DNA of 64,000 nucleotides from Macrolepiota albuminosa (Eukaryota; Basidiomycota; Agaricomycetes; Agaricales; Agaricaceae), in NCBI GenBank assembly GCA_027475525.1, contig JAMWFC010000108.1, positions 125,811 through 189,810 of the forward strand, given 5' to 3'. The translations under genes and the position numbers were made by a program. Shown here piece by piece: positions 1-64,000 of the stretch (positions are counted from its first letter, which is position 1; every line of letters begins with the position of its first letter). Under the pieces are notes generated by a model. The model saw only the letters and a list, made by a program, of their open reading frames with translations, did no database searches and was not told the origin of the DNA.

Positions 1-581
1 GTAAGTCCTTGGAACTCCTTCAACTCTGTCCATGATTCGGCTGTGTTGTATGAGACGTATCTGGCGGCGTATTCCTTCATCTGTGTATCGTCGGTTACCC
101 GGCAATCACGTAGCAGATACTCCAACTCTTTGAAGTACATTAGTTCGCAAGGTTTTGTTTCGTCCCATTTTGGCGATGAGAAGTGGTTTTGGGGTGGCAT
201 GCGCTGATTGTTCAGCTGATTCATACCAATAGGTGTGTTTGTTGAGGTAGGAAGGGTGGTGGTGCTCGTGTTACTTAGCGTCGATGTCGTAGGTACCGGC
301 TCAGTTAGCTCCAAGTCGCTAGGTTCTGGCGATAATAGCCTAGATAACTCTTCTAGAGGCGTAAGCGGCGTATGGTTTTTGCCTGCTAAGTACTCAAATG
401 GTCGGGAAAACGGGAAAAAGCTCTCAGCTAAGCTGTCTGGTGCGGCCTCAAGCTCCTGATCCAAAGTCTGTCTCGGTAGCGTGCCTGGTAAGTGTGGTGA
501 TTCGGTGGTACTTGGTTCAAGCGCGCTCTCCACCAGGAGGCGGTGCTGTCGCTGGGCTCGAGTTTCTGGCAGAATTCTGTC
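1..581 (-). pseudogene. Ty3/Gypsy gag fragment (partial, runs off left edge)
   Basis: Read on the minus strand, an open frame runs from a TGA at 582-584 off the left end of the window. It has a Ser/Thr/Pro-rich N-terminal stretch, then a segment reading PPQNHFSSPKWDETKP, ELMYFKELEYLLRDC and MKEYAARYVSYNTAESW. That is the start of the capsid-like gag domain common in basidiomycete Gypsy elements: a short Pro-rich lead, a conserved aromatic-acidic helix, then a K-Y-A-R-Y helix. No convincing ATG begins the frame, the first Met being deep in it near 220. The element's 5' LTR should lie to the right on this strand. CpG is plentiful, so the copy is fairly young. The family assignment is confident; whether it was ever functional cannot be judged from the fragment. 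Confidence 0.7.
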
Positions 582-741
582 TCAGAAGAACCCCTTGCGG
601 TGGGCTCCAAAATGATGACGCCAACTGTGGTTGGGTGCGCTGGATGTATACGCAGTACAATGCCGTCTCCAGCGCTTGGCGTGCATAGTTGTGAGGAGTC
701 CTGACAGGGTCCCGGTGTGCTCGAGTGGAGGTAGTAAAACA

Positions 742-1691
742 ATGCGCTAGATTATAGCGCTTCGGGGGCTACCTGGCAGACGGTAAGCGTCATAGTTTAG
801 GCAAAGATATTGGAGAAAAGACGAATAGCGCAGCGTATTGTGCCCGTAGGTGGCACCGTAAACGATGAAGACGAGATAGACGAAGCTAGCGCCTGACTTA
901 GTGACGAAGTCGAAGGAAGCTAGCGCAAGTTGAACGCTAAGTGTAACTGTGTGTTTGAGGGGTTACGATTCGTTGTTATATACATGTAAAGTAGCTATTT
1001 TATATACTATGCGCTACCGTGTTTGCCAAGATACGAGCCCATCTGCGGCGCTACCTCCTAGCGCCTCTCCTCGTGGTTTCCTCTAACAGCGACCTGTCAA
1101 CGGCGACCTTTTGCACATGGCTGATGGCGACCAACGGCGTTATGACCCACGGCGACCAGCGGCGACTCTATATTGACTTAGAATTGTACGAGTCTGCTCA
1201 CTTTTACTATATCTCCGATTGGCCAGGCTGTTCCGGGGTATGGTCGGAAAATCCTCGACAGACACCGTGAGCGCTAATGTCAGCGCTACTCATTGTATTA
1301 GTTCCTGGCAGGTCCAGATGTTGGATTTAAGTATATCCAGTGCCGCCGTCATTGATCCTTTTAGACTTCTGATTGAAGTTCCTCGTCAAATGGCAGCGCC
1401 TGCTGCTGGCTCCTTCTGGAAGTGATCGGGATTTAGTTAGAGTCCTCTCCCGCCGTCGTGTTAGCGCTATACGTTATGAGCCCCCTTCATCCTTGGGCTA
1501 GGTGAAAGGAGTGCGCTGAAGGCCTGGTAGCTAGGGGTTAGGATAAATTTCCACATCCTGTAGTAATTTGCCAGAGCTAGAGCTGCTCTATATTCCCAAC
1601 TGGTCGCTAGAGTCCTGAATACGTCAAGTGTTGGTTGGCCTATAATGTCCCTTGATGCGCTCAGTCCGAGTAGAAGCCTATCACCGATCAG
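742..1691 (-). other. Possible 5' LTR or leader of the minus-strand Gypsy element
   Basis: No coding sequence is supported. On the minus strand a TATATAAAA box lies near 1005, upstream of the gag fragment, which is where a 5' LTR promoter would be. The stretch has many AGCGC words. I could not fix TG/CA ends. Confidence 0.3.
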
Positions 1692-2485
1692 TGATAGCGC
1701 TGACAGCAGACAGAATGACAACTGACAGATGGCATCAGTCACTGACAACAGCATTTAGGGAAAAGCCTGATGATCTATCAAAAACTGACGGACAGCTTGG
1801 CGTTTGACCTTGGCGTCTGACACCGCTTAGCACCTTGATCTGGCACCTGACATCGCTTAGGTGTTCTGACAGACAGAAGGATGATGGATTGATGGTTTAG
1901 CTTCGCAATCTGCTGCCTGGGGCTGCTAAGGGTCTTGAACGGACGGTAGGGATCTGAAATCGTTGGAGCTACCCCTATAAAATTTTCTAGTTTACCGCAC
2001 TTTGGTGTCATTGGTCACTGGCGACGGTGAACTCATTGTAGTATAAAAGTACTTACTGACTTGTACATAGAGAATTGAATAATAGACAAGAGTTTCCTGC
2101 TCCCCTCACTTCAGTCTCCCTTACGCTCAAGATCTCATTTACGGTCGGCAACATCAAACTCATCGGCAGTTGCAGACTCTTGCTAACACTTGACACACTC
2201 GTGCCTTGCAACTACGGCAGGCATTATCGATGCTTAGACTTCGCTAAGCTTACCGTGCTCTTGCCGTTGACCTTGCCGTGTTCACTTACCGCTTCTTTCA
2301 TAGGTGCTTTACCTTAGCGCTTTACACTTGCCGACCCCCCTTACCGACTTTCCCTCATTTTCACAGGCGCGTTCTCTGGGATCTGCCCGGGACTCCCTAC
2401 ATCACTTTTAGCACGCCCAACGCAAGCTCTTGGCATGGTAACACTATAGTTACATTTGTTACTGACCAAACCTTGGGCGTCATCA
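1692..2485 (+). mobile_element. LTR-like block (family shared with 42251-42907)
   Basis: The block starts TGATAGCGCT and ends GGGCGTCATCA, giving TG...CA ends. It aligns in patches with 42251-42907: a GGCGACGG-GAACT stretch before a TATAAA box, a CTTGCAACTACGGCAGGCA-like stretch, and the shared end TTCTCTG-GA--TG-CC-GGACTCCCT followed by TTGGGCGTCATCA. The right edge coincides with the point where the neighbouring gag-like pseudogene is cut off compared with its copy at 49.1-50.8 kb, as an insertion would do. No matching target duplication was found, so the left end is approximate. Confidence 0.42.
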
Positions 2486-3111
2486 CCGGGCTCGACAGGA
2501 AACAGACACGGAATTATCCCTGCAAGATTTTGCCACTGGTGCCTCGAATTCACATGGTTCACCTCGACGTGAGCATAACGAGCACTGGTGATGGTTAGGA
2601 CGTGCAACGGGGCCAGGAGAACACTCACAGGACCCTTATTCTGACACCACTTGAGGGTGGGAGGGCCACGGTGCCGGTTTTGGGCTGCAGCAAATTGCTC
2701 CAGTGTCACATTGGCTTGAGGGATCCGCTTCGTTGCCGGGACTTGCCATACCTGACCGGGCCCAAGAACAGGCTGTTCAGTATGCGTTGACGAGCTCACA
2801 GCAGGTGCTGATTGGACTGAGCTGCTTGGACCGGCTGTCTGCGTGCTCCTCTCTGGTGCCAATGGGTCGGATGTCAGTGTCGAAGAACTTGCACCCATAT
2901 TTCAGGCTGCCATCTCTGGGTGGGCGTGCCGGGTAAGTATGCAGACATGCCGGGAAACTACTTATGCTGCTGGAAAAGGGCTGCTATTTGCTGCTCATCC
3001 CGATGGCGCTTGTATATTTCTCAGCGCTCCTCATAGCGTAGCCATGAAGCAGTAGAGTTATCACCAGGCTGGGGTGGCGTAGGCGAACGGTTAGGGGTAG
3101 AGTGGCACGAC
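2486..3111 (-). pseudogene. Zinc-knuckle gag-like pseudogene (copy 1)
   Basis: On the minus strand a frame begins with ATG near 3109-3111 (MSCHSTPNRSPTPPQPGD). It continues through stops into a cysteine motif, C-x2-C-x6-C-EFEAPVAKS (RPNHHQCSLCSRRGEPCEFE), near 2500-2600. The spacing resembles the cysteine clusters of gag-like proteins found beside basidiomycete retroelements. The same gene, longer and with a coiled-coil end, is at 49168-50760. Here a TGA at 3021-3023 (minus strand) faces CAA in the other copy, pointing to ancestral CGA. The coding end is truncated by the LTR-like block. Function is not established beyond nucleic-acid binding suggested by the cysteines. Confidence 0.5.
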
Positions 3112-3138
3112 ATAGTCAAAGAAGGATGGATGGTCAAA

Positions 3139-3292
3139 ATGTTTTTCTTATCTACCCTTTTGTTATGATGGCATCAAGCTTCTACTTCTATTACCGCTAT
3201 GAATACATAGCCACTATGTTTTTCTTATCTACCCTTTTGTTATGATGGCATCAAGCTTCTACTTCTATTACCGCTATGAATACATAGCCACC
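3139..3292 (+). repeat. 77-bp direct duplication
   Basis: The second copy begins at 3216. The inverted element copy near 49.1 kb has this segment once only. Confidence 0.85.
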
Positions 3293-3833
3293 ACCACATT
3301 GCTTAGATGAATAAATAAAAATAAACCCCGAGTTTGTACGTAAGTAACAATAAGAGTGTTGTGTCCATACAGATAGTTTTGAATCCTCTGCAAAGTTCAT
3401 GTATTTTTAACTAAACTTTTCAAGTGTGTTTTTGTCATTTATTGTTTCATGTGTTGTGAATGTCATATGCACTGCTTATACAAGATAAAGGTCATAAAAA
3501 ATGAACGTAAAGGATGGATGGGAATGTCATTACTCACTTAGACTCCTTGCAGGTTGTGTAAGACCTATGCAGTGTGTCATTCCAAAGCCTCAAATGGTAC
3601 AACAGATCACCGATCACATACAGAGTCGATCCTAAGATGCTCAGCATATTCCCATAGAATGTGATCGCCGAATAGACTGCTGATCATCGGATGATCAGCA
3701 TCAGTGGATCCACATGGAACGTGATCGCCAAATAGACTGCCGATTATTGGCAAGCGTGACTTTGGTTTCACTATCCTCAACGACAAGACATGGCCGCCTT
3801 GAACCATATTTTGGGTACAGGTGCCCTGGGGTC

Positions 3834-3987
3834 AACGCAGGTAATATATAATACATCCAATGCCAATTTTGATGCTGATTATGATTGGTTAGAGCATAAC
3901 TATATTTTGCAACGCAGGTAATATATAATACATCCAATGCCAATTTTGATGCTGATTATGATTGGTTAGAGCATAACTATATTTTGT
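3834..3987 (+). repeat. 77-bp direct duplication
   Basis: The second copy begins at 3911, and the copies read as identical. The related segments at 37.6 and 47.7 kb are single. Confidence 0.85.
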
Positions 3988-4303
3988 CTGAATGAGGGGG
4001 AGGGGATGGGGGGGGAGGAGAGAGAGAGAGAGATAGAGGGTTAATACAAATATCTGGTGAGTCATAATATTGTATTATAATACCATTGTTCATTTACCGA
4101 CGCATCTTAAGTCAGCGTTGTGGCTTGCCAGCTACATAAAATCGAAAGGGCATCTTAGGGTTTGTATGTATCATCACACCTGTGTGTGATGGCATTTCTT
4201 CGTGAGTATGTTATTGCTGTCTGAAACCAGTACATTGGATTTTGCTCGCAGTGGTGGCAAGCTTTCTTCACTGGATTTTTGATACTACCTCAATTGCACC
4301 CTT

Positions 4304-4457
4304 TTAGTTATGCCTATACTGTTCAGCTGTGGGTCTACCGAGGTGTTTCCTACCCGATATGTCCTTAGCTACCATGTAGTTTAGTTATGCCTATACTGTT
4401 CAGCTGTGGGTCTACCGAGGTGTTTCCTACCCGATATGTCCTTAGCTACCATGTAGC
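4304..4457 (+). repeat. 77-bp direct duplication
   Basis: The second copy begins at 4381, in noncoding leader. Confidence 0.85.
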
Positions 4458-5342
4458 GGAAGTAGATAGCATTGTAGACATACGGCTGTATTTAATTATT
4501 TATCCCAATCGTGGTATTGTGGCTGTGTATTGTTCGAGTATACTATTGCTGTACAGCCATGAGTTCCGTGATTGCTACATGTATTCCATATTATTACATT
4601 CTTTCAAGTGCGAAACAATCTAATTGAATCTAAAACGTATAATATTGCTTTTACCTTCACGTATTGTTTGAGGTGATATAACTATTTATCTGTCAATGTC
4701 ATATTTAATCTTTCTTGGTCTGCGGTTTATAAAGGTATCGTACTTAGATAATTCATCGATCAAGCATTAAGGGAGAAAAAATGATAATAATAATAATAAT
4801 AACAATAATAATATATACGTATAATTCCCTTTGATAGGTATTGCCAAACCGTTCGTCCATATGGTCAATTATATAATTGATGTATTATTTTGATGCAATG
4901 ACACTTATTACGACATGTTGTTTTGATGATGACACTTAGTTTTTACTGTATTAACTGGGAAAAAATACAAAAAAAAAACAAACAAACAAACGACACAATA
5001 TGATGTGGGCGGTAGTATATTGTATGTTAGCGCTATTGACGGTGGTATATGTGGTGCTTGGTATGTGGGTTAATATAGAAAGGCACTGAGGGAACGGCGA
5101 TGAGAGCTTGTGGAACAATTCAGCAGGGACGACTGATTGACCAGATGTGAGAAATAGGATAACTCGGTGAAAATATAACGGACTGCGTTGGGTAAAAATG
5201 TCTCAAGAGGTAGTATCAAAGACATCATAAGATATCAGTCGTCAATGTTCATGTAATTCAGCATTTGTTGCTCAAAATTGCTGGTACTGACCGCCTCGCC
5301 GTCCCTCTGTTGGAGTTCTCCGTTGTCTTCATATGTTCAGAG

Positions 5343-5496
5343 CTTCCTTTTCACCAGCTTGTAGTCTTTGCATTTGAGCGGTTGCCCCTTCCTCTTCTTG
5401 GTAATTGTCAGAGTGAGAACTTCCTTTTCACCAGCTTGTAGTCTTTGCATTTGAGCGGTTGCCCCTTCCTCTTCTTGGTAATTGTCAGAGTGAGAA
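5343..5496 (+). repeat. 77-bp direct duplication
   Basis: The second copy begins at 5420. It duplicates the Lys-rich C-terminal codons of the minus-strand gene; the equivalent at 46.1-46.2 kb is single. Confidence 0.87.
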
Positions 5497-5635
5497 GAAT
5501 ACATTTATTGTTTATATGGCCGCTCACTAGTGCAAATGTTTCGTCCAGCAGCGTTATCTTGTCAGAGTGAGAAGAATACATTTATTGTTTATATGGCCGC
5601 TCACTAGTGCAAATGTTTCGTCCAGCAGCGTTATT
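5482..5635 (+). repeat. 77-bp direct duplication
   Basis: The second copy begins at 5559, overlapping the tail of the previous duplication and breaking the same minus-strand gene. Confidence 0.87.
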
Positions 5636-5743
5636 GATCTCAAAACTGTTAACATCTTGTACTTCTCTCCCCTCAATGGAACGACTGCGAAGGATACCTG
5701 CGCCGCAACTATATCGCCGATTTGGAAGGTCTGCGGTTTGATC

Positions 5744-5900
5744 CTCTTGAACCTTTGATTTGTGTGAGCATCTATGTTTTATGGTCGTTGTCCGTATATT
5801 CTTACGTTTTATCTCCTTCCACTCTTGAACCTTTGATTTGTGTGAGCATCTATGTTTTATGGTCGTCCATATATTCTTATGTTTTATCTCCTTCCAGTGT
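5744..5900 (+). repeat. Diverged direct duplication (about 75-78 bp unit)
   Basis: The units start at 5744 and 5822. Unlike the exact 77-bp duplications, they differ by a 3-base indel and several C/T changes. It lies in an intron of the minus-strand gene. Confidence 0.7.
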
Positions 5901-6640
5901 TATCCTTGCTTGCACATACTCGACAACATTGTCTGATGTTCTCTTGAATCCCCCTCATGCAATTTTTTTGAGCAATCCGTTGGGGTCAGTATCCTTTTCA
6001 AACGGAATGTGAACTTCTTGTTTGTCTGAGTCCTTTGCGGGTGTAAACACCTTATTGTTTGCGTACAATATCTTGTTTCCTTTGTCTGACATTTTTTCCG
6101 ACCATTCTTCCAGTTTGCCCTCTTTGAACTCCTGGTCAAATGCTTTGTATACTGTTTTTGCCACAGCCATGGTGTCGTCAAACTGCTGCGTGCCAAGCCC
6201 GTCCAGTTTTATTGACTGTTTGAGGTATTTACACTTCCGATTGAATTCACTACATCCCTATCAGCCATCTTCAATATGTGTAGCATCATTGAACGCTCAC
6301 TTTATAGATCCTCCTATCTTAAACAGGAGCAGATCTATGTCTGCTATTGCACCGTACACCGTGTATATTGCTTCCTTGTTTGTCACCTTGCCGTCCTGGT
6401 CTGCTAGTAGGATTCTCCATATTTTTGGGCTTTCGTACTGCCGTACAACTACCGTACTTTTCCATTCTGGATTCTTCACAAGACATTAACTCTATGTGTG
6501 GACGCGATACATATATATTTTTATTTCACCTGAAGAATGTCATGGAGTCGTGCTTCCCCTCTATGCTCGTCATACTCGACATGTCATTCCAAGGTACTTC
6601 CTATGTTAATGTCCGTTTAAATATCTTTTTATAATTCTAA

Positions 6641-7887
6641 AAAGCTTCATTCAGTACACACTTGCATTGCTTTCGTTGTACTCGTTGTCCATTTTTTTAT
6701 ATGTGTATGTGATGATAAGATAGGCTACAGAATGTCTGGTGAGCTGATACTGTCTCGTGTCGCGTTGCAGCCATCTATTATAAGCAACTTTTCAGGGTCA
6801 ACTATCTGTATGGCTTCTTATTCTCATGTCGCGTTGCATTGGTCTGATCAGACAACATTTATGGGTCGACTGTCTGTCTGGCTTCTTAGCGATTTGGACA
6901 TATTTTATCTCTCTTATTCAACACGTTTGGAAACAATAAGATCTATCCAATTTATTGGATCTCCCTATATGCTAATCATCCAACCGTCTCACAGACAACT
7001 TCTTTCCCATATATTCTCCCGTCCCACAGGACTGTGTTCTTTTCCTTTTAGTTCGAAGCATGTACATTTCCGCATCAATATATTTATTCTGCTGTATCAT
7101 TTTATTTGATTTTGGCTTATAGGTTGTCTGTTCCCTGGATACTGAGTGGGTTACTTTGCTTCTAGCATCTTTTAGGATTGAAATAGGTTAATTCAAACTG
7201 ACTGATTGGCTTGCCTACATATTACCTACATATTACTCTGTTATTATTACGGGATTGAACAAGGCTAATTCAAATTGACAATTTGGCTTGCCTATTGGTA
7301 TCCCTTACTTCTTACACCGTTATGGCTAGGATTGAACAAGGCTAATTCAAATTGACAATTTGGCTTGCCTATTGGTATCCCTTACTTCTTACACCGTTAT
7401 GGCTACATTTCTTGTAGTATCTGAATGTTTCTGCCTTTTCGCCTTTCTATGTCCAGACTCGCCGGTCTGGCGCATGTAGAGCTTGTGTAAAGTGGCGGTT
7501 TCTTACGCAGGCGTTGTTATTCAATGTGTATTGATTTATTCGTCTAAGCGTGTATTAATGGTTCTTTATCTGTCTCCCAAATGGCTGGCTCAAAGCTTCT
7601 AACCCATCATTAACTCCGTGTTATTTTTCTTTTTATTTTTTATTTCTATTTGTTTTAAACGTTTTTTACCCTATATTTGGCTTGTATATTCAGTTTATTG
7701 GGCAACCATGGGTACTCGTGCTAATATATTTGGTTTATTTGACCCTCGTTGCTTTTGACGTTTACGTGTCCATTACTCTGCTGGGATACCATAAAACCTG
7801 CATGCTGCAGGCTTCCTTATCCTCAAATCTTTTGCTCTATCTATCTGTCCCTATTTTTGTTTATACATTGTTATACTTGGTACTACC
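6641..7887. promoter_or_regulatory. Shared divergent intergenic region, conserved in both element copies
   Basis: This separates the minus-strand gene from the plus-strand gene starting at 7888 and is retained, with many CpG-to-TpG changes, at about 43.95-45.1 kb. No specific promoter motif was identified. Divergent control is an inference from gene arrangement only. Confidence 0.35.
7253..7406 (+). repeat. 77-bp direct duplication
   Basis: The second copy begins at 7330, in the divergent intergenic region. Confidence 0.85.
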
Positions 7888-10800
7888 ATGCCTCCATGCA
7901 AAAAATCAAAGAAATCCACAGATAAACCAGAAGATATGATGCGTCCTTTGTACGAACAGCTGCAAGCTTTGTAAATTTATATCTACCTGCCTACGTCTCA
8001 TTATTATACTGATATATTTGACTAAGGAATGCAGACCAATTGGCTTTGTAAATTTATATCTACCTGCCTACGTCTCATTATTATACTGATATATTTGACT
8101 AAGGAATGCAGACCAATTGGACATGTGCGTTATGTAATCGTTCATATGTATGACCTTGACATGTGCTATCAGTATATTTGCAGCTGTGTTAGCCAGCAAC
8201 TCGCCTGTCGATGCCGATTCTGCATCTTCCTCTTCAGTCAAGTGCAAAATTGGTGTCGCCCGTGATGTGTACATCCTTGTATATCATGTTGATGTCAATG
8301 ATTGCTTATCATTTGTAGTGATAGTACACCCTGTACGCCTTCGCCAAAGAAGAAGAGGGCTGGTGGCCCTTCAAGCGTTGAGTCCCTGGTTATGTGCATA
8401 CTAATGTTATGTTATTGACCTTCGGTTGACTGCATACTGTTTATTTAGACGTGCCTTGGAGAAGCTTTTGGCCGGTACAGGTGATACACTGTCCACTCCA
8501 ACTGGGCAAACTATGTTAGTCAGATTACACTATTTGTAGTATGACTCACCTGAAAATGTTGTTTCTCGTATATCTTCAGGCGCAGTCGCACCCTTTCAGA
8601 TAAACCTCAGGTTGCAGGGGTCACAAAATCGACCACACGTATCCTTCCCAACATGAAGGCTGATTCAGACAATAACTCGGTGTCTGACAATTCCCCGGAT
8701 AACAGAAATAGCATCATATCTCTTGCAGAAAGCGACGGTTTGCTGGAAGTGTCAGTATTTTATTTTCAATTTTATTGTAAATACTGCTCATGTGTTGTGT
8801 CTTTTATTTTTATTCTTATTTGTGGTATCGGTACATCTTGCGTTCGTAAACTGCCTGCCCATTCATTGGACGACGAATTATACGCCACTAGTGAACCTAT
8901 TATTGATAAAGACGCATCTGACGACGGAGTTGACAGGAGTAGCTTTGAGTCATTGGAATTACCCGATGATGAAGCTGATATGGCAGACTTAGTTTTCTCA
9001 GACAGTGCGCCGATTGCATGTGTCAATTCTGATAACGAATCTTTGGTGTTTGCTGCCCCCGCCGATGAACAAGAGTGTGCTGATGATAACGAAGATTGTC
9101 GTGTTATGGAAGATGCCAGTACTTATGTACATGGCATCAATACTAAACACGATGATCCTGTCAATGTTGGTGAACACTATGATATCAAAGAGTAGCATCT
9201 TATTATTTGTTTGATTGATTTCTGTATTCTGATTTTTTTTTTTTTTGTTAGATTTGACGGTGCTACTGATCTGACTGTTATGGTTACTAATCCTCTGGTT
9301 ATGCAGCCGGACATACAGGATCCTATGTTCTCTTCTACATACAGTATGCTTCCTTATCTTCTGTATGTCTGTTTATAGTATCCGCATCGCAATATGTACC
9401 GGTCTGTTTCTATTTATTGACATATTTTTCACACAGCCACGTGTTCAATATCATACCGTATAGATATGATAAACAAATCAGTGATGGATCAGTGCAATTT
9501 GCACGTATATCAGCTGTGATATCGAAGATGACCGAAGAAAATGCAGAGTAAGTGCTTATGTTATCTTGTTCATGTGCATCGTCGTTACACACATGTATAG
9601 ATCTTTGATTCAAGGCCTATTGTGGGTTGAACATGGCTTATATGTGCATTCAGCTCGCATACATCCTGATAATCTTACTGCCAAATCTCGTCACCTTGCT
9701 TTAAACCATGGGGGTAATGCCTTTTGCATCGACGTCATGTTCGGTGTCATATCTGCTTCTCATCTCTTCGATTCCGGCGTAGAAGTCAGCAGTTTCTCAT
9801 TCCCTTATAAACAGAAACGTTTGATGATTGTGCCATTCCAGCAAGAATTCCTACGTTCTATGGCCAATGTTGGAAATGCGTTGGGTTTGCGTTCTGATCC
9901 CATGGGCTCTTATTCAAGCTATGGGATGGCCTTTGTAACCAGAGGCGAAGGGAAGAGTGTGTCCTTCAAAAACTGTAAATTTTCAACTTGCGTGTAGCAT
10001 ACCTTGCCTTTGTAACCAGAGGCGAAGGGAAGAGTGTGTCCTTCAAAAACTGTAAATTTTCAACTTGCGTGTAGCATACCTTCATGTTGACATCATTTTG
10101 TAGCGGGTAGCTACTCAGTGCCTGTCCTTTCGAAGCCTCCTGTACTTACAGACAATTCTATGTTTTCTGTAAAATCTGCTCCTATTGTACCGACTCCAAA
10201 ATTCAAGAATTCTATGGAAGCGGTAATAAATTATGAATCGACTGGTGTGTCTTCCGTGTCATTATTCAACTTCTCTATTTATTTATTTCCAGTGCCTGTA
10301 TACAACGGTTGTTCGGAAACTGGACCTGCCTTTCGATTTTTGGCTGCTGACTTCAATGCTATTGCTAGTTGGCGCTCATACAATGGTAACACGTCCAATG
10401 TTCCTGAGGGGTCTGTCATTGCCATGGGTTACACAGCTGGATGGTTTGAAGGTTCCTCTTCAGTGTACGTTCACTATTTGTTACGATATTCTTATTGGTT
10501 ATTTATTTACTTATTTTTAGGTTCCTTTCTACTAACATCAAGTTCGTCATGGTTCTTCACACCCCTGATCTTGTTGTGGTTGGTGGTGCAGGCACCAGGC
10601 GCATGGCATCCTTGATGAAACCCGGTGGTCTTGAAGGGCCTGCATCTGGTGCTCCGGGAGGGTTGCAGGCACCAGGCGCATGGCATCCTTGATAAAACCT
10701 GGTGGTCTTGAAGGGCCTGCATCTGGTGCTCCGGGAGGGTTGAAAGCTATTTCTTCTTCTGGTTCTGTGGGTGGTATACCCTCCAAACACTGTAGTGCCA

Positions 10801-13800
10801 GCGCCAAGACGTCTTGCGTCGCTGGATCGACTGCTTCTCCCTGATCTGGTGTTGGTATATCGGCATTGGCCACAACTCGTGGTGCTACCTCTAAGCCGAC
10901 TCGTTCTGCTGGGCTACCCAAGGGGAAAGGTAAAAATAAAGAAGTAATCTGATTGCTGTCGCATGGACCGCGTATAGTTCCTTTATTTTTCCGTGCCTAT
11001 CAGTACAAGCTTGATTTTGTTGTTTTCCGTGTTCTGATACCTTGATTTTTTTGCTTTGCTGGACTACGTCGTACTATTTCTGCATACATCACTGTGTTTG
11101 ACTACAAAATATGGTGTGATGTACCGAATTGATATTGTTTTCAATTTGCCGGCGGACTCATGTAAGAGTGTTATGGACATATAAAACTAAATTGGTATGA
11201 CCTTCATATTTGTTGATATTATAGCGCGTACTTACTGTTTGATGGTTTTACTTGCTAAAGGTTGTGTCTGGTTTGTATGACTAATCTTTGTTATTCAAAT
11301 TCGTACCTAGTTACTCCGATGTCAAACTAAATATGGGCCGCTATTACATATATATTTTTATTTACTGAAAATTATGATTTTTATTTTATACATATATATA
11401 TAGGTGGCGAGTTAACACCTCCAAACCTCCATCTTGTACTCCCTCCTGCCCTCTCCACACACACACGTACTTTCTGATATTTTCATTATATGTCTGTGAC
11501 TTTCCCTCATCTGTACTCCCTCCTGCCCTCTCCACACACACACGTACTTTCTGATATTTTCATTATATGTCTGTGACTTTCCCTCATCCTCACTTATCAA
11601 ACAAGGCTTTCGCATCCTGTTCCTGGTTCACTGATGCGCTGCTATCGGACAGAGATCTTGCTACCCGCTATGGACGAGACACGGCAATCCATGTGAGTGA
11701 ACGTTGTTGACTCGTTTATTGTTGATGATCCTATAATTACATGCTGATATCGTGTTTGTAGCAACTTGTTAGCTGTATAATTACAGAGGAAGCTACATTT
11801 TCTCCTGCCCTAATTACATGCTGATATCGTGTTTGTAGCAACTTGTTAGCTGTATAATTACAGAGGAAGCTACATTTTCTCCTGCCCGCAAGGATGATCA
11901 GTATTCTCTGTTTTGCGCTTTTATGGTGGGAGATGATGTGCCCACAAAAGAACCTGATGGATGCTTGATTTTGGATTCTCATGGCCTATCGTGTTGTGGA
12001 TGTATTTGAGATGATGAATGGGGGGGCTATTCAGAGACTCTCTTCATCTGGTCCCATAGTTGACAACTACAAAGCAGTACGTGTCATTGTTTCTATTGCC
12101 TTTTATCAATTGGTCAAGCACGATATTTTATATATTACCTAGCCTATGGGAAGCCTTAATAATATTCCTGCTCTACTGGAGAGATCCCAGAACACCCTAA
12201 ACTCTCATATACGTGCACTTCAATCCAAGGCTTGTAGAGATAAACAATTTGACTCTTCCGCATATTATTCGTCGGAAGGCAGACCCTTGATTCGTTTGTA
12301 CTCAAGTCTCGCTCAGCACATTGGCAAAGAAAATGTTGTCACTACACTCATCAACTTGACCTCTGCGGCCCTGCATTTGGGATGTCTTCTTAAGGTATGT
12401 TGATATTTATATTGTACGTGTATTGTTAATGCTGAAAATATCAGTGCTCGTATAAGGGAAATTTATTTCTGCCTACGGACATCGAGTCCATCGAGAGTAT
12501 GATAGTTTCCGGGTACGATACCATTCGGTTTAGTTGTTATTTACGTTTTAGAGTTTGATACAGTCCATCGAGAGTATGATAGTTTCCGGATACGATACCA
12601 TTCGGTTTAGTTGTTATTTACGTTTTAGAGTTTGATACTGCAGATCAGAGAATGACCAATCTGGGCTCACGCATATTCGCCAAGTTCACAGTTCAGCTCC
12701 TCAAGGTCGCACAACTGTTCTTCTTAATTCTTTGTATATCGCGTTGGCCATATCGCCTCTCATGTTACTCAATCCTCGTGAGTATAATGAAGTTGGCGCA
12801 AAGGATACAGTGTTTAAGGTGTGATTGTTCTTTCACACGCCATATTGATAGTTAAATGTATTGTTAATGTGTTAGCTATGGAATCACATAGGAGAGCTAG
12901 AACAACCTACTGCTGTAGTGGAAGCGGATCGGGCGTTGTGGAAGGTGTTGTTTTCTGCAGCTCTGGGGGGGAACCTCCTACAGGAACTCAGATCTGCATT
13001 TCAACATCTGGAGGGGGTTGTGAGGGATGCCGTGCAGCTCTGGGGGGGAACCTCCTACAGGAACTCAGATCTGCATTTCAACATCTGGAGGGGGTTGTGA
13101 GGGATGCCGCGCCTCATTGGCTGAACCTCGTGAACAGGTCTTCAAGCGTCCCTGCTATCCTATCTTCACAAACCGATGTAATTGATGCGCTCGATATGGT
13201 GGTATATTCCGATGTTTTGCCTTTTCCTGACAATTCTTTACCCCTGCCCTCACCATCTGGAAGCGCCTACGGTACCAACATCACTGTGCTCAACGATTCC
13301 CATTCATCTGGAATTACGAATGATAACGAGTTCGACAACGACGGGCTTCGTGATAAAAATGTGTATCCTTCTCAATCTGTTCATCTGGAATTACGAATGA
13401 TAACGAGTTCGACAACGACGGGCTTCGTGATAAAAATGTGTATCCTTCTCAATCTGCTGGTAGCAATCTGTATCATCAACCTATCGATGATGACAATTCT
13501 TGCAATACTCATAGAACACATATGTCACCTTTACGAGATACTACTGACAATCTGTTCAACGACGATGTCCATGCTGGCAGTAAAAATCTGAGCAAGTCGA
13601 CGAACAAAACTGGACAACCTGGTGGGCGTGATGCGGCAGACAGACGTCTATCTTTTGTGTCTCCTCCTCCGTATTCTTTAAACAATCAGGATGATTCTCC
13701 TTCTGATGGGCCCACCAATGTCTATATTGATAGAAGATATTCACTTGGTAGAGGTGACAATATCAATGATGAGCAAACCATACTCGATATCCCTGACATC

Positions 13801-14171
13801 AATCCGTCATCCTCCAACAACCTCAATCCTCCATCGGATGAAGAAACTGCGGTTTCAGTTCCCAAAAGTAATGTATCGGAAATGCAGTTGCAAAGATCTG
13901 ATAAACCAAGTAATCAGCCGTCTATTCCTTCTCCCAAAAGGAAAAGACGAGCGTGCAAGACTGCCAAAACCGTCGAAGGTACGCATGGTGACGGTATCGA
14001 CAGGACACGGCCTATCAAACGTGTTCCTCGTGTCCTCATTGATTTGACTCTTGACATTACTGTACGTAACCCATTGAATGTGATTACTTTGTTATTTCAC
14101 TGTATGACGTATGACTTCAGGACTTGGAGTTTGACGAGTCTGATGTCAATGTATCCGATGACGTTGTATTT
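7888..14171 (+). CDS. Ser/Pro/Asp-rich multi-exon protein, N-terminal part of the JmjC locus (model tentative)
   Basis: Starts with an ATG reading MPPCKKSKKSTDKPEDM, a start also kept in copy 2 (MPPHKKLKKSTDKPENM at 43943, minus). Coding-like blocks in changing frames, separated by short AT-rich introns, follow: a PSPKKKRAGGPS basic patch near 8350; an acidic stretch at 8850-9195; a folded-looking segment at 9630-9980 (LLWVEHGLYVHSARIHPD, FSFPYKQKRLMIVPF); a segment at 10300-10460 (AFRFLAADFNAIASWRSYN); and a disordered Ser/Asn/Asp-rich block with a PSPKRKRRACK basic patch at 13450-14060. Basic patches suggest nuclear localisation. Seven 77-bp duplications interrupt it. The last exon (through VLIDLTLDIT with a gtacgt donor at about 14060) probably joins to the JmjC part. 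It may be one gene or two; I do not recognise a domain before 14.2 kb. Confidence 0.45.
7971..8124 (+). repeat. 77-bp direct duplication
   Basis: The second copy begins at 8048, within the first intron of the 7888 gene. Copy 2 (43.8 kb) has it once. Confidence 0.87.
9930..10083 (+). repeat. 77-bp direct duplication
   Basis: The second copy begins at 10007, at an exon end of the 7888 gene. Confidence 0.85.
10591..10744 (+). repeat. 77-bp duplication with two C/T-type mismatches
   Basis: The second copy begins at 10668. Differences are GATG/GATA and CCCGG/CCTGG, so the two copies are not strictly identical. Confidence 0.82.
11436..11589 (+). repeat. 77-bp direct duplication
   Basis: The second copy begins at 11513. 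The unit contains a (CA)n run. Confidence 0.85.
11734..11887 (+). repeat. 77-bp direct duplication
   Basis: The second copy begins at 11811, near a splice acceptor of the 7888 gene. Confidence 0.85.
12486..12639 (+). repeat. 77-bp duplication with one mismatch
   Basis: The second copy begins at 12563. There is one G/A difference (CCGGG versus CCGGA). Confidence 0.83.
12961..13114 (+). repeat. 77-bp direct duplication
   Basis: The second copy begins at 13038. It shifts the frame within a Gly-rich reading. Confidence 0.85.
13303..13456 (+). repeat. 77-bp direct duplication
   Basis: The second copy begins at 13380. The same peptide, SSGITNDNEFDNDGLRDKN, is read on both sides of a frame change. 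Confidence 0.87.
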
Positions 14172-16278
14172 GTGACTGGTGAACGTCCTGTTGAGTATGA
14201 AATTCATGGTACGAACTGCGCATATTGGTTTACTCCCAAGTTCCATGTAAGTACTATAATCTGTTTCCATAACTGCTGCTGGACACCCTACAGTTAAAAG
14301 AGGATTTACAATGGTTTTACTCACTTCACGACTTAGTCGTTAGGAGGTCGACTAGACCAATGTTTGTCAAGATGGCTTCTATGGATGAATTGACGGACCC
14401 ACTAATACCAGCATATCTAAATATCTGACCAACCATGCTGCCGTATTGATCAAAAGCATTGACCATGTAGACAACGGATTTACCGGTGCAACACTGGCAT
14501 CCGTCTGCAACATATACAGTGTTACCACTATTCATGATACGCCTGTTTATGTGTTCCTGCCTTTCATTACATATACTTACATATGATAGATTTCACATCG
14601 CTAGATACTCAACGTACGCGTAGAGGTTCCCTGATCAACGTGTTTGCTGCTGTTTTGTCTGCGGAACTGCGGGCTCTGAGCACTCTTGATATGCCTGCAG
14701 TACGAGATCCATTTCCTGTCTTGTCCATGTCAGGTGATTGGTTTGCATGGTCGCAAGTAAATGGGCAATACTTGTATTGCGACTCCTCTGACAATTATCC
14801 GATATCTGACATGCGGTGGGCAATAGCATCGACCGGATCTGCCCACCATTACTGGCACATTGGTTCTAACGGGTATGGTACTTTCTTACAGGTGGAAACG
14901 GGCTTCAAGTTACTGTATATTGCACGACCGAAGTCCAGGTCTTTCGAGGATTTCGCTACCGTCTCTATTTTTATGGAGAAATACGTAATGTATGAGGCGA
15001 ACGCTGACTTGTGGGATACCGAAGTGGTTGTATTGGAACCTGGTGATGTTTTGTGAGTGGTGCCCTTATGTTGCTGTATATAATATATGACTGATCCCAT
15101 AGTATCGTGCGCCCTAACGTGCCACTTTGTGTCGTGACACCGGTTCCTTCCATATGTATTGGAGGTCATTATTATCTTGCGACCACTCTCGCTGATTCCG
15201 TTATTGGGATATATCATCATTTTGTGGGTAGTCAAACCCTCGCAAATGCTGATCACAGAATGGCTTCTCATTCTATACTGGTCCGCATGCTCGTGCATTA
15301 CTACCGGTATACAAAGAAACTTTTTGAGGGCGACCTAGGTAAGCATCACAATGTTGCTTTCTAATTTTTAGTCAATTTAATTTAATTACTTATTTCTTAA
15401 AATATTTAATTTCTTGTAGACCGGGAGTATCAGCACGTGCCGGATTGGGATACCTGGGAAGGCGCACTGTCTATTTTCTTGATGTGCAATTATTTCGAAT
15501 TGCATAGTGCTCTTATAAATTGGAACTACCTGTTTAATACAGATGTTCACGCCTTTGAGTCGTCTATCAAAAACCGCTTGAGGGCCCGCAAAATCGTGTA
15601 CTGGTACTTCCTTTGTCATACCTTTTGCAGGCCTGGTGATTCTTCAAATGGTTACAACACGTTCCAGACCATTTACTCTGTGTTTTTGGCTCGTCATGCT
15701 CATATGCTTGTTCTACTTAAGAGAGCCGCTCGTGCGTCGGGAATACAAGGCGAGGTTGAAGGGCTGGGTACCTCTTTGGTTCGGACGGCAGTTTGCAAAT
15801 GTATACGCGGCGGGCCTGCATGGGATTATTTCAAAACCATGACAGCCAGTTCTTCTGACCGATCGTTTTATTGGAACGGCCCGTCATACACTATAGAGAA
15901 GTCTACTTGTGATGCATACGGTGCACTACAGGGTTGTCATTATTCTCTTATTACTGGTTTATTCAGTTATATATAATAGATTGTCCTTATCTCGACGGTT
16001 TGGTTTATGGTGATAAGGAAACGGCATCTGAACTCGGGTACTCTCTATCGCACATATCACCTCGCCTAGATCGGAACAATCCTAAGGACGATGACGTTTA
16101 CAAAACCCTTGTATACAGCGATGGAGACGATTTTGATGATGACTTCGAGCCTCTTAATGACACTGTAGATGAACCGTATTCGCATCAGCATTCGGGCCAC
16201 AAACCCTTGACAGAGGAAACTGTTTTGCCAGCTGATCGTTGTTCGACTACAGTATCTGATCAAAATATCCGCAAATGA
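14121..16278 (+). CDS. JmjC-domain protein (2-oxoglutarate/Fe(II) dioxygenase fold), probably metal-site defective
   Basis: Exons with good splice signals: one ending at 15052 (donor gtgagt), then 15103-15338, 15420-15932, and 15980-16278 with a TGA stop; phases agree at each join. The core reads DMRWAIASTGSAHHYWHIG, then GYGTFLQVETGFKLLYIARP, then LEPGDVFIVRPNVP and VVTPVPSICIGGHYY. This is the layout of a JmjC double-stranded beta helix: first His near 14850-14864, cosubstrate strand, and a final His in GGHYY. The position two after the first metal His is Gly (WHIG) where the family has Asp or Glu, so one iron ligand appears to be missing. After the domain comes DWDTWEGALSIFLMCNYFEL and an acidic tail. 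Upstream, 14.12-14.25 kb (DLEFDESDVNVSDDVVFV) and 14.29-14.58 kb (KYLTNHAAVLIKSIDHVDN) are also coding-like, but their frames are not cleanly joined. The substrate is unknown; histone or nucleic-acid demethylation is only what relatives do. Confidence 0.65.
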
Positions 16279-17469
16279 GGTTGTCCGTCTTCGACTGCTT
16301 CAGAACACACTCATTGCCAAGGTATGTATTTATTGTAGTAACACATCCGTATTATCATGTGCTTATTCATTTAACCATTGTAGTCCGTCCTAGAATTGCA
16401 TCTTCCGACCCCTGAAACCATAATATTCCTGATGTAGTAACTATTATAGCCCTATCATGTGTAAAATCTTGCTGTTCCTGAATTATGTGTTGTGATGTAT
16501 CCTGAACTCTGTATTGTGAGATATACGAGGTTCACCTGAAGAAAAATATGCATATGCAGAAAATATTGAGTCCCTTCTCAGCGACAATTTGAGGTTCGTC
16601 ACTCTTTTGTCACAGGATACTGAAACGGCAGGCCTCGGCTATCATAAAAGTAATGTGCCCCTTGTGACCTGTCGACTGTGCCGTAGGGCATAGTATATAA
16701 TATGTATGTGTGTATAACATATTAATATATAAGTATTTGTCTTGTCCGATATTACGTTGCTGTATTGCACCTACAAAGTAATATAATTGTCCCCTCAACC
16801 CTCGAATAGTGTAAACTGACATATGAGCTGTTGTAGCTTACCCGTTTAATGTCGCACTAATATATTTATTATTGTTATATGTATAGATAAGCATGTTCAC
16901 TACATAAGCCTGGTAGTTAAGTATACGGTAATTAGGTGGACGTATCCTAGCTTAAACACAACGTACATGTGCCTTTAAGTTTCCTGCTAACTTATCTCTC
17001 CTCGTTGCTATATTGTTGGCTCGGCATTGGTATTATGTATATTTGATATACTCAACCTTATCATTGTATTATATAGGTGTTAAATATATTGTTTCGCAGT
17101 GTACACTGGCGTATGTCTGTTGATATTTCCATAATCAGTCTTTTTGTGTAGGTATATAACACTATGTAACATCGTAAACCTTAAATACTGTGTGGGCTGA
17201 ATATTTACTGGTCGTCTATCCATATGCTTATGTAACCCTTAATAACGGGTCTTACCAAAGGGTCATCTATACTGACGCTTATGTAACAAATACTAACCTC
17301 CTATGCTTCAATGATTATTGGTATGCGCTTCACCACCTTTTTTGTCAAGCGATGGGCTAGAGTCTATCTGCTCATCGCATGCGGTTTATACGCCCTTGTT
17401 ATATATGCAAATGCATATAATATCAGGTCAGTTATACCCTGTACTTCGATGTTTCATATATACACTTAA
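16279..17469. other. AT-rich spacer between JmjC locus and Helitron transposase
   Basis: I see no gene. It has scattered TATGTAA and TATATA words and no conserved frame. It presumably holds the transposase promoter and 5' exons, if any. Confidence 0.4.
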
Positions 17470-19140
17470 CTGAATGCGATTAGACACTTTTTAACCAATG
17501 AAAAGACTGTTGAACCGCTCTACGTGGTACACAATATTTCAAACACAACTTGCATGCATTCGGAACGTGATGTATCATGCATGCGACTTGCTAATGGTGG
17601 CTCTGCACCTCTCAAAGGTTTACGCACCCACCATATCATCCGATGTGATTATGCTGCGGTAAACCAGCACCACTCTTACGATGCCCTGTTACGTTACATG
17701 CGTTCGTGGCTATACGTATTCAGACGCCTTTCACAGTGTTTGCGTATCGATCTATACATTGTGTCAATTAAACAACGGTTTATTTATCCGGATGAACGAG
17801 TGTACATTCAACGGTCTCCTCATAGTTACATCGACATATACAATTTGCTATACCCTTGGGTACATGTTTGCCGGTTTTGGACCGGTATGCACACTGCGAG
17901 AACGTGTCGTGCTTTACGAGTTCTGTCAACCAGAGGACATGTCTTACGGCACGATTTCGCTGTTTCTCTGAGGGACTGCATGTCCGGCACCGGTATATTT
18001 CAATTTGCTGTAAAATACGGCCCATGTAATGCTGCAGTAATAGTACATTTAATCGAAGAGGATGTTGACCTTCCTGACGGCTGGCCGTCCCTTGTTTATG
18101 TACTTGCGATCAAACACGTTATTCTTACTATGGAGCGTGTGCGTCATCTCTACGCGTATAATGTATTATGTCCATCGTTAGGCTTACAACCCCATGTTTG
18201 TACACTGCACTACTCGAAGAAAGACACCCCGCGTCGCGTTATTCACTTTGGTGGCGCCAAGTCTTATTCATTTCCTGTAGAGGCAGTTAGTCCGCATGTG
18301 TCTGCCGGTCATGAGCACGTCCTGGTAGGACGGGTGTTCAAATATGTTGATCATGTAGATGCCAGTGGTCTCGCGTCATATCCCGTGACAAAAGGCTTTG
18401 TGCACGTGCAAATACCTGTACGAGAGATAGTCGACCACTTGTCTATAAAAAATATCTGTCTGGTTGCCTGCATGCACGGCATCAGTATGAGTACTTCTAT
18501 AATGAAGGAAGAATTGTCTTCAAAGTTCGATGGTCACAGTTGCCTATTGTGTGTCATCAACACTACGGTATTATGGGCTGAACCAGATAAACGAACCAAA
18601 GATGCAGCAAGGCGGGCAATTGCCCGTCGCACACGTAAACAGAGCCAATCATATCCTTGTCATCACGGTACCCGTAGACATACCCGTAAATCAACGTGCA
18701 TTGAACAAGGCATCGCCATACCTCTTGAACAAGAATATCCAGATCCAGATGAAAGCGTGGTATTTCTGCCACATCCTCTTAGTAAAACGCGAACCATGGA
18801 GGTCATAGGAAATTTTTGTTCTGGTACAGGACATAGATACGTGGAGGAAGCAGGCTGTGCGGTATGTGGTCTCCTACATCCTGTAGCCAATATGAATACT
18901 CTCAAGAGTGTGAAAGGTTATCTAGACATACTCTGCGTTCCAGGATTCACCAGAATAGAACGATTGTCTGATACAGATTGTATCAGGGAGCTGAGAGGAC
19001 CAGTAATTGATCACTCATGTAAACACGTTTGTCAACCATGCAGACAGCAATTATTCAATGGGATGGTTCCAAAAAACGCGCTAGCCAATGGTTTTTGGAT
19101 TGGCCCTATACCTGACGTGTTAAAACGCCTTAATTGGATC

Positions 19141-19294
19141 GAACAGATATTAGTTGCTAGAGTGAGAAAGTCCTTGTGTTACGCTCATGTGTCAGCCTCC
19201 GGTCTGAGCAAGATGAAGAACAGATATTAGTTGCTAGAGTGAGAAAGTCCTTGTGTTACGCTCATGTGTCAGCCTCCGGTCTGAGCAAGATGAA
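19141..19294 (+). repeat. 77-bp direct duplication in transposase N-region
   Basis: The second copy begins at 19218. The frame reads EQILVARVRKSLCYAH on both sides, so removing one unit reconnects the protein. Confidence 0.9.
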
Positions 19295-20223
19295 GGCGCA
19301 TCTTATTTCTTTCAAATTGCCTATTCAGAAGGTATATCAAGTACTTCCACCTCCTGTAACTGACCATGATGATGTGATCGCTATTTTATTTTCTGGTCCT
19401 TGCAAGCCATCTGCTAAGGAGTTACAGAGGCTACCTCTGCTCGTGAGCAGAAGGAATGTTCAGCGTGCGTTAGAATGGCTTAAACTTAACCATTCTTCAT
19501 ATAGCAATCTGGAAATATTGTACAGCAATTTAGAGGGATATCCTGAAGATGTTCCTTCTGCATCTGTTGTTCATCGCCAAAGTACTGATGAGGCTGGTAC
19601 AATAGACCCGCCGGTACATGAAGATAATAAAGATTCTGGTGTCCACATGGGCGACTGCCCCTTTGTTATCCATGGCCTCACCGGGGATGCTTTATCAGCC
19701 AAGACTACGGACGAACTTAAAGGACTTGCAATGCAGCATTGGATGTCTAACGGAAAAGCTCTGTGTATTGGTCATTCTACGTACCCCAAGAATACATTCA
19801 GCGACCCGGATTTGTATCCGCAAATGTTTCCTTGGCTGTTCTCCTATGGTCTAGGTGGCATAGGCGGTAACAAGTGCAGCATATCAGTGCGTGCACATAA
19901 AGCCAATTTGCTTATGTATCATGATAAACGCTTTTAAACAGATACTGGATTCCCATTCGCTGCCTTCAGCCATGAACAGGTAAAGGCTGCTACTAGTGGA
20001 GGCTATCTAGCAACAGAACGTGCAAACTTTAATGACATTTCTGACCATCTTACAACTGTCAATCCAAATGTTTTATGACCTTTCACAAAGAATGGCAGCT
20101 GGAGATATAGTTAAGCCGGTTACCGAGGATGAAAAAAGTTGTTTCCGTGTAATAGATGACTTGGATGTGATTTCTGATGGTGTCGAAGGGTCTGCTGTTT
20201 CCAAAAAACACATGCGGAATGAG

Positions 20224-20377
20224 ATATGGTCCCTGGTCATAAGCAAAGGTGCTCCTTCTTGGTATATCACCTTATTGCCTGCCGATGTAAAACATCCTAT
20301 ATATGGTCCCTGGTCATAAGCAAAGGTGCTCCTTCTTGGTATATCACCTTATTGCCTGCCGATGTAAAACATCCTAT
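20224..20377 (+). repeat. 77-bp direct duplication in Rep region
   Basis: The second copy begins at 20301. IWSLVISKGAPSWYITLLP is encoded twice in different frames. Confidence 0.9.
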
Positions 20378-21556
20378 ATGTCTTTATTACGCAGATAGCA
20401 AGACGTCCTTCACACTGTCTGTCCCCTATACTTCAGACAATGCTTACCGACTTATATCCAATAATCCTGTTGCCGGCGCACGTTTCTTTCATTTTATGAT
20501 AAACAGGTTCATAATATACATGTTAGGAGCCAACTCAGATACCCCAGGATTGTATGGTCATACTTCGGCATACTACGGTACCGTGGAACAACAAGGTAGG
20601 CTTACCCTACATTTACACATGCTTCTGTGGATTCGAGGAGGGTTCACTCCGGATGAAGTAAGAGAAAAAATCATGGACCCGTCATCGGGGTTTCAAAAGG
20701 CTATCGTGGAATATCTAGAATCAGTACATTGAGGCGATTTCTTGACTGGAACACTGGAAGACGTCAAAAAGCAGATATCGTTAAATAAAGCTACCTCAGG
20801 ATATACGGATCCTACTAGGTCGCTTCTGGAACAGCCGTCCCTTCCTTGCAAAGAAAAATGCTTTTGTGCGCAGCGTGTGATAATGCAGCAGGATGGTGGG
20901 ATTGCTTTTGTCATACGGTGGACAATCTGCTGTACCGATCAAACATACATACATGTACTTCCACTAAGGACAAAAATAGCATACAGAAAAAAAACAAGGA
21001 ACACAAAGGATGTCTTGATAACCTGTGAAGTAAATGTAGAGCAAGATTCCCTTGTCCTTTGTACGCTCACACAGAAGTTGATCCGACAACTGGTGCTTTG
21101 AACATGTGGAAGACGGAACTGTGACTCAATACATTTACAAGTCCTCTCACTTACCTGTTTTGATGCAATACCGACATAACAAGCTTCCGCTCTGAGACGG
21201 CCATCAAGACTGTGTTGTTGTACGTCACTAAATATGTGACGAAGCCTACCCTCAAAACATGTACTGCGTTTGAGGCAGTTGCATTGATATTCACTAAACA
21301 TGCAGATATACTAAACGGTCCACTTAATCATCAAGAGAAAGCCCGCACACTAATGACCAAGATAGCCAATGTTCTTAGCGCTAAAGCGGAAATGGGATCG
21401 CCAATGATTTGCATGTATCTATTAGGCAATCCTGATTATTATACTGACCATAATTTCTTGAATTTGTATTGGCCTGCTTTCGTTCAAGAGGCCAGACGTC
21501 CTTGGGCAGACTATGCTGCTGACCAGTTATGTGACAAGTTTCCCGATAGGTTTGCA

Positions 21557-22014
21557 GGACGAGTGATAGGGCTATCACCTGTATTTGATTATATTTTCAG
21601 AGGGCCAGAGTTGGACCGAATGACTTTGTATGAGTCGTCAAGATGTAAGAGAGTCAAATTGACCAACAGAACACGTAATATATTGGTCGATGATGACGAT
21701 ATATCCATTGGTGGAACGAAAAATATGCAGGGGTCTTGACCAACAGAACACGTAATATATTGGTCGATGATGACGATATATCCATTGGTGGAACGAAAAA
21801 TATGCAGGGGTCAGTGATAATTAAGAAACGAGGACGAGTGATAGGGCTATCACCCGTATTTGATTATATTTTCAGAGGGCTGGAGTTGGACCAAATGACT
21901 TTGTACGAGTGGTCGTCAAGATGTAAGAGAGTCAAATTGACCAACAGAACACGTAATATATTGGTCGATGATGACGATATATCCATTGGTGGAACAAAAA
22001 ATATGCAGGGGTCG
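21557..22014 (+). repeat. Diverged about 276-bp duplication of a transposase segment
   Basis: The segment starting GACGAGTGATAGGGCTATCACC at about 21557 recurs from about 21833, with C/T and other substitutions (GGCCAGAG/GGCTGGAG, GACCG/GACCA) and an extra codon. Because the copies have diverged, this is not a simple k-mer overlap. It may be two Helitron copies collapsed into one contig path. Confidence 0.7.
21659..21812 (+). repeat. 77-bp direct duplication
   Basis: The second copy begins at 21736, within a larger diverged duplication of the same region. Confidence 0.88.
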
Positions 22015-22263
22015 GTGGTTGTTAAATTCTCAACTCGTCATCCGCTTTCCGATACTCATGGTACTTATGTGTATCCTCCCTTATGTAGGTGTGTCCCTAA
22101 TTTAGTAGGCGGAAATTTACCTAGGAAGGATCAAGGGGATAGAGAGTACTATTGTGCGACCATGTTAACGCTTTTCAAACCTTGGCGTACAGGACACGAC
22201 CTTAAAAATACTGGAGAAACGTGGGATTCAGCTTTTGAATCTACATCCTTCAATAAGCGTCAA

Positions 22264-22417
22264 CTCACATTGCTCAAGAACATGAACATACGATATGAGT
22301 GCTTGGATGCGGCCGACAACTTTTATGCTCAGCTGAAGAGCTCACATTGCTCAAGAACATGAACATACGATATGAGTGCTTGGATGCGGCCGACAACTTT
22401 TATGCTCAGCTGAAGAG
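22264..22417 (+). repeat. 77-bp direct duplication
   Basis: The second copy begins at 22341. LLKNMNIRYECLDAADNFY is encoded twice with a frame shift between. Confidence 0.9.
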
Positions 22418-23021
22418 TGGAGGTGTATGTCTTACTAATTCAACGCTGACCAGAGACGAACTATCTGACATGATGCAGCGGGACAAAACTGAAAACTTCG
22501 AGGATATGGACGATGTAATTGCAGGTGTTGATGAAGAAACATCCGCTGTATTTGGCAAGAAAGAATTAAAACATAGATCTGATATGCTGCAAATATCAGC
22601 AACTATGGCAGATCTTGGGTGGAGAGATTTTATAGTGGACCAGGTGTTTCCTCAAATTGACGCCGTTGAACCTATGAATTCGACTTACTGGAAAGCTGTT
22701 GTTACAGCGAAGCGGGATGAGGTGCTGAAGAGCCGACATTCCAGCATATCTGTGTGCAGTGGTAAGTTGCCAGGCAGTGTACCAGAACTACCAGGACATG
22801 TCGACGTAGTAGATCAGAAGTATTTTCAGAAAATATATGTGAATGATAAATAGGAACCTACTATTGCTATTATATCCTCAGACTATGGGCTGAATGAAGA
22901 ACAGCTAAGAGTGTTCCGCATTGTGGCTAATCACGCAACGTCGTATATGCCTGAGCAACTTAAATTGTATATGGGAGGAATGGGGGGCACCGGAAAAACC
23001 CAGGTGCTCTGAGCCCTCATT

Positions 23022-23175
23022 AAGTATTTTGAAGCTAGAGGAGAGGCATATTGTCTGGCTGTGGTTGCACCTACGGGCACTGCTGCATTGCTTATAGGAA
23101 GTATTTTGAAGCTAGAGGAGAGGCATATTGTCTGGCTGTGGTTGCACCTACGGGCACTGCTGCATTGCTTATAGG
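23022..23175 (+). repeat. 77-bp direct duplication just after Walker A
   Basis: The second copy begins at 23099. VVAPTGTAALLIG is encoded twice. Confidence 0.9.
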
Positions 23176-23920
23176 TGGTTCAACATATCATTCGATGTTC
23201 AGCATTAACGACATGGTTGGTGTGTCAAAGAAACAACTCCCTCAAATTAAAACTCATCTACTAGGTGTCGATTACATGTTTTTCGATGAAGTATCTATGT
23301 TATTGTGTCGAGACTTGTATAAGATATCCGCAAGACTGGCTCAGCTGTCCGGTAGACTAGATATCCCTTTCGGTGGTATGAACATGGTATTTGCAGGTGA
23401 TTTCGCTCAGTTGCCCCCTGTCGCTGGGCACGAAGGATCGGCATTATATAGTAGAACTGTAGGTTTAAATACCAAAACATTGAAGGATCAGGAGTCTGCC
23501 ATAGGCAAGGCTGTATGGCATCAGGTAACGACCATTGTCATATTGCGTAAAAACATGAGGCAGAAAACTTGGTCTGCGGAGGACGCGGCTTTGCGCACCG
23601 CACTCGAAAACATGAGGTATAGAGCATGCACCAAGGAAGACATTAAATTTCTTAGGAGCAGGTCATTGGCCATCTCTAATAGTTGCCCGTCTATATCCGA
23701 CAAACAGTTTAGAAACATTTCTATAATCACTGCACAAAACGTGGACAAAGATGCTATTAACATTATAGGAAGTACTCAATTCGCAATCGAGACCCGTCAG
23801 GAACTAGTGCATTTCTACAGCGAAGATAGTCCGTCTTCCAGAGATGGCAATGAAACAAAAACCCATTCATCCAGTTACACGCGCTCTAAAGAAACCGCGA
23901 GATTTCCTCCAACTATACAG

Positions 23921-24076
23921 CGTGCGTTGTGGGACCAACCACCGTCATCTTGCAGTGTTCAAGTCACGGGAAAGCTGTCGTTGTGTGTAGGCTTGCCTGC
24001 GTGCGTTGTGGGACCAACCACCGTCATCTTGCAGTGTTCAAGTCACAGGAAAGCTGTTGTGTGTAGGCTTGCCTGT
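23921..24076 (+). repeat. Diverged 79-base duplication in helicase
   Basis: The units start at 23921 and 24000. The first carries GTCGTTGTG where the second has GTTGTG, plus a G/A difference. It breaks the frame before PVIIKNNVATELCITNGQE. Confidence 0.75.
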
Positions 24077-24529
24077 TATAATCAAGAATAATGTGGCTAC
24101 AGAATTATGCATCACCAACGGACAGGAAGGTTTCGTGTATGGTTGGAAAAGTTGCATTGGATCGGCCAGACAGATTATGCTGGATACGTTATTTGTACTA
24201 CTCAACAATCCTCCGCAAAGAGTAAAAATCGATGGACTTCCCGTTAATGTAGTTCCAATTGTATGTACAAGCATGCATTTAAAATGTAGACTCCCTAGCG
24301 ACGACAGTGTGTCTTTATCTCAATCACAGGTAGAGGTATTGGTAAACTACGCAATGATGAATTATGCGAGTCAAGGAAAAACTAGACCTTACAATCTAGT
24401 AGACTTAACCAAGTGTCAATCGCACCAAGCCTACTACACTGCACTATCCCACAGCGCTACGGTTGCAGGAACGCTCATTATCCGAGGGTTTTGATGCTAA
24501 CAAAATACAAGGCAAAGCGAGTGGCACAT

Positions 24530-25829
24530 TGCACAGGGAATTTCGCGACTTGGAACTGCTTGATGAAATAACCAAACTCAGATATATGAACCAGCTCCCT
24601 AAAGGTTTTGTCAATTCACCTAGATGATCCGATCTAATTTATTCATTTAGACAGTGCAAACGAAAAGGTTACATGCCCTCTAACCTTCATATGGCCTTAC
24701 ATTGGAGTGACAAGGACCCTTACAATGATGCATCATTCCCTGATATCAAATGGCAGGTTGCTATCAAAGATAGACCTATTAAGCTACCGCAGTCTCCTAA
24801 AAGCAGATTTATTCCAGCTAAGGGCACTCAGCCCATAGTACATCCTCATCTGATACCCAGCAAAATAACCCGAAACCACAACAATGATTCACGCAACTTG
24901 AAAATTTCGAAAAATATTATAAGCGGCAAACGGAAATTAAATATGGACATATGTGGAGGACTGATTGGAACTGAGTGGAATTCCAACAGTTGCACATATG
25001 ATGCGGTGATAACTATATTGTACAATATATGGCAAGATGACATGTCACTATGGTCAAGGAATTTCCGATCGTTTGGGACGTCAATTATGCGAAGCATGAA
25101 AAGCAACTTCTTATCAACACACGAAAATAAAATCACGCTAGACAACACAAGAGAGGTTTTGAGAAATCATATGAATAATTGCAATCCGATAAACTTTTTG
25201 TATGGTGAACTAACGAGTGTTCATGCTGTGATCAAAGAGTTGCTTATATGAATAATTGCAATCCGATAAACTTTTTGTATGGTGAACTAACGAGTGTTCA
25301 TGCTGTGATCAAAGAGTTGCTTATATGCAAGCGAAATGTATACACGTCATACATGCACTGTCTACGTGGTTATGCAGTTAACAGAAGAGCTGTTACATCA
25401 AATTCATGTCAGATTGCCATACTAGATAATTCACAACCATCAATACAACATTTTCTAAGAAACATGGAATTTCTTACCAAATCTCAGTGCAGAACATGCG
25501 CGTCTGAATTAGTTAGAATAATGAGAACAGTATACACAGCACCAATAATGTCTTTTGATGTGGTGTCGATCGACATCACAATTAATAGATACATTGATGT
25601 GCCAGTTTATGGGTCGGGAGACAGACGATATATCATAAAAGGTATCATATATTTCACAAACAGTCATTTTACTTGTTGATACGTGGATTCGTCCTTGAGG
25701 GTGTGGTTCCATGACGGTTTAATTACTGGTAGAAGGTTGATTGTCGAAGAAGGCAGTCTGGATATGTTGGATGTACAAGTCTGTAGAGGTAGTAAAGCAA
25801 CGATAGCGTTATACATTAGAGTGGCGTGA
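24530..25829 (+). other. C-terminal ubiquitin-hydrolase-like (USP-type) cysteine peptidase domain of the Helitron protein
   Basis: Downstream of the helicase the frame continues (GTLHREFRDLELLDEITKLRY) into DICGGLIGTEWNSNSCTYDAV at about 24940-25005, and later GIIYFTNSHFTC and SSLRVWFHDG at about 25640-25720. The pattern of a Cys box (NSC-YDAV), then about 220 residues later a HFT-x2 box and a W-x2-DG end, matches the general layout of C19-type ubiquitin hydrolases. Peptidases fused to Helitron transposases are known in several lineages. Activity is not shown. A TGA at 25677-25679 after HFTC likely replaces CGA. Confidence 0.5.
25169..25322 (+). repeat. 77-bp direct duplication in peptidase-like domain
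   Basis: The second copy begins at 25246. MNNCNPINFLYGELTSVHA is encoded twice. Confidence 0.9.
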
Positions 25830-27396
25830 TCGTACATTACCGATAGGGAGTTGTTTAGTTTGAATCAAGTCTGTGTGTTTAAGCTATAGGTCGTATTGTT
25901 CAAACGACCCTTTGCAATATGAGGACAGTTCATGTGAATTTGGATGACGCAAGGTCATATGATCTTCAAAAATCATTGGCGGTCATACACCTGAACGCTG
26001 ACATAATATATATTAAACGCACACGTAGTGAGTATCATTTATAATGTATTTTCATTAACTATAGCTAACTAAGGACAAGTAGTCCGTAAAGACGATCCTT
26101 GGTATACCTATCAACCGAACAAATGTGCGTATTATATACTAAGGACAAGTAGTCCGTAAAGACGATCCTTGGTATACCTATCAACCGAACAAATGTGCGT
26201 ATTATATAAGCGGTCAGTGGGACGAATGGTTTATTTCCATATTACATTTATTTATTTATTTATTTTATTGGTGGTTACTCGGTAAAAGATTGGTTGATCG
26301 TGCATCCTAATGCTTATATAATATGTCTTCACATATATTAAAATTGGTTTATTATGTAGTAATCATGAGTTTGGGCACATGATGTCCACTGCATGTTCAC
26401 CTGACCAATTTCGCGACTATCCACATTACATGTTTTTTAACGCAATTGTATATTATGTAAGCGTCTGGTGGGATGATCGATTTAATTATATTTAGTTATT
26501 TGTTTATCATGATTTTTTATAATTATTGAAGTATAAAAGGAACGAATAGTAAAATTGAATAACGAATTTATAAAAGTGATTCCGTATTATGTAATGGATT
26601 GGTTGAATGACTGTTCAGATATTACATAACAAGTACCCATATATACATTTAATCGTTGTCATGCCACTTTGTACAAGCCTATCCAACAAGACAAACCGGT
26701 TCTACTTGTAAAAATGAGAAAAACAATTTATTTTTCTTTTTATTTTAAAAAATGTCTAACTTTATGGTATGTTGAAACGACTTATGATATGTGTATATTT
26801 GATGTTATGTATTACTATTTTGTTTATTATATATAAGTACGTACGTAATCATTCAGCTCTTCTTATCCTGAGGTGCTCTCCACTTTTCTATGCCTTTCAG
26901 TCTGTTGTTTCCTTTCGGTGGTTTCGCCTTTCAGTCTGTTGTTTCCTTTCAGCGGTTTCTTATACCTGCTATGTTGCATCTAGCTTTCTCCTATGAAAGA
27001 CTATTGTACACTCTGGAAAATGCATTATCGCCACCGCTTGGTTTTACTTGTATAAGCATTCTATGTTGCATTGGACTTGCTCAACGGACACCTTATGGAA
27101 GCAAATACTGTCGCTGTATATCGACCTGGTACTTATGACTCACTCGTGACTAGAACGCTCCAATGGGTAAAATTATAACAAGTAATACAGTACAGAAAGC
27201 ACGTCAGTCTGTTCGATTTATGGATTCACGCAAGTCAAAACGAAACGTTTCTGCACGAACCTATATGGAAAACCCAATGTGTTACTCGTACACCAATGGG
27301 ATGACCTACAATACACGAAATTGATAAACCAACCAATATGTTGAGTTATGATTAAAATATATATAGTCAGCGTGAACTCACTACTTTACACAACAA
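25830..27396. other. AT-rich spacer with a dispersed short motif
   Basis: No gene is supported. A loosely conserved word, TATTATGTAAGC-T-TGGT-GGATG followed by TTTA, occurs near 26199, 26450 and again at 28376. A 70-bp direct duplication lies at 26071-26210. Confidence 0.4.
26071..26210 (+). repeat. 70-bp direct duplication
   Basis: The units start at 26071 and 26141 and read as identical. The period is 70, not 77. Confidence 0.8.
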
Positions 27397-27439
27397 ATGT
27401 ACACTGTTGATGTGTATATATTCATATACGTTTACACTT

Positions 27440-27905
27440 GTTATTCTACTCGTATAACATCATGTCCGCACTTCCGCTACGTCATCAAGCGGCAGACGGA
27501 TGAGGGAGATAGCGGACGTTGCGTTGTCTACAGTATCCAGTCGGTACTTCGATGTATTGACACGGGCGAACGTTACAGATCTGGTGTTCTGGTGAGTTTT
27601 TACGTACATTTTAGCATGTATAGGCAGTTTTCTAATGTCGGCTTTATATATTACTACTAGCTCTTATGCTCATATAGACCATAACACACGACATCTCATG
27701 TTAAAGGGATTCGACCAAGAAAGTCGTCTCATTGCGGCTTTTCATTTATACCCGAGTGACGATGAGCAGCAATTGGACAAAGCATACACTTATTTATATT
27801 CCGGAGCATCGTGTAGCTGGACAGCTCGGGGCATAACAGTAATGCACATTGTTCTGACTAGCGTAACTCATCATCACATTTTCAACACATCTTCAAGAGA
27901 AATAG
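27440..27905 (+). CDS. Coding-like remnant, two exons, unrecognised
   Basis: Two CpG-rich open blocks flank an intron-like gap with a gtgagt donor near 27592: one reading RYVIKRQTDEGDSGRCVVY, the other HLMLKGFDQESRLIAAFHL and SDDEQQLDKAYTYLYSG, ending at a gtaagt-like donor near 27905. I do not recognise the family, and the phases were not fully resolved. It lies downstream of, and co-oriented with, the Helitron transposase; it could be further cargo or an unrelated gene. Confidence 0.3.
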
Positions 27906-28039
27906 TAAGTATTCTGTTTTCCGGTATTTCGTAGTCTCATTTTGTTAGTGCGGGCACATTACAGACCTCACATGAGCGGAACGTATGTATTACATATGTA
28001 TCTTCTATGTGAGTAAGTTTAATTCTAACGCTTACCGTG

Positions 28040-28193
28040 CCTTATAAGTTTCACAGATAATTTAATTGTATTATCAATGCACTGTGTTTCACGGTTTATT
28101 GCAGTAAATACACACCCCTTATAAGTTTCACAGATAATTTAATTGTATTATCAATGCACTGTGTTTCACGGTTTATTGCAGTAAATACACACC
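28040..28193 (+). repeat. 77-bp direct duplication
   Basis: The second copy begins at 28117, in noncoding sequence. Confidence 0.86.
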
Positions 28194-28261
28194 GTATTCG
28201 TCTATCTACGTACATGTATATATATCATATTTAAACTTAGGAATATGTAACATAACAATAA

Positions 28262-28380
28262 ATACTATATATAAATAATTAAGTATCTTAATAATTATTT
28301 GATAATTAATAATTAATAATTAATAATTAACAATTAACAATTAATTAACAATTAATTAACAATTAATAATTAATACATAT
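28262..28380. repeat. AATTAAT/AATTAAC low-complexity tract
   Basis: About 110 bases of A+T repeats built from AATTAATAATTAACA words. Confidence 0.85.
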
Positions 28381-28466
28381 TATGTAAGCATTTGGTTGGA
28401 TGGCCTGTTTACTTAGATACCTCTCCTCTGCAGTTAGCGTGAATGCTGACGTGATAGTGCCGAACC

Positions 28467-28486
28467 GGTCACGCAATTGCGTGACC
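28467..28486. repeat. Perfect 20-bp palindrome
   Basis: GGTCACGCAATTGCGTGACC equals its own reverse complement. It lies beyond the Helitron transposase in AT-rich spacer. No CTRR follows within 15 bases, so it does not meet the usual Helitron 3' end pattern. Confidence 0.8.
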
Positions 28487-28869
28487 TACATGTATTGGTG
28501 TCAGAGGCGAAAGCTATCAGCTGACTACTACTTATTTACAGGACAAGGAGGAAGGGTTGACGAATAAACGAGTAAAATAAACTAATGAAGTATACTAGAG
28601 TTAAAACACGTGTGCAAGCGCCTTAATAGGTCGGCAGATTTTCTGATGGAACATGTTTCTGGATCCAGCGGTTTCTTGTGGCATACTTTATATAACGTGA
28701 CTTGATAGATCTACGGCAATCTCCGTGCAACTCATGAGCAGTTTGGTTGTCAGCATCCGCTCTCATGGAGTCACTGAAACAGGCGCTGCTGACATTCAAA
28801 GTGCTAGGTACGTCTTCTCCCAACCGCGACCATATGCTTTAAAAAGATCATATAGTCTCACTAATGGAT

Positions 28870-29336
28870 CATATGAAACCAGAACCAAATGCGGGTAAAG
28901 TCGTCATATAGTTGAATGGCTCTACGTGTCTCTTAGGACTAGGCGAAACCGAAAGGCCCTGTTTCGTTATTCTGCTATATATCAATGAATCGAAGTCGCC
29001 GTTTCTGTTTGTTGCCCCTCCAACATCATTCCACAAGTTAGTCTCTACTAGGTGTTGGCGAAATATGACGATAAAGCAATCTAAACGTGGCCAGGGATGC
29101 AATAGTCTGCCTGCCTTCCTTTGCCAACAGATAGTCCCTCACCAAACAATCTACATGTCTCAGGCAGTACCTTTGTTCGTCCGTGCATAAACCTTGAGTA
29201 TAGCCAGGACCGTTATCTTGGTATTAACTATATGCCAGAGCTTGTAGAGGTCGCTGCTTCGCATTATCCCAACCATACCGTCGGCGTTGATACTCATACT
29301 GATGAAGATTCATCTTACAACATTGCGTTCGAGTAG
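28870..29336 (+). CDS. Coding-like segment, unrecognised
   Basis: Adjacent open stretches in two frames read GSTCLLGLGETERPCFVIL, FLFVAPPTSFHKLVSTRCW, then TFVRPCINLEYSQDRYLGI and NYMPELVEVAASHYPNHTV. A frame change near 29170 could be a short intron or an indel. Composition is CpG-rich like the neighbouring genes. The family is unknown to me. Confidence 0.3.
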
Positions 29337-29488
29337 CTCCAGGCAACAGCTGAATATGTGTCATAATGGTTGGTTGTTAGTGGATGCGCTACAAGTTGTG
29401 CACACTGTGATTAAATGCCTGAAGCGATATTGGTACGTGTATGTATACCGCAGCATGGCCACTCATCGGAACCTTTTTTTTTTTTTGG

Positions 29489-29642
29489 TGTGTATGTTTC
29501 TTTTTATGTTTTGGTCTCTTTTGTTTTCTTTTCCGTATGTTTCTTTTTATGTTTTCTTTTTATTTTGTGTATGTTTCTTTTTATGTTTTGGTCTCTTTTG
29601 TTTTCTTTTCCGTATGTTTCTTTTTATGTTTTCTTTTTATTT
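29489..29642 (+). repeat. 77-bp direct duplication in a T-rich tract
   Basis: The second copy begins at 29566. The tract is a TTTCTTTTTATG-rich low-complexity region, probably an intron. Confidence 0.83.
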
Positions 29643-29730
29643 AGTATTCATTCCTTTATTTATTTTTATCTTTGTGATTTGAATAATTTTATTATTATTA
29701 TTATTATCATCATTATTATAACGTTTTTAG

Positions 29731-30520
29731 GTCGTACAGGGACGAGGAAGGGGCAAGCGTTCGTTTGAAGCTAACAAGAGCGACGCGGGCAAGTATTTGT
29801 AATAAATTGGTATTTTATTTCGATTTTAGGACGAGCAGCAAAGCCTCTAGCTGCGTGCGGACGCTCCAAAGACGACGTGGAGGTTAATGTTGGCTGTTTA
29901 AAGCCAGCAGGAGCCACGCTTATGCGTATATGTTACTGTCACACATGTATTCGACGTGTCACGGTGTCCTGGACATTGCTCAACCTGAGTGCTGCTTTGA
30001 ACGTCCATTCCCATCTTATAATGTCCATGATTTGCTTGTCGAGTTCTAAACAATCATCCTATGTGGTTTCCTGACCTATCGACGGCGATTCGTTGTATAA
30101 AATCGGAAAAAGAGAAAGCAGAAGGACCAGTGTGGTTCAGGGCATCAAGTACGTAGTTTTTGCCCCTTTTTTTTTGGCTCTGTTAAACTCACAGATGACC
30201 AGATATGCGCACTCATATGTTATTCGAGCATTCGAGTGCATCAAAGGGGTTACAGGGAGGGTCAAGGAACTAAATGGTAACAAGGAACAGGTGAGTTGCC
30301 AGTTTTCGACGAGTGCATCAAAGGGGTTACAGGGAGGGTCAAGGAACTAAATGGTAACAAGGAACAGGTGAGTTGCCAGTTTTCGACATAATTCATCTAA
30401 TAACACCCCTTTACAGGCCACAAATACGAAGCCGTGTCGTACAGGGATGTACTTATTATTGTATGGCGGTCGTGTTGACGCCAACACGTTCTATGCATAC
30501 AGGGACGTTGTTGACAACTG
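29731..30520 (+). CDS. Basic Gly/Arg-rich coding-like segment, unrecognised
   Basis: Reads QGRGRGKRSFEANKSDAG, then after a short intron-like gap GRAAKPLAACGRSKDDVEV, followed by Cys-containing sequence. The RGRGKR patch is AT-hook-like, which would suit DNA binding, but this is only inference. A 77-bp duplication lies within it. The last part, RTGMYLLLYGGRVDANTFY, ends at a stop near 30520. Gene limits are uncertain. Confidence 0.3.
30233..30386 (+). repeat. 77-bp direct duplication
   Basis: The second copy begins at 30310. The unit ends with a gtgagt-like splice donor, also duplicated. Confidence 0.86.
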
Positions 30521-30799
30521 AATGTTTTTTTTTTTTTCTGAAACATTTATGTCTTTTTTTGTTTTCTTTTTTTTTATGTTATGATTACGGATACTGTTAT
30601 ATACGATTCAAACATTAAATATTATACAAACGTTGCCGGTATTTCTCCCTTCTGCGCTACCATGTCACGCCGCACTGGCAAGTCACACTAACGTGGTCAC
30701 ATTGACACTGCCACGTCATGTATTCAACACCCTATGCTGTAGGCCTCGGTCTCGTCGATGTTTTGATTAAATTTGGCAGGTAGATCTCGGTCACGCCAT

Positions 30800-32625
30800 G
30801 CTAGCAATGGCCCATACAAGCAAGTGGTCTAGAACTATGCTGCTCACATATATTACTTAGAGCATGGAAGTAATACTGGGAGCCACACTGTTTCTGTGTA
30901 TCTTTTAGGATAAAGGAGATGTATTTGCTTTGTTTGTCATCTGGAATCAGGGAGAGATGTATTGGCATGGCAAAAATAGTTTGAGGGAACAGACAATGGC
31001 TGACAATGAAATAACAGACACCTCAATAACTTGGAACTAAAAATATATACAAGTTATATGTGCAGATGTGCAGATAGTGGTAGTTGTTATATAAACCAGT
31101 ATCAGTCACACTTGAGTCACATTTCACAAGACATGCTTTGTTCCTCCCATTCCACCTTCTCTAATCATGCCATTTTGCTCCTGTATTGGTGCAACTAAGT
31201 AATAAAATGAAATTATAGTTCTCATATAATATATAGCTTCATATCCTACATACAATGTCCTTTGGTGGGTGTAGTCATCTGCATACAAATAAGAGCAACT
31301 GGGTATCCTCCTTATGCTAAATTTTTCTAAATCCCAATTGTAGTAGCTGAGGCTAACCAGAAAAGGCAAAGAGGTACCCCCACCAAAGGCTATTGCCAAT
31401 CCAAATAAGACATGATGGGTTTTAGCAGCTCAACATACATAAATGCAATGATTTCCAATGATCTTCAATATTTAAAAAAGGAATCCAATGTCCATTGACC
31501 AAGCAATTTCACAATGTCAGGAGGATCGCCTAATAGTACCAAATTTGTAGTATCCCCAATATAAAAACAATGACACTCTTGAAACCAAATTGACTGCTAC
31601 CATTTTTACCCAGCCAATATCTCTGCCATCAGTCTGCTATCCATCTTTCAAAGGCCAAGCTAACCATTTCTGATCCAACACCAAACCTATACCCTATGAT
31701 AGCACCTCTCTCTTGGAAGGTTTGTAGACTCAGCCATGGACAGGTTGTTGTAAGCACTCTCCACCTGCTCCACAGTGGCAGATGTGCAGGGATGGAGCAA
31801 GAAGTTATAGTCTAGGCCCATGATGCTGAGGGGTCTTCTGCTGTGCCTGCTTCTCCTACCAACCTTGTTGGTCCTAGGATTCTACCATTCCTGTGCCCAG
31901 CTGTTCTGCTGCCATAATAGAGACAATACTTTGAGAATGGGTCAGTATCAGCAGGAAACATGCATTTGCACTCACACATAGCCCTGACATACACTAAATC
32001 TTGGGCCTGCTCTATACAGATCTGCACCTTGTTGTATTGCATCTAGTTCTTGACATGGTCCATAGTGCGTATGGTGGGTGGAGATGATAGAGGAGACATT
32101 ATGTAGCAGTCAACAAGCATGGGAAGGTATCTGTCAACACCAAGAACCTAGAAAAATTCCTGCCTCTTTACTGAGATGTCTACTCTGCTGTCACCATGCC
32201 TTGAGGGGTCTTAGCACCAGGAGAGGCACATATCATGATCTGCCCCACTTTTTCTTCCTTCCTTTACATGCCTTTACCATGCTCCATCATCCAGAAACTC
32301 CACCCTCAGCAGGCCCCATCATATAGATCACATCTGAGGTCTGGATCAAGAGGCACATCAGGCCCTTTTTCTATTCACTACCCACCCAAGTCCAAGCCCA
32401 AGCTTCTCCAATAGGCTAAAAGGCCCACTTGTGTAGTTGGTACACTAGTCTTGGTATTTATTTTTTCTTATTCAGTTTCCTTACTATCTCTGTTTCTATC
32501 TCTCTTCCTCTTCTCAATATACTTGTTTCTCTTTCAATTACTGCCTGATCTACATCTGCTACTCTGAATCCATGTCCTAAGGCCCTCCTATTGGCCTGTA
32601 ACAGGCATGCAACCACTAGCCTCCC
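30800..32625. other. CpG-poor degraded sequence, no gene supported
   Basis: From about 30.8 kb the base texture changes: CpG becomes rare and TpG/CpA common. Open frames here are short and show no motif. I see only decayed repeat sequence. Confidence 0.4.
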
Positions 32626-33829
32626 ATGACATTGCCATTAGCAGATGGAATAGTGTCTGTCCTATCACCAGACAATTTGCTCTGTGTGTTTAGAGGTAGT
32701 AGATCTGCCATTGGCCATCAGCAGACACTTCTAGCCCTAGACAAGTGGTGGTTGCTGGATAGCACAGAACATATTCCAATGGCCAACAATATGATCTGCC
32801 TGTTTGCTGACAGCAAGTCCATTGCTCTTTCCATTGTCAGTTCTGTTGCCAGGTTCATGGATCCTGCTCAGATAGGCCAATTGACAGGCATTGAGTTCTA
32901 TATCAACAGTATTGATGGTGAGCAATCTGATCCTCAAGATTGCCTCTCCATGGCCCATTCTACCACTCTCTCTGATGTCAACTCTCCTCAATGGCCACTT
33001 TTGACAAATATTGAACCCTCAACCCCACAACATCCATTCCACAACCTCTACAGTAAAGGTAAACCTAGACTAGTGTATGGCTCTACAATGGAACACTCTT
33101 GTGTTGTGGTTCAAGCAGCATCCCAACTTCCTTCTGCTCATATCTGCCAGACATTTATGGAGCTGGGGGCATCTGACAATGACCAGGTAGATATTTTTAA
33201 TCCATTCATTGATGATTGACTTGAAGGTCTTGAGTGGAACTAAAGACATCTGACAATGACCAGGTAGATATTTTTAATCCATTCATTGATGATTGACTTG
33301 AAGGTCTTGAGTGGAACTAAAGACACTCTTCCACCACTATTTGTTGTGATGGCAGAAGAGATGGATGGAGGCATGGCAGCTAATGAAGAAGAAACCTTCC
33401 ACTGCTATTTCATGTAACAGCTCTTCAATCTCAGTCTTCCTCCTCCTAACAATCTTCTTCCCCAAGCCTATCTACTGATAACAATGTCTGGCAGTGGGAG
33501 GAATATGAGACATGTATGACTCAATACAAGGATAAGAGAAGATTTAATAAATTATATCAACAATGTGAGTTATAATTTGGCACTAGTAAACAGAGTTCAT
33601 TTATGTCAACAGAACAAGAATTTTACTCTAGAGCACAACATGGTTGATGTAGGCCTATTGGCTCTTTCAATCCAGCTGATCTTACTGATGATGTGTCCAT
33701 TGATATGTCAGAGTCACCCTCACCATCTTCTTTGTCATGCTTGATAGCAAATTATGAAAACATCATACTTATCAGACCTCAGGAGCCATATACACTGGAT
33801 GACTTTGCATTATTCAGACATATTACATG
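32626..33829 (+). pseudogene. CpG-depleted coding remnant, unrecognised
   Basis: An ATG at 32626 opens 197 codons (GIVSVLSPDNLLCVFRGSR; KWWLLDSTEHIPMANNMIC). After a stop and a 77-bp duplication, related-looking coding sequence resumes (NVWQWEEYETCMTQYKDKR near 33490; FNPADLTDDVSIDM near 33660). It looks like one decayed gene, probably from a mobile element, but I cannot name the family. The near absence of CpG suggests long decay, although the first frame is still open. Confidence 0.35.
33170..33323 (+). repeat. 77-bp direct duplication
   Basis: The second copy begins at 33247. The duplicated peptide is SDNDQVDIFNPFIDD and its following stop. Confidence 0.88.
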
Positions 33830-34046
33830 AATCTAATGAAGAGAAGGAATACACATTAGATAAGTAATTTAATCATTAGTTACAACGATTTATGGCTTTT
33901 CTGTTGGTTACTTTTTGTGAAGATTAACCGTCCTGTTTTGCTAGTGACAAATTTATTATAAATTCATATGATCTGTTATGCTACTGTCATGGACAGAAGA
34001 TGGGATGCATTAGCAAAAAACCACACAGTAGTTGATGAATACACAA

Positions 34047-34555
34047 GGGGAGAGTCAAACCCACCTCTTATGCATGATATGGAATATTAATTTATCAATA
34101 TTCCACTAGACCACAGGGCCTTACTACAAGCATGTACAGTGTACAGGTAACTAAAAAAAGAGGCACCAGTATATTAGGGAGTCAAACCCACCCACAGTAC
34201 AAAAAAACCTGCACTAGTGTATATATGCACTGCCTAGGAGTTGAACCCACCGCTTTGCACAATATAGATTACCATTTGATAGATATTCCACTGAAACACT
34301 GGGACTTATTCCAACCTTATAATATACACATAAATTGGTCAAAAGACACCATCTTGATAAATTCATTTGATATTAGTCTTATTATGATGCACAGTGGAGG
34401 AGTCAAACCTACTGCTTGGCACAAGATAGATCACTAATTGATAAATATTCTACTGAACTACTGAGACTTGTTGCAACTTTATAATATATACATAGATTGG
34501 TCAAAGGACACTATCTCAGTAAATCCATTTGATCTGTTCATCTGCTTATAGATGG
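34047..34555 (-). repeat. Three tandem tRNA-derived SINE-like units
   Basis: On the minus strand three tRNA-like heads occur at 34047-34122, 34236-34306 and 34397-34469. Each has an A-box-like GTGGTCTAGTGGAATATT or variant and a B-box-like GGTGGGTTTGACTCCC or variant. The latter two share a flanking tail (TTATAATATA-ACATA-ATTGGTCAAA-GACAC), making a repeat of about 165 bases. A fourth B-box fragment lies at 34178-34193. The mature tRNA fold is degraded, so these are retroposed tRNA relatives, not tRNA genes. Confidence 0.55.
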
Positions 34556-34599
34556 GACACAGGTCCACCAGACTTGTTTCTCCTCTTTCAACCCAGCAT

Positions 34600-35018
34600 T
34601 GTCTCTACTAAATTATTTGTCATTTTTACACAGGAAGATTTCTTTGGACATTAGCTACCATCTGCTGACATCCACTACCACATGCCAGTGGACAGCAGAC
34701 ACCTTCCACCCTTTCCCTTCTTTCTCCTTAGTGCCATCCTCTCCACTCTCCACACTACCTCACATGCCATCCCCATCTGCCATATGCACCCCACTTCCCT
34801 CCTCTCCTCTGACCTGATATCTGATGTTTGCTACATCTGCTGGCATGCTAGTGGACACTTACACCCCTCCCCCTCCCCCTTCCCCCTCTTTCTCCTCAAC
34901 TCCATCCCTCTTCTGCCACCCCCCATGCTGTCCCAGATGCTATCCCAGGTGGTAGATGCCCATGCACCCCCTTTCCTTCTCTTCCACCCTGATGCCAGTG
35001 CATGCCAGACAATGCCAG
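34600..35018. repeat. Pyrimidine-rich tract and GATGCCAG minisatellite flank
   Basis: CT-rich sequence with repeated TGCCAGTGGACA-like words, ending in GATGCCAGTG-GCCAG words. No gene is seen. Confidence 0.45.
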
Positions 35019-35536
35019 TGTAAGGGCGACCTCTAGAGGCTGTGGCTCAGTCACACAGCTGGCAGAGGGAGATCCAAAGTGTATTAGAATATATACTGAC
35101 AATATCAAGGTAGCTACTCACCTGGCAGAGGGAGATCCAAAGAGAACAAGTCTGGGGATTCCCTATGCCAGGTTGGACGCTTCTGGGGCCTCTGAAGCAT
35201 GGGAAACAACTGTACAGTACAACAAAACCTTAAAAACTCGAAAATTGACTAACCAAACAAGTGTGCAAACAAGGGAGGAAAACTCCGGACTTTAGAAGTC
35301 AGAAAGGCAAACTCCGGCTTATCTAAGCAGCCTGGAGCGGTGCTGAAGGGCCCACACTTGTCTGAGTGATAGCTAAAGAACCAGAGCACCTCAAAGGTTG
35401 AGAATAGTACCAACAGATAGTGTTGAAGAAGTAGTAACAGCCAAATGAGAGAATGGTAGAAGAAATAAGGAAGTGAATGAAAGGAGAGTGAAGAAATAAG
35501 GAGTGAAAGAAGAAAGGAATGAGGGGTCCCCTGACA
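35019..35536 (-). mobile_element. Solo LTR, family A, with perfect 5-bp target duplication
   Basis: Minus-strand LTR of 518 bases with TG...CA ends (TGTCAGGGGACCCC to CGCCCTTACA). It is flanked by GCCAG at 35014-35018 and 35537-35541. Sisters lie at 41082-41600 and 52273-52771; all share the TTATATAAGC TATA region and the GGATCTCCCTCTGCCAG pair near the 3' end. There is no internal region between the duplications, so it is a solo LTR left by recombination. Open frames inside it are not genes. Confidence 0.88.
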
Positions 35537-35720
35537 GCCAGAGGTTGCTAGGAGTCGCCAACAGATGCTCACAAATGCCCACAGATGCCAGCAAATAGCC
35601 AACAGATGCCAACAGATGTATGATGGATGCCGATAGATGCTAGCAGGTCCCAACAGCTGCCAACAGATTCTGACAGATGCCAGCTGATGGCAGCTGATGC
35701 CAACACCTCTTTCAAGCCAC
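35537..35720. repeat. Degenerate GCCAACAGAT minisatellite
   Basis: Tandem, imperfect units of about 10-12 bases (GCCAACAGATG, GCCCACAGATG, GCCAGCAAATA and others). The solo LTR is inserted in this array: similar GATGCCAG words lie on its other side. Confidence 0.7.
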
Positions 35721-35729
35721 AAAAACTCT

Positions 35730-36365
35730 TTTGGGGGCCTTTGCCCCCCCCGCCCAACCTCCCTTTGGCCAAGGGTTGGTAGGCCAAGGTTTGGTCAGGC
35801 CAAGGCTCATAGCATACTCCCCCCTTCCCTAACCTACAGGGTTTTGGTAGGGGAAATGCAAAGGTAAAGGGGCAAAGGTAAGGCCAACATCTTACTACTA
35901 CTAAGGCCTACGGCCTAACTACTAGTTATACGTACTTCGTAGGGAGGCGGGGAGTAGGCTTTATTTTAGCCTTAGCCCTAACCCTAAGTTCTAAAACTAA
36001 GGTGGTTAGGGGGAAAGGGGGGGGGGGAGGTTTGGGCCACCTACGGTAGGGAGGGGAGGCGGGCAAAGGTAGAAAACCACAGCCCCTCCTAGCTCTCCTT
36101 CTAATATTCTTATTCTACTCGTAAGGCAGATCTTCCTACCCCTCCTTAGGGACTTCTTATTATACCTTACCTTAATTAGGAGGACTAAAAAGGACTTCTC
36201 TCCTTATTTCCTACGGTTTACTAAGAGTAGGTAGATTTCCTACGGACAATAGTATAAGTACTACTATTCTTATTATTCCTTGTCCTAAGGGACCATAGGG
36301 GCTACTCCTTCTATCCCGCAGGAGTAAGCATTAGCTCCGTAGGCTAGTTTTTGGGGGGTATGCTG
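35730..36365. other. GC-cluster segment resembling fungal mitochondrial spacer
   Basis: The texture differs sharply from both flanks: short G/C runs with small hairpin words (TACGTACTTCGTAGGG, CCTACGGCC, CTACGGTAGGG, TCCTTAGGGAC) in an A+T background, a G run at 36020, and a CCCTAACCCTAA word near 35980. Such alternation is typical of intergenic mitochondrial DNA of some mushrooms, so a nuclear mitochondrial insertion is possible. No mitochondrial gene was recognised. Confidence 0.35.
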
Positions 36366-36467
36366 CCTCCTTTCCACCTCTAATTATCCATGCAGGAACC
36401 TGTGGAGATGTAGGAGGACCACAGTTCATTGTGTTATCTGACCTTTGATTCTATCTGTTAGTAACAG

Positions 36468-36549
36468 ACCTGTGGTGCAATGGTTAAATTGTCATTGCAT
36501 TCTATTGCTGGAGGCTTCCCCAAGGCCAGGGGTTTGATTCCCCCCCTAC
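36468..36549 (+). repeat. tRNA-derived SINE head
   Basis: Has an A-box-like TGGTGCAATGGTTAAATTG and a B-box-like GGGGTTTGATTCCCC (CpG in GGTTCGATTCC lost to TpG). Not a functional tRNA: the acceptor stem does not pair well. Confidence 0.5.
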
Positions 36550-36559
36550 AGGCATGAAG

Positions 36560-37500
36560 AATGAGATGAAGAGTTACTTTTTTTTGGCCCAACCAGCCTC
36601 TGTGGGCCTGCATAGGCCTGTGCAGATGTCTGCTAGTGCCTCATGCAGGCTGGCATGGGCCTGTGTAGGTTTGAGTGGGTCGACATAGGTTTGCATGGAT
36701 GTCTGCTGGTAGTATGCATAGGCTTGTGTAGGTCTGCAGGGCCCTTTTGTGGACATATGCTGGCATCAGAGGTGGGAAAAGGAGGGAAGGGGAGGCACAC
36801 AGCCTCAAGTTGTTGTGGGGAGGAAGAGAGAGGAGAGGGAAGTGAGAACCTTGAGGAGGGTTTACATGCCATGATGTCCACCAATGGAGGAGGTTTTCAC
36901 TCATGGGCTGATGCCCATTTCTGGCCCCTAGTGTATGCTGGCATATGCCAAGTCTGCATGTGCATGTGTGTGCCCACCTGAACCATGTCATATAGCACAT
37001 TGTGAGACATCTGTGGCTCTGTATTCTATGGCTCTGTGGAGACTGCTCCACTACAGTGTAGTGGACTCTGCTAGACACATATGGTATGGCACAAAGCAAG
37101 CTCCTGTACAAATGTATGACATGTACCATTGTGATGTCTCTATGTGGGCTGTTGAGAAGAAAATTTCATTACACATTGCTAACACAGAAACCTCACTCAA
37201 AGACCATGCCCTGCTTCTCTCTCATGCCTCATGACTGTCAGGCCAATCCATTTTGTATTATTAGGTATATACTACTTATAATACACAGTGTTTGTACCAC
37301 CCACTAAGGTTCTACCTAATGTGTCTTATTAGATAACTTTCATTGACTTGCTGTGCTCAACAACAGTTACAACTGATAAGATTGAGAGTTTGATATCTCA
37401 GATTCTAGGCTTGCAAGGACCAGAAAATAAAATTGCAATCATGTCATCGAGGTTGGTTACAGGAGGTGGAAGTACTTGATATACCTTCTGAATAAGTGAC
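36560..37500. other. CpG-poor degraded sequence with GGCCTGTGTAGG words
   Basis: Imperfect repeats of GGCCTGTGTAGGT or GCATGGATGTCTGC words lie at 36600-36740. No gene is supported. Confidence 0.4.
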
Positions 37501-37529
37501 TCAAAAGCAATAACACCAAGGATACCAAA

Positions 37530-37790
37530 CTCTGCTCTTCCACTTCTTGGCAAGCATGACATTTGCTTTCCCTCTCCTTAACAATGAGACGCAACAACTA
37601 AACTATAGTTTGGATACAGGTAACCTGGAGTCACTGCAGGTGATATATAATACCTCCAATGTCAAGTTAATGGAGCTAAATATGATTGGTGTGGCAGAAA
37701 TTGATTTTGTCAGACTCAGGGGGTCATCTGAACCATCAGGGAAGGCATAGTACAAACAAGTCTACATTCCACATGACAAGACATCCCAAA
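37530..37790 (+). repeat. Third fragment of the element leader
   Basis: Matches the plus strand of 3.73-3.99 kb in order: GGCAAGC-TGAC, then ATTTGG-TACAGGT--CCTG, then CAGGTGATATATAATACCTCCAATG. The flanks do not continue the match, so it is an isolated fragment. Confidence 0.55.
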
Positions 37791-38243
37791 AACAGTTCTT
37801 ATCCCTGATAAGGATTTTTGTGAGCAACATCATGCAAATAGATGATTGTAATGTATCTGCAGCAGTCCCAGAAATGTAATCAGAAACTCAATGCACATAT
37901 AAAGGCCTCACAGCTTATGGAGCACAAGTAACTGCCCAATGCCTTGCAATGTAAGCTCAGCATTGGCTGAGTAATCTATTCCAGTAGTTGAGACTCTTTA
38001 GGGATTCAAGAGGGAAGGACATGCATTAGGACTGCTTTGGTAAATATCCAAATATCTAAACCCCTTGAGAACAGGTCCAGATCACTGATCATTGTCTTGC
38101 AGAGCACACAACCAGGGTATGTCATTAAAGAAGCAATGAGCAATTTTCAGTGATATCTAATCAACATCACAATGCTAGGTAGGCGACAATCCAGAGTAGC
38201 CAAGTCCACTAACTAGTTTGCAATGAATATACGATGTTCTATA

Positions 38244-40065
38244 TTAAAGAAATTTGGGAAATCTAGAGGTCTCAAGAATGAAAATTTTACGGTTGTCCTT
38301 AATTATGATGCGTCCAATGTCCTCGATCAAAATAGGTGGATCTATAGAGACCGTGCGCAAGAAACATTGAAGATTCGGAGAAACGGTGAGTTGATGCGCA
38401 GTGACAACATCTGAATGTAGATGATTTGTGGTGCCAACTTTGACTAGGGTCGAATCTTGTTTCTTCACAAGCGCCTTGTGTGTTCCAGCTGTATACAGAT
38501 GATATTCCTGGGGAACGTTCATACATCGTGCAAGATGCGGCTGATGCTCAACGTTGTGAGGGATTACTAGATGGTAAACGATCTGATCGGAAGTCAAAAC
38601 AAGAAGAACGGCGTCATTGTCCTGAATCGATTGGAGATGTTCAAATGCATTATCCCCATAACCGTCGAATGATGCCCACCGTGGTTCTGACGTAACCCAA
38701 GGATTTACGGGGGCAATAGGCTGAACGTCGGTCATTGCGCCTACATCGTATACGAAGAGATTGTCCGCGGAGACAAAGGCCAACCGGCTTCCTGGAAGCA
38801 GCAACACATATTTCTACATTGCGTATGTGAACACTTGTGTATACTGACTGGTATGAAAGGAGGGAGCCTCACGTACCGGGTACTTAGAGTCTGGATCGTT
38901 AGGAAAAATCACCGTTCTGCGATGCACATACGTTGTACAGGATCTCCAGTCAAAAATTTCAATGTACGACCGGAACCGGGAGGTATAAATAAGCCTGGCG
39001 AGTAGATTACCAGAAATACTGACAGATAATACACTGGTACGGGGTTCAGTCGCTGGGAAGGAATGTAAAAAATGGGCTTCCAGGCATGCTGAGGACCCAT
39101 GTCCACGCAGGTGGACAGACCAGATCATAAGATCAAGAGAACCATTCAAAGGCCGTGCTACAATGTTTATCCGGATTCGATCAATATCATAGTACGCATC
39201 TGAATGTAATTCAACTGACCAAAGTATTCTGAAGGATAAGTGACCATGAAAAACTTGGGCGTTGGACTCATGTGATCGATTTCAACGGCCACACGATATA
39301 GTAATTGGCTGGTCGGGTCATCACGCGGTGGCATTAATACATTGCTCCGCATTTCGGGATCTTCAAGGTCATGGCACAACACTGAACCGTCGTCCATAGT
39401 GGTCAGAAGCCAGCGTCCACCTGGGACCATAGTAAACCTAAGTCGTGCATCAAAACAGATCATGCGCTCATGGACCGGATGGCTTTTAGATTGCCATTCC
39501 CAATCGGCACTCCTTCGTTGCAACACCCAGGACTCCAGTTCCATAGGCGAATACATGTCCAGACTTTCTTCTGCTTCCATCCTAAATCTTTTCTCTTCCA
39601 AATAGCTTCGGTACTGGTTCGTCCACACTTCCCGCGTTCGCGAAACGTCGTTTAGTTGTTTGCAAACCTAGAAACATCGATCTATTTCTGGCTTCGCAAT
39701 GAAAGTCGATGAACCCACCTGCCTCATGATAAGCAAGTCACGCCAGTGCACATGCTTCAGAATTTCGGTCAAAATTTCCGAAGGTAGGTCGCTGAACCTG
39801 AATGTATGTCGGGATTCCTTGGGTTCATTGGCAACAAAAAGCTTCCAAACAAGTAGTAGCATGACAAACGCTGCCTCTCCATGACCAAGCACTTACCAGT
39901 GAGGAAGGAATCCACTGGGCAATCTCTAACAGTCGGGTGCCGAAACGCCAACTACCAAGAAAACGAGAGGGTATGTCCTTTGGGAGACTCAAAAGGTAAA
40001 GTATAGGTACACAGCAGATGCGGCCTCACTGTTTCTACTATATCTAAGCTGTTGTTATCTTCCAT
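38244..40065 (-). CDS. F-box protein with propeller-like C-terminal region
   Basis: Six exons read cleanly: 40065-40030, 39925-39897, 39797-39719, 39667-39220, 39157-38877 and 38813-38244, giving 480 residues. Introns are 51-104 bases with GT-AG ends, and the phase is preserved at every join. The start ATG reads MEDNNSLDIVE. The F-box follows at residues 24-50 (WFSDLPSEILTEILKHVHW, RDLLIMRQVCKQLND), the SKP1-binding motif of SCF ubiquitin ligases. The rest (RFTMVPGGRWLLTTMDDGS; VLCHDLEDP; LAFVSADNLFVYDVG) alternates strand-like hydrophobic runs as in WD/beta-propeller F-box proteins expanded in Agaricomycetes. Target unknown. Normal CpG content between CpG-poor repeats marks it as a host gene. 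Its end abuts repeat sequence at 38.24 kb, so the native C-terminus might have been longer. The fourth intron boundary has a shorter alternative. Confidence 0.82.
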
Positions 40066-41081
40066 GTGCAAGCAGAGAGACTCAACGTAGAAGTTGAATT
40101 TGCAAGTTCAAAAACAGTTGTCACAAATTGTAACGTTTGCCTTGTCATGTGATGACAACGGAAGAGGAGTTTGAAATCCGTCAAAAGCGGACGACTGAGT
40201 CCCTGTAGCCTGGAATAGAAAACTGCTATGAAAGGAATTACAGGAGGTAACCAAGTACAAGTAGATCAGGGGAAAAACTACATCGTAGATGATAAACCTA
40301 AAGCAATAATGTACCAATTCCAAAACGAGGACCAGCCCGTTTTTTTTAAAAAAAAAGAGAGAGCAGGAAACCAATCGCACCGCTAAGACAGAATCTACCC
40401 AATGAACAATCCAGAGGAAACAAAAGAATGCATCTGGAACAGGGCCGGGAATTATTGGAAAGTGCAAAAAAATGAAAAACACAAACCAAGGGAGGTCGGA
40501 TTGTCAAAAACCAAACACAAAACACAAGAAAACCGGGGCAAAATCAAAGGGAAGAAATTAGAAAGAATAGTAGCGGTGCAAGCACAACTCTTTAAAACTC
40601 CTACAAATCATTCACTCAGACATGTCTCAATATGCATGAAATGCAACCATTGTACTACATAGGAGACAATACCAAATACAACTAAAATATATATCAATAT
40701 GCTCTTTATGATGTTTAATTTGTTGGTGTTTCTCTGAATTAGCCTCCTTTTTAGCAGCTTGCACACTTTTATAGATCTTTCATTTTTGCACTAGAAAGTC
40801 TTTATCAGAGTTAACAAGACATTACTCATTTTATCTTGGTTTCACTTGGCCATGCAGTGTTGATTGCAGAAACTCTGTCAACAGGATACAGCAATAATGT
40901 CAAGATTTTCAATTGATTGTTAGGAGAAAACAGATAGTCATACATACATCTATTGCAAATCTTGTTATCTTGTTGAATCTACAAATAAATTAGTGGTACA
41001 TTTATTCTTCCAGTTTTAATTAATGCTTGTTTTGACTTGATGTAACGAAGTTACAGATTTGTGAGAGCTTAAAGGTCACAC
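40066..41081. other. Intergenic, no gene seen
   Basis: Upstream of the F-box gene. The CpG-normal part to about 40.6 kb presumably holds its promoter. After that the sequence becomes CpG-poor and AT-rich. Confidence 0.4.
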
Positions 41082-41600
41082 TGTCAGAGGACTCCTCATT
41101 TCTTCCTTTTCTCACTTCTTATTTCTTCACTCTCCCTTCATTCATTCTCTTATTTCTTCTGACATTATTTCATTTTACTGTTTCTATTCTTTCAACACTA
41201 TCTGTTAGTACTACTCTTAGCCCTTGAGATGCTCTGGTTCTTTAGCTTCCATTCAGACAAGTGTGGGCCCTTCAGCACCGCTTCCAGACTGCTTATATAA
41301 GCTGGAGTTTGCCTTTCTGACTTCTAAAGTCTGGAGTTTTCCTGCCTTGTTTGCACAGTTGTTTGGTTAGTCAATTTTCAAGTTTTTAAGGTTTTGTTGT
41401 ACTGTACAGTTGTTTCCCATGCTTTAGAAGCTCCAGAAGCATCCAACCTGGCATAGGGAATCCCTAGACTTGTTCTCTTTGGATCTCCCTCTGCCAGGTG
41501 AGTAGTTATTATGATATTGTCAGTACATACTCTAATACACTTTGGATCTCCCTCTGCCAGCTGTGTGACTGAGCCACAGCCTCTAGAGGTTGCCCTTACA
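41082..41600 (+). mobile_element. LTR, family A (solo, or 5' LTR of a degraded element)
   Basis: TG...CA ends (TGTCAGAGGACTCC to TTGCCCTTACA), 519 bases. The flanks are CACAC and CAAGC, so a target duplication is not preserved. A Gypsy gag relic begins about 30 bases downstream in the same orientation, but no primer-binding site is evident between them. Confidence 0.8.
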
Positions 41601-41628
41601 CAAGCAGTATTGCATGTCAACTAGGTCC

Positions 41629-42200
41629 AGTATGATTGGATGTTCAAGAGAGTCCTTACAGGACTGCACAATTGATTTGTGCACCTCTCAACACTACAGG
41701 ATGCAAGGCGGGACTTTCAGTCTGCCAAGTATACCAAGAAGTTGAGTGTACAAGAGTTCTACAATACCCTGAATGACCATGCCCAGAATATGGCAGTATA
41801 CCTGGATAAGTACACTATGCTCAAAACATTCTTGGATGGTATCCTAGCAGACATGATTCATATATCTGAGTTTGGTTATTTCATCAAGCAGTTCCAAGTC
41901 ATGAAATTCCCTGCACAATGCACCACTCGCTTTGTCTTGTATTTTATTAGCATCAAATCCTCAGATAATGAGCATTCCTGCAGCTGTAGCACTGTGGTGA
42001 TAGGACCCCACACAAGCTAGGTGCATTAACAGCAGGCTCAGCAGCAGTTCCAGACACCTTGCTGCACTCGTGCCCCAACTTGGCACACACAATTTATTCT
42101 TTCTAGGCCATTCCCGATAGACACGCACAGCAACCATCAAGATCAATTAGTGATAGCACCAGCAGCAGCTGGAATGACAGCTATCATCATGCTATCAATA
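41629..42200 (+). pseudogene. Ty3/Gypsy gag relic
   Basis: Reads DWMFKRVLTGLHN, LQDARRDFQSAKYTKKLSV, QEFYNTLNDHAQNMAVYLD and KYTMLKTFLDGILADMI. This is the retrotransposon gag pattern of fungal Gypsy elements (helix with F-x-A/K-Y, then Q-x-FY-x2-L-x2-HA and FLDGI). The N-terminus and everything after about 42.2 kb are missing or decayed. Confidence 0.7.
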
Positions 42201-42250
42201 AGGCCTTGACAGGTGGTGCTAATTAATCAGCATGTGGCTCAGCTAGCCAG

Positions 42251-42907
42251 TGACAGCACTTACAAATTAGGGATAATGCAATAAATCATGACGGTGGGAC
42301 TGACATTTCACCATGGCACATAATAACGCTTGGTGACTTCGAGACAGACAGAATGGACAGCAAGCTTGTAATTTCCTTTTATTTAGTTTAATTCATGGCC
42401 TTTACTTACATTCTTACTGTTCCATCCCTGCCTTGGCGACGGGGAACTTTAACTTACTATAAATACTTACCACTTGTCAATAGTCAACACAGAACAGAAT
42501 ACCCTGTTTACCTCACTCAGTTCACCTTACAGTTCAGATTTCTTTTGAGCTGGCTAAGTTCTTGGTTGCCAATTGTCTGAACACTTTTAGCCTGCTTGCT
42601 GCAGTTATGCTTACAAAACCTACATGCCTTGCACCTATGGCAGGCAACATGCAGCTTAGTTGTCACTAAGCCTTTCCGTCTTCTTACCACATCTTTTGCC
42701 ACACTTAACTCACTTCAACTTAGTTGCTTAGGCACCCAATCCTTAGCGCACATCTCTTGCCAACCTCTCTTGCCGACTTAATTATACCTTTCTGACTTGT
42801 TCTCTGAGACCTGTCCAGGACTCCCTCAAAACACTTAGCGTGCCCAACATTTACGGGTCAGTAGCTGTAAACTGTATCTGCTATTGATCTACTTTTGGGC
42901 GTCATCA
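42251..42907 (+). mobile_element. LTR-like block (family of 1692-2485)
   Basis: Starts TGACAGCACT and ends TTTTGGGCGTCATCA. TATA-like CTATAAATACTTACC near 42455 parallels TATAAAAGTACTTACTG in its sister. It directly abuts the cut end of the inverted helicase fragment at 42908, so it was probably inserted there. No target duplication is recognised. Confidence 0.45.
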
Positions 42908-43584
42908 GCAGAATAGTGCAGTATAGTAGGCTTGGTGCAATTGATACTTGGTTAAGTCTACTGAGATGAATGGTTTTTGTTTCATCACCATTTCTGGATG
43001 ATGGATTATCTTTGCTGTAGAAATGCACTAGTTTCTGATGGGTCTTGCTTGTGAATCAAGTACTTCCTATAATATTAATAGCATCTTTGTCCACATTTTG
43101 TGCAGTGATTATAGAAACATTTCTGAACTGTTTGTTGGATATAGATGGGCAACTATTAGAGATGGCCAATGATTTGCTCCTGAGAAACTTCACATCTTCT
43201 TTGGTGCATGCTCTATACCTCATGTTTTTGAGAGCAGTATGCAAAGCCATGTCTTCTGTAGACTGAGTTTTCTGCCTCGTATTTTTATGCAATATGACAA
43301 CAGTCATTACCTGATGCCATATAGCCTTGCCTATGGCAAACTCCTGATCCTTCAACGTTTTGGTATTTAAATCTACAGTTCTACTATATAATGCCAATCC
43401 TTTGTGCCTAGTGACAGGGGGTAACTGAGCAAAATCACCTGCAAATACCATGTTCATACCACTGAAAGAGATATCTAGTCTACTGAACAGCTGAGCCAGT
43501 TTTGCAGAAATCTTATACAAGTCTTGATATGATAACATAGATACTTTGTCAAAAAATATATAATCAACACCTAGTAGACAAGTC
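42908..43584 (-). pseudogene. Pif1-like helicase fragment of copy 2
   Basis: The minus strand reads DLYKISAKLAQLFSRLDIS and NMVFAGDFAQLPPVTRHKG, ending DKDAINIIGST. It is the helicase portion after Walker B, with a second deletion near 42975. The Walker A part is absent, so it cannot encode a functional helicase. Confidence 0.85.
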
Positions 43585-43943
43585 TATTACTACAAATGAT
43601 AAGCAATCATTAAAATCAACATGATATACAAGGATGTACACATCATAGGTGACACTAATTTTGTGCTTGACTAAAGAGGAAGATGCAGAATCGGCATCGA
43701 CAGGCAAGTTGCCAGCTACTACAGCTGCAAATATACTGATAACACATGTCAAGGTCATATATATGAATGATTACATAATGCATATGTTCAAGTAGTCTGC
43801 ATTCCTTAGTCAAATATATCAGTATAATAATAAAACCTAGGTAGGTAAATAGAAATTTACAAAACTTGCAGCTGTTCATACAAAGGACATGTCATATTTT
43901 CTGGTTTATCTGTGGATTTCTTCAACTTTTTGTGTGGAGGCAT
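43585..43943 (-). pseudogene. N-terminal fragment of the 7888-type gene
   Basis: ATG at 43943 (minus) reads MPPHKKLKKSTDKPENMTC. The Ser-rich second exon (ASNSPVDADSASSSSV in copy 1; GNLPVDADSASSSLV here) is present, then the copy jumps into helicase sequence at about 43584. Confidence 0.75.
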
Positions 43944-45169
43944 GGTAGTATCAAGTATAATGACGTAGAAATAGAAACAAATATAATGAGAGATAGATAG
44001 AGCAGAAGAGTAAGAATAAGGAAGCCTGCAGCATGCAGATTTTATAGTATCCTGGCAGACTAACAGATATGTAAACATCAAAAGCAACAAGAGTTGAATA
44101 ACCCAAATATATTAGTACAAGTACTTATGATTGCATGATAAACTGAATATACAAGCTAAATATAGGAGAAAAATATTTAAAACAAATAGAAATAAAAATA
44201 AAAATAAAAATAACACAGAGTTAATGATGGAATAGAAGCTTTGAGCCAGCCATTTGAGAGACGGATAAAGAACCATTAATACATGCTTAGATGAATACAT
44301 CAATACAAATTGAACAACAACACCTGCATAAAAAACCACGACTTCACATAAGCTCTACATGTACCAGACCGGCGAGCCTGAACATAAAAAGGCAAAAAAG
44401 TGGAAACATCCAGATACTATGAGAAATGTAGCTATAATGATGTAAGAAGTAAGAGATACCAACAGGCAAGCTAAAATGTTAATTTGAATTAGCCTTATTT
44501 AATCCTGCAGTAATAACAGAGTAATATGTAGATAATATGTAGGCAAACCAATCAATCAGTTTGAATTAATCTATTTCAATTCTAAAAGATATTAGAAGCA
44601 AAGTAACCCACTCAGTATCCAGAAAACAGACAATCTATAAGCTAAGATCAAATAAAATGATACAGCGGAATAAAAAATATATTAATGCAGAAATGCATAT
44701 GCTTTGAAATAAAAAGAAAAGAACACAGTCCTGTGGGACAGGAGAATCTATAGAAAAGAAGTTGTCTGTGAGACAGTTGGAGGATTAGCATATAGGGAGA
44801 TCCAATAAATTGGGTCAATCTTATTGTTTCTAAATATGTTGAATAGGAGAAATAAAATATATCCAAATCACTAAGAAGTCAGACAGACAGTCGACCCATA
44901 AACATTGCCTGCATCAGACCAATGCAATGCAACATGAAAATAAAAAGCTATACAGATAGTTGACTCTGAAAAGTTGCTTATAATAGACGGCTGCTATACA
45001 ATATGAGACAGTATCAGCTCACCAGACATTCTGTAGACTATCTTATCATCACATACACATATACAAAAAATGGACAATGAGTATAACAAAAGCAATGCAA
45101 ATGTGTACTGAATAAAGCCTTTTAGAATTATAAAAGAAATATTTAAATGAACATTGATATAGAAAGTAT

Positions 45170-46200
45170 CTTGGAACAACATGTTGAGTATGACGAGTAT
45201 TGAGAGGAAGCACGACTTTATGACATTATTCAGGTGAAATAAAAATATATATGTATCACGTCCACACATAGAGTTAATGTCTTGTGAAGAACCCAGAATG
45301 GAAAAATATGATAGTAGTCCAGCAATACAAGAGCCCAAAAATATGGAAACTACTACTAGCAGATGAGAACAGCAAGATGATGAACAAGGAAGCAACATTC
45401 ACTGTGTACAGTGCAATATCAGACATAGATTTGCCCCTGTTTAAGATAGGAGGATCTATAAGGTGAGCATTCAATAACGCTACACATATTGAAGATAGCT
45501 GATAAATATATAGTAAATTCAACTGGAAGTGTAAATACTTCAAACAGCCAATAAAACTGGACAGACTAAGCACACAGCAGTTTGACAACGCCGTGGCTGC
45601 AGCAAAAACAGTATACAAAGCATTTGACTGGGAGTTCAAAGAGGGCAAACTGAAAGAATGGTCAGAAGAAATGTCAGATAAAGGAAACAAGATATTGTAT
45701 GCAAACAATAAGGTGTTTATACCAGCAAAGGACTTAGACAAATGAGAAGTTCACATTCTATTCAAAAAGGATACTGACTCCAATGGATTGCTTGAAAAAA
45801 TTGCACGAGGAGGTTTTAAGAAAACATCAGACAATGTTGTTGAGTATATGCAAGCAAGAATAACACTCAATGGAGACAAAATATAAGAATATATGGACAA
45901 CAACCATAAAACATAAATGCTCACAGAGATTAAAGGTTCAAGAGGATCAAACTGCAGATCTTCTGACTTGGCAATATAGTTGCAGCCCAGGTTTCTTTCG
46001 CAGTCATTCTATTGAGGAGAAGGAAATACAAGATATTAATAGTTTTGAGATCAATAATGCTGCTGGATAAAATATTTGCACTAGTAAGTGGCCATATAAA
46101 CAATAAATGTATTATTCTCATACTGACAATTACCAAAAAGAGGAAGGGGCAACCACTCAAATGCAAAGACTACAAGCCAGTGAAAAAGAAGCTCCTAACA
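45170..46200 (+). pseudogene. Copy 2 of the conserved unknown gene
   Basis: Plus-strand exons align with the 5375-6640 gene: NPEWKNMIVVQQYKSPKIW at 45287, WSEEMSDKGNKILYANNKV at about 45655, and IVAAQVSFAVILLRRRKYK at about 45975. CAA at 45177-45179 replaces the TGA of copy 1. New stops elsewhere (for example after KDLDK near 45740) make it non-functional. Confidence 0.75.
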
Positions 46201-48040
46201 CATGAAGACAATGGAAAAAACTGACAGAGTGCTGGCAAAATGGTCAGTACTGGCATTTTTGAGAAACAAATGTTGAATTACATGAACATTGACAACTGAC
46301 ATCTTACAATGGCTTTGATACTACCTTTTGAGCCATTCCTACCTAATGTGATCTGCTATATTTTCACTGAATTGTCCTATTTATCATATCTGGTCAATTG
46401 GCCTTCCTCGAATTGTTTCACAAACTTTCATTGCCATTCTCTCCCTGCCTTCTTATATTAACCTAAGTACCAAGCATCCGCATATACTACTGTCTGTAGT
46501 ACCTAGCCTTTACATATATTACAATCATATAATTTTGTTTTGCCTATTTGTTGTGTGTGTATTTTTTTTTTAATTTTTATTTGTTGGTTTTCCACCATAA
46601 ATATAGTAATAAGTATCATTACATCAAAATAACACATTGATTATATAATTGATTGTATGGACAAATGGTTTGGCAATACCTACTGAAGGGAATAATATAT
46701 GGATTTTTTTTCATTTTATTTTATTTTTTTCTTTTCCCTTAATGCCTGATCAATGAATTATTTAAGCACAATACTTTTATAAACTGCAGTACAAGAATTG
46801 AATCTGATATTGATGGATATATTGCCTCAAATGATACATGAAGGTAAAAACAAGATTACATGACTGTTAGATTCAATTATATGTTTTTGCACTCGGAATA
46901 ATCTAATAATATGAAATTCAGTCTATATGTAGTAATCAACACAATGTCATGGATCTTGTGGCTGTGCAATAGTTGTATATTCAAACAATGCACAGCCACA
47001 ATAACACTAGAACAAATAATTTAATATAGCCATATGTCTGAAATGCTATCTACTTACACTACATGGTAGCTAAAGACATATCAGTTAGTAAACACCTCGG
47101 TAGACCTACAGCTGAACAGTATATGTGTAACTAAAATGGTGCCAGTAGTGTAGCAAAGTTTGCCACCACCATGAGCAAAATCCACCATTTACATATATAA
47201 AGAATTTAAAGGATAAGGCTATCATGATAGAAAAGGCTTCTTTGGATGCGACTAAGCCAGCAATTGAGCATTGGACCCGACTCCTAGTGGCTGTGTATTA
47301 TTCAAATATATGATTGATACATAGCCACCATATGCATAAAATTACATGCTATTACTATATTCTAAATAAGTAATTAAATATATAATATAATAATATATGT
47401 TCATAATTGTAGTGGCTATACAATAGTCGAATATTCAAGTGGTACACAATTACAACAACATAATTAAATGACTAATATATTGTATATTTATGTTGACGAG
47501 TGAATACTTCAGAGGGAGCCGATGCCCTAGGCATCTCTTCACTCAGATGGCTGCATACCTGGAGTAAAAACAATGTACTGGTTTTGAACAGCAATAACAT
47601 ACTCACGAAGAAATGCAATAACACACATATGTGATACATACAGGTCCTAAGGTGCCCTTTTGAGTTTATAGCCACAACTTATTAAATTGACATTGGAGGT
47701 ATTGTATATCACATGCACTGACTTCAGAGTACCTGTATTCAATGGTTTAAGGCAGCCATATCTTGTCAGTGAGGATAGTGAATCCAAATGTCACGCTTGC
47801 CAATCATTGGCATAATGGAGTATGGAATAGTATTTTGTAGAATTTCAGATATCTCAATCATTCATGGTCTGATTGAAGAGTGAAATAGTGCCTTACTAAC
47901 CAGTGACAATCTTCATTACATCAAAATGAGGGGGCTAAACATCAGGAAACGCATAGTAATATTGGCATGTAGATGTATGCTAAGCAGCCGAGTCCATTCA
48001 GCGATGATGGTCCATGTTGATCCACTAAATGCTGATCATT

Positions 48041-48626
48041 GTAGAAGTGGTAGAGTAGTGGTCTCCACTGCATGTCTGCCATTGCATCTCTGGCAGACAC
48101 TGACAAAGAGGTACAAGTTTTTACTGAGAACATTTGTTCAAACCCTCAAGGTTGCAAAATTCCACCTCCCTTTTGGCACATATTCATTTTGACCACTGCC
48201 AATAATCCAATTTACTAACCCTCCCTGGCATAGGGTTTGGTCAATTGGATCTGATTTACAAACACACACCACTATTGATATATGTCAACACACCAACACT
48301 GCCAGACAAACCACTATATAAGTGAGGAACTCACACACCACAGGAAGTCACGACATCCCACATCGGCACAGCACAGCAGGAAAAATTATCAGCTACAAAA
48401 TCCCCCCTATCTTGAACTCGGATCAACCCTAACCTTAACCACTCTTTGATCTGCCTTTGGGCATATTGCGATATGAACTCTGTTACTTATAAATGCTTAC
48501 ATACAACAATGCATATGCCGCTCTCTGTACATAGTACTGTACATCTGGCCTATTGGCCCGCCTCTTAGCTCAGTATTGTAGCTTGCCAGCATTAAAAATT
48601 TCCATCATCATCATCATTGACCCTAT
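48041..48626 (+). mobile_element. Insertion in copy 2, SINE-like or small LTR, with (CAT)n tail
   Basis: This block is absent from the equivalent place in copy 1 (near 3.65-3.69 kb). It begins with A-box-like GTAGAAGTGGTAGAGTAGTGG, has a B-box-like TTGTTCAAACCCTC at about 48134, and ends AAAAATTTCCATCATCATCATCATTG. The spacing of the boxes is longer than usual. It also has a CTATATAAG TATA-like word near 48313, so a solo LTR is an alternative. Confidence 0.35.
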
Positions 48627-48798
48627 ATGTGATTGGTGATTTGTTGTACCATTTGAGGTATGAGCCTTGGAACAACATACTGCATATTGTCAGCATTAAA
48701 AATTTCCATCATCATCATCATTGACCCTGTATGTGATTGGTGATTTGTTGTACCATTTGAGGTATAAGCTTTGGAACAACATACTGCATAGGTCTTAT
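48591..48798 (+). repeat. Diverged 104-bp direct duplication
   Basis: The units start at about 48591 and 48695 and differ at a few A/G and C/T sites. The period is unlike the 77-bp set. Confidence 0.75.
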
Positions 48799-49167
48799 GC
48801 AGCCAACAAGGAGTCTACATGAGTAATGACATTCTCATCCATCCTTGACGTTCATTTTTATTACTTTCATTTTATAGTAATGGTGCATATGCCATTCCCA
48901 AATAGTGAAACAATAAGTAACAAAAATACAATTGAAAATAGTAGTTAAAAATACATGAACTTTATAGAGGACTCAAAACCTATAAATCTGCACATAACAC
49001 TCTTATTGTCACTTATGTACAGAATTCAGGGTTTATTTTTATTTACTCATCTAAGTGATGTGGTGGTGGCTATGTATTCATAGCAGTAATAGAAGTAGAA
49101 GCTTGATGCTATCATGATGAGAAGGTAGATAAGAAAAACATTTTGGCCAACCCTCCTTCTTTGACCA

Positions 49168-50760
49168 TGTTGCACCACTCTACCTCTAACTGTTTGCCTA
49201 TGCCACCCCCGCCTGGTGACAACACTACTGCTTTATGGCTATGCTACAAGAAGTACCAAGAAATATACAAGCACCATCTGAACGAGTGGCAAATAGCAGA
49301 CCTTTTCCAGCAGCGTAAATGGTTTCCTGGCATGTCTGCATACTTACCCAGCACACCCACCCAGAGATGGCAGCCTGATCTATGGGGTCAAGTTCATCGA
49401 CACTGACATCTGACCCATTGGCACCGGCAAGGAATACACAGATGGCAGGCCTAAGCAGCTTAGTCCAATCAACACCTGCTGTAAGCTCATCAATGCGTAC
49501 TGAATAGCTTGTTCTCAGTCCTAGTCAGGTATGGCTAGTACTGGCAGCGCAGCAGATCCATCAAGCTGATATGACATCAGAGCAATTTGCCATGGCCCTC
49601 CCACCCTCAAGTGGTGTCAGAACAGAGGTCCTGTGAGTGTTCTCTTGGCCTGGTTGCATGTCACAACCATCACAAGTGCTTGTTATGCTCATGTCAAGGT
49701 GAGCCATGTGAGTTTGAGGCACCAGTGGCAAAGTCTCGCAGGGATAACTTGGTTTGTGTTTCCTGTTGAGCCCAGCACAAGCAATGCTCCATGGCTCAGA
49801 CATGGAGAGCATTGTGCATGAGCAAAGAGCAGAGGTGGGACATTACCTGAGTGCTGAGCCAGTTGGCTAGTGCGTCCAGATTGAGGGCTGAGGAGCTGAG
49901 TGATGAGTGAGGTGAGTTCATCAAGAGGAAGGAAGGCAAAGGCATTGACTACATGGTGGGATAAGAGGAAGTGCAGAGCTTTGCCTGCATCAATAGAGGA
50001 AGCACCAATGACTCAGCATAATAAGGAAAAGCGTTGAGCATCATTAGAGCTGTATTTTGGGGAGACAACAAATTCAGGTTTGATATTATTTAATCATGTG
50101 CATAGACACAGGAGTACAAAGTCATCGAGTACAGGCAATGTGCCCAGATCAAGGGGCATGGAGTCAAGTGGAGCATGGTTTGAGGGTTCATCAAAGGCTG
50201 TGGGATTGGTTGAGGTGCAGGCTGAGAGTTCATCACAAGGAGGAAGTGTGAACACATCATCTCTGCAGCAGGACAAAGGGAAACACTGAGCTTCAACTGA
50301 GTCAGTAGAGATAGTAGAGTACAAGCATGTGCAGAGGTCCCCAAGCTTGGACATATCAGATATCCATAAAATCTCCCCAATACCTGCCTAACTGTCTATT
50401 GACGAGGTGATGTACCAGCATTTGCAAGAGGCCCTGGCAACTGAGCACCAGATAACCTTACAGTTGCAGCACACATGAGAGGATCTTCTGCAGGAACAGC
50501 ATGCTCAGGAGGCCATACAGGAAGAGCAGAATATGGCAATTCACCACAGGGACAGAGCATTTGGAGCCAGAGATGCCGCTTTAGTACTATGTGTGGCTAT
50601 CAAAGACAAGTTGGCTAGTTTGCAGGCGTGAGTAAAGCATATTGAAAATCAAAAGTCGGACAATGTGGCACCTGGGGCATCAGAGATAGAGAAGATATGG
50701 CAAGTGGAGGCAGCACAGCCATGGATTTTATAAAGGAGGAACTGGCTGTTGAACATGTTG
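49168..50760 (+). pseudogene. Zinc-knuckle gag-like pseudogene (copy 2) with coiled-coil end
   Basis: ATG near 49168 reads MLHHSTSNCLPMPPPPGD, then ALWLCYKKYQEIYKHHLNE. Cysteine cluster CLLCSCQGEPCEFEAPVAK at 49675-49735, then C-VSC. After decayed sequence, a heptad-like region at 50410-50700 reads EVMYQHLQEALATEHQITL, EQHAQEAIQEEQNMAIHHR and DAALVLCVAIKDKLASLQA. This matches gag-like proteins with a central zinc knuckle and C-terminal coiled coil, as also seen in degraded form at 54.6-55.5 kb. Multiple stops; non-functional. Confidence 0.55.
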
Positions 50761-50842
50761 GTGTCAGCCCATAAAGATGTTATGCATAAGTGACCCTATG
50801 TCTTATAATATCTATCTGATACATCTTCACATACAGGAGGGA

Positions 50843-50996
50843 TGCATGAGTACTGACTGTTGTTAGACGGGGGTTCCTTGGTGCTTGCCCTCATCTAGCA
50901 AGGGTTGCCCCAGCATATTTGCATGAGTACTGACTGTTGTTAGACGGGGGTTCCTTGGTGCTTGCCCTCATCTAGCAAGGGTTGCCCCAGCATATT
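50843..50996 (+). repeat. 77-bp direct duplication
   Basis: The second copy begins at 50920. It is the only exact 77-bp duplication found to the right of 33.4 kb. Confidence 0.87.
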
Positions 50997-52267
50997 CCAT
51001 CAGAGCTTATGCAAGGAATCAATCAGTTGGGAGCTCTGTTGGTGGCATATCAACATAGGAATGTGGTGGTATTGGAAACTTAGATGGAAGTAGCAGTAGA
51101 CGCTGGCCAGCCCATGCTAACGTAGAATGAAATAATTGTAATGGTGGTATAAATGTTAGAAGAAGCAATGACAACAGCAGAGGTGGGTGAAGCGGCAGTT
51201 ATAGCAGCAATGACGGACAGAGCAGCAACAATGACTATGGAAGAGACAGAGGAGGGACCGGAGGTTGGGAGGAGGCCTGTATCATAATTTCTTGCTTGCA
51301 AACCTAAAATGTACATTGCATATATTGTACTATATATGATCAAATGTTGTAAATAGTGTACTATAATCAGACTAACAGACTATGCATCAATATATTGTGA
51401 TACCAATAATTTTTCATTGTGGACGTTATAAGCAATTGGATGACTTGGACATGCTAATAGTCAATTGTATTTAACTATCATTATATAAGCATACATTATT
51501 ATAATCAGAAACTAACGTATTGAACAGTGTAAGGGAACAACAAATCATGATACTATGCAATTAAGGCATTTTGGTACTCCTTTAACTTATTGGCAATAAA
51601 GCTCAGTTAGCTGAACGTTGACAATTCAGGTTGGCATAAAGACATTATATATGAAAATATGAATGGTTGACTAGTAGTAAGTATTAATGTAATTATATTA
51701 GCTATACCAATACCAATGATTAATAATGGAGCTTCTACTAATATTATAAAACCATTCTACTAAAGATGTTTAATTAATGACAGCTTTACTGCCAATAGAG
51801 CAAATGCAATGTATCTTTCAATGTTTCTCACAAGAAATGCATTTAATGCTCCAATGATGGAGGATATACCAAGCTACAGTCAGATGCAAAGAAAAAATAA
51901 AATAAAATAAAATAAACCGCATAAGCCCAGCAACATGTATTTAGTCTTGATGTTCAGCTACAGATATAGAATGGGTAGATAGATATTGTACTAACTACAA
52001 TAAAAAGAACTAGAAATAGAACATTTAGTAATAGGTTTTTGACATATATCAAGTGAACATACCTATAGTCGAGCATGAAAATATTGGCCTTGTCTATGTC
52101 CAGATCTACTTGATGAGGTATTGTCACATTGCCACACTGTGCAAAAGATTGAGCAAGTTTGATTGTCAAAAACACTTCACGTACACAATTCTTTCCATAC
52201 AAGTGAAATCAGGATTGTTAGGCTTCCAGTGTACTATATATTTGACAACAATGAGCTTTGTGTTCCA
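50997..52267. other. AT-rich CpG-poor spacer, no gene
   Basis: Contains AAATAAAAT repeats near 51895-51915. No supported frame. Confidence 0.4.
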
Positions 52268-52272
52268 CTCAA

Positions 52273-52771
52273 TGTCAGAGGACTCCCCATTTCTTCCTTT
52301 TCTCACTCCTTATCTCTTCACTCTCCTTCCATTCATTCTCTTACTTCTTCTGACATTATTTCATTTTACTGTTTCTATTCTTTCAACACTATCTGTTAGT
52401 ACCACTCTCAGCCCTTGAGATGCTCTGGTTCTTTAGCCACTATTCAGACAAGTATGGGCCCACTCAGCACCGCTTCCAGCCCGCTTATATAAGCCAGAGT
52501 TTGCCAGAGTTTGCCCCTTATTTGTACAAGTGTTTGTGTAGGCAATTTTCGAGTTTTTAAGGTTTTGTTGTACTGTACAGTTGTTTCCCATGCTTCAGAG
52601 GCCCCAGAAGCGTCCAACCTGGCATAGGGAATCCTTAGACTTGTTCTTTTTGGATCTCCCTCTGCCAGGTGAGTAGCTACCTTGATATTGTCAGTATATA
52701 TTCTAATACACTTTGGATCTCTCTCTGCCAGCTGTGTGACTGAGCCACAGCCTCTAGAGGTCGCCCTTACA
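52273..52771 (+). mobile_element. Solo LTR, family A, with 5-bp target duplication
   Basis: 499 bases from TGTCAGAGGACTCC to CGCCCTTACA, flanked by CTCAA at 52268-52272 and 52772-52776. It lacks about 20 bases present in its sisters between GCTTATATAAGC and the following TTGTTTG. Apparent open frames on its minus strand are LTR sequence. Confidence 0.9.
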
Positions 52772-52776
52772 CTCAA

Positions 52777-54600
52777 CCTCTTTTGAAGTATTTGAGTAAC
52801 TCCAAACTTTGTCAAGCCGTTGATTTTTGTGAGTATGGAATGCAGCAATGAGAATTCCTTGTTCATCAAACACTTTTGTTGTGAGATGTTTCCATTTATT
52901 ACAATATGTATAGCTCCTGAATCAAGGTCAATGAATAAGCGAAACAAGAGGTCAAAACATACAGAAAAATGAAATGAGTGGGTCTGATATGATACAGCAT
53001 ATCTGAGTACCTCTCCATCACCTGGAGAATCCTCTGATAAGTCATGGCACACATCTTGATCCCAGATAGGCAGTGGGAAGATGTGTGAGGGTGCCACAAC
53101 AGGATTTCACAGTAGTGCTCCATGTGGTAGTAAATTGAGAATGAAAAGACATGTTGTGTGTCTTTGAATGTATGTCTTGCTAGTGCAGACAACAAACCCT
53201 CATTCTATAACAGCATTTGAAAGTGTTGAAGTCTGTAACATCATTGTTTGAAAATATTATTGATCAAGTCTTGTCCCACCTCTGCACCTCCCATGGCACC
53301 ACCACCTGCTTTGCACATATTATTATGCTGATGTGCTGCTATGTATATTGTGTCCAAAGGAAATAGCATCTCAGAAGCACTCTAGATGATGGCACATTGA
53401 TGCACAACGGCCGCTTAAATGTTGAATGTCTTGTTGAAAAATATTGTAGCATGATGAGTCGTCTCTGCCATCATACTTAAATGGAGGAGCACCACAAAGA
53501 GGCACATGAGGGAGCGGAGAAGGACATAGAGGATGAAATAGAGAGATGGCATGGAGAAGATTGGAGTGGAGAAGATATCAAATTGTGTAGTATGTGCCCT
53601 GGTTTGGAAGGACAAAACATATAAATACCTCTACTTAGATGAGGAAATACTTGGAATCATTATGTCAATAACACAGTGGTGGTGACCTGGATTCATCATA
53701 AACACATCAATGAGGGATGAAAAACCAGTGATTGTGGATAAACATGAGAAGATGCATATGATTTGGAGTCAGCATCTGAAGTAAGTAGTATGGGAATCCA
53801 AATAACTCTTAAAAAAGTCTGAATAGAAATATTTAGCTTTGAGCATAGCCTGTTGTTGCTTCATAGGTTGGAATGAATTCAGTAATTGCCATAATCTAGT
53901 AAATCCATGATTTGTTGCCATTCTCTATTATGCAAGATAAAAAAACCTATCAAGTGACAATAAATGTTTATTGAATAGTGGCAATATGCCAAATCTTTCG
54001 AGAGGTATATCAGCCCTGGTATTCAGAGATTACTCTCCATGGAAGGCAACTGAGGAACTATAATTTGTAATGCATGTACCTGCTCTGATATATGATTTTT
54101 CATGTGGCAGCTATTGTCTGTAATCTAACATCGTGTTTTGTTGTGCCTGTACTAGGCAGGACATAGAAATACTCGCAATTACCAACGAAATATGTCTATT
54201 TGACAGAGACTGCTAGATCTATGAGTTGACTAGACATCAAATGCATCTGGCAAGGAAATAACGTCAGCCAAATAAAGCCTTGATCGATTGCAACATTATA
54301 GACTGAGTAGATGCAAACATCATGGTAAAACAGACACAACTGCTGTAGCTAAATTCTAGCATAGGTAGATATAAAATATTAACATAGTAATGATATGGAT
54401 CACATGACGGCAAAAATCAAAGACATTCTTCTTATATATATATGTAACTGTACATACAAAGAAACGGATGTATCACATGATGGTAAAAATTGCAGACATG
54501 CTTCTCATGTGTATCTACTATATTGCTTACTAAGTCACCATATAGATGAATGGTAGGTATCATATGATGGCAAAAATCAAAGATATTCTTCCTATATGTG
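52777..54600. other. CpG-poor spacer with a short repeated unit at its end
   Basis: No gene is supported. At 54396-54600 the unit ATCACATGATGGCAAAAATC-AAGACATTCTTC occurs three times, about 80-90 bases apart, and once more at 57437, beyond the 54.6-56.5 kb insertion. Confidence 0.5.
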
Positions 54601-54601
54601 C

Positions 54602-55500
54602 TTAATCTACTGAGAACCCCACTCCCTGCTCTAACCTCGTCCTCAAGGCCTCCAACTCGGCCTCCGCTTCCTCCTGGGCGACCCTGGCCCCCTCCAGGTC
54701 CCAGAGCATGGCCTCCTGATCCTCCTCCAGACCTCTTGGGACCGCCATCTCCTCCCCCTCGTGGCCGCCCTGCTCCTGCCCAGCCTGGGTCCTGATGTCG
54801 ATATCCAGGGGCCCCCCAGACAAGAGAGAGAATGCCACCGGGGAAAGGCGTGGTGGGGAAACTGGGGGCGGGGTCTCAGAAGGCAGATGCGCCCTCTTTG
54901 AAGGCCTTGGGAAAGGGCTCAGTGACGCCCCCCGTGCCCTTTCTGGCTCCCCCTGGCCTGGGTCACCCACCGCATGATGAGGACCACGGGCCAGCCCCAG
55001 CCCCCCACCTGAAAGGCACCTTCACGCCCCAATTCCCCAGAACCTGCCACGGGCGCCTCCCCCGCCAGCTCCACCCCCTCCCCCACCAGCTCCACCACCC
55101 AGTCCCGCTCCTTGACTCCCATCCTCTGGGTGACCCCCCCAGCGGCCATCCCTGTTCCCACGTGACGCAGCACACCCTCCACAGTGCTGACATGGAACAC
55201 CGCTCATGGTTGAGGCAGCATGCCTCACACACAGAAGTGTCCTGGCAGGACGAGGGTGCCAGGGCCTCGAATAGGCAAGGCACCAGCCAGCGGGCACAGT
55301 GCAGACACTGCAGCACCAAGGTCAGCCAGGGGACCCGAGGTAAGGACCCACTTACCGGTGCACAGTCATCCGCGCAAAGGTGGGTGCGGGACGGCCAGAA
55401 CCTGACCCCAAAGAGACACTGGGGCCTGCATCAGGAGCAGGCTTTGGGAGCCGGCTGGGACCTGCTTCCAGGGCAGGATTGTTAAGTTGTTCTGAGAAAG
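54602..55500 (-). pseudogene. GC-rich gag-like gene with cysteine cluster and coiled coil
   Basis: The minus strand reads from right to left CLHCARWLVPCLFEAL and SVCEACCLNHERCS near 55319-55200, then GC-rich decayed sequence, then EGARVAQEEAEAELEALRT near 54650, a coiled coil. The order (zinc cluster, linker, coiled coil) parallels 49168-50760. A 5' LTR on the same strand lies to its right. Frame changes between the blocks suggest it is broken. CpG remains frequent, so it is younger than its surroundings. Confidence 0.5.
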
Positions 55501-55799
55501 GAAGGTCAGTCATAGACAAGCAGACATCGTAGCGACACTTACGTTGGATGAGCTGCCACGCGCTTGCGATCGAGCTGACGCCAGTATTGCACGTCCTGGG
55601 CCTCCCACACAACCAAGGGGGCAACTTTGTTAGTAGGCGGGGCGTCGGGAAACGCGTTGGTGTACGTGACATGGTTGAGTTTGATGGTAAAATTTTTTTC
55701 AATACGTGGCAAGTCAGGTGCCAGATCCCACGATTGGACCCCGGTCCAGACCCCTGGCTATGCATGCCTTGGAGAGTCTCGGCGCTGAGGGGGGGGTGA
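55501..55799 (-). other. Leader between LTR and gag-like gene
   Basis: GC-rich, with no independent gene recognised. It presumably holds the primer-binding site and untranslated leader of the minus-strand element. Confidence 0.3.
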
Positions 55800-56531
55800 T
55801 GTCACGACCCCTCCCCTCCAGATCCACCCTGGGACACTCCCAAAACACCACCTGGGACCCTCCCTTCGACCCCACAGGACACGCCCCACCTTTACGACTA
55901 CCGATACCGCCATCACATGCATCAAGGGCCGCCATCAGCTGCCACCAGCCCTGATCAATGATTGGATCACATGACTCACTTCCGGCCATCACACATCACA
56001 CATCACAGCTCCCTCTCTGCCAATTGATCGCACATCCCACATACATGATCCAAGTATACAGTCCCTGCCCACTACTCAATGACTCCCAGAACCCATCCCA
56101 GACACTCTGGAACCCTGAGACCCGGTCCCGTAGTACTTATAGCGTAGTTCCCCGTTGTATTCGCTAGTCTTGATATTAACTTGAATTGTTGTGTGCCCTC
56201 TGCTTGATTGGTACGCACTGGCTGGCACGCTTTGACTGGCACGCTTGAATAACCGTGTGCTCTAAGTTTTGGTACGCACTTCGTGCCTTATAATTTGTTA
56301 ACCCGGTCTCGTCTTAGAACCCCCGGTTCACAACTCGATCCCCACCCAACCCATAGCTACTCAAAACCCAAAACCTCCGGATCAAGCCCCCCTCCCGGGA
56401 CTACCCCTGTCCGCGTCTTGAACCCCGGAGTCCTAGCCCTGAAGTTCCAGACCCCCAAGTATCCGTAGATCAAGTCCGCATTGTAAGGGCGTTGCTTTCC
56501 TGGAAAGCCCCCAACTCAGCGGAACCTGACA
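55800..56531 (-). mobile_element. LTR, family B (5' LTR of the minus-strand element)
   Basis: On the minus strand it runs from TGTCAGGTTCCGCTGAGTTGG to GGAGGGGTCGTGACA. A CTATAAGTACTACGGG TATA region lies near 56140. The right edge falls exactly within a Tc1-like transposase reading, which identifies the insertion site. A sister lies at 59115-59875. Confidence 0.65.
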
Positions 56532-57025
56532 GCCTCTACACATACTGCTTCCCATCTGATCTAATCCTGTTGATCTTTGTCTCATTTGTCTATAACACTC
56601 TTTTCCAGTCCTCTACAGTCCAGTTCTGATGCTCTCAAGCCCATTCAAGTCATAGCTGCTGATGTCTAGCTTTAAGCATAGAAACTTTCCTCTTTATAGC
56701 AGACTGATACCTCATTCTTCAGCACATTCTGGACAGTCTGAGGAGAGACAGGGTTGGAAATGATATTGTTGATAAAATTGGTGGCCTGGACAGCTGCATC
56801 AAGTCTCCCAGTTGAGATTTGTCAAACAATAGCCTGTTTATCACATGGAGTAAGCTTGGCAGGACAGACTCTAGAATGGTTTTCCTTGTCCACCTCCAAC
56901 TTTCTATCAATCCTCTCAATATTAGACTTTTCTAGACCAGTTTTAGCCTCAATCTGGCACAGAGAATACCCTTCAGCAAGAAGAGAAGCAACAGAAGAGC
57001 ATTGTGCAGAAGAAGTAACTTTCAT
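56532..57025 (-). pseudogene. Tc1/mariner-like transposase relic
   Basis: ATG at 57025 reads SVASLLAEGYSLCQIEAKT, a helix-turn-helix start, then AKLTPCDKQAIV, then in a continued reading QATNFINNIISNPVSPQTV and HQNWTVEDWKRVL, followed by TNETKINRI-SDGKQYV. This is the fungal Tc1 transposase order. The first catalytic Asp (usually S/T-D-E-T-K) is Asn here, and several stops interrupt it. The family-B LTR cuts off the rest, so it is inactive. Confidence 0.72.
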
Positions 57026-57600
57026 AAGAGTAGTTGAAGGCCAAGATGTGGTTCAACCCAGCTTGAACCACTCCCAAATATATCCAAACATGGTCAAATG
57101 ACTTTGTATTTATTTCCACATGCAACTTACCCTTTATTTCTGAGTAAAATAGAGATAAACCTGCAAAGTTAGAAATGCTCAAAAAAGTGTCCCAATGAGC
57201 AAATATTCTGAAATGGCCATTACTCCACTAATTTTAATCCAGACTACATAATTCTAGATGTGATCTGTAGCTATGATGCCATAGTATTTTATTTCCTTGT
57301 ATGAGACATTGCTAGCACAGCACATCTGAGATCTATCTGTTGACATTGTTCTACACTAATATAGTCTACTGCTTATATAAGCATCTGCACACAGGCTGCT
57401 GCTTACACAAGCATCTGGATAGACAAACAGTCTAATGAATCACATGACAGCAAAAATTAAGACCTTTTTCCCACACCAACACAGGCTATTGCTTACCAAG
57501 CATCCAGACATACTATTGCGTACATAAGCATCTGGCAGTCTAATAAATTCCCAACTCTCTTATATAAGTAACAAAAAGAGTGTTATATCCTGATGAATAG
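57026..57600. repeat. Spacer with GCTTATATAAGCATCTGG repeats
   Basis: Imperfect copies of GCTTA-A-AAGCATC-GG at about 57367, 57400, 57488 and 57520, plus one ATCACATGA-GGCAAAAAT unit. No gene. Confidence 0.5.
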
Positions 57601-57848
57601 TCTTTGTCCTGCCAAAAACATTTTAAGGTCACATGCATAATGTGCTCCATCAAGCTTTGTCTTTGCTTTCTTGCACACATATAAATAGTCTTTGTCCTGC
57701 CAAAGTCACTTTGAGGTCATGTGGTGCATTATATGCTCCATCAAGCTTTGGCTTTGCTTTTTTGCACACATACAAAGAGTCTTCATCCTGCCAAAGGCAT
57801 TTTGAGGTCACATGTATCATGTGCTCTGTCAAGCTTTGGCTTTGCTTG
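57601..57848 (+). repeat. About 90-bp tandem repeat, three units
   Basis: TTTGTCCTGCCAAA starts units at about 57604, 57692 and 57783; each continues AAGGTCACATG and ends CAAGCTTTGGCTTTGCTT. The units differ at several sites. Confidence 0.8.
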
Positions 57849-58029
57849 AAATTTTTTGTCTAGCCAACATGCTTTCTAATAGGAACTTCTATTTAAATTT
57901 ATTATATGGACTTTTCTGATCGTTTATATTATTATAATTATCAATCAAAAACAACAAACTGGCAACTGTTTAGCACTACAAACTCTTTTCAACTGTCCAG
58001 CCACAAGCAAACATTTGTTAGAAGACAAT

Positions 58030-58450
58030 GATTAGCACAAAAAATTTACCAACTTGCCCTGCACTGAAAATGGTTTGGGATCAATCCAAGAAAGGGCTGC
58101 CAGCCATTGGCAAGCAACCATGTTCTTCTGCTACTCTTTACCTCTGGCACTGAAAGATGTTTCCATTGGAAAAAGTGTAAAAAAAACATGTTATACCATT
58201 TCTAATGTGCCAATTTCAGATAGAAAAAGGCAATTTGCTTTGTTTAAATACTTTTTCTTTTAGAAATTGTCACATGGGAAATGGTATAACATGTTTCTTT
58301 TACACTTTTCCCAATGGAAACATCTTTCAGTGCCAGAAGTAAAGAGTAGCAGAAGAACATGGTTGCTTGCCAATGGCTGGCAGCCCTTTCTTGGATTGAT
58401 CCCAAACCATTCTCAGTGCTGGGCAAGTTGGTAAATCTGTTGTGCTAATC
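58030..58450. repeat. Long inverted repeat: 188-bp arms, 45-bp spacer (foldback/MITE-like)
   Basis: The left arm 58030-58217 and right arm 58263-58450 are reverse complements with a few mismatches: GATTAGCACAA begins one and TTGTGCTAATC ends the other. Both arms encode the same shadow peptide in opposite orientation (NGLGSIQERAASHWQATMF). A transcript would form a long hairpin. No target duplication or transposase was identified, so it may be a foldback element or a rearrangement product. Confidence 0.85.
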
Positions 58451-58972
58451 TAGCAATAGTAATGTTGTAAAACAACAAGAACTAGCACTAGATGATATCA
58501 TATCTAGCACTTTATCCATTGCATATTCCAATGCAACCCTCTAAATTGCATACACTATTTTCCTTGTTGACATCATCTTTATTGTCTATGGCACCAATGG
58601 AAGGCACCTTCTGTTATGCTTCTTTTGGCTTGTCACTTTGTCAAATCATTAGCACTTACAATTTGCTAGGTAGTGCCTGGATGCTAGTCTGGAGATCTTG
58701 AATTTGAACATCATCAATTGATTCAAGACAATGATGCTGTCATTCTTGTTTTGACTTCCAAATATATCATCTATAGATTGCTCAAAAATTGAGCATCTAC
58801 CACATCTTGCACAATACATGAGTATGCCTTTGCAAATAACACAAGGCACTTGCCTAGTTGAAATCACCAGTACAAATCATTTGCATTCATCTTGTTGGAC
58901 TTTGAACCTTAATAATATCATACATACACTCTTCACACCAGGTCACTCAGGGCCACTGACACACCATGGAGG
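58451..58972. other. CpG-poor spacer, nothing recognised
   Basis: No motif or sustained frame is seen. Confidence 0.35.
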
Positions 58973-59060
58973 CCACAGTTGCTCAGCTGGCACTATTGTG
59001 GTCCTCAAGAGGATTGTATAATTCTCAAGTGGAGAGAGCTTGGGTTCAAACCACACCTAT
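58973..59060 (+). repeat. tRNA-like SINE head
   Basis: A-box-like TTGCTCAGCTGGCACTATTG and B-box-like GGGTTCAAACC separated by about 55 bases. The flanks do not form an acceptor stem. Confidence 0.45.
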
Positions 59061-59114
59061 GTAGAAAACATTTGATACACCATGCAGATTCTTCAATGCC
59101 ACCAGAAAGAGCCC

Positions 59115-59875
59115 TGACACCCTGCCCTTGTCATCCAACCAAGCAACTGGTACTGGTGCCCACCAACAAGCTCCAGGCCCCACCAATCACCCTCAGCATT
59201 CAGCCCCATGCATCTCCAAGCTCCAGGCCCCACTGATCACCCCTGGCATTCAGCCCTGTGCCAACCAATGGGCCCCAACTGATCTCCCTGGGTGCCACAC
59301 CCATACCCAGACAATATGCCACACAGGACTTGCACCCAGACAATACAATGCACAGGACTGATCACATGGAGCCTAGCCCTGGAGCTCACCTGAACACCCC
59401 AGACCTTAGCCACCATAGATATATAGCTGGTAGCAAGCAATCCATTACAGTAGTCTTGATATTGATAGAACCCCTGCCTCTATACTCTCTTGTCTATCTC
59501 AGTTTACTTGCCCAATCTATCTCTCTAATCTCTCAAAGTTTCCTGGTCTACTAAGTCTCACTTCAATTTTCTCTCCATCTCCCACTCTCAGTATCAGTCT
59601 CCCTGTCTTAGTCTCCTTCCCAATCACTTCCCCACCATCTCCCTGCCTCACCTGGCTCTGTTTCCTCTCTTGCCAAATTCTGGACTTAGCCTGGGATCTT
59701 GTTTCATCACACCCTTGAACTCCAGTGTCCCATGTACTCTCTGGAGCATCCTCATGCCTCATCCAAAACTCTGGGACTTGCTTCTCCATTGCCCAGAGAT
59801 GCTCTGTAGACTTTGAGTCTGCCTAGCAAGGACCTGCTTGCCCTTGGAAGCCCCCATTGTCAGCAGAACCTGACA
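59115..59875 (-). mobile_element. LTR, family B (probably solo)
   Basis: On the minus strand it starts TGTCAGGTTCTGCTGACAATG and GGGGGCTTCCAAGG, like the start of 55800-56531, and shares an AGTCTTGATATT word. The left edge (CCCTGACACCCTGCCC) is inferred by comparison. CpG has decayed more than in its sister. Target duplication not found. Confidence 0.55.
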
Positions 59876-61078
59876 GGGAGAAGGATACAAAGGAGGGATG
59901 AATAGAAGGAGGATACAAAGAAGGGATGAACAGAATGGTAGTACTAAAACAGGCATCACACAAATGGAAAATGGAACAACAAATTAGGATAGGAATGCTG
60001 AGAGGTTAGGAATAAGAAGTCATGTGTAGCTAGTTGTCTGTGCACTGTAAAAGGAGTATAAATAGAGTAGAGAATAGGCAGGCAATTAATAGGCAAAGGC
60101 TTGGTAGTTCCCAGAGAGTGAATCACTTAGGCTGGAGTTTGTAGAAAATCCTCTACCTTTCAAAGTATCTATATTTTGGAAAGTATCCAACCCTTCAATA
60201 CATCAAGTTTATTGTTAAGCACCAATGTGGATTTGAAGTGACTTTCTAAGACTTCAAGAAAGCCCATGTTATAGAACTATGTCCTTTCTGTCAGTTTCCA
60301 AAGTAGTCATGTATTTTTTATTGATATGCAGGTTATATTTACATCTTATCTTTCTCAGTTGTTCTTCATATCATTCAACAGACACTGAGGCAATTTTATT
60401 CCCTGTCTCTCTAGTTTCTCAGATACAGCTCAATACCCCAGAACTATCAGTAATACTTGCACCAAGTATTACAGTGTCCATAAGTCTGGCCCAGCAATAC
60501 TGTAGGGTAGATGGCATATGTGCAAACCATCCATGCATTCCATACACACACACACACCGACACACCATCACATTTACACTGTATGACAGACTATCACACT
60601 GTGGACAATGGTCTCATTGTCCAGTTAAATATGGGTGTTTCGTAGAACACCCCAAGTCACTTATATCGGACTGAGGGTGAGCAAGCTTACTTATTTATAC
60701 AAACATATACTGACTGAACCGTAGATAATCTAATATTGTTCTTAGGTTCAATATACAGTGTGATCTCTAACACATCTTTTGTCACCCCACATCAACCCAT
60801 CGCATCTCTGCATCTTCAGTACCTCTTGTACATGGTCTCGTTCGATCCACCTGGTCTGATATAGGACATTACATTCATCAAGGCTAATGACCGTACAATT
60901 CTCATTCTTGAAACCTCTAGATTACCTAAATTTCTTTAATGTGTAACATCGTATATTCACTTCAGACTAGTTTATGAACTCGATAACTCGGGATAGTCGT
61001 CTACGTAATTTGGTTCCGGGCTTAGATGTAAAAAGTAATGATAATTATAATTGAGTCACCTATTATCGTGTTGATCCT
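59876..61078. other. Transition from CpG-poor repeats to genic sequence, no gene
   Basis: Includes a short GGATACAAAGAAGGGATGAA tandem near 59880-59935 and a CACACA run at 60545. CpG returns at about 60.6 kb. The nuclease-like gene's 3' end lies at 61079. Confidence 0.4.
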
Positions 61079-62610
61079 TCAATATTGAAGACTGCGCATC
61101 GCCGCTTTAATGTCTTCCGCTGATTGTGTGCTCTGCACGGCAGTATTGAGTGATCTGGACATATCCTCAAGGTGCAGATACTTACCCAAATCAAGATAAG
61201 GGTCATCAGAGACTGGAGGGAGCGGTCTTTCCCGTCTTTTATGACCTTTGTATCCACAGACACTTCAGCAGTCCTAATGCATTCCCTTCTCTCTAAGTCT
61301 ACTACACCGAAGATCCAAACTTCTCCACTTGTAAGAGTAAATGCGAGATTTTGTATGAGATCGTCATTACTGGCGCTAACATAGATTATTTAGCCAACGT
61401 TCATCACGATCGCAAATCAAAATTACGCACTTCCATTTTGCCATGCTATCAATTATGTCATTTAATATACCAGATGATTCGGTGCACAATATGATAGAAC
61501 TTACAGTGCAAGGCATTGTGCGATGACCTGTGCCTCATGAGCTTCAAGGTTTTTACTCGCACGTTTTGCCTCGTAAATATTGAGAGTATCACCATCCGTG
61601 AAGAAATGCAACGCGCGAGCGGCATTATCTTCGTCCAACAGATTCTGTATTACTCCTGTTGACAAGGGTAATCAGATTCTAATATGACCTAGCAACGGCC
61701 TAAATGGACTCACTCTCCTTTGGTACTGCATGTTTTCGAGGTGGCAAGACACTCAAAAGGGCGTAATCCGTACTTCCTGCGAGATATGTCACCTGTTCTC
61801 GGTATCTGATAACCGGTGGGTCGTCATGATCAGAATTTCGTGCCCATATTAATAGCTCAGGGAAGAGTGCGGTGTCGTACGCTGGATTGATGCTCTTTAT
61901 AAGCCGTATACCATTTAGAATCCATGCGTCTATCATTATCCTAGACGTTGCTTCCGACTATATTAAACATCGATTAAGTTGTTATCATATAATCTCAAGT
62001 AATGACTAACCTTTTTGTTGACGTTCTCTTGGACTGTCAACAGCGTGTCGAGAAGAGGAACAGCATCCCAACGATGATGTACAAGTTCTGCGATCATACC
62101 AAGGTCATTAGACACTACCCGAGCTTTCAAGGCTACTCGAGCTTTCAAGGCTACTCGAGCTTTCAAGGCCGGGAGTAGTTTGTCACAAAAGATGACTGGA
62201 CTCCTGTCAGCTACATTTATCGTCGTTATCTGTTGTACGCCCAGCCTATCCCTCAGGATGTCCTTGTCCACGCGGGATAATGAGATGACCTAGTTATGTA
62301 GGCACTCAGTATCCGTTCAGCATCAAGTGATCGAGTGAATCATTACCACGGCATTCTTGTCTTTCCTCTTCAGGTTTTGAATCACTTTGACCTGGTGTAA
62401 GGCATTGGACGCTTCGTCGTCGAGGTGTTCGAGCTCTTCGAGGTTGGACAAGTTGAGGCTGGCTTTAACAAGTTTGATCTTGTCTCGAATGTCCTCCAGC
62501 CCACGCGTAAGTAACTCGAGTTCACCAACTGTGAGTTCGCTGGACGATCGTTTGTGCTTCTTGCCCGGTCGTGAATTATCACTTGCGCGCATTGAGGTAG
62601 AGTTAAACAT
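61079..62610 (-). CDS. PD-(D/E)XK nuclease-like protein, unknown role
   Basis: Six exons in consistent phase: 62610-62347, 62289-62011, 61957-61714, 61655-61505, 61375-61308 and 61245-61079, giving 390 residues. It starts MFNSTSMRASDNSRPGKKHK, a basic, possibly nuclear-targeting N-terminus, followed by helical sequence. A perfect 18-base tandem repeat encodes LKARVA three times in exon 2. Residues 237-248 (VTYLAGSTDYAL), 287-293 (LNIYEAK) and 305 (Q in EAQVIAQ) give the order G-x-D-x3, then E-x-K, then a Q helix. That resembles the PD-(D/E)XK core seen in fungal crinkler-type and other nuclease-like proteins. Catalytic residues would be D245, E291 and K293. This is motif-level inference. CpG content is normal and there is no disabling mutation. 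Confidence 0.65.
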
Positions 62611-62689
62611 GACGTTAGATCGAAGAAACTATGAGATGGGGAACACATCCAGCTGATATTTTAAGGAAACCCTCGTCCAAATTCTGACT

Positions 62690-63605
62690 CTAACTCCGTA
62701 AGCACGAGGCTTGCATGCCTGGAGTACCTTCACGACGAATGAAGGTCATACCCCATTCACCAGGAACACGATTGTCTGTCCCAACATGACTGCGCTGAAA
62801 GTCCGAAACTCGTGGCGGCGACCAACATAAAGCCCTAACATCTGTAAGCGTGTGGCTTACAATGCGACCATCACCGTGTGTGTAGCGATCCAAATCATTC
62901 CTAGAAAAATCATATTGTGGACTGTGATAAATTTCTTGAAGACCAATAGACTTACCCTCTGCTTTTGGGTATACTAGCTTCTATTGAGATCGTTTCACGA
63001 GCAATATCGATAAACGATATCACGAGGCGCTTGGACACACAGATACCGGCAAATCAAGTAATTGAGATAGCCAACTCGTGTTTAGTACAAGAGTCGAATA
63101 GAGCGTCGAAAAACGTGTACTCAACCAGTGGCTCATTGATCGATCAATTATTGCCACAGAAGGAGTCGTCTGGGTGACCCGTCTGCCCGGCAATCAGACG
63201 ACAAGTATAAGCATGATCTGCAATCGAGGGCTATGTGGCGATCCTAGTAGACAACAATCAGGCCAAGCCTGACGCCTCGTTTCACAGACAGAACCCATGA
63301 CAGACATGTGATAGAATGACTCGTAAGTTGAGCAGTGCGACACACAAAAGGACGGGGCCTTAACAAGGGTCGAGTATGAAATGAGTCACCATACTTACTG
63401 TTTGTGTCAATATACCGGAGCGGAGAAGCAATCCCTTGACAGAACTGAGATATGAGAAAAACTTGTAGTATTTTTCTTTGTGAACAGTGGACCTACACCA
63501 CCTTCGTGTTGACTCCGCACTCTCAACGACTGTATGATCCACACTTGAACTCACTCGAAGACTCGCCTTCTTAAAGCTTACCCCACGTTTCGTTATATCC
63601 TCCAT
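62690..63605 (-). CDS. Multi-exon hypothetical protein
   Basis: ATG at 63605 reads MEDITKRGVSFKKASLRVS. The first exon ends about 63396 at a gtaagt donor (GILTQT). The middle exons are less sure: a VAIIDRSMSHWLSTRFSTL block near 63150-63050 and EASIPKSRG before a gtaagt donor near 62957. The last exon, 62903-62690, reads NDLDRYTHGDGRIVSHTLT and ends PGMQASCLRS then a stop. I do not recognise the family. It is co-oriented with, and 80 bases upstream of, the nuclease-like gene. The intron between 63.2 and 63.4 kb is not resolved. Confidence 0.45.
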
Positions 63606-63659
63606 GAGATCACGCTAAGATTTCGGCGAGTGGTTGTTTCGTAAAGACCAGGTTTTGAT

Positions 63660-63733
63660 GGCCGACTAGCTCAGCTGGTTAGAGCGTCGTGCTAATAACG
63701 CGAAGGTCTTGGGTTCGATCCCCACGTTGGCCA
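63660..63733 (+). tRNA. tRNA-Ile (anticodon AAT)
   Basis: Full cloverleaf: acceptor GGCCGAC/GTTGGCC plus discriminator A, D arm GCTC/GAGC, anticodon stem TCGTG/CGCGA around loop CTAATAA (anticodon AAT), and T loop TTCGATC. No intron and no encoded CCA, as expected in a nuclear eukaryotic gene. One T-stem mismatch. A TTTTT-rich run follows at about 63830, although closer T runs are weak. Confidence 0.95.
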
Positions 63734-63866
63734 GGCCATTCTTTTTGTCCCTTTCTTCAATCTAATCTAGTCTATATTACGTAAGGTTCATCGACTTCTT
63801 TGCGAATTGTGGCCAAGTTACTTCACTTTTGTTTTTTTTTATTCCATCGCCTTTGTATATTGACCC

Positions 63867-64000
63867 ATGACAACCTACTCTGCTTTCTTCTCTTCTGGCC
63901 TTCTCGCATCCCGTAACGCCGCTGACTCGTCATCCGACTATGACCCATACTCTCCCACTCTGCTTGCATCTCCATTGTCCGATAGTGACATCGAGCCTGA
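63867..64000 (+). CDS. Start of a gene leaving the window, Ser-rich N-terminus
   Basis: ATG at 63867 opens a frame to the window edge reading MTTYSAFFSSGLLASRNAA, then DSSSDYDPYSPTLLASPLS and DSDIEP. There are no stops in 44 codons, with CT-rich sequence before the start as in fungal promoters. Too short to identify. Confidence 0.55.
   Translation, partial: MTTYSAFFSSGLLASRNAADSSSDYDPYSPTLLASPLSDSDIEP

Follow-up and report, generated by a model that had tools for sequence, protein, structure and literature searches.

The window, a stretch of 64,000 nucleotides from Macrolepiota albuminosa, carries a Rep/helicase transposase gene, a gene for a JmjC-like protein (J) and, in addition, two conserved genes called U and V. 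This block is part of a large Helitron2-type rolling-circle transposon. The Helitron is present in multiple copies in the genome, with J, U and the Rep/PIF1 gene carried as a set. The copy in the window represents subfamily 1 (the window subfamily), and its features are compared throughout with those of a sister subfamily. The features are as follows.

1684..30824, + strand: Helitron copy (subfamily 1), traced back to 1684 by colinearity with copy C107, with a 3' edge common to 38 of 44 rows
5901..6257, - strand: gene V, conserved, divergent from U, also in the sister subfamily (tblastx colinearity)
8554..10471, + strand: gene U, conserved, several exons
12284..16077, + strand: gene J, JmjC-like protein, several exons (tblastx to sister J)
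14538..15053, + strand: JmjC core exon of J, with HxG instead of HxD
15095..15361, + strand: next exon frame of J, distal histidine replaced (PLCVV for PHxV)
17470..25832, + strand: Rep/helicase transposase gene; 77-nt duplications and other changes interrupt its frame
19060..19535, + strand: DUF6570
20295..20627, + strand: Helitron_like_N (Rep), HUH motif at 20601
21221..21244, + strand: Y2 motif YVTKYVTK
23114..23581, + strand: PIF1 helicase domain, Walker A upstream at 22977
28647..30575, + strand: 3' region with conserved tblastx matches to the sister subfamily
30739..30824, + strand: 3' terminus, with two copies similar to the asymmetric terminal inverted repeat (ATIR) at 30739 and 30780 and a hairpin at 30795-30811
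41854..54592, - strand: inverted, internally deleted copy with helicase pieces, then the leader with V; no J
52270..52766: repeat of about 500 bp inserted in the inverted copy

The original prediction placed one mobile unit at 2486-25829. The mobile unit stands, and its limits were revised: the block is longer, running from 1684 to the 3' terminus at 30824/5. Copy C107 is colinear with the window from 1684 to 27744, the latter being the limit of the compared DNA. Other repeats lie to the left of 1684 in the window. A search via the edges of the inverted copy did not find the 5' end of the window subfamily; the edge at 52269/52270 was rejected as that of the inserted repeat, and the edge at about 54612 as that of another repeat. 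The inverted copy (41.85-54.6 kb), said to retain the leader, the unknown gene, the start of J and the helicase in the same order, keeps the leader, V and helicase pieces. J is absent from it and most of U and Rep is missing, since the sequence corresponding to 8324 is joined to that corresponding to 23257.

The Helitron transposase expected in the block was confirmed by the DUF6570, Helitron_like_N and PIF1 domains at about 19.1-23.6 kb and by the HUH, Y2, Walker A and DEVSM motifs (the last at 23285). Exact 77-nt tandem duplications, probably an assembly artefact, coincide with several of the frame breaks in the block. The Rep/helicase of the sister subfamily is an open frame of 2568 codons with the same three domains. 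The combination of an HUH/Y2 Rep and a PIF1-type helicase in one protein, as expected of Helitron2, is found in the sister frame and, as motifs, in the window. No Helentron-type endonuclease domain occurred among 10 Pfam rows covering 2315 of the 2568 sister Rep-Hel residues.

Termini and linkage of J, U and Rep

Analysis of the sister subfamily, which is young, revealed a copy in C78 in which all of J, U, V and Rep/helicase lie within the 21,927 bp that separate two sharp ends. These ends enclose the Rep/PIF1 gene, the JmjC-like locus and the conserved gene as the one mobile unit that had been predicted. The U-side edge was identical in 16/16 best-matching sister loci cut out, with 14 distinct flanks, and the J-side edge had the same start base (query 16-17) in 32/40 scored sister matches. 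The 11-bp sister ATIRs read CCGAGGTCTAC at the 5' end and GTAGACCTCGG near the 3' end, and hairpins are found at both sister ends and at the 3' end in the window. In 16/16 sister loci the base before the 5' end is a T (TCCGAG; TCTGAG in two), and at the 3' end CTTTGA is followed by T in 6/6 loci. The window 3' end reads CAAGCAAG followed by T, and both of its ATIR-like copies differ from the sister repeat by one change each. The TC/CTRR termini proposed earlier were not found. The ends are instead of the Helitron2 type (asymmetric inverted repeats and hairpins), and the 3' CTRR of canonical Helitron1 is absent from the sister and window 3' ends.

A total of 105 of the 150 listed J rows, in four classes (40 subfamily 1, 39 sister, 13 third and 13 mid), were used for the co-occurrence count, and the remaining 45 rows were counted separately. 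Subfamily-1 loci were those with J at 70% identity or more (n=40), and 150 of 222 Rep candidates were scored. In agreement with the predicted co-occurrence of JmjC and Rep/Pif1 genes, 29/40 subfamily-1 loci had a same-strand Rep no more than 20 kb downstream of J, and 33/40 had a same-strand U no more than 25 kb upstream; neither occurred in any other orientation, and the chance expectation is about 5% for each. Both genes were near J, in fixed orientation, in 27/40 subfamily-1 and 35/39 sister loci. In 19/40 loci J was followed, on its own strand, by the mapped window 3' end, and no other arrangement of the two occurred within 31 kb. V had at least 150 matches in the genome (150 of 161 candidates scored). 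In this genome we did not see the contrary case, in which the Helitron would end at 16.3-17.5 kb and J would lie elsewhere. In the third class, a distant Rep was found 7.5-8.3 kb from J in 6/13 loci. Neither Rep nor U was near J in 27/105 loci (12/13 mid, 7/13 third, 5/40 subfamily 1 and 3/39 sister) and in 17 of the other 45 rows. A 4.5-kb stretch near one mid-class J had no match to the element, and therefore J may also occur outside Helitrons.

These arrangements bear on whether J and U belong to some other mobile element, with Helitrons inserted beside or into it. A Helitron_like_N match does lie between U and J in C52 and C106; the one in C52 belongs to a nested insert about 7.2 kb long. 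However, J, U and Rep of the sister subfamily lie between one pair of ends, and the shared ends led us to reject a separate element of J and U receiving Helitrons for that subfamily. Furthermore, Rep was downstream of J in all 71 loci with a Rep match in the 105-locus set, in one of two orientations according to class, and the 23 with Rep among the other 45 rows showed again only these two typical orientations. Such an origin is highly improbable.

Comparison of the subfamilies by tblastx revealed that J has moved and been inverted between window and sister. The history of J conflicts with that of Rep, and J is found with at least two distant Rep lineages. Therefore J was kept or re-acquired, not merely dragged along. 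Other genomes were compared through protein matches, which identified U homologues in Termitomyces and consecutive locus numbers for U and J, C0992_002355/002356, in Termitomyces sp. T32_za158. Further homologues occur in Tephrocybe and Arthromyces. A PDB search with the spliced U protein gave no match, and a search with the U alignment gave three rows, all with E above 2. The AlphaFold model of U (pLDDT 27 from a shallow alignment of 2 sequences) was unusable.

The JmjC-like core of J

The J core showed sequence similarity to JmjC proteins of the KDM2/KDM7 type. KDM7 was matched in PDB at E=1.4e-6 with the single sequence, and demethylases of the KDM2/KDM7 type made up 14 of the 15 rows listed in that search. 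KDM7 was also the best match with a profile (E=1.8e-8); the rows below it, sigma factors and a transporter, match a low-complexity stretch, and the other demethylases reach only E 0.4-0.8. J could in principle be a TET/JBP-like DNA oxidase and the element one more TET-bearing transposon. A Helitron2 with TET/JBP is reported in the available text of PMC12730594 for Agaricus bisporus, some fungal TET/JBP proteins, according to the same text, have diverged so far that they nearly escape sequence searches, and both kinds of protein are iron/2-oxoglutarate oxygenases. However, the solved relatives listed are those named above, and TET chains were absent from the 15 single-sequence and 17 profile rows listed, which makes this identity very unlikely.

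Pfam gave no match for the spliced J core and no JmjC match in the J homologues, with a weak low-complexity match in P0005 only, and it found no chromatin-reader domain. The unspliced J frame found no homologue as protein query, whereas the spliced J models did. The AlphaFold model of J (pLDDT 42 from a shallow alignment of 7 sequences) was unusable. The lack of a Pfam reader domain would fit a J that acts on a non-histone protein, for example by hydroxylating Rep or a host repair factor, and JmjC proteins include protein hydroxylases. The nearest solved relatives of J are nevertheless histone demethylases, and we regard a non-histone substrate as rather unlikely.

Analysis of the iron ligands revealed a difference between the window subfamily and other copies. 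In the best 20 of 40 window-subfamily J loci, HxG occurred in 19 and HxS in one, so that the iron-binding aspartic acid is lost in 20/20, and the distal histidine is lost (PLCVV) in 16/16 loci where the next exon was found. HxD is kept in 7/7 J homologues. Both HxD and the distal histidine are present in one sister, one third-class and two mid-class copies read, and in a second third-class stretch HxD only was seen. The proposal of a JmjC-family oxygenase holds for the JmjC-like core; in the window subfamily, a working enzyme is unlikely because the iron-binding aspartic acid and the distal histidine are gone in the loci read.

The J exon of subfamily 1 gave an N/S of 0.57 of the context-matched null, with 0/2000 draws as low; the copies are related, so this comparison is indicative only. 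The plain dN/dS of 0.29 is replaced by this context-matched control, which weakens the effect to 0.57.

The loss of the ligands would also fit a view of J and U as neutral passengers, host genes captured once and copied with the Helitron without use to the element. Helitrons are known to capture genes, and the available text of PMC4289320 describes carried genes of unknown origin in Pleurotus. Against this, J is still present after relocation and inversion and accompanies more than one distant Rep lineage, the copies read keep HxD in all classes except one, and the J exon has fewer replacement changes than the null, with the caution on relatedness given above. On balance, neutral carriage appears doubtful.

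Proposed role and comparison with known systems

Overall, we consider it probable that the element is a Helitron2 with J, U and V as standing parts, in which intact J removes a repressive lysine methyl mark. C>T changes are concentrated on CpG, and therefore repeat methylation is a plausible threat. A catalytically intact J of the KDM2/KDM7 type would remove the mark at the element or its target, allowing transcription or mobilisation of the element in a host that seems to methylate it and in which its CpG sites decay. The sequences suggest in this way an anti-silencing role for J, the element bringing its own tool against chromatin silencing. In the window subfamily, with two iron ligands lost, J may act without catalysis, as a chromatin binder or competitor, or may be on its way out. 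For U, its position prompts the guess that it may assist Rep, perhaps as a single-stranded DNA-binding protein. More tentatively, J might be a mobile anti-silencing module exchanged among the Helitron lineages of this fungal group, conserved in one lineage as a protein that no longer catalyses but reads the mark or competes for it.

Literature searches found no JmjC-bearing Helitron. Fungal transposons with genes for removing DNA methylation are already on record. If a rolling-circle transposon does carry a histone-methylation eraser, this arms race would extend to histones. The system would then allow direct tests of anti-silencing, with numerous young and nearly identical copies, intact J beside ligand-less J, and visible CpG decay.

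VANDAL, a Mutator-type plant element, resembles the present one as a transposon with its own anti-silencing factor, the VANC proteins in the accounts available; to our knowledge, VANC is not a JmjC protein. As far as the available text of PMC5148889 describes it, the Helitron2 of Fusarium oxysporum has asymmetric terminal inverted repeats, terminal hairpins, a Rep-Hel protein and a 3' repeat tens of bases from the end, as here, and likewise an extra ORF without known domain and a gene orientation altered between subgroups. In contrast, the present element is about 22 kb long, carries a JmjC gene and two more genes and has other end sequences. HELPO1 of Pleurotus ostreatus (PMC4289320) is similar in that these Agaricomycete Helitrons have carried genes of unknown origin beside Rep-Hel, and differs in its length of 6.6-7.2 kb in table rows; the words 'demethylase' and 'cupin' have no occurrence in the available text of that paper.

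The closest known system is that of the TET/JBP-bearing fungal DNA transposons, which include Helitron1 and Helitron2 (Kojima 2025, PMC12730594); 'JmjC' and 'Jumonji' do not occur in the main text of that paper. As described in its available text, those are fungal transposons with an iron/2-oxoglutarate oxygenase thought to lift silencing, and the oxygenase gene passes between transposon lineages. Unlike those elements, the present one has an oxygenase that is, by sequence comparison, JmjC-like (KDM2/KDM7); J is accompanied by U and V, and one subfamily has lost the iron ligands.

Gene content and ends of the mobile unit

The window represents positions 125811-189810 of contig C54, and the genome searched comprised 100,137,612 bases in 129 contigs. 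Pfam analysis of the frames at 19.1-23.6 kb of the window identified DUF6570, Helitron_like_N and PIF1, and the HUH, Y2, Walker A and DEVSM motifs were found in the same transposase gene (Rep), confirming the Rep/Pif1 transposase of the original prediction. Upstream of Rep lie a JmjC-like gene (J), a conserved gene without known function (U) and, on the opposite strand, a second such gene (V). The Helitron copies of the window and other features seen in it are as follows.

1684-30824, plus strand: window copy of the Helitron
21556-22013: part of Rep/helicase in which about 180 nt recurs 275-278 nt further on; the repeat matches contig C107 too
41854-54592, minus strand: inverted, internally deleted Helitron copy without J
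3-581, left edge: retroelement-like gag frame recognized by eye, without Pfam match
54612-55360: high-copy repeat adjoining the inverted copy; like the gag-like frame, it borders a Helitron copy
35013-35537, 41079-41606 and 52270-52772: dispersed repeat of about 500 nt, one copy of which sits inside the inverted Helitron copy

Elsewhere (C52:286640-293832; loci L037 and L038), about 7.2 kb of inserted DNA with a Helitron_like_N match is nested between U and J, probably representing another, compact family of Helitrons.

The window's own subfamily (subfamily 1) has a young sister subfamily, one copy of which was read whole in contig C78. This element (C78:1269356-1291282; 21,927 bp) encloses J, U, V and a stop-free Rep/helicase frame of 2568 codons. 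All 16 best-matching sister loci extracted have the U-side end at an identical position, next to 14 different flanking sequences; the search gave at least 61 matches, with 40 of 295 candidates scored. On the J side, 32 of 40 scored matches share the first base of the repeat (query 16-17), and the flanks outside this edge differ in all six inspected. The proposal that the JmjC gene, the conserved gene and Rep/helicase belong to one mobile unit is thus borne out, J, U, V and Rep lying between the shared ends of the C78 element.

The sister 5' end (TCCGAGGTCTAC...) bears a hairpin and an 11-bp repeat; close to the 3' end this repeat is found again in inverted form, ahead of a second hairpin. The hairpins and the inverted repeat match features stated for Helitron2 in PMC5148889; the same paper names TT insertion for Helentrons. 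Endonuclease was absent among the Pfam rows for the sister Rep/helicase frame. For subfamily 1, a 3' end was mapped at 30824/5 of the window, where 38 of 44 matching rows stop; four stop elsewhere and two (the window itself and C107) run past. This end occurs on the same strand, downstream of J and within 31 kb, at no fewer than 19 of 40 subfamily 1 loci, including six of the 11 J loci without a Rep match, and no other arrangement of J and 3' end was found within 31 kb at the 40 loci (40 of 156 end candidates scored). A 5' end of subfamily 1 was sought and not found.

Co-occurrence of J, U and Rep across the genome

Own-genome searches, each with a single open frame as query, yielded at least 151 J matches with 150 of 186 candidates scored; for U there were 132 (141 of 141), for Rep at least 152 (150 of 222) and for V at least 150 (150 of 161). 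The first co-occurrence count compared 105 of 150 listed J rows with 105 of 132 U rows and 133 of the Rep rows; most U and Rep rows omitted were further fragments of places already counted. By identity to the window's J, the J loci were classed as subfamily 1 (at least 70%; n=40), sister (36-44%; n=39), third class (60-69%; n=13) and mid class (45-54%; n=13).

Rep was found on the same strand, downstream and within 20 kb at 29 of 40 subfamily 1 J loci, and U on the same strand, upstream at 33; both were present at 27 and neither at five. Among the 39 sister loci, where J always faces U and Rep, Rep was present at 35, U at 36, both at 35 and neither at three. A random point is expected near Rep in about 5% of cases, and near U equally often; co-occurrence of J and Rep/Pif1 was observed in both subfamilies. 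At six of 13 third-class loci a Rep with 29-30% identity lies 7.5-8.3 kb away, and the other seven have none. Twelve of 13 mid-class loci have neither Rep nor U; the thirteenth, C78:571328, resembles an element of the sister type. The other 45 listed J rows, many of them short pieces and some full-length, were counted separately: Rep appeared in 23, always downstream and in the same two orientations, while 17 lacked both Rep and U.

Identity, iron ligands and decay of J

The product of J is JmjC-like. In a sequence search, the spliced J core of the C78 copy matched KDM7, KDM2A and PHF8 chains (E=1.4e-6 to 4.3e-4), and a profile of seven J homologues matched KDM7 best (E=1.8e-8), with other demethylases at 0.4-0.8 and unrelated proteins ranking after KDM7 via a low-complexity stretch. 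Pfam gave no JmjC match for the spliced core or the homologues. All seven homologues carry HxD; for two of them (P0003 and P0008) the gene model leaves out the distal-His exon. HxD and the distal His are kept in the sister copy, one third-class and two mid-class copies, and a second third-class stretch (L068) has HxD only. Analysis of the 20 best-matching of 40 subfamily 1 loci, the window among them, revealed HxG (19 loci) or HxS (one locus) in place of HxD, and PLCVV in all 16 loci where the distal exon was located. Loss of the iron ligands is hence common to the loci read, and a catalytic role for J of the window's subfamily is unlikely.

The J exon was compared in 16 subfamily 1 copies, four of 20 loci having been excluded because of their length, shifts or Ns. 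Differences from the majority numbered 488, of which 297 were C>T or G>A; these changes concentrated on CpG, affecting 121 of 592 CpG cytosines versus 33 of 1248 others when summed over the 16 copies. The sister has a CpG ratio of 1.01, compared with 0.84 for the window copy and 0.22 for the inverted one. Under a null preserving change type and CpG context, the observed replacement changes amounted to 0.57 of those expected, a value reached in 0 of 2000 draws. Some constraint thus persists on subfamily 1 J despite ligand loss, although the relatedness of the copies makes this result only indicative.

Exact 77-nt tandem duplications, which shift frames and imitate gene decay, occur 23 times in the window (3139-33170 and 50843) and in many loci among L002-L057. 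They represent 64 of 76 full-length exact duplications (period 30-199; 360 kb read, overlapping loci double-counted), and their constant length suggests k-mer overlaps that an assembler left unmerged.

Proposed role and exchange of J

In the best reading, the Helitron carries a chromatin factor of its own: where intact, the JmjC protein would relieve repressive lysine methylation in a host that methylates and decays repeats. We infer this anti-silencing role from the relatives of J and its retention, and host methylation from the CpG decay.

Homologues were found in Termitomyces, Tephrocybe and Arthromyces (two for U, seven for J), which makes an agaric mushroom the probable host. In Termitomyces sp. 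T32_za158 the U and J homologues are consecutive loci, C0992_002355 and C0992_002356, both under an entry whose longest contig is 39,750 bases. Titles and abstract starts, with subscription journals and Repbase outside the scope, contained no JmjC-bearing Helitron, and no literature was found for 'JmjC' with transposon in Agaricomycetes or for Helitron2 with jumonji.

Translated comparison revealed that V, U, Rep/helicase and the 3' region are colinear between the two subfamilies. In subfamily 1, J precedes Rep and shares its strand; in the sister, J is found past Rep and in the opposite orientation. Subfamily 1 J is 70% identical to third-class J and 41% to sister J; its Rep is 70% identical to sister Rep and 30% to third-class Rep, itself a Helitron protein by Pfam. 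A tree of 14 J proteins grouped subfamily 1 with the third class (support 99/100) and sister J with a Termitomyces protein (100/98). Because J groups subfamily 1 with the third class and Rep identity places it with the sister, the two histories seem to conflict, for J by tree and identity and for Rep by identity only. Conflict of this kind between transposon lineages is described for TET/JBP genes in PMC12730594.
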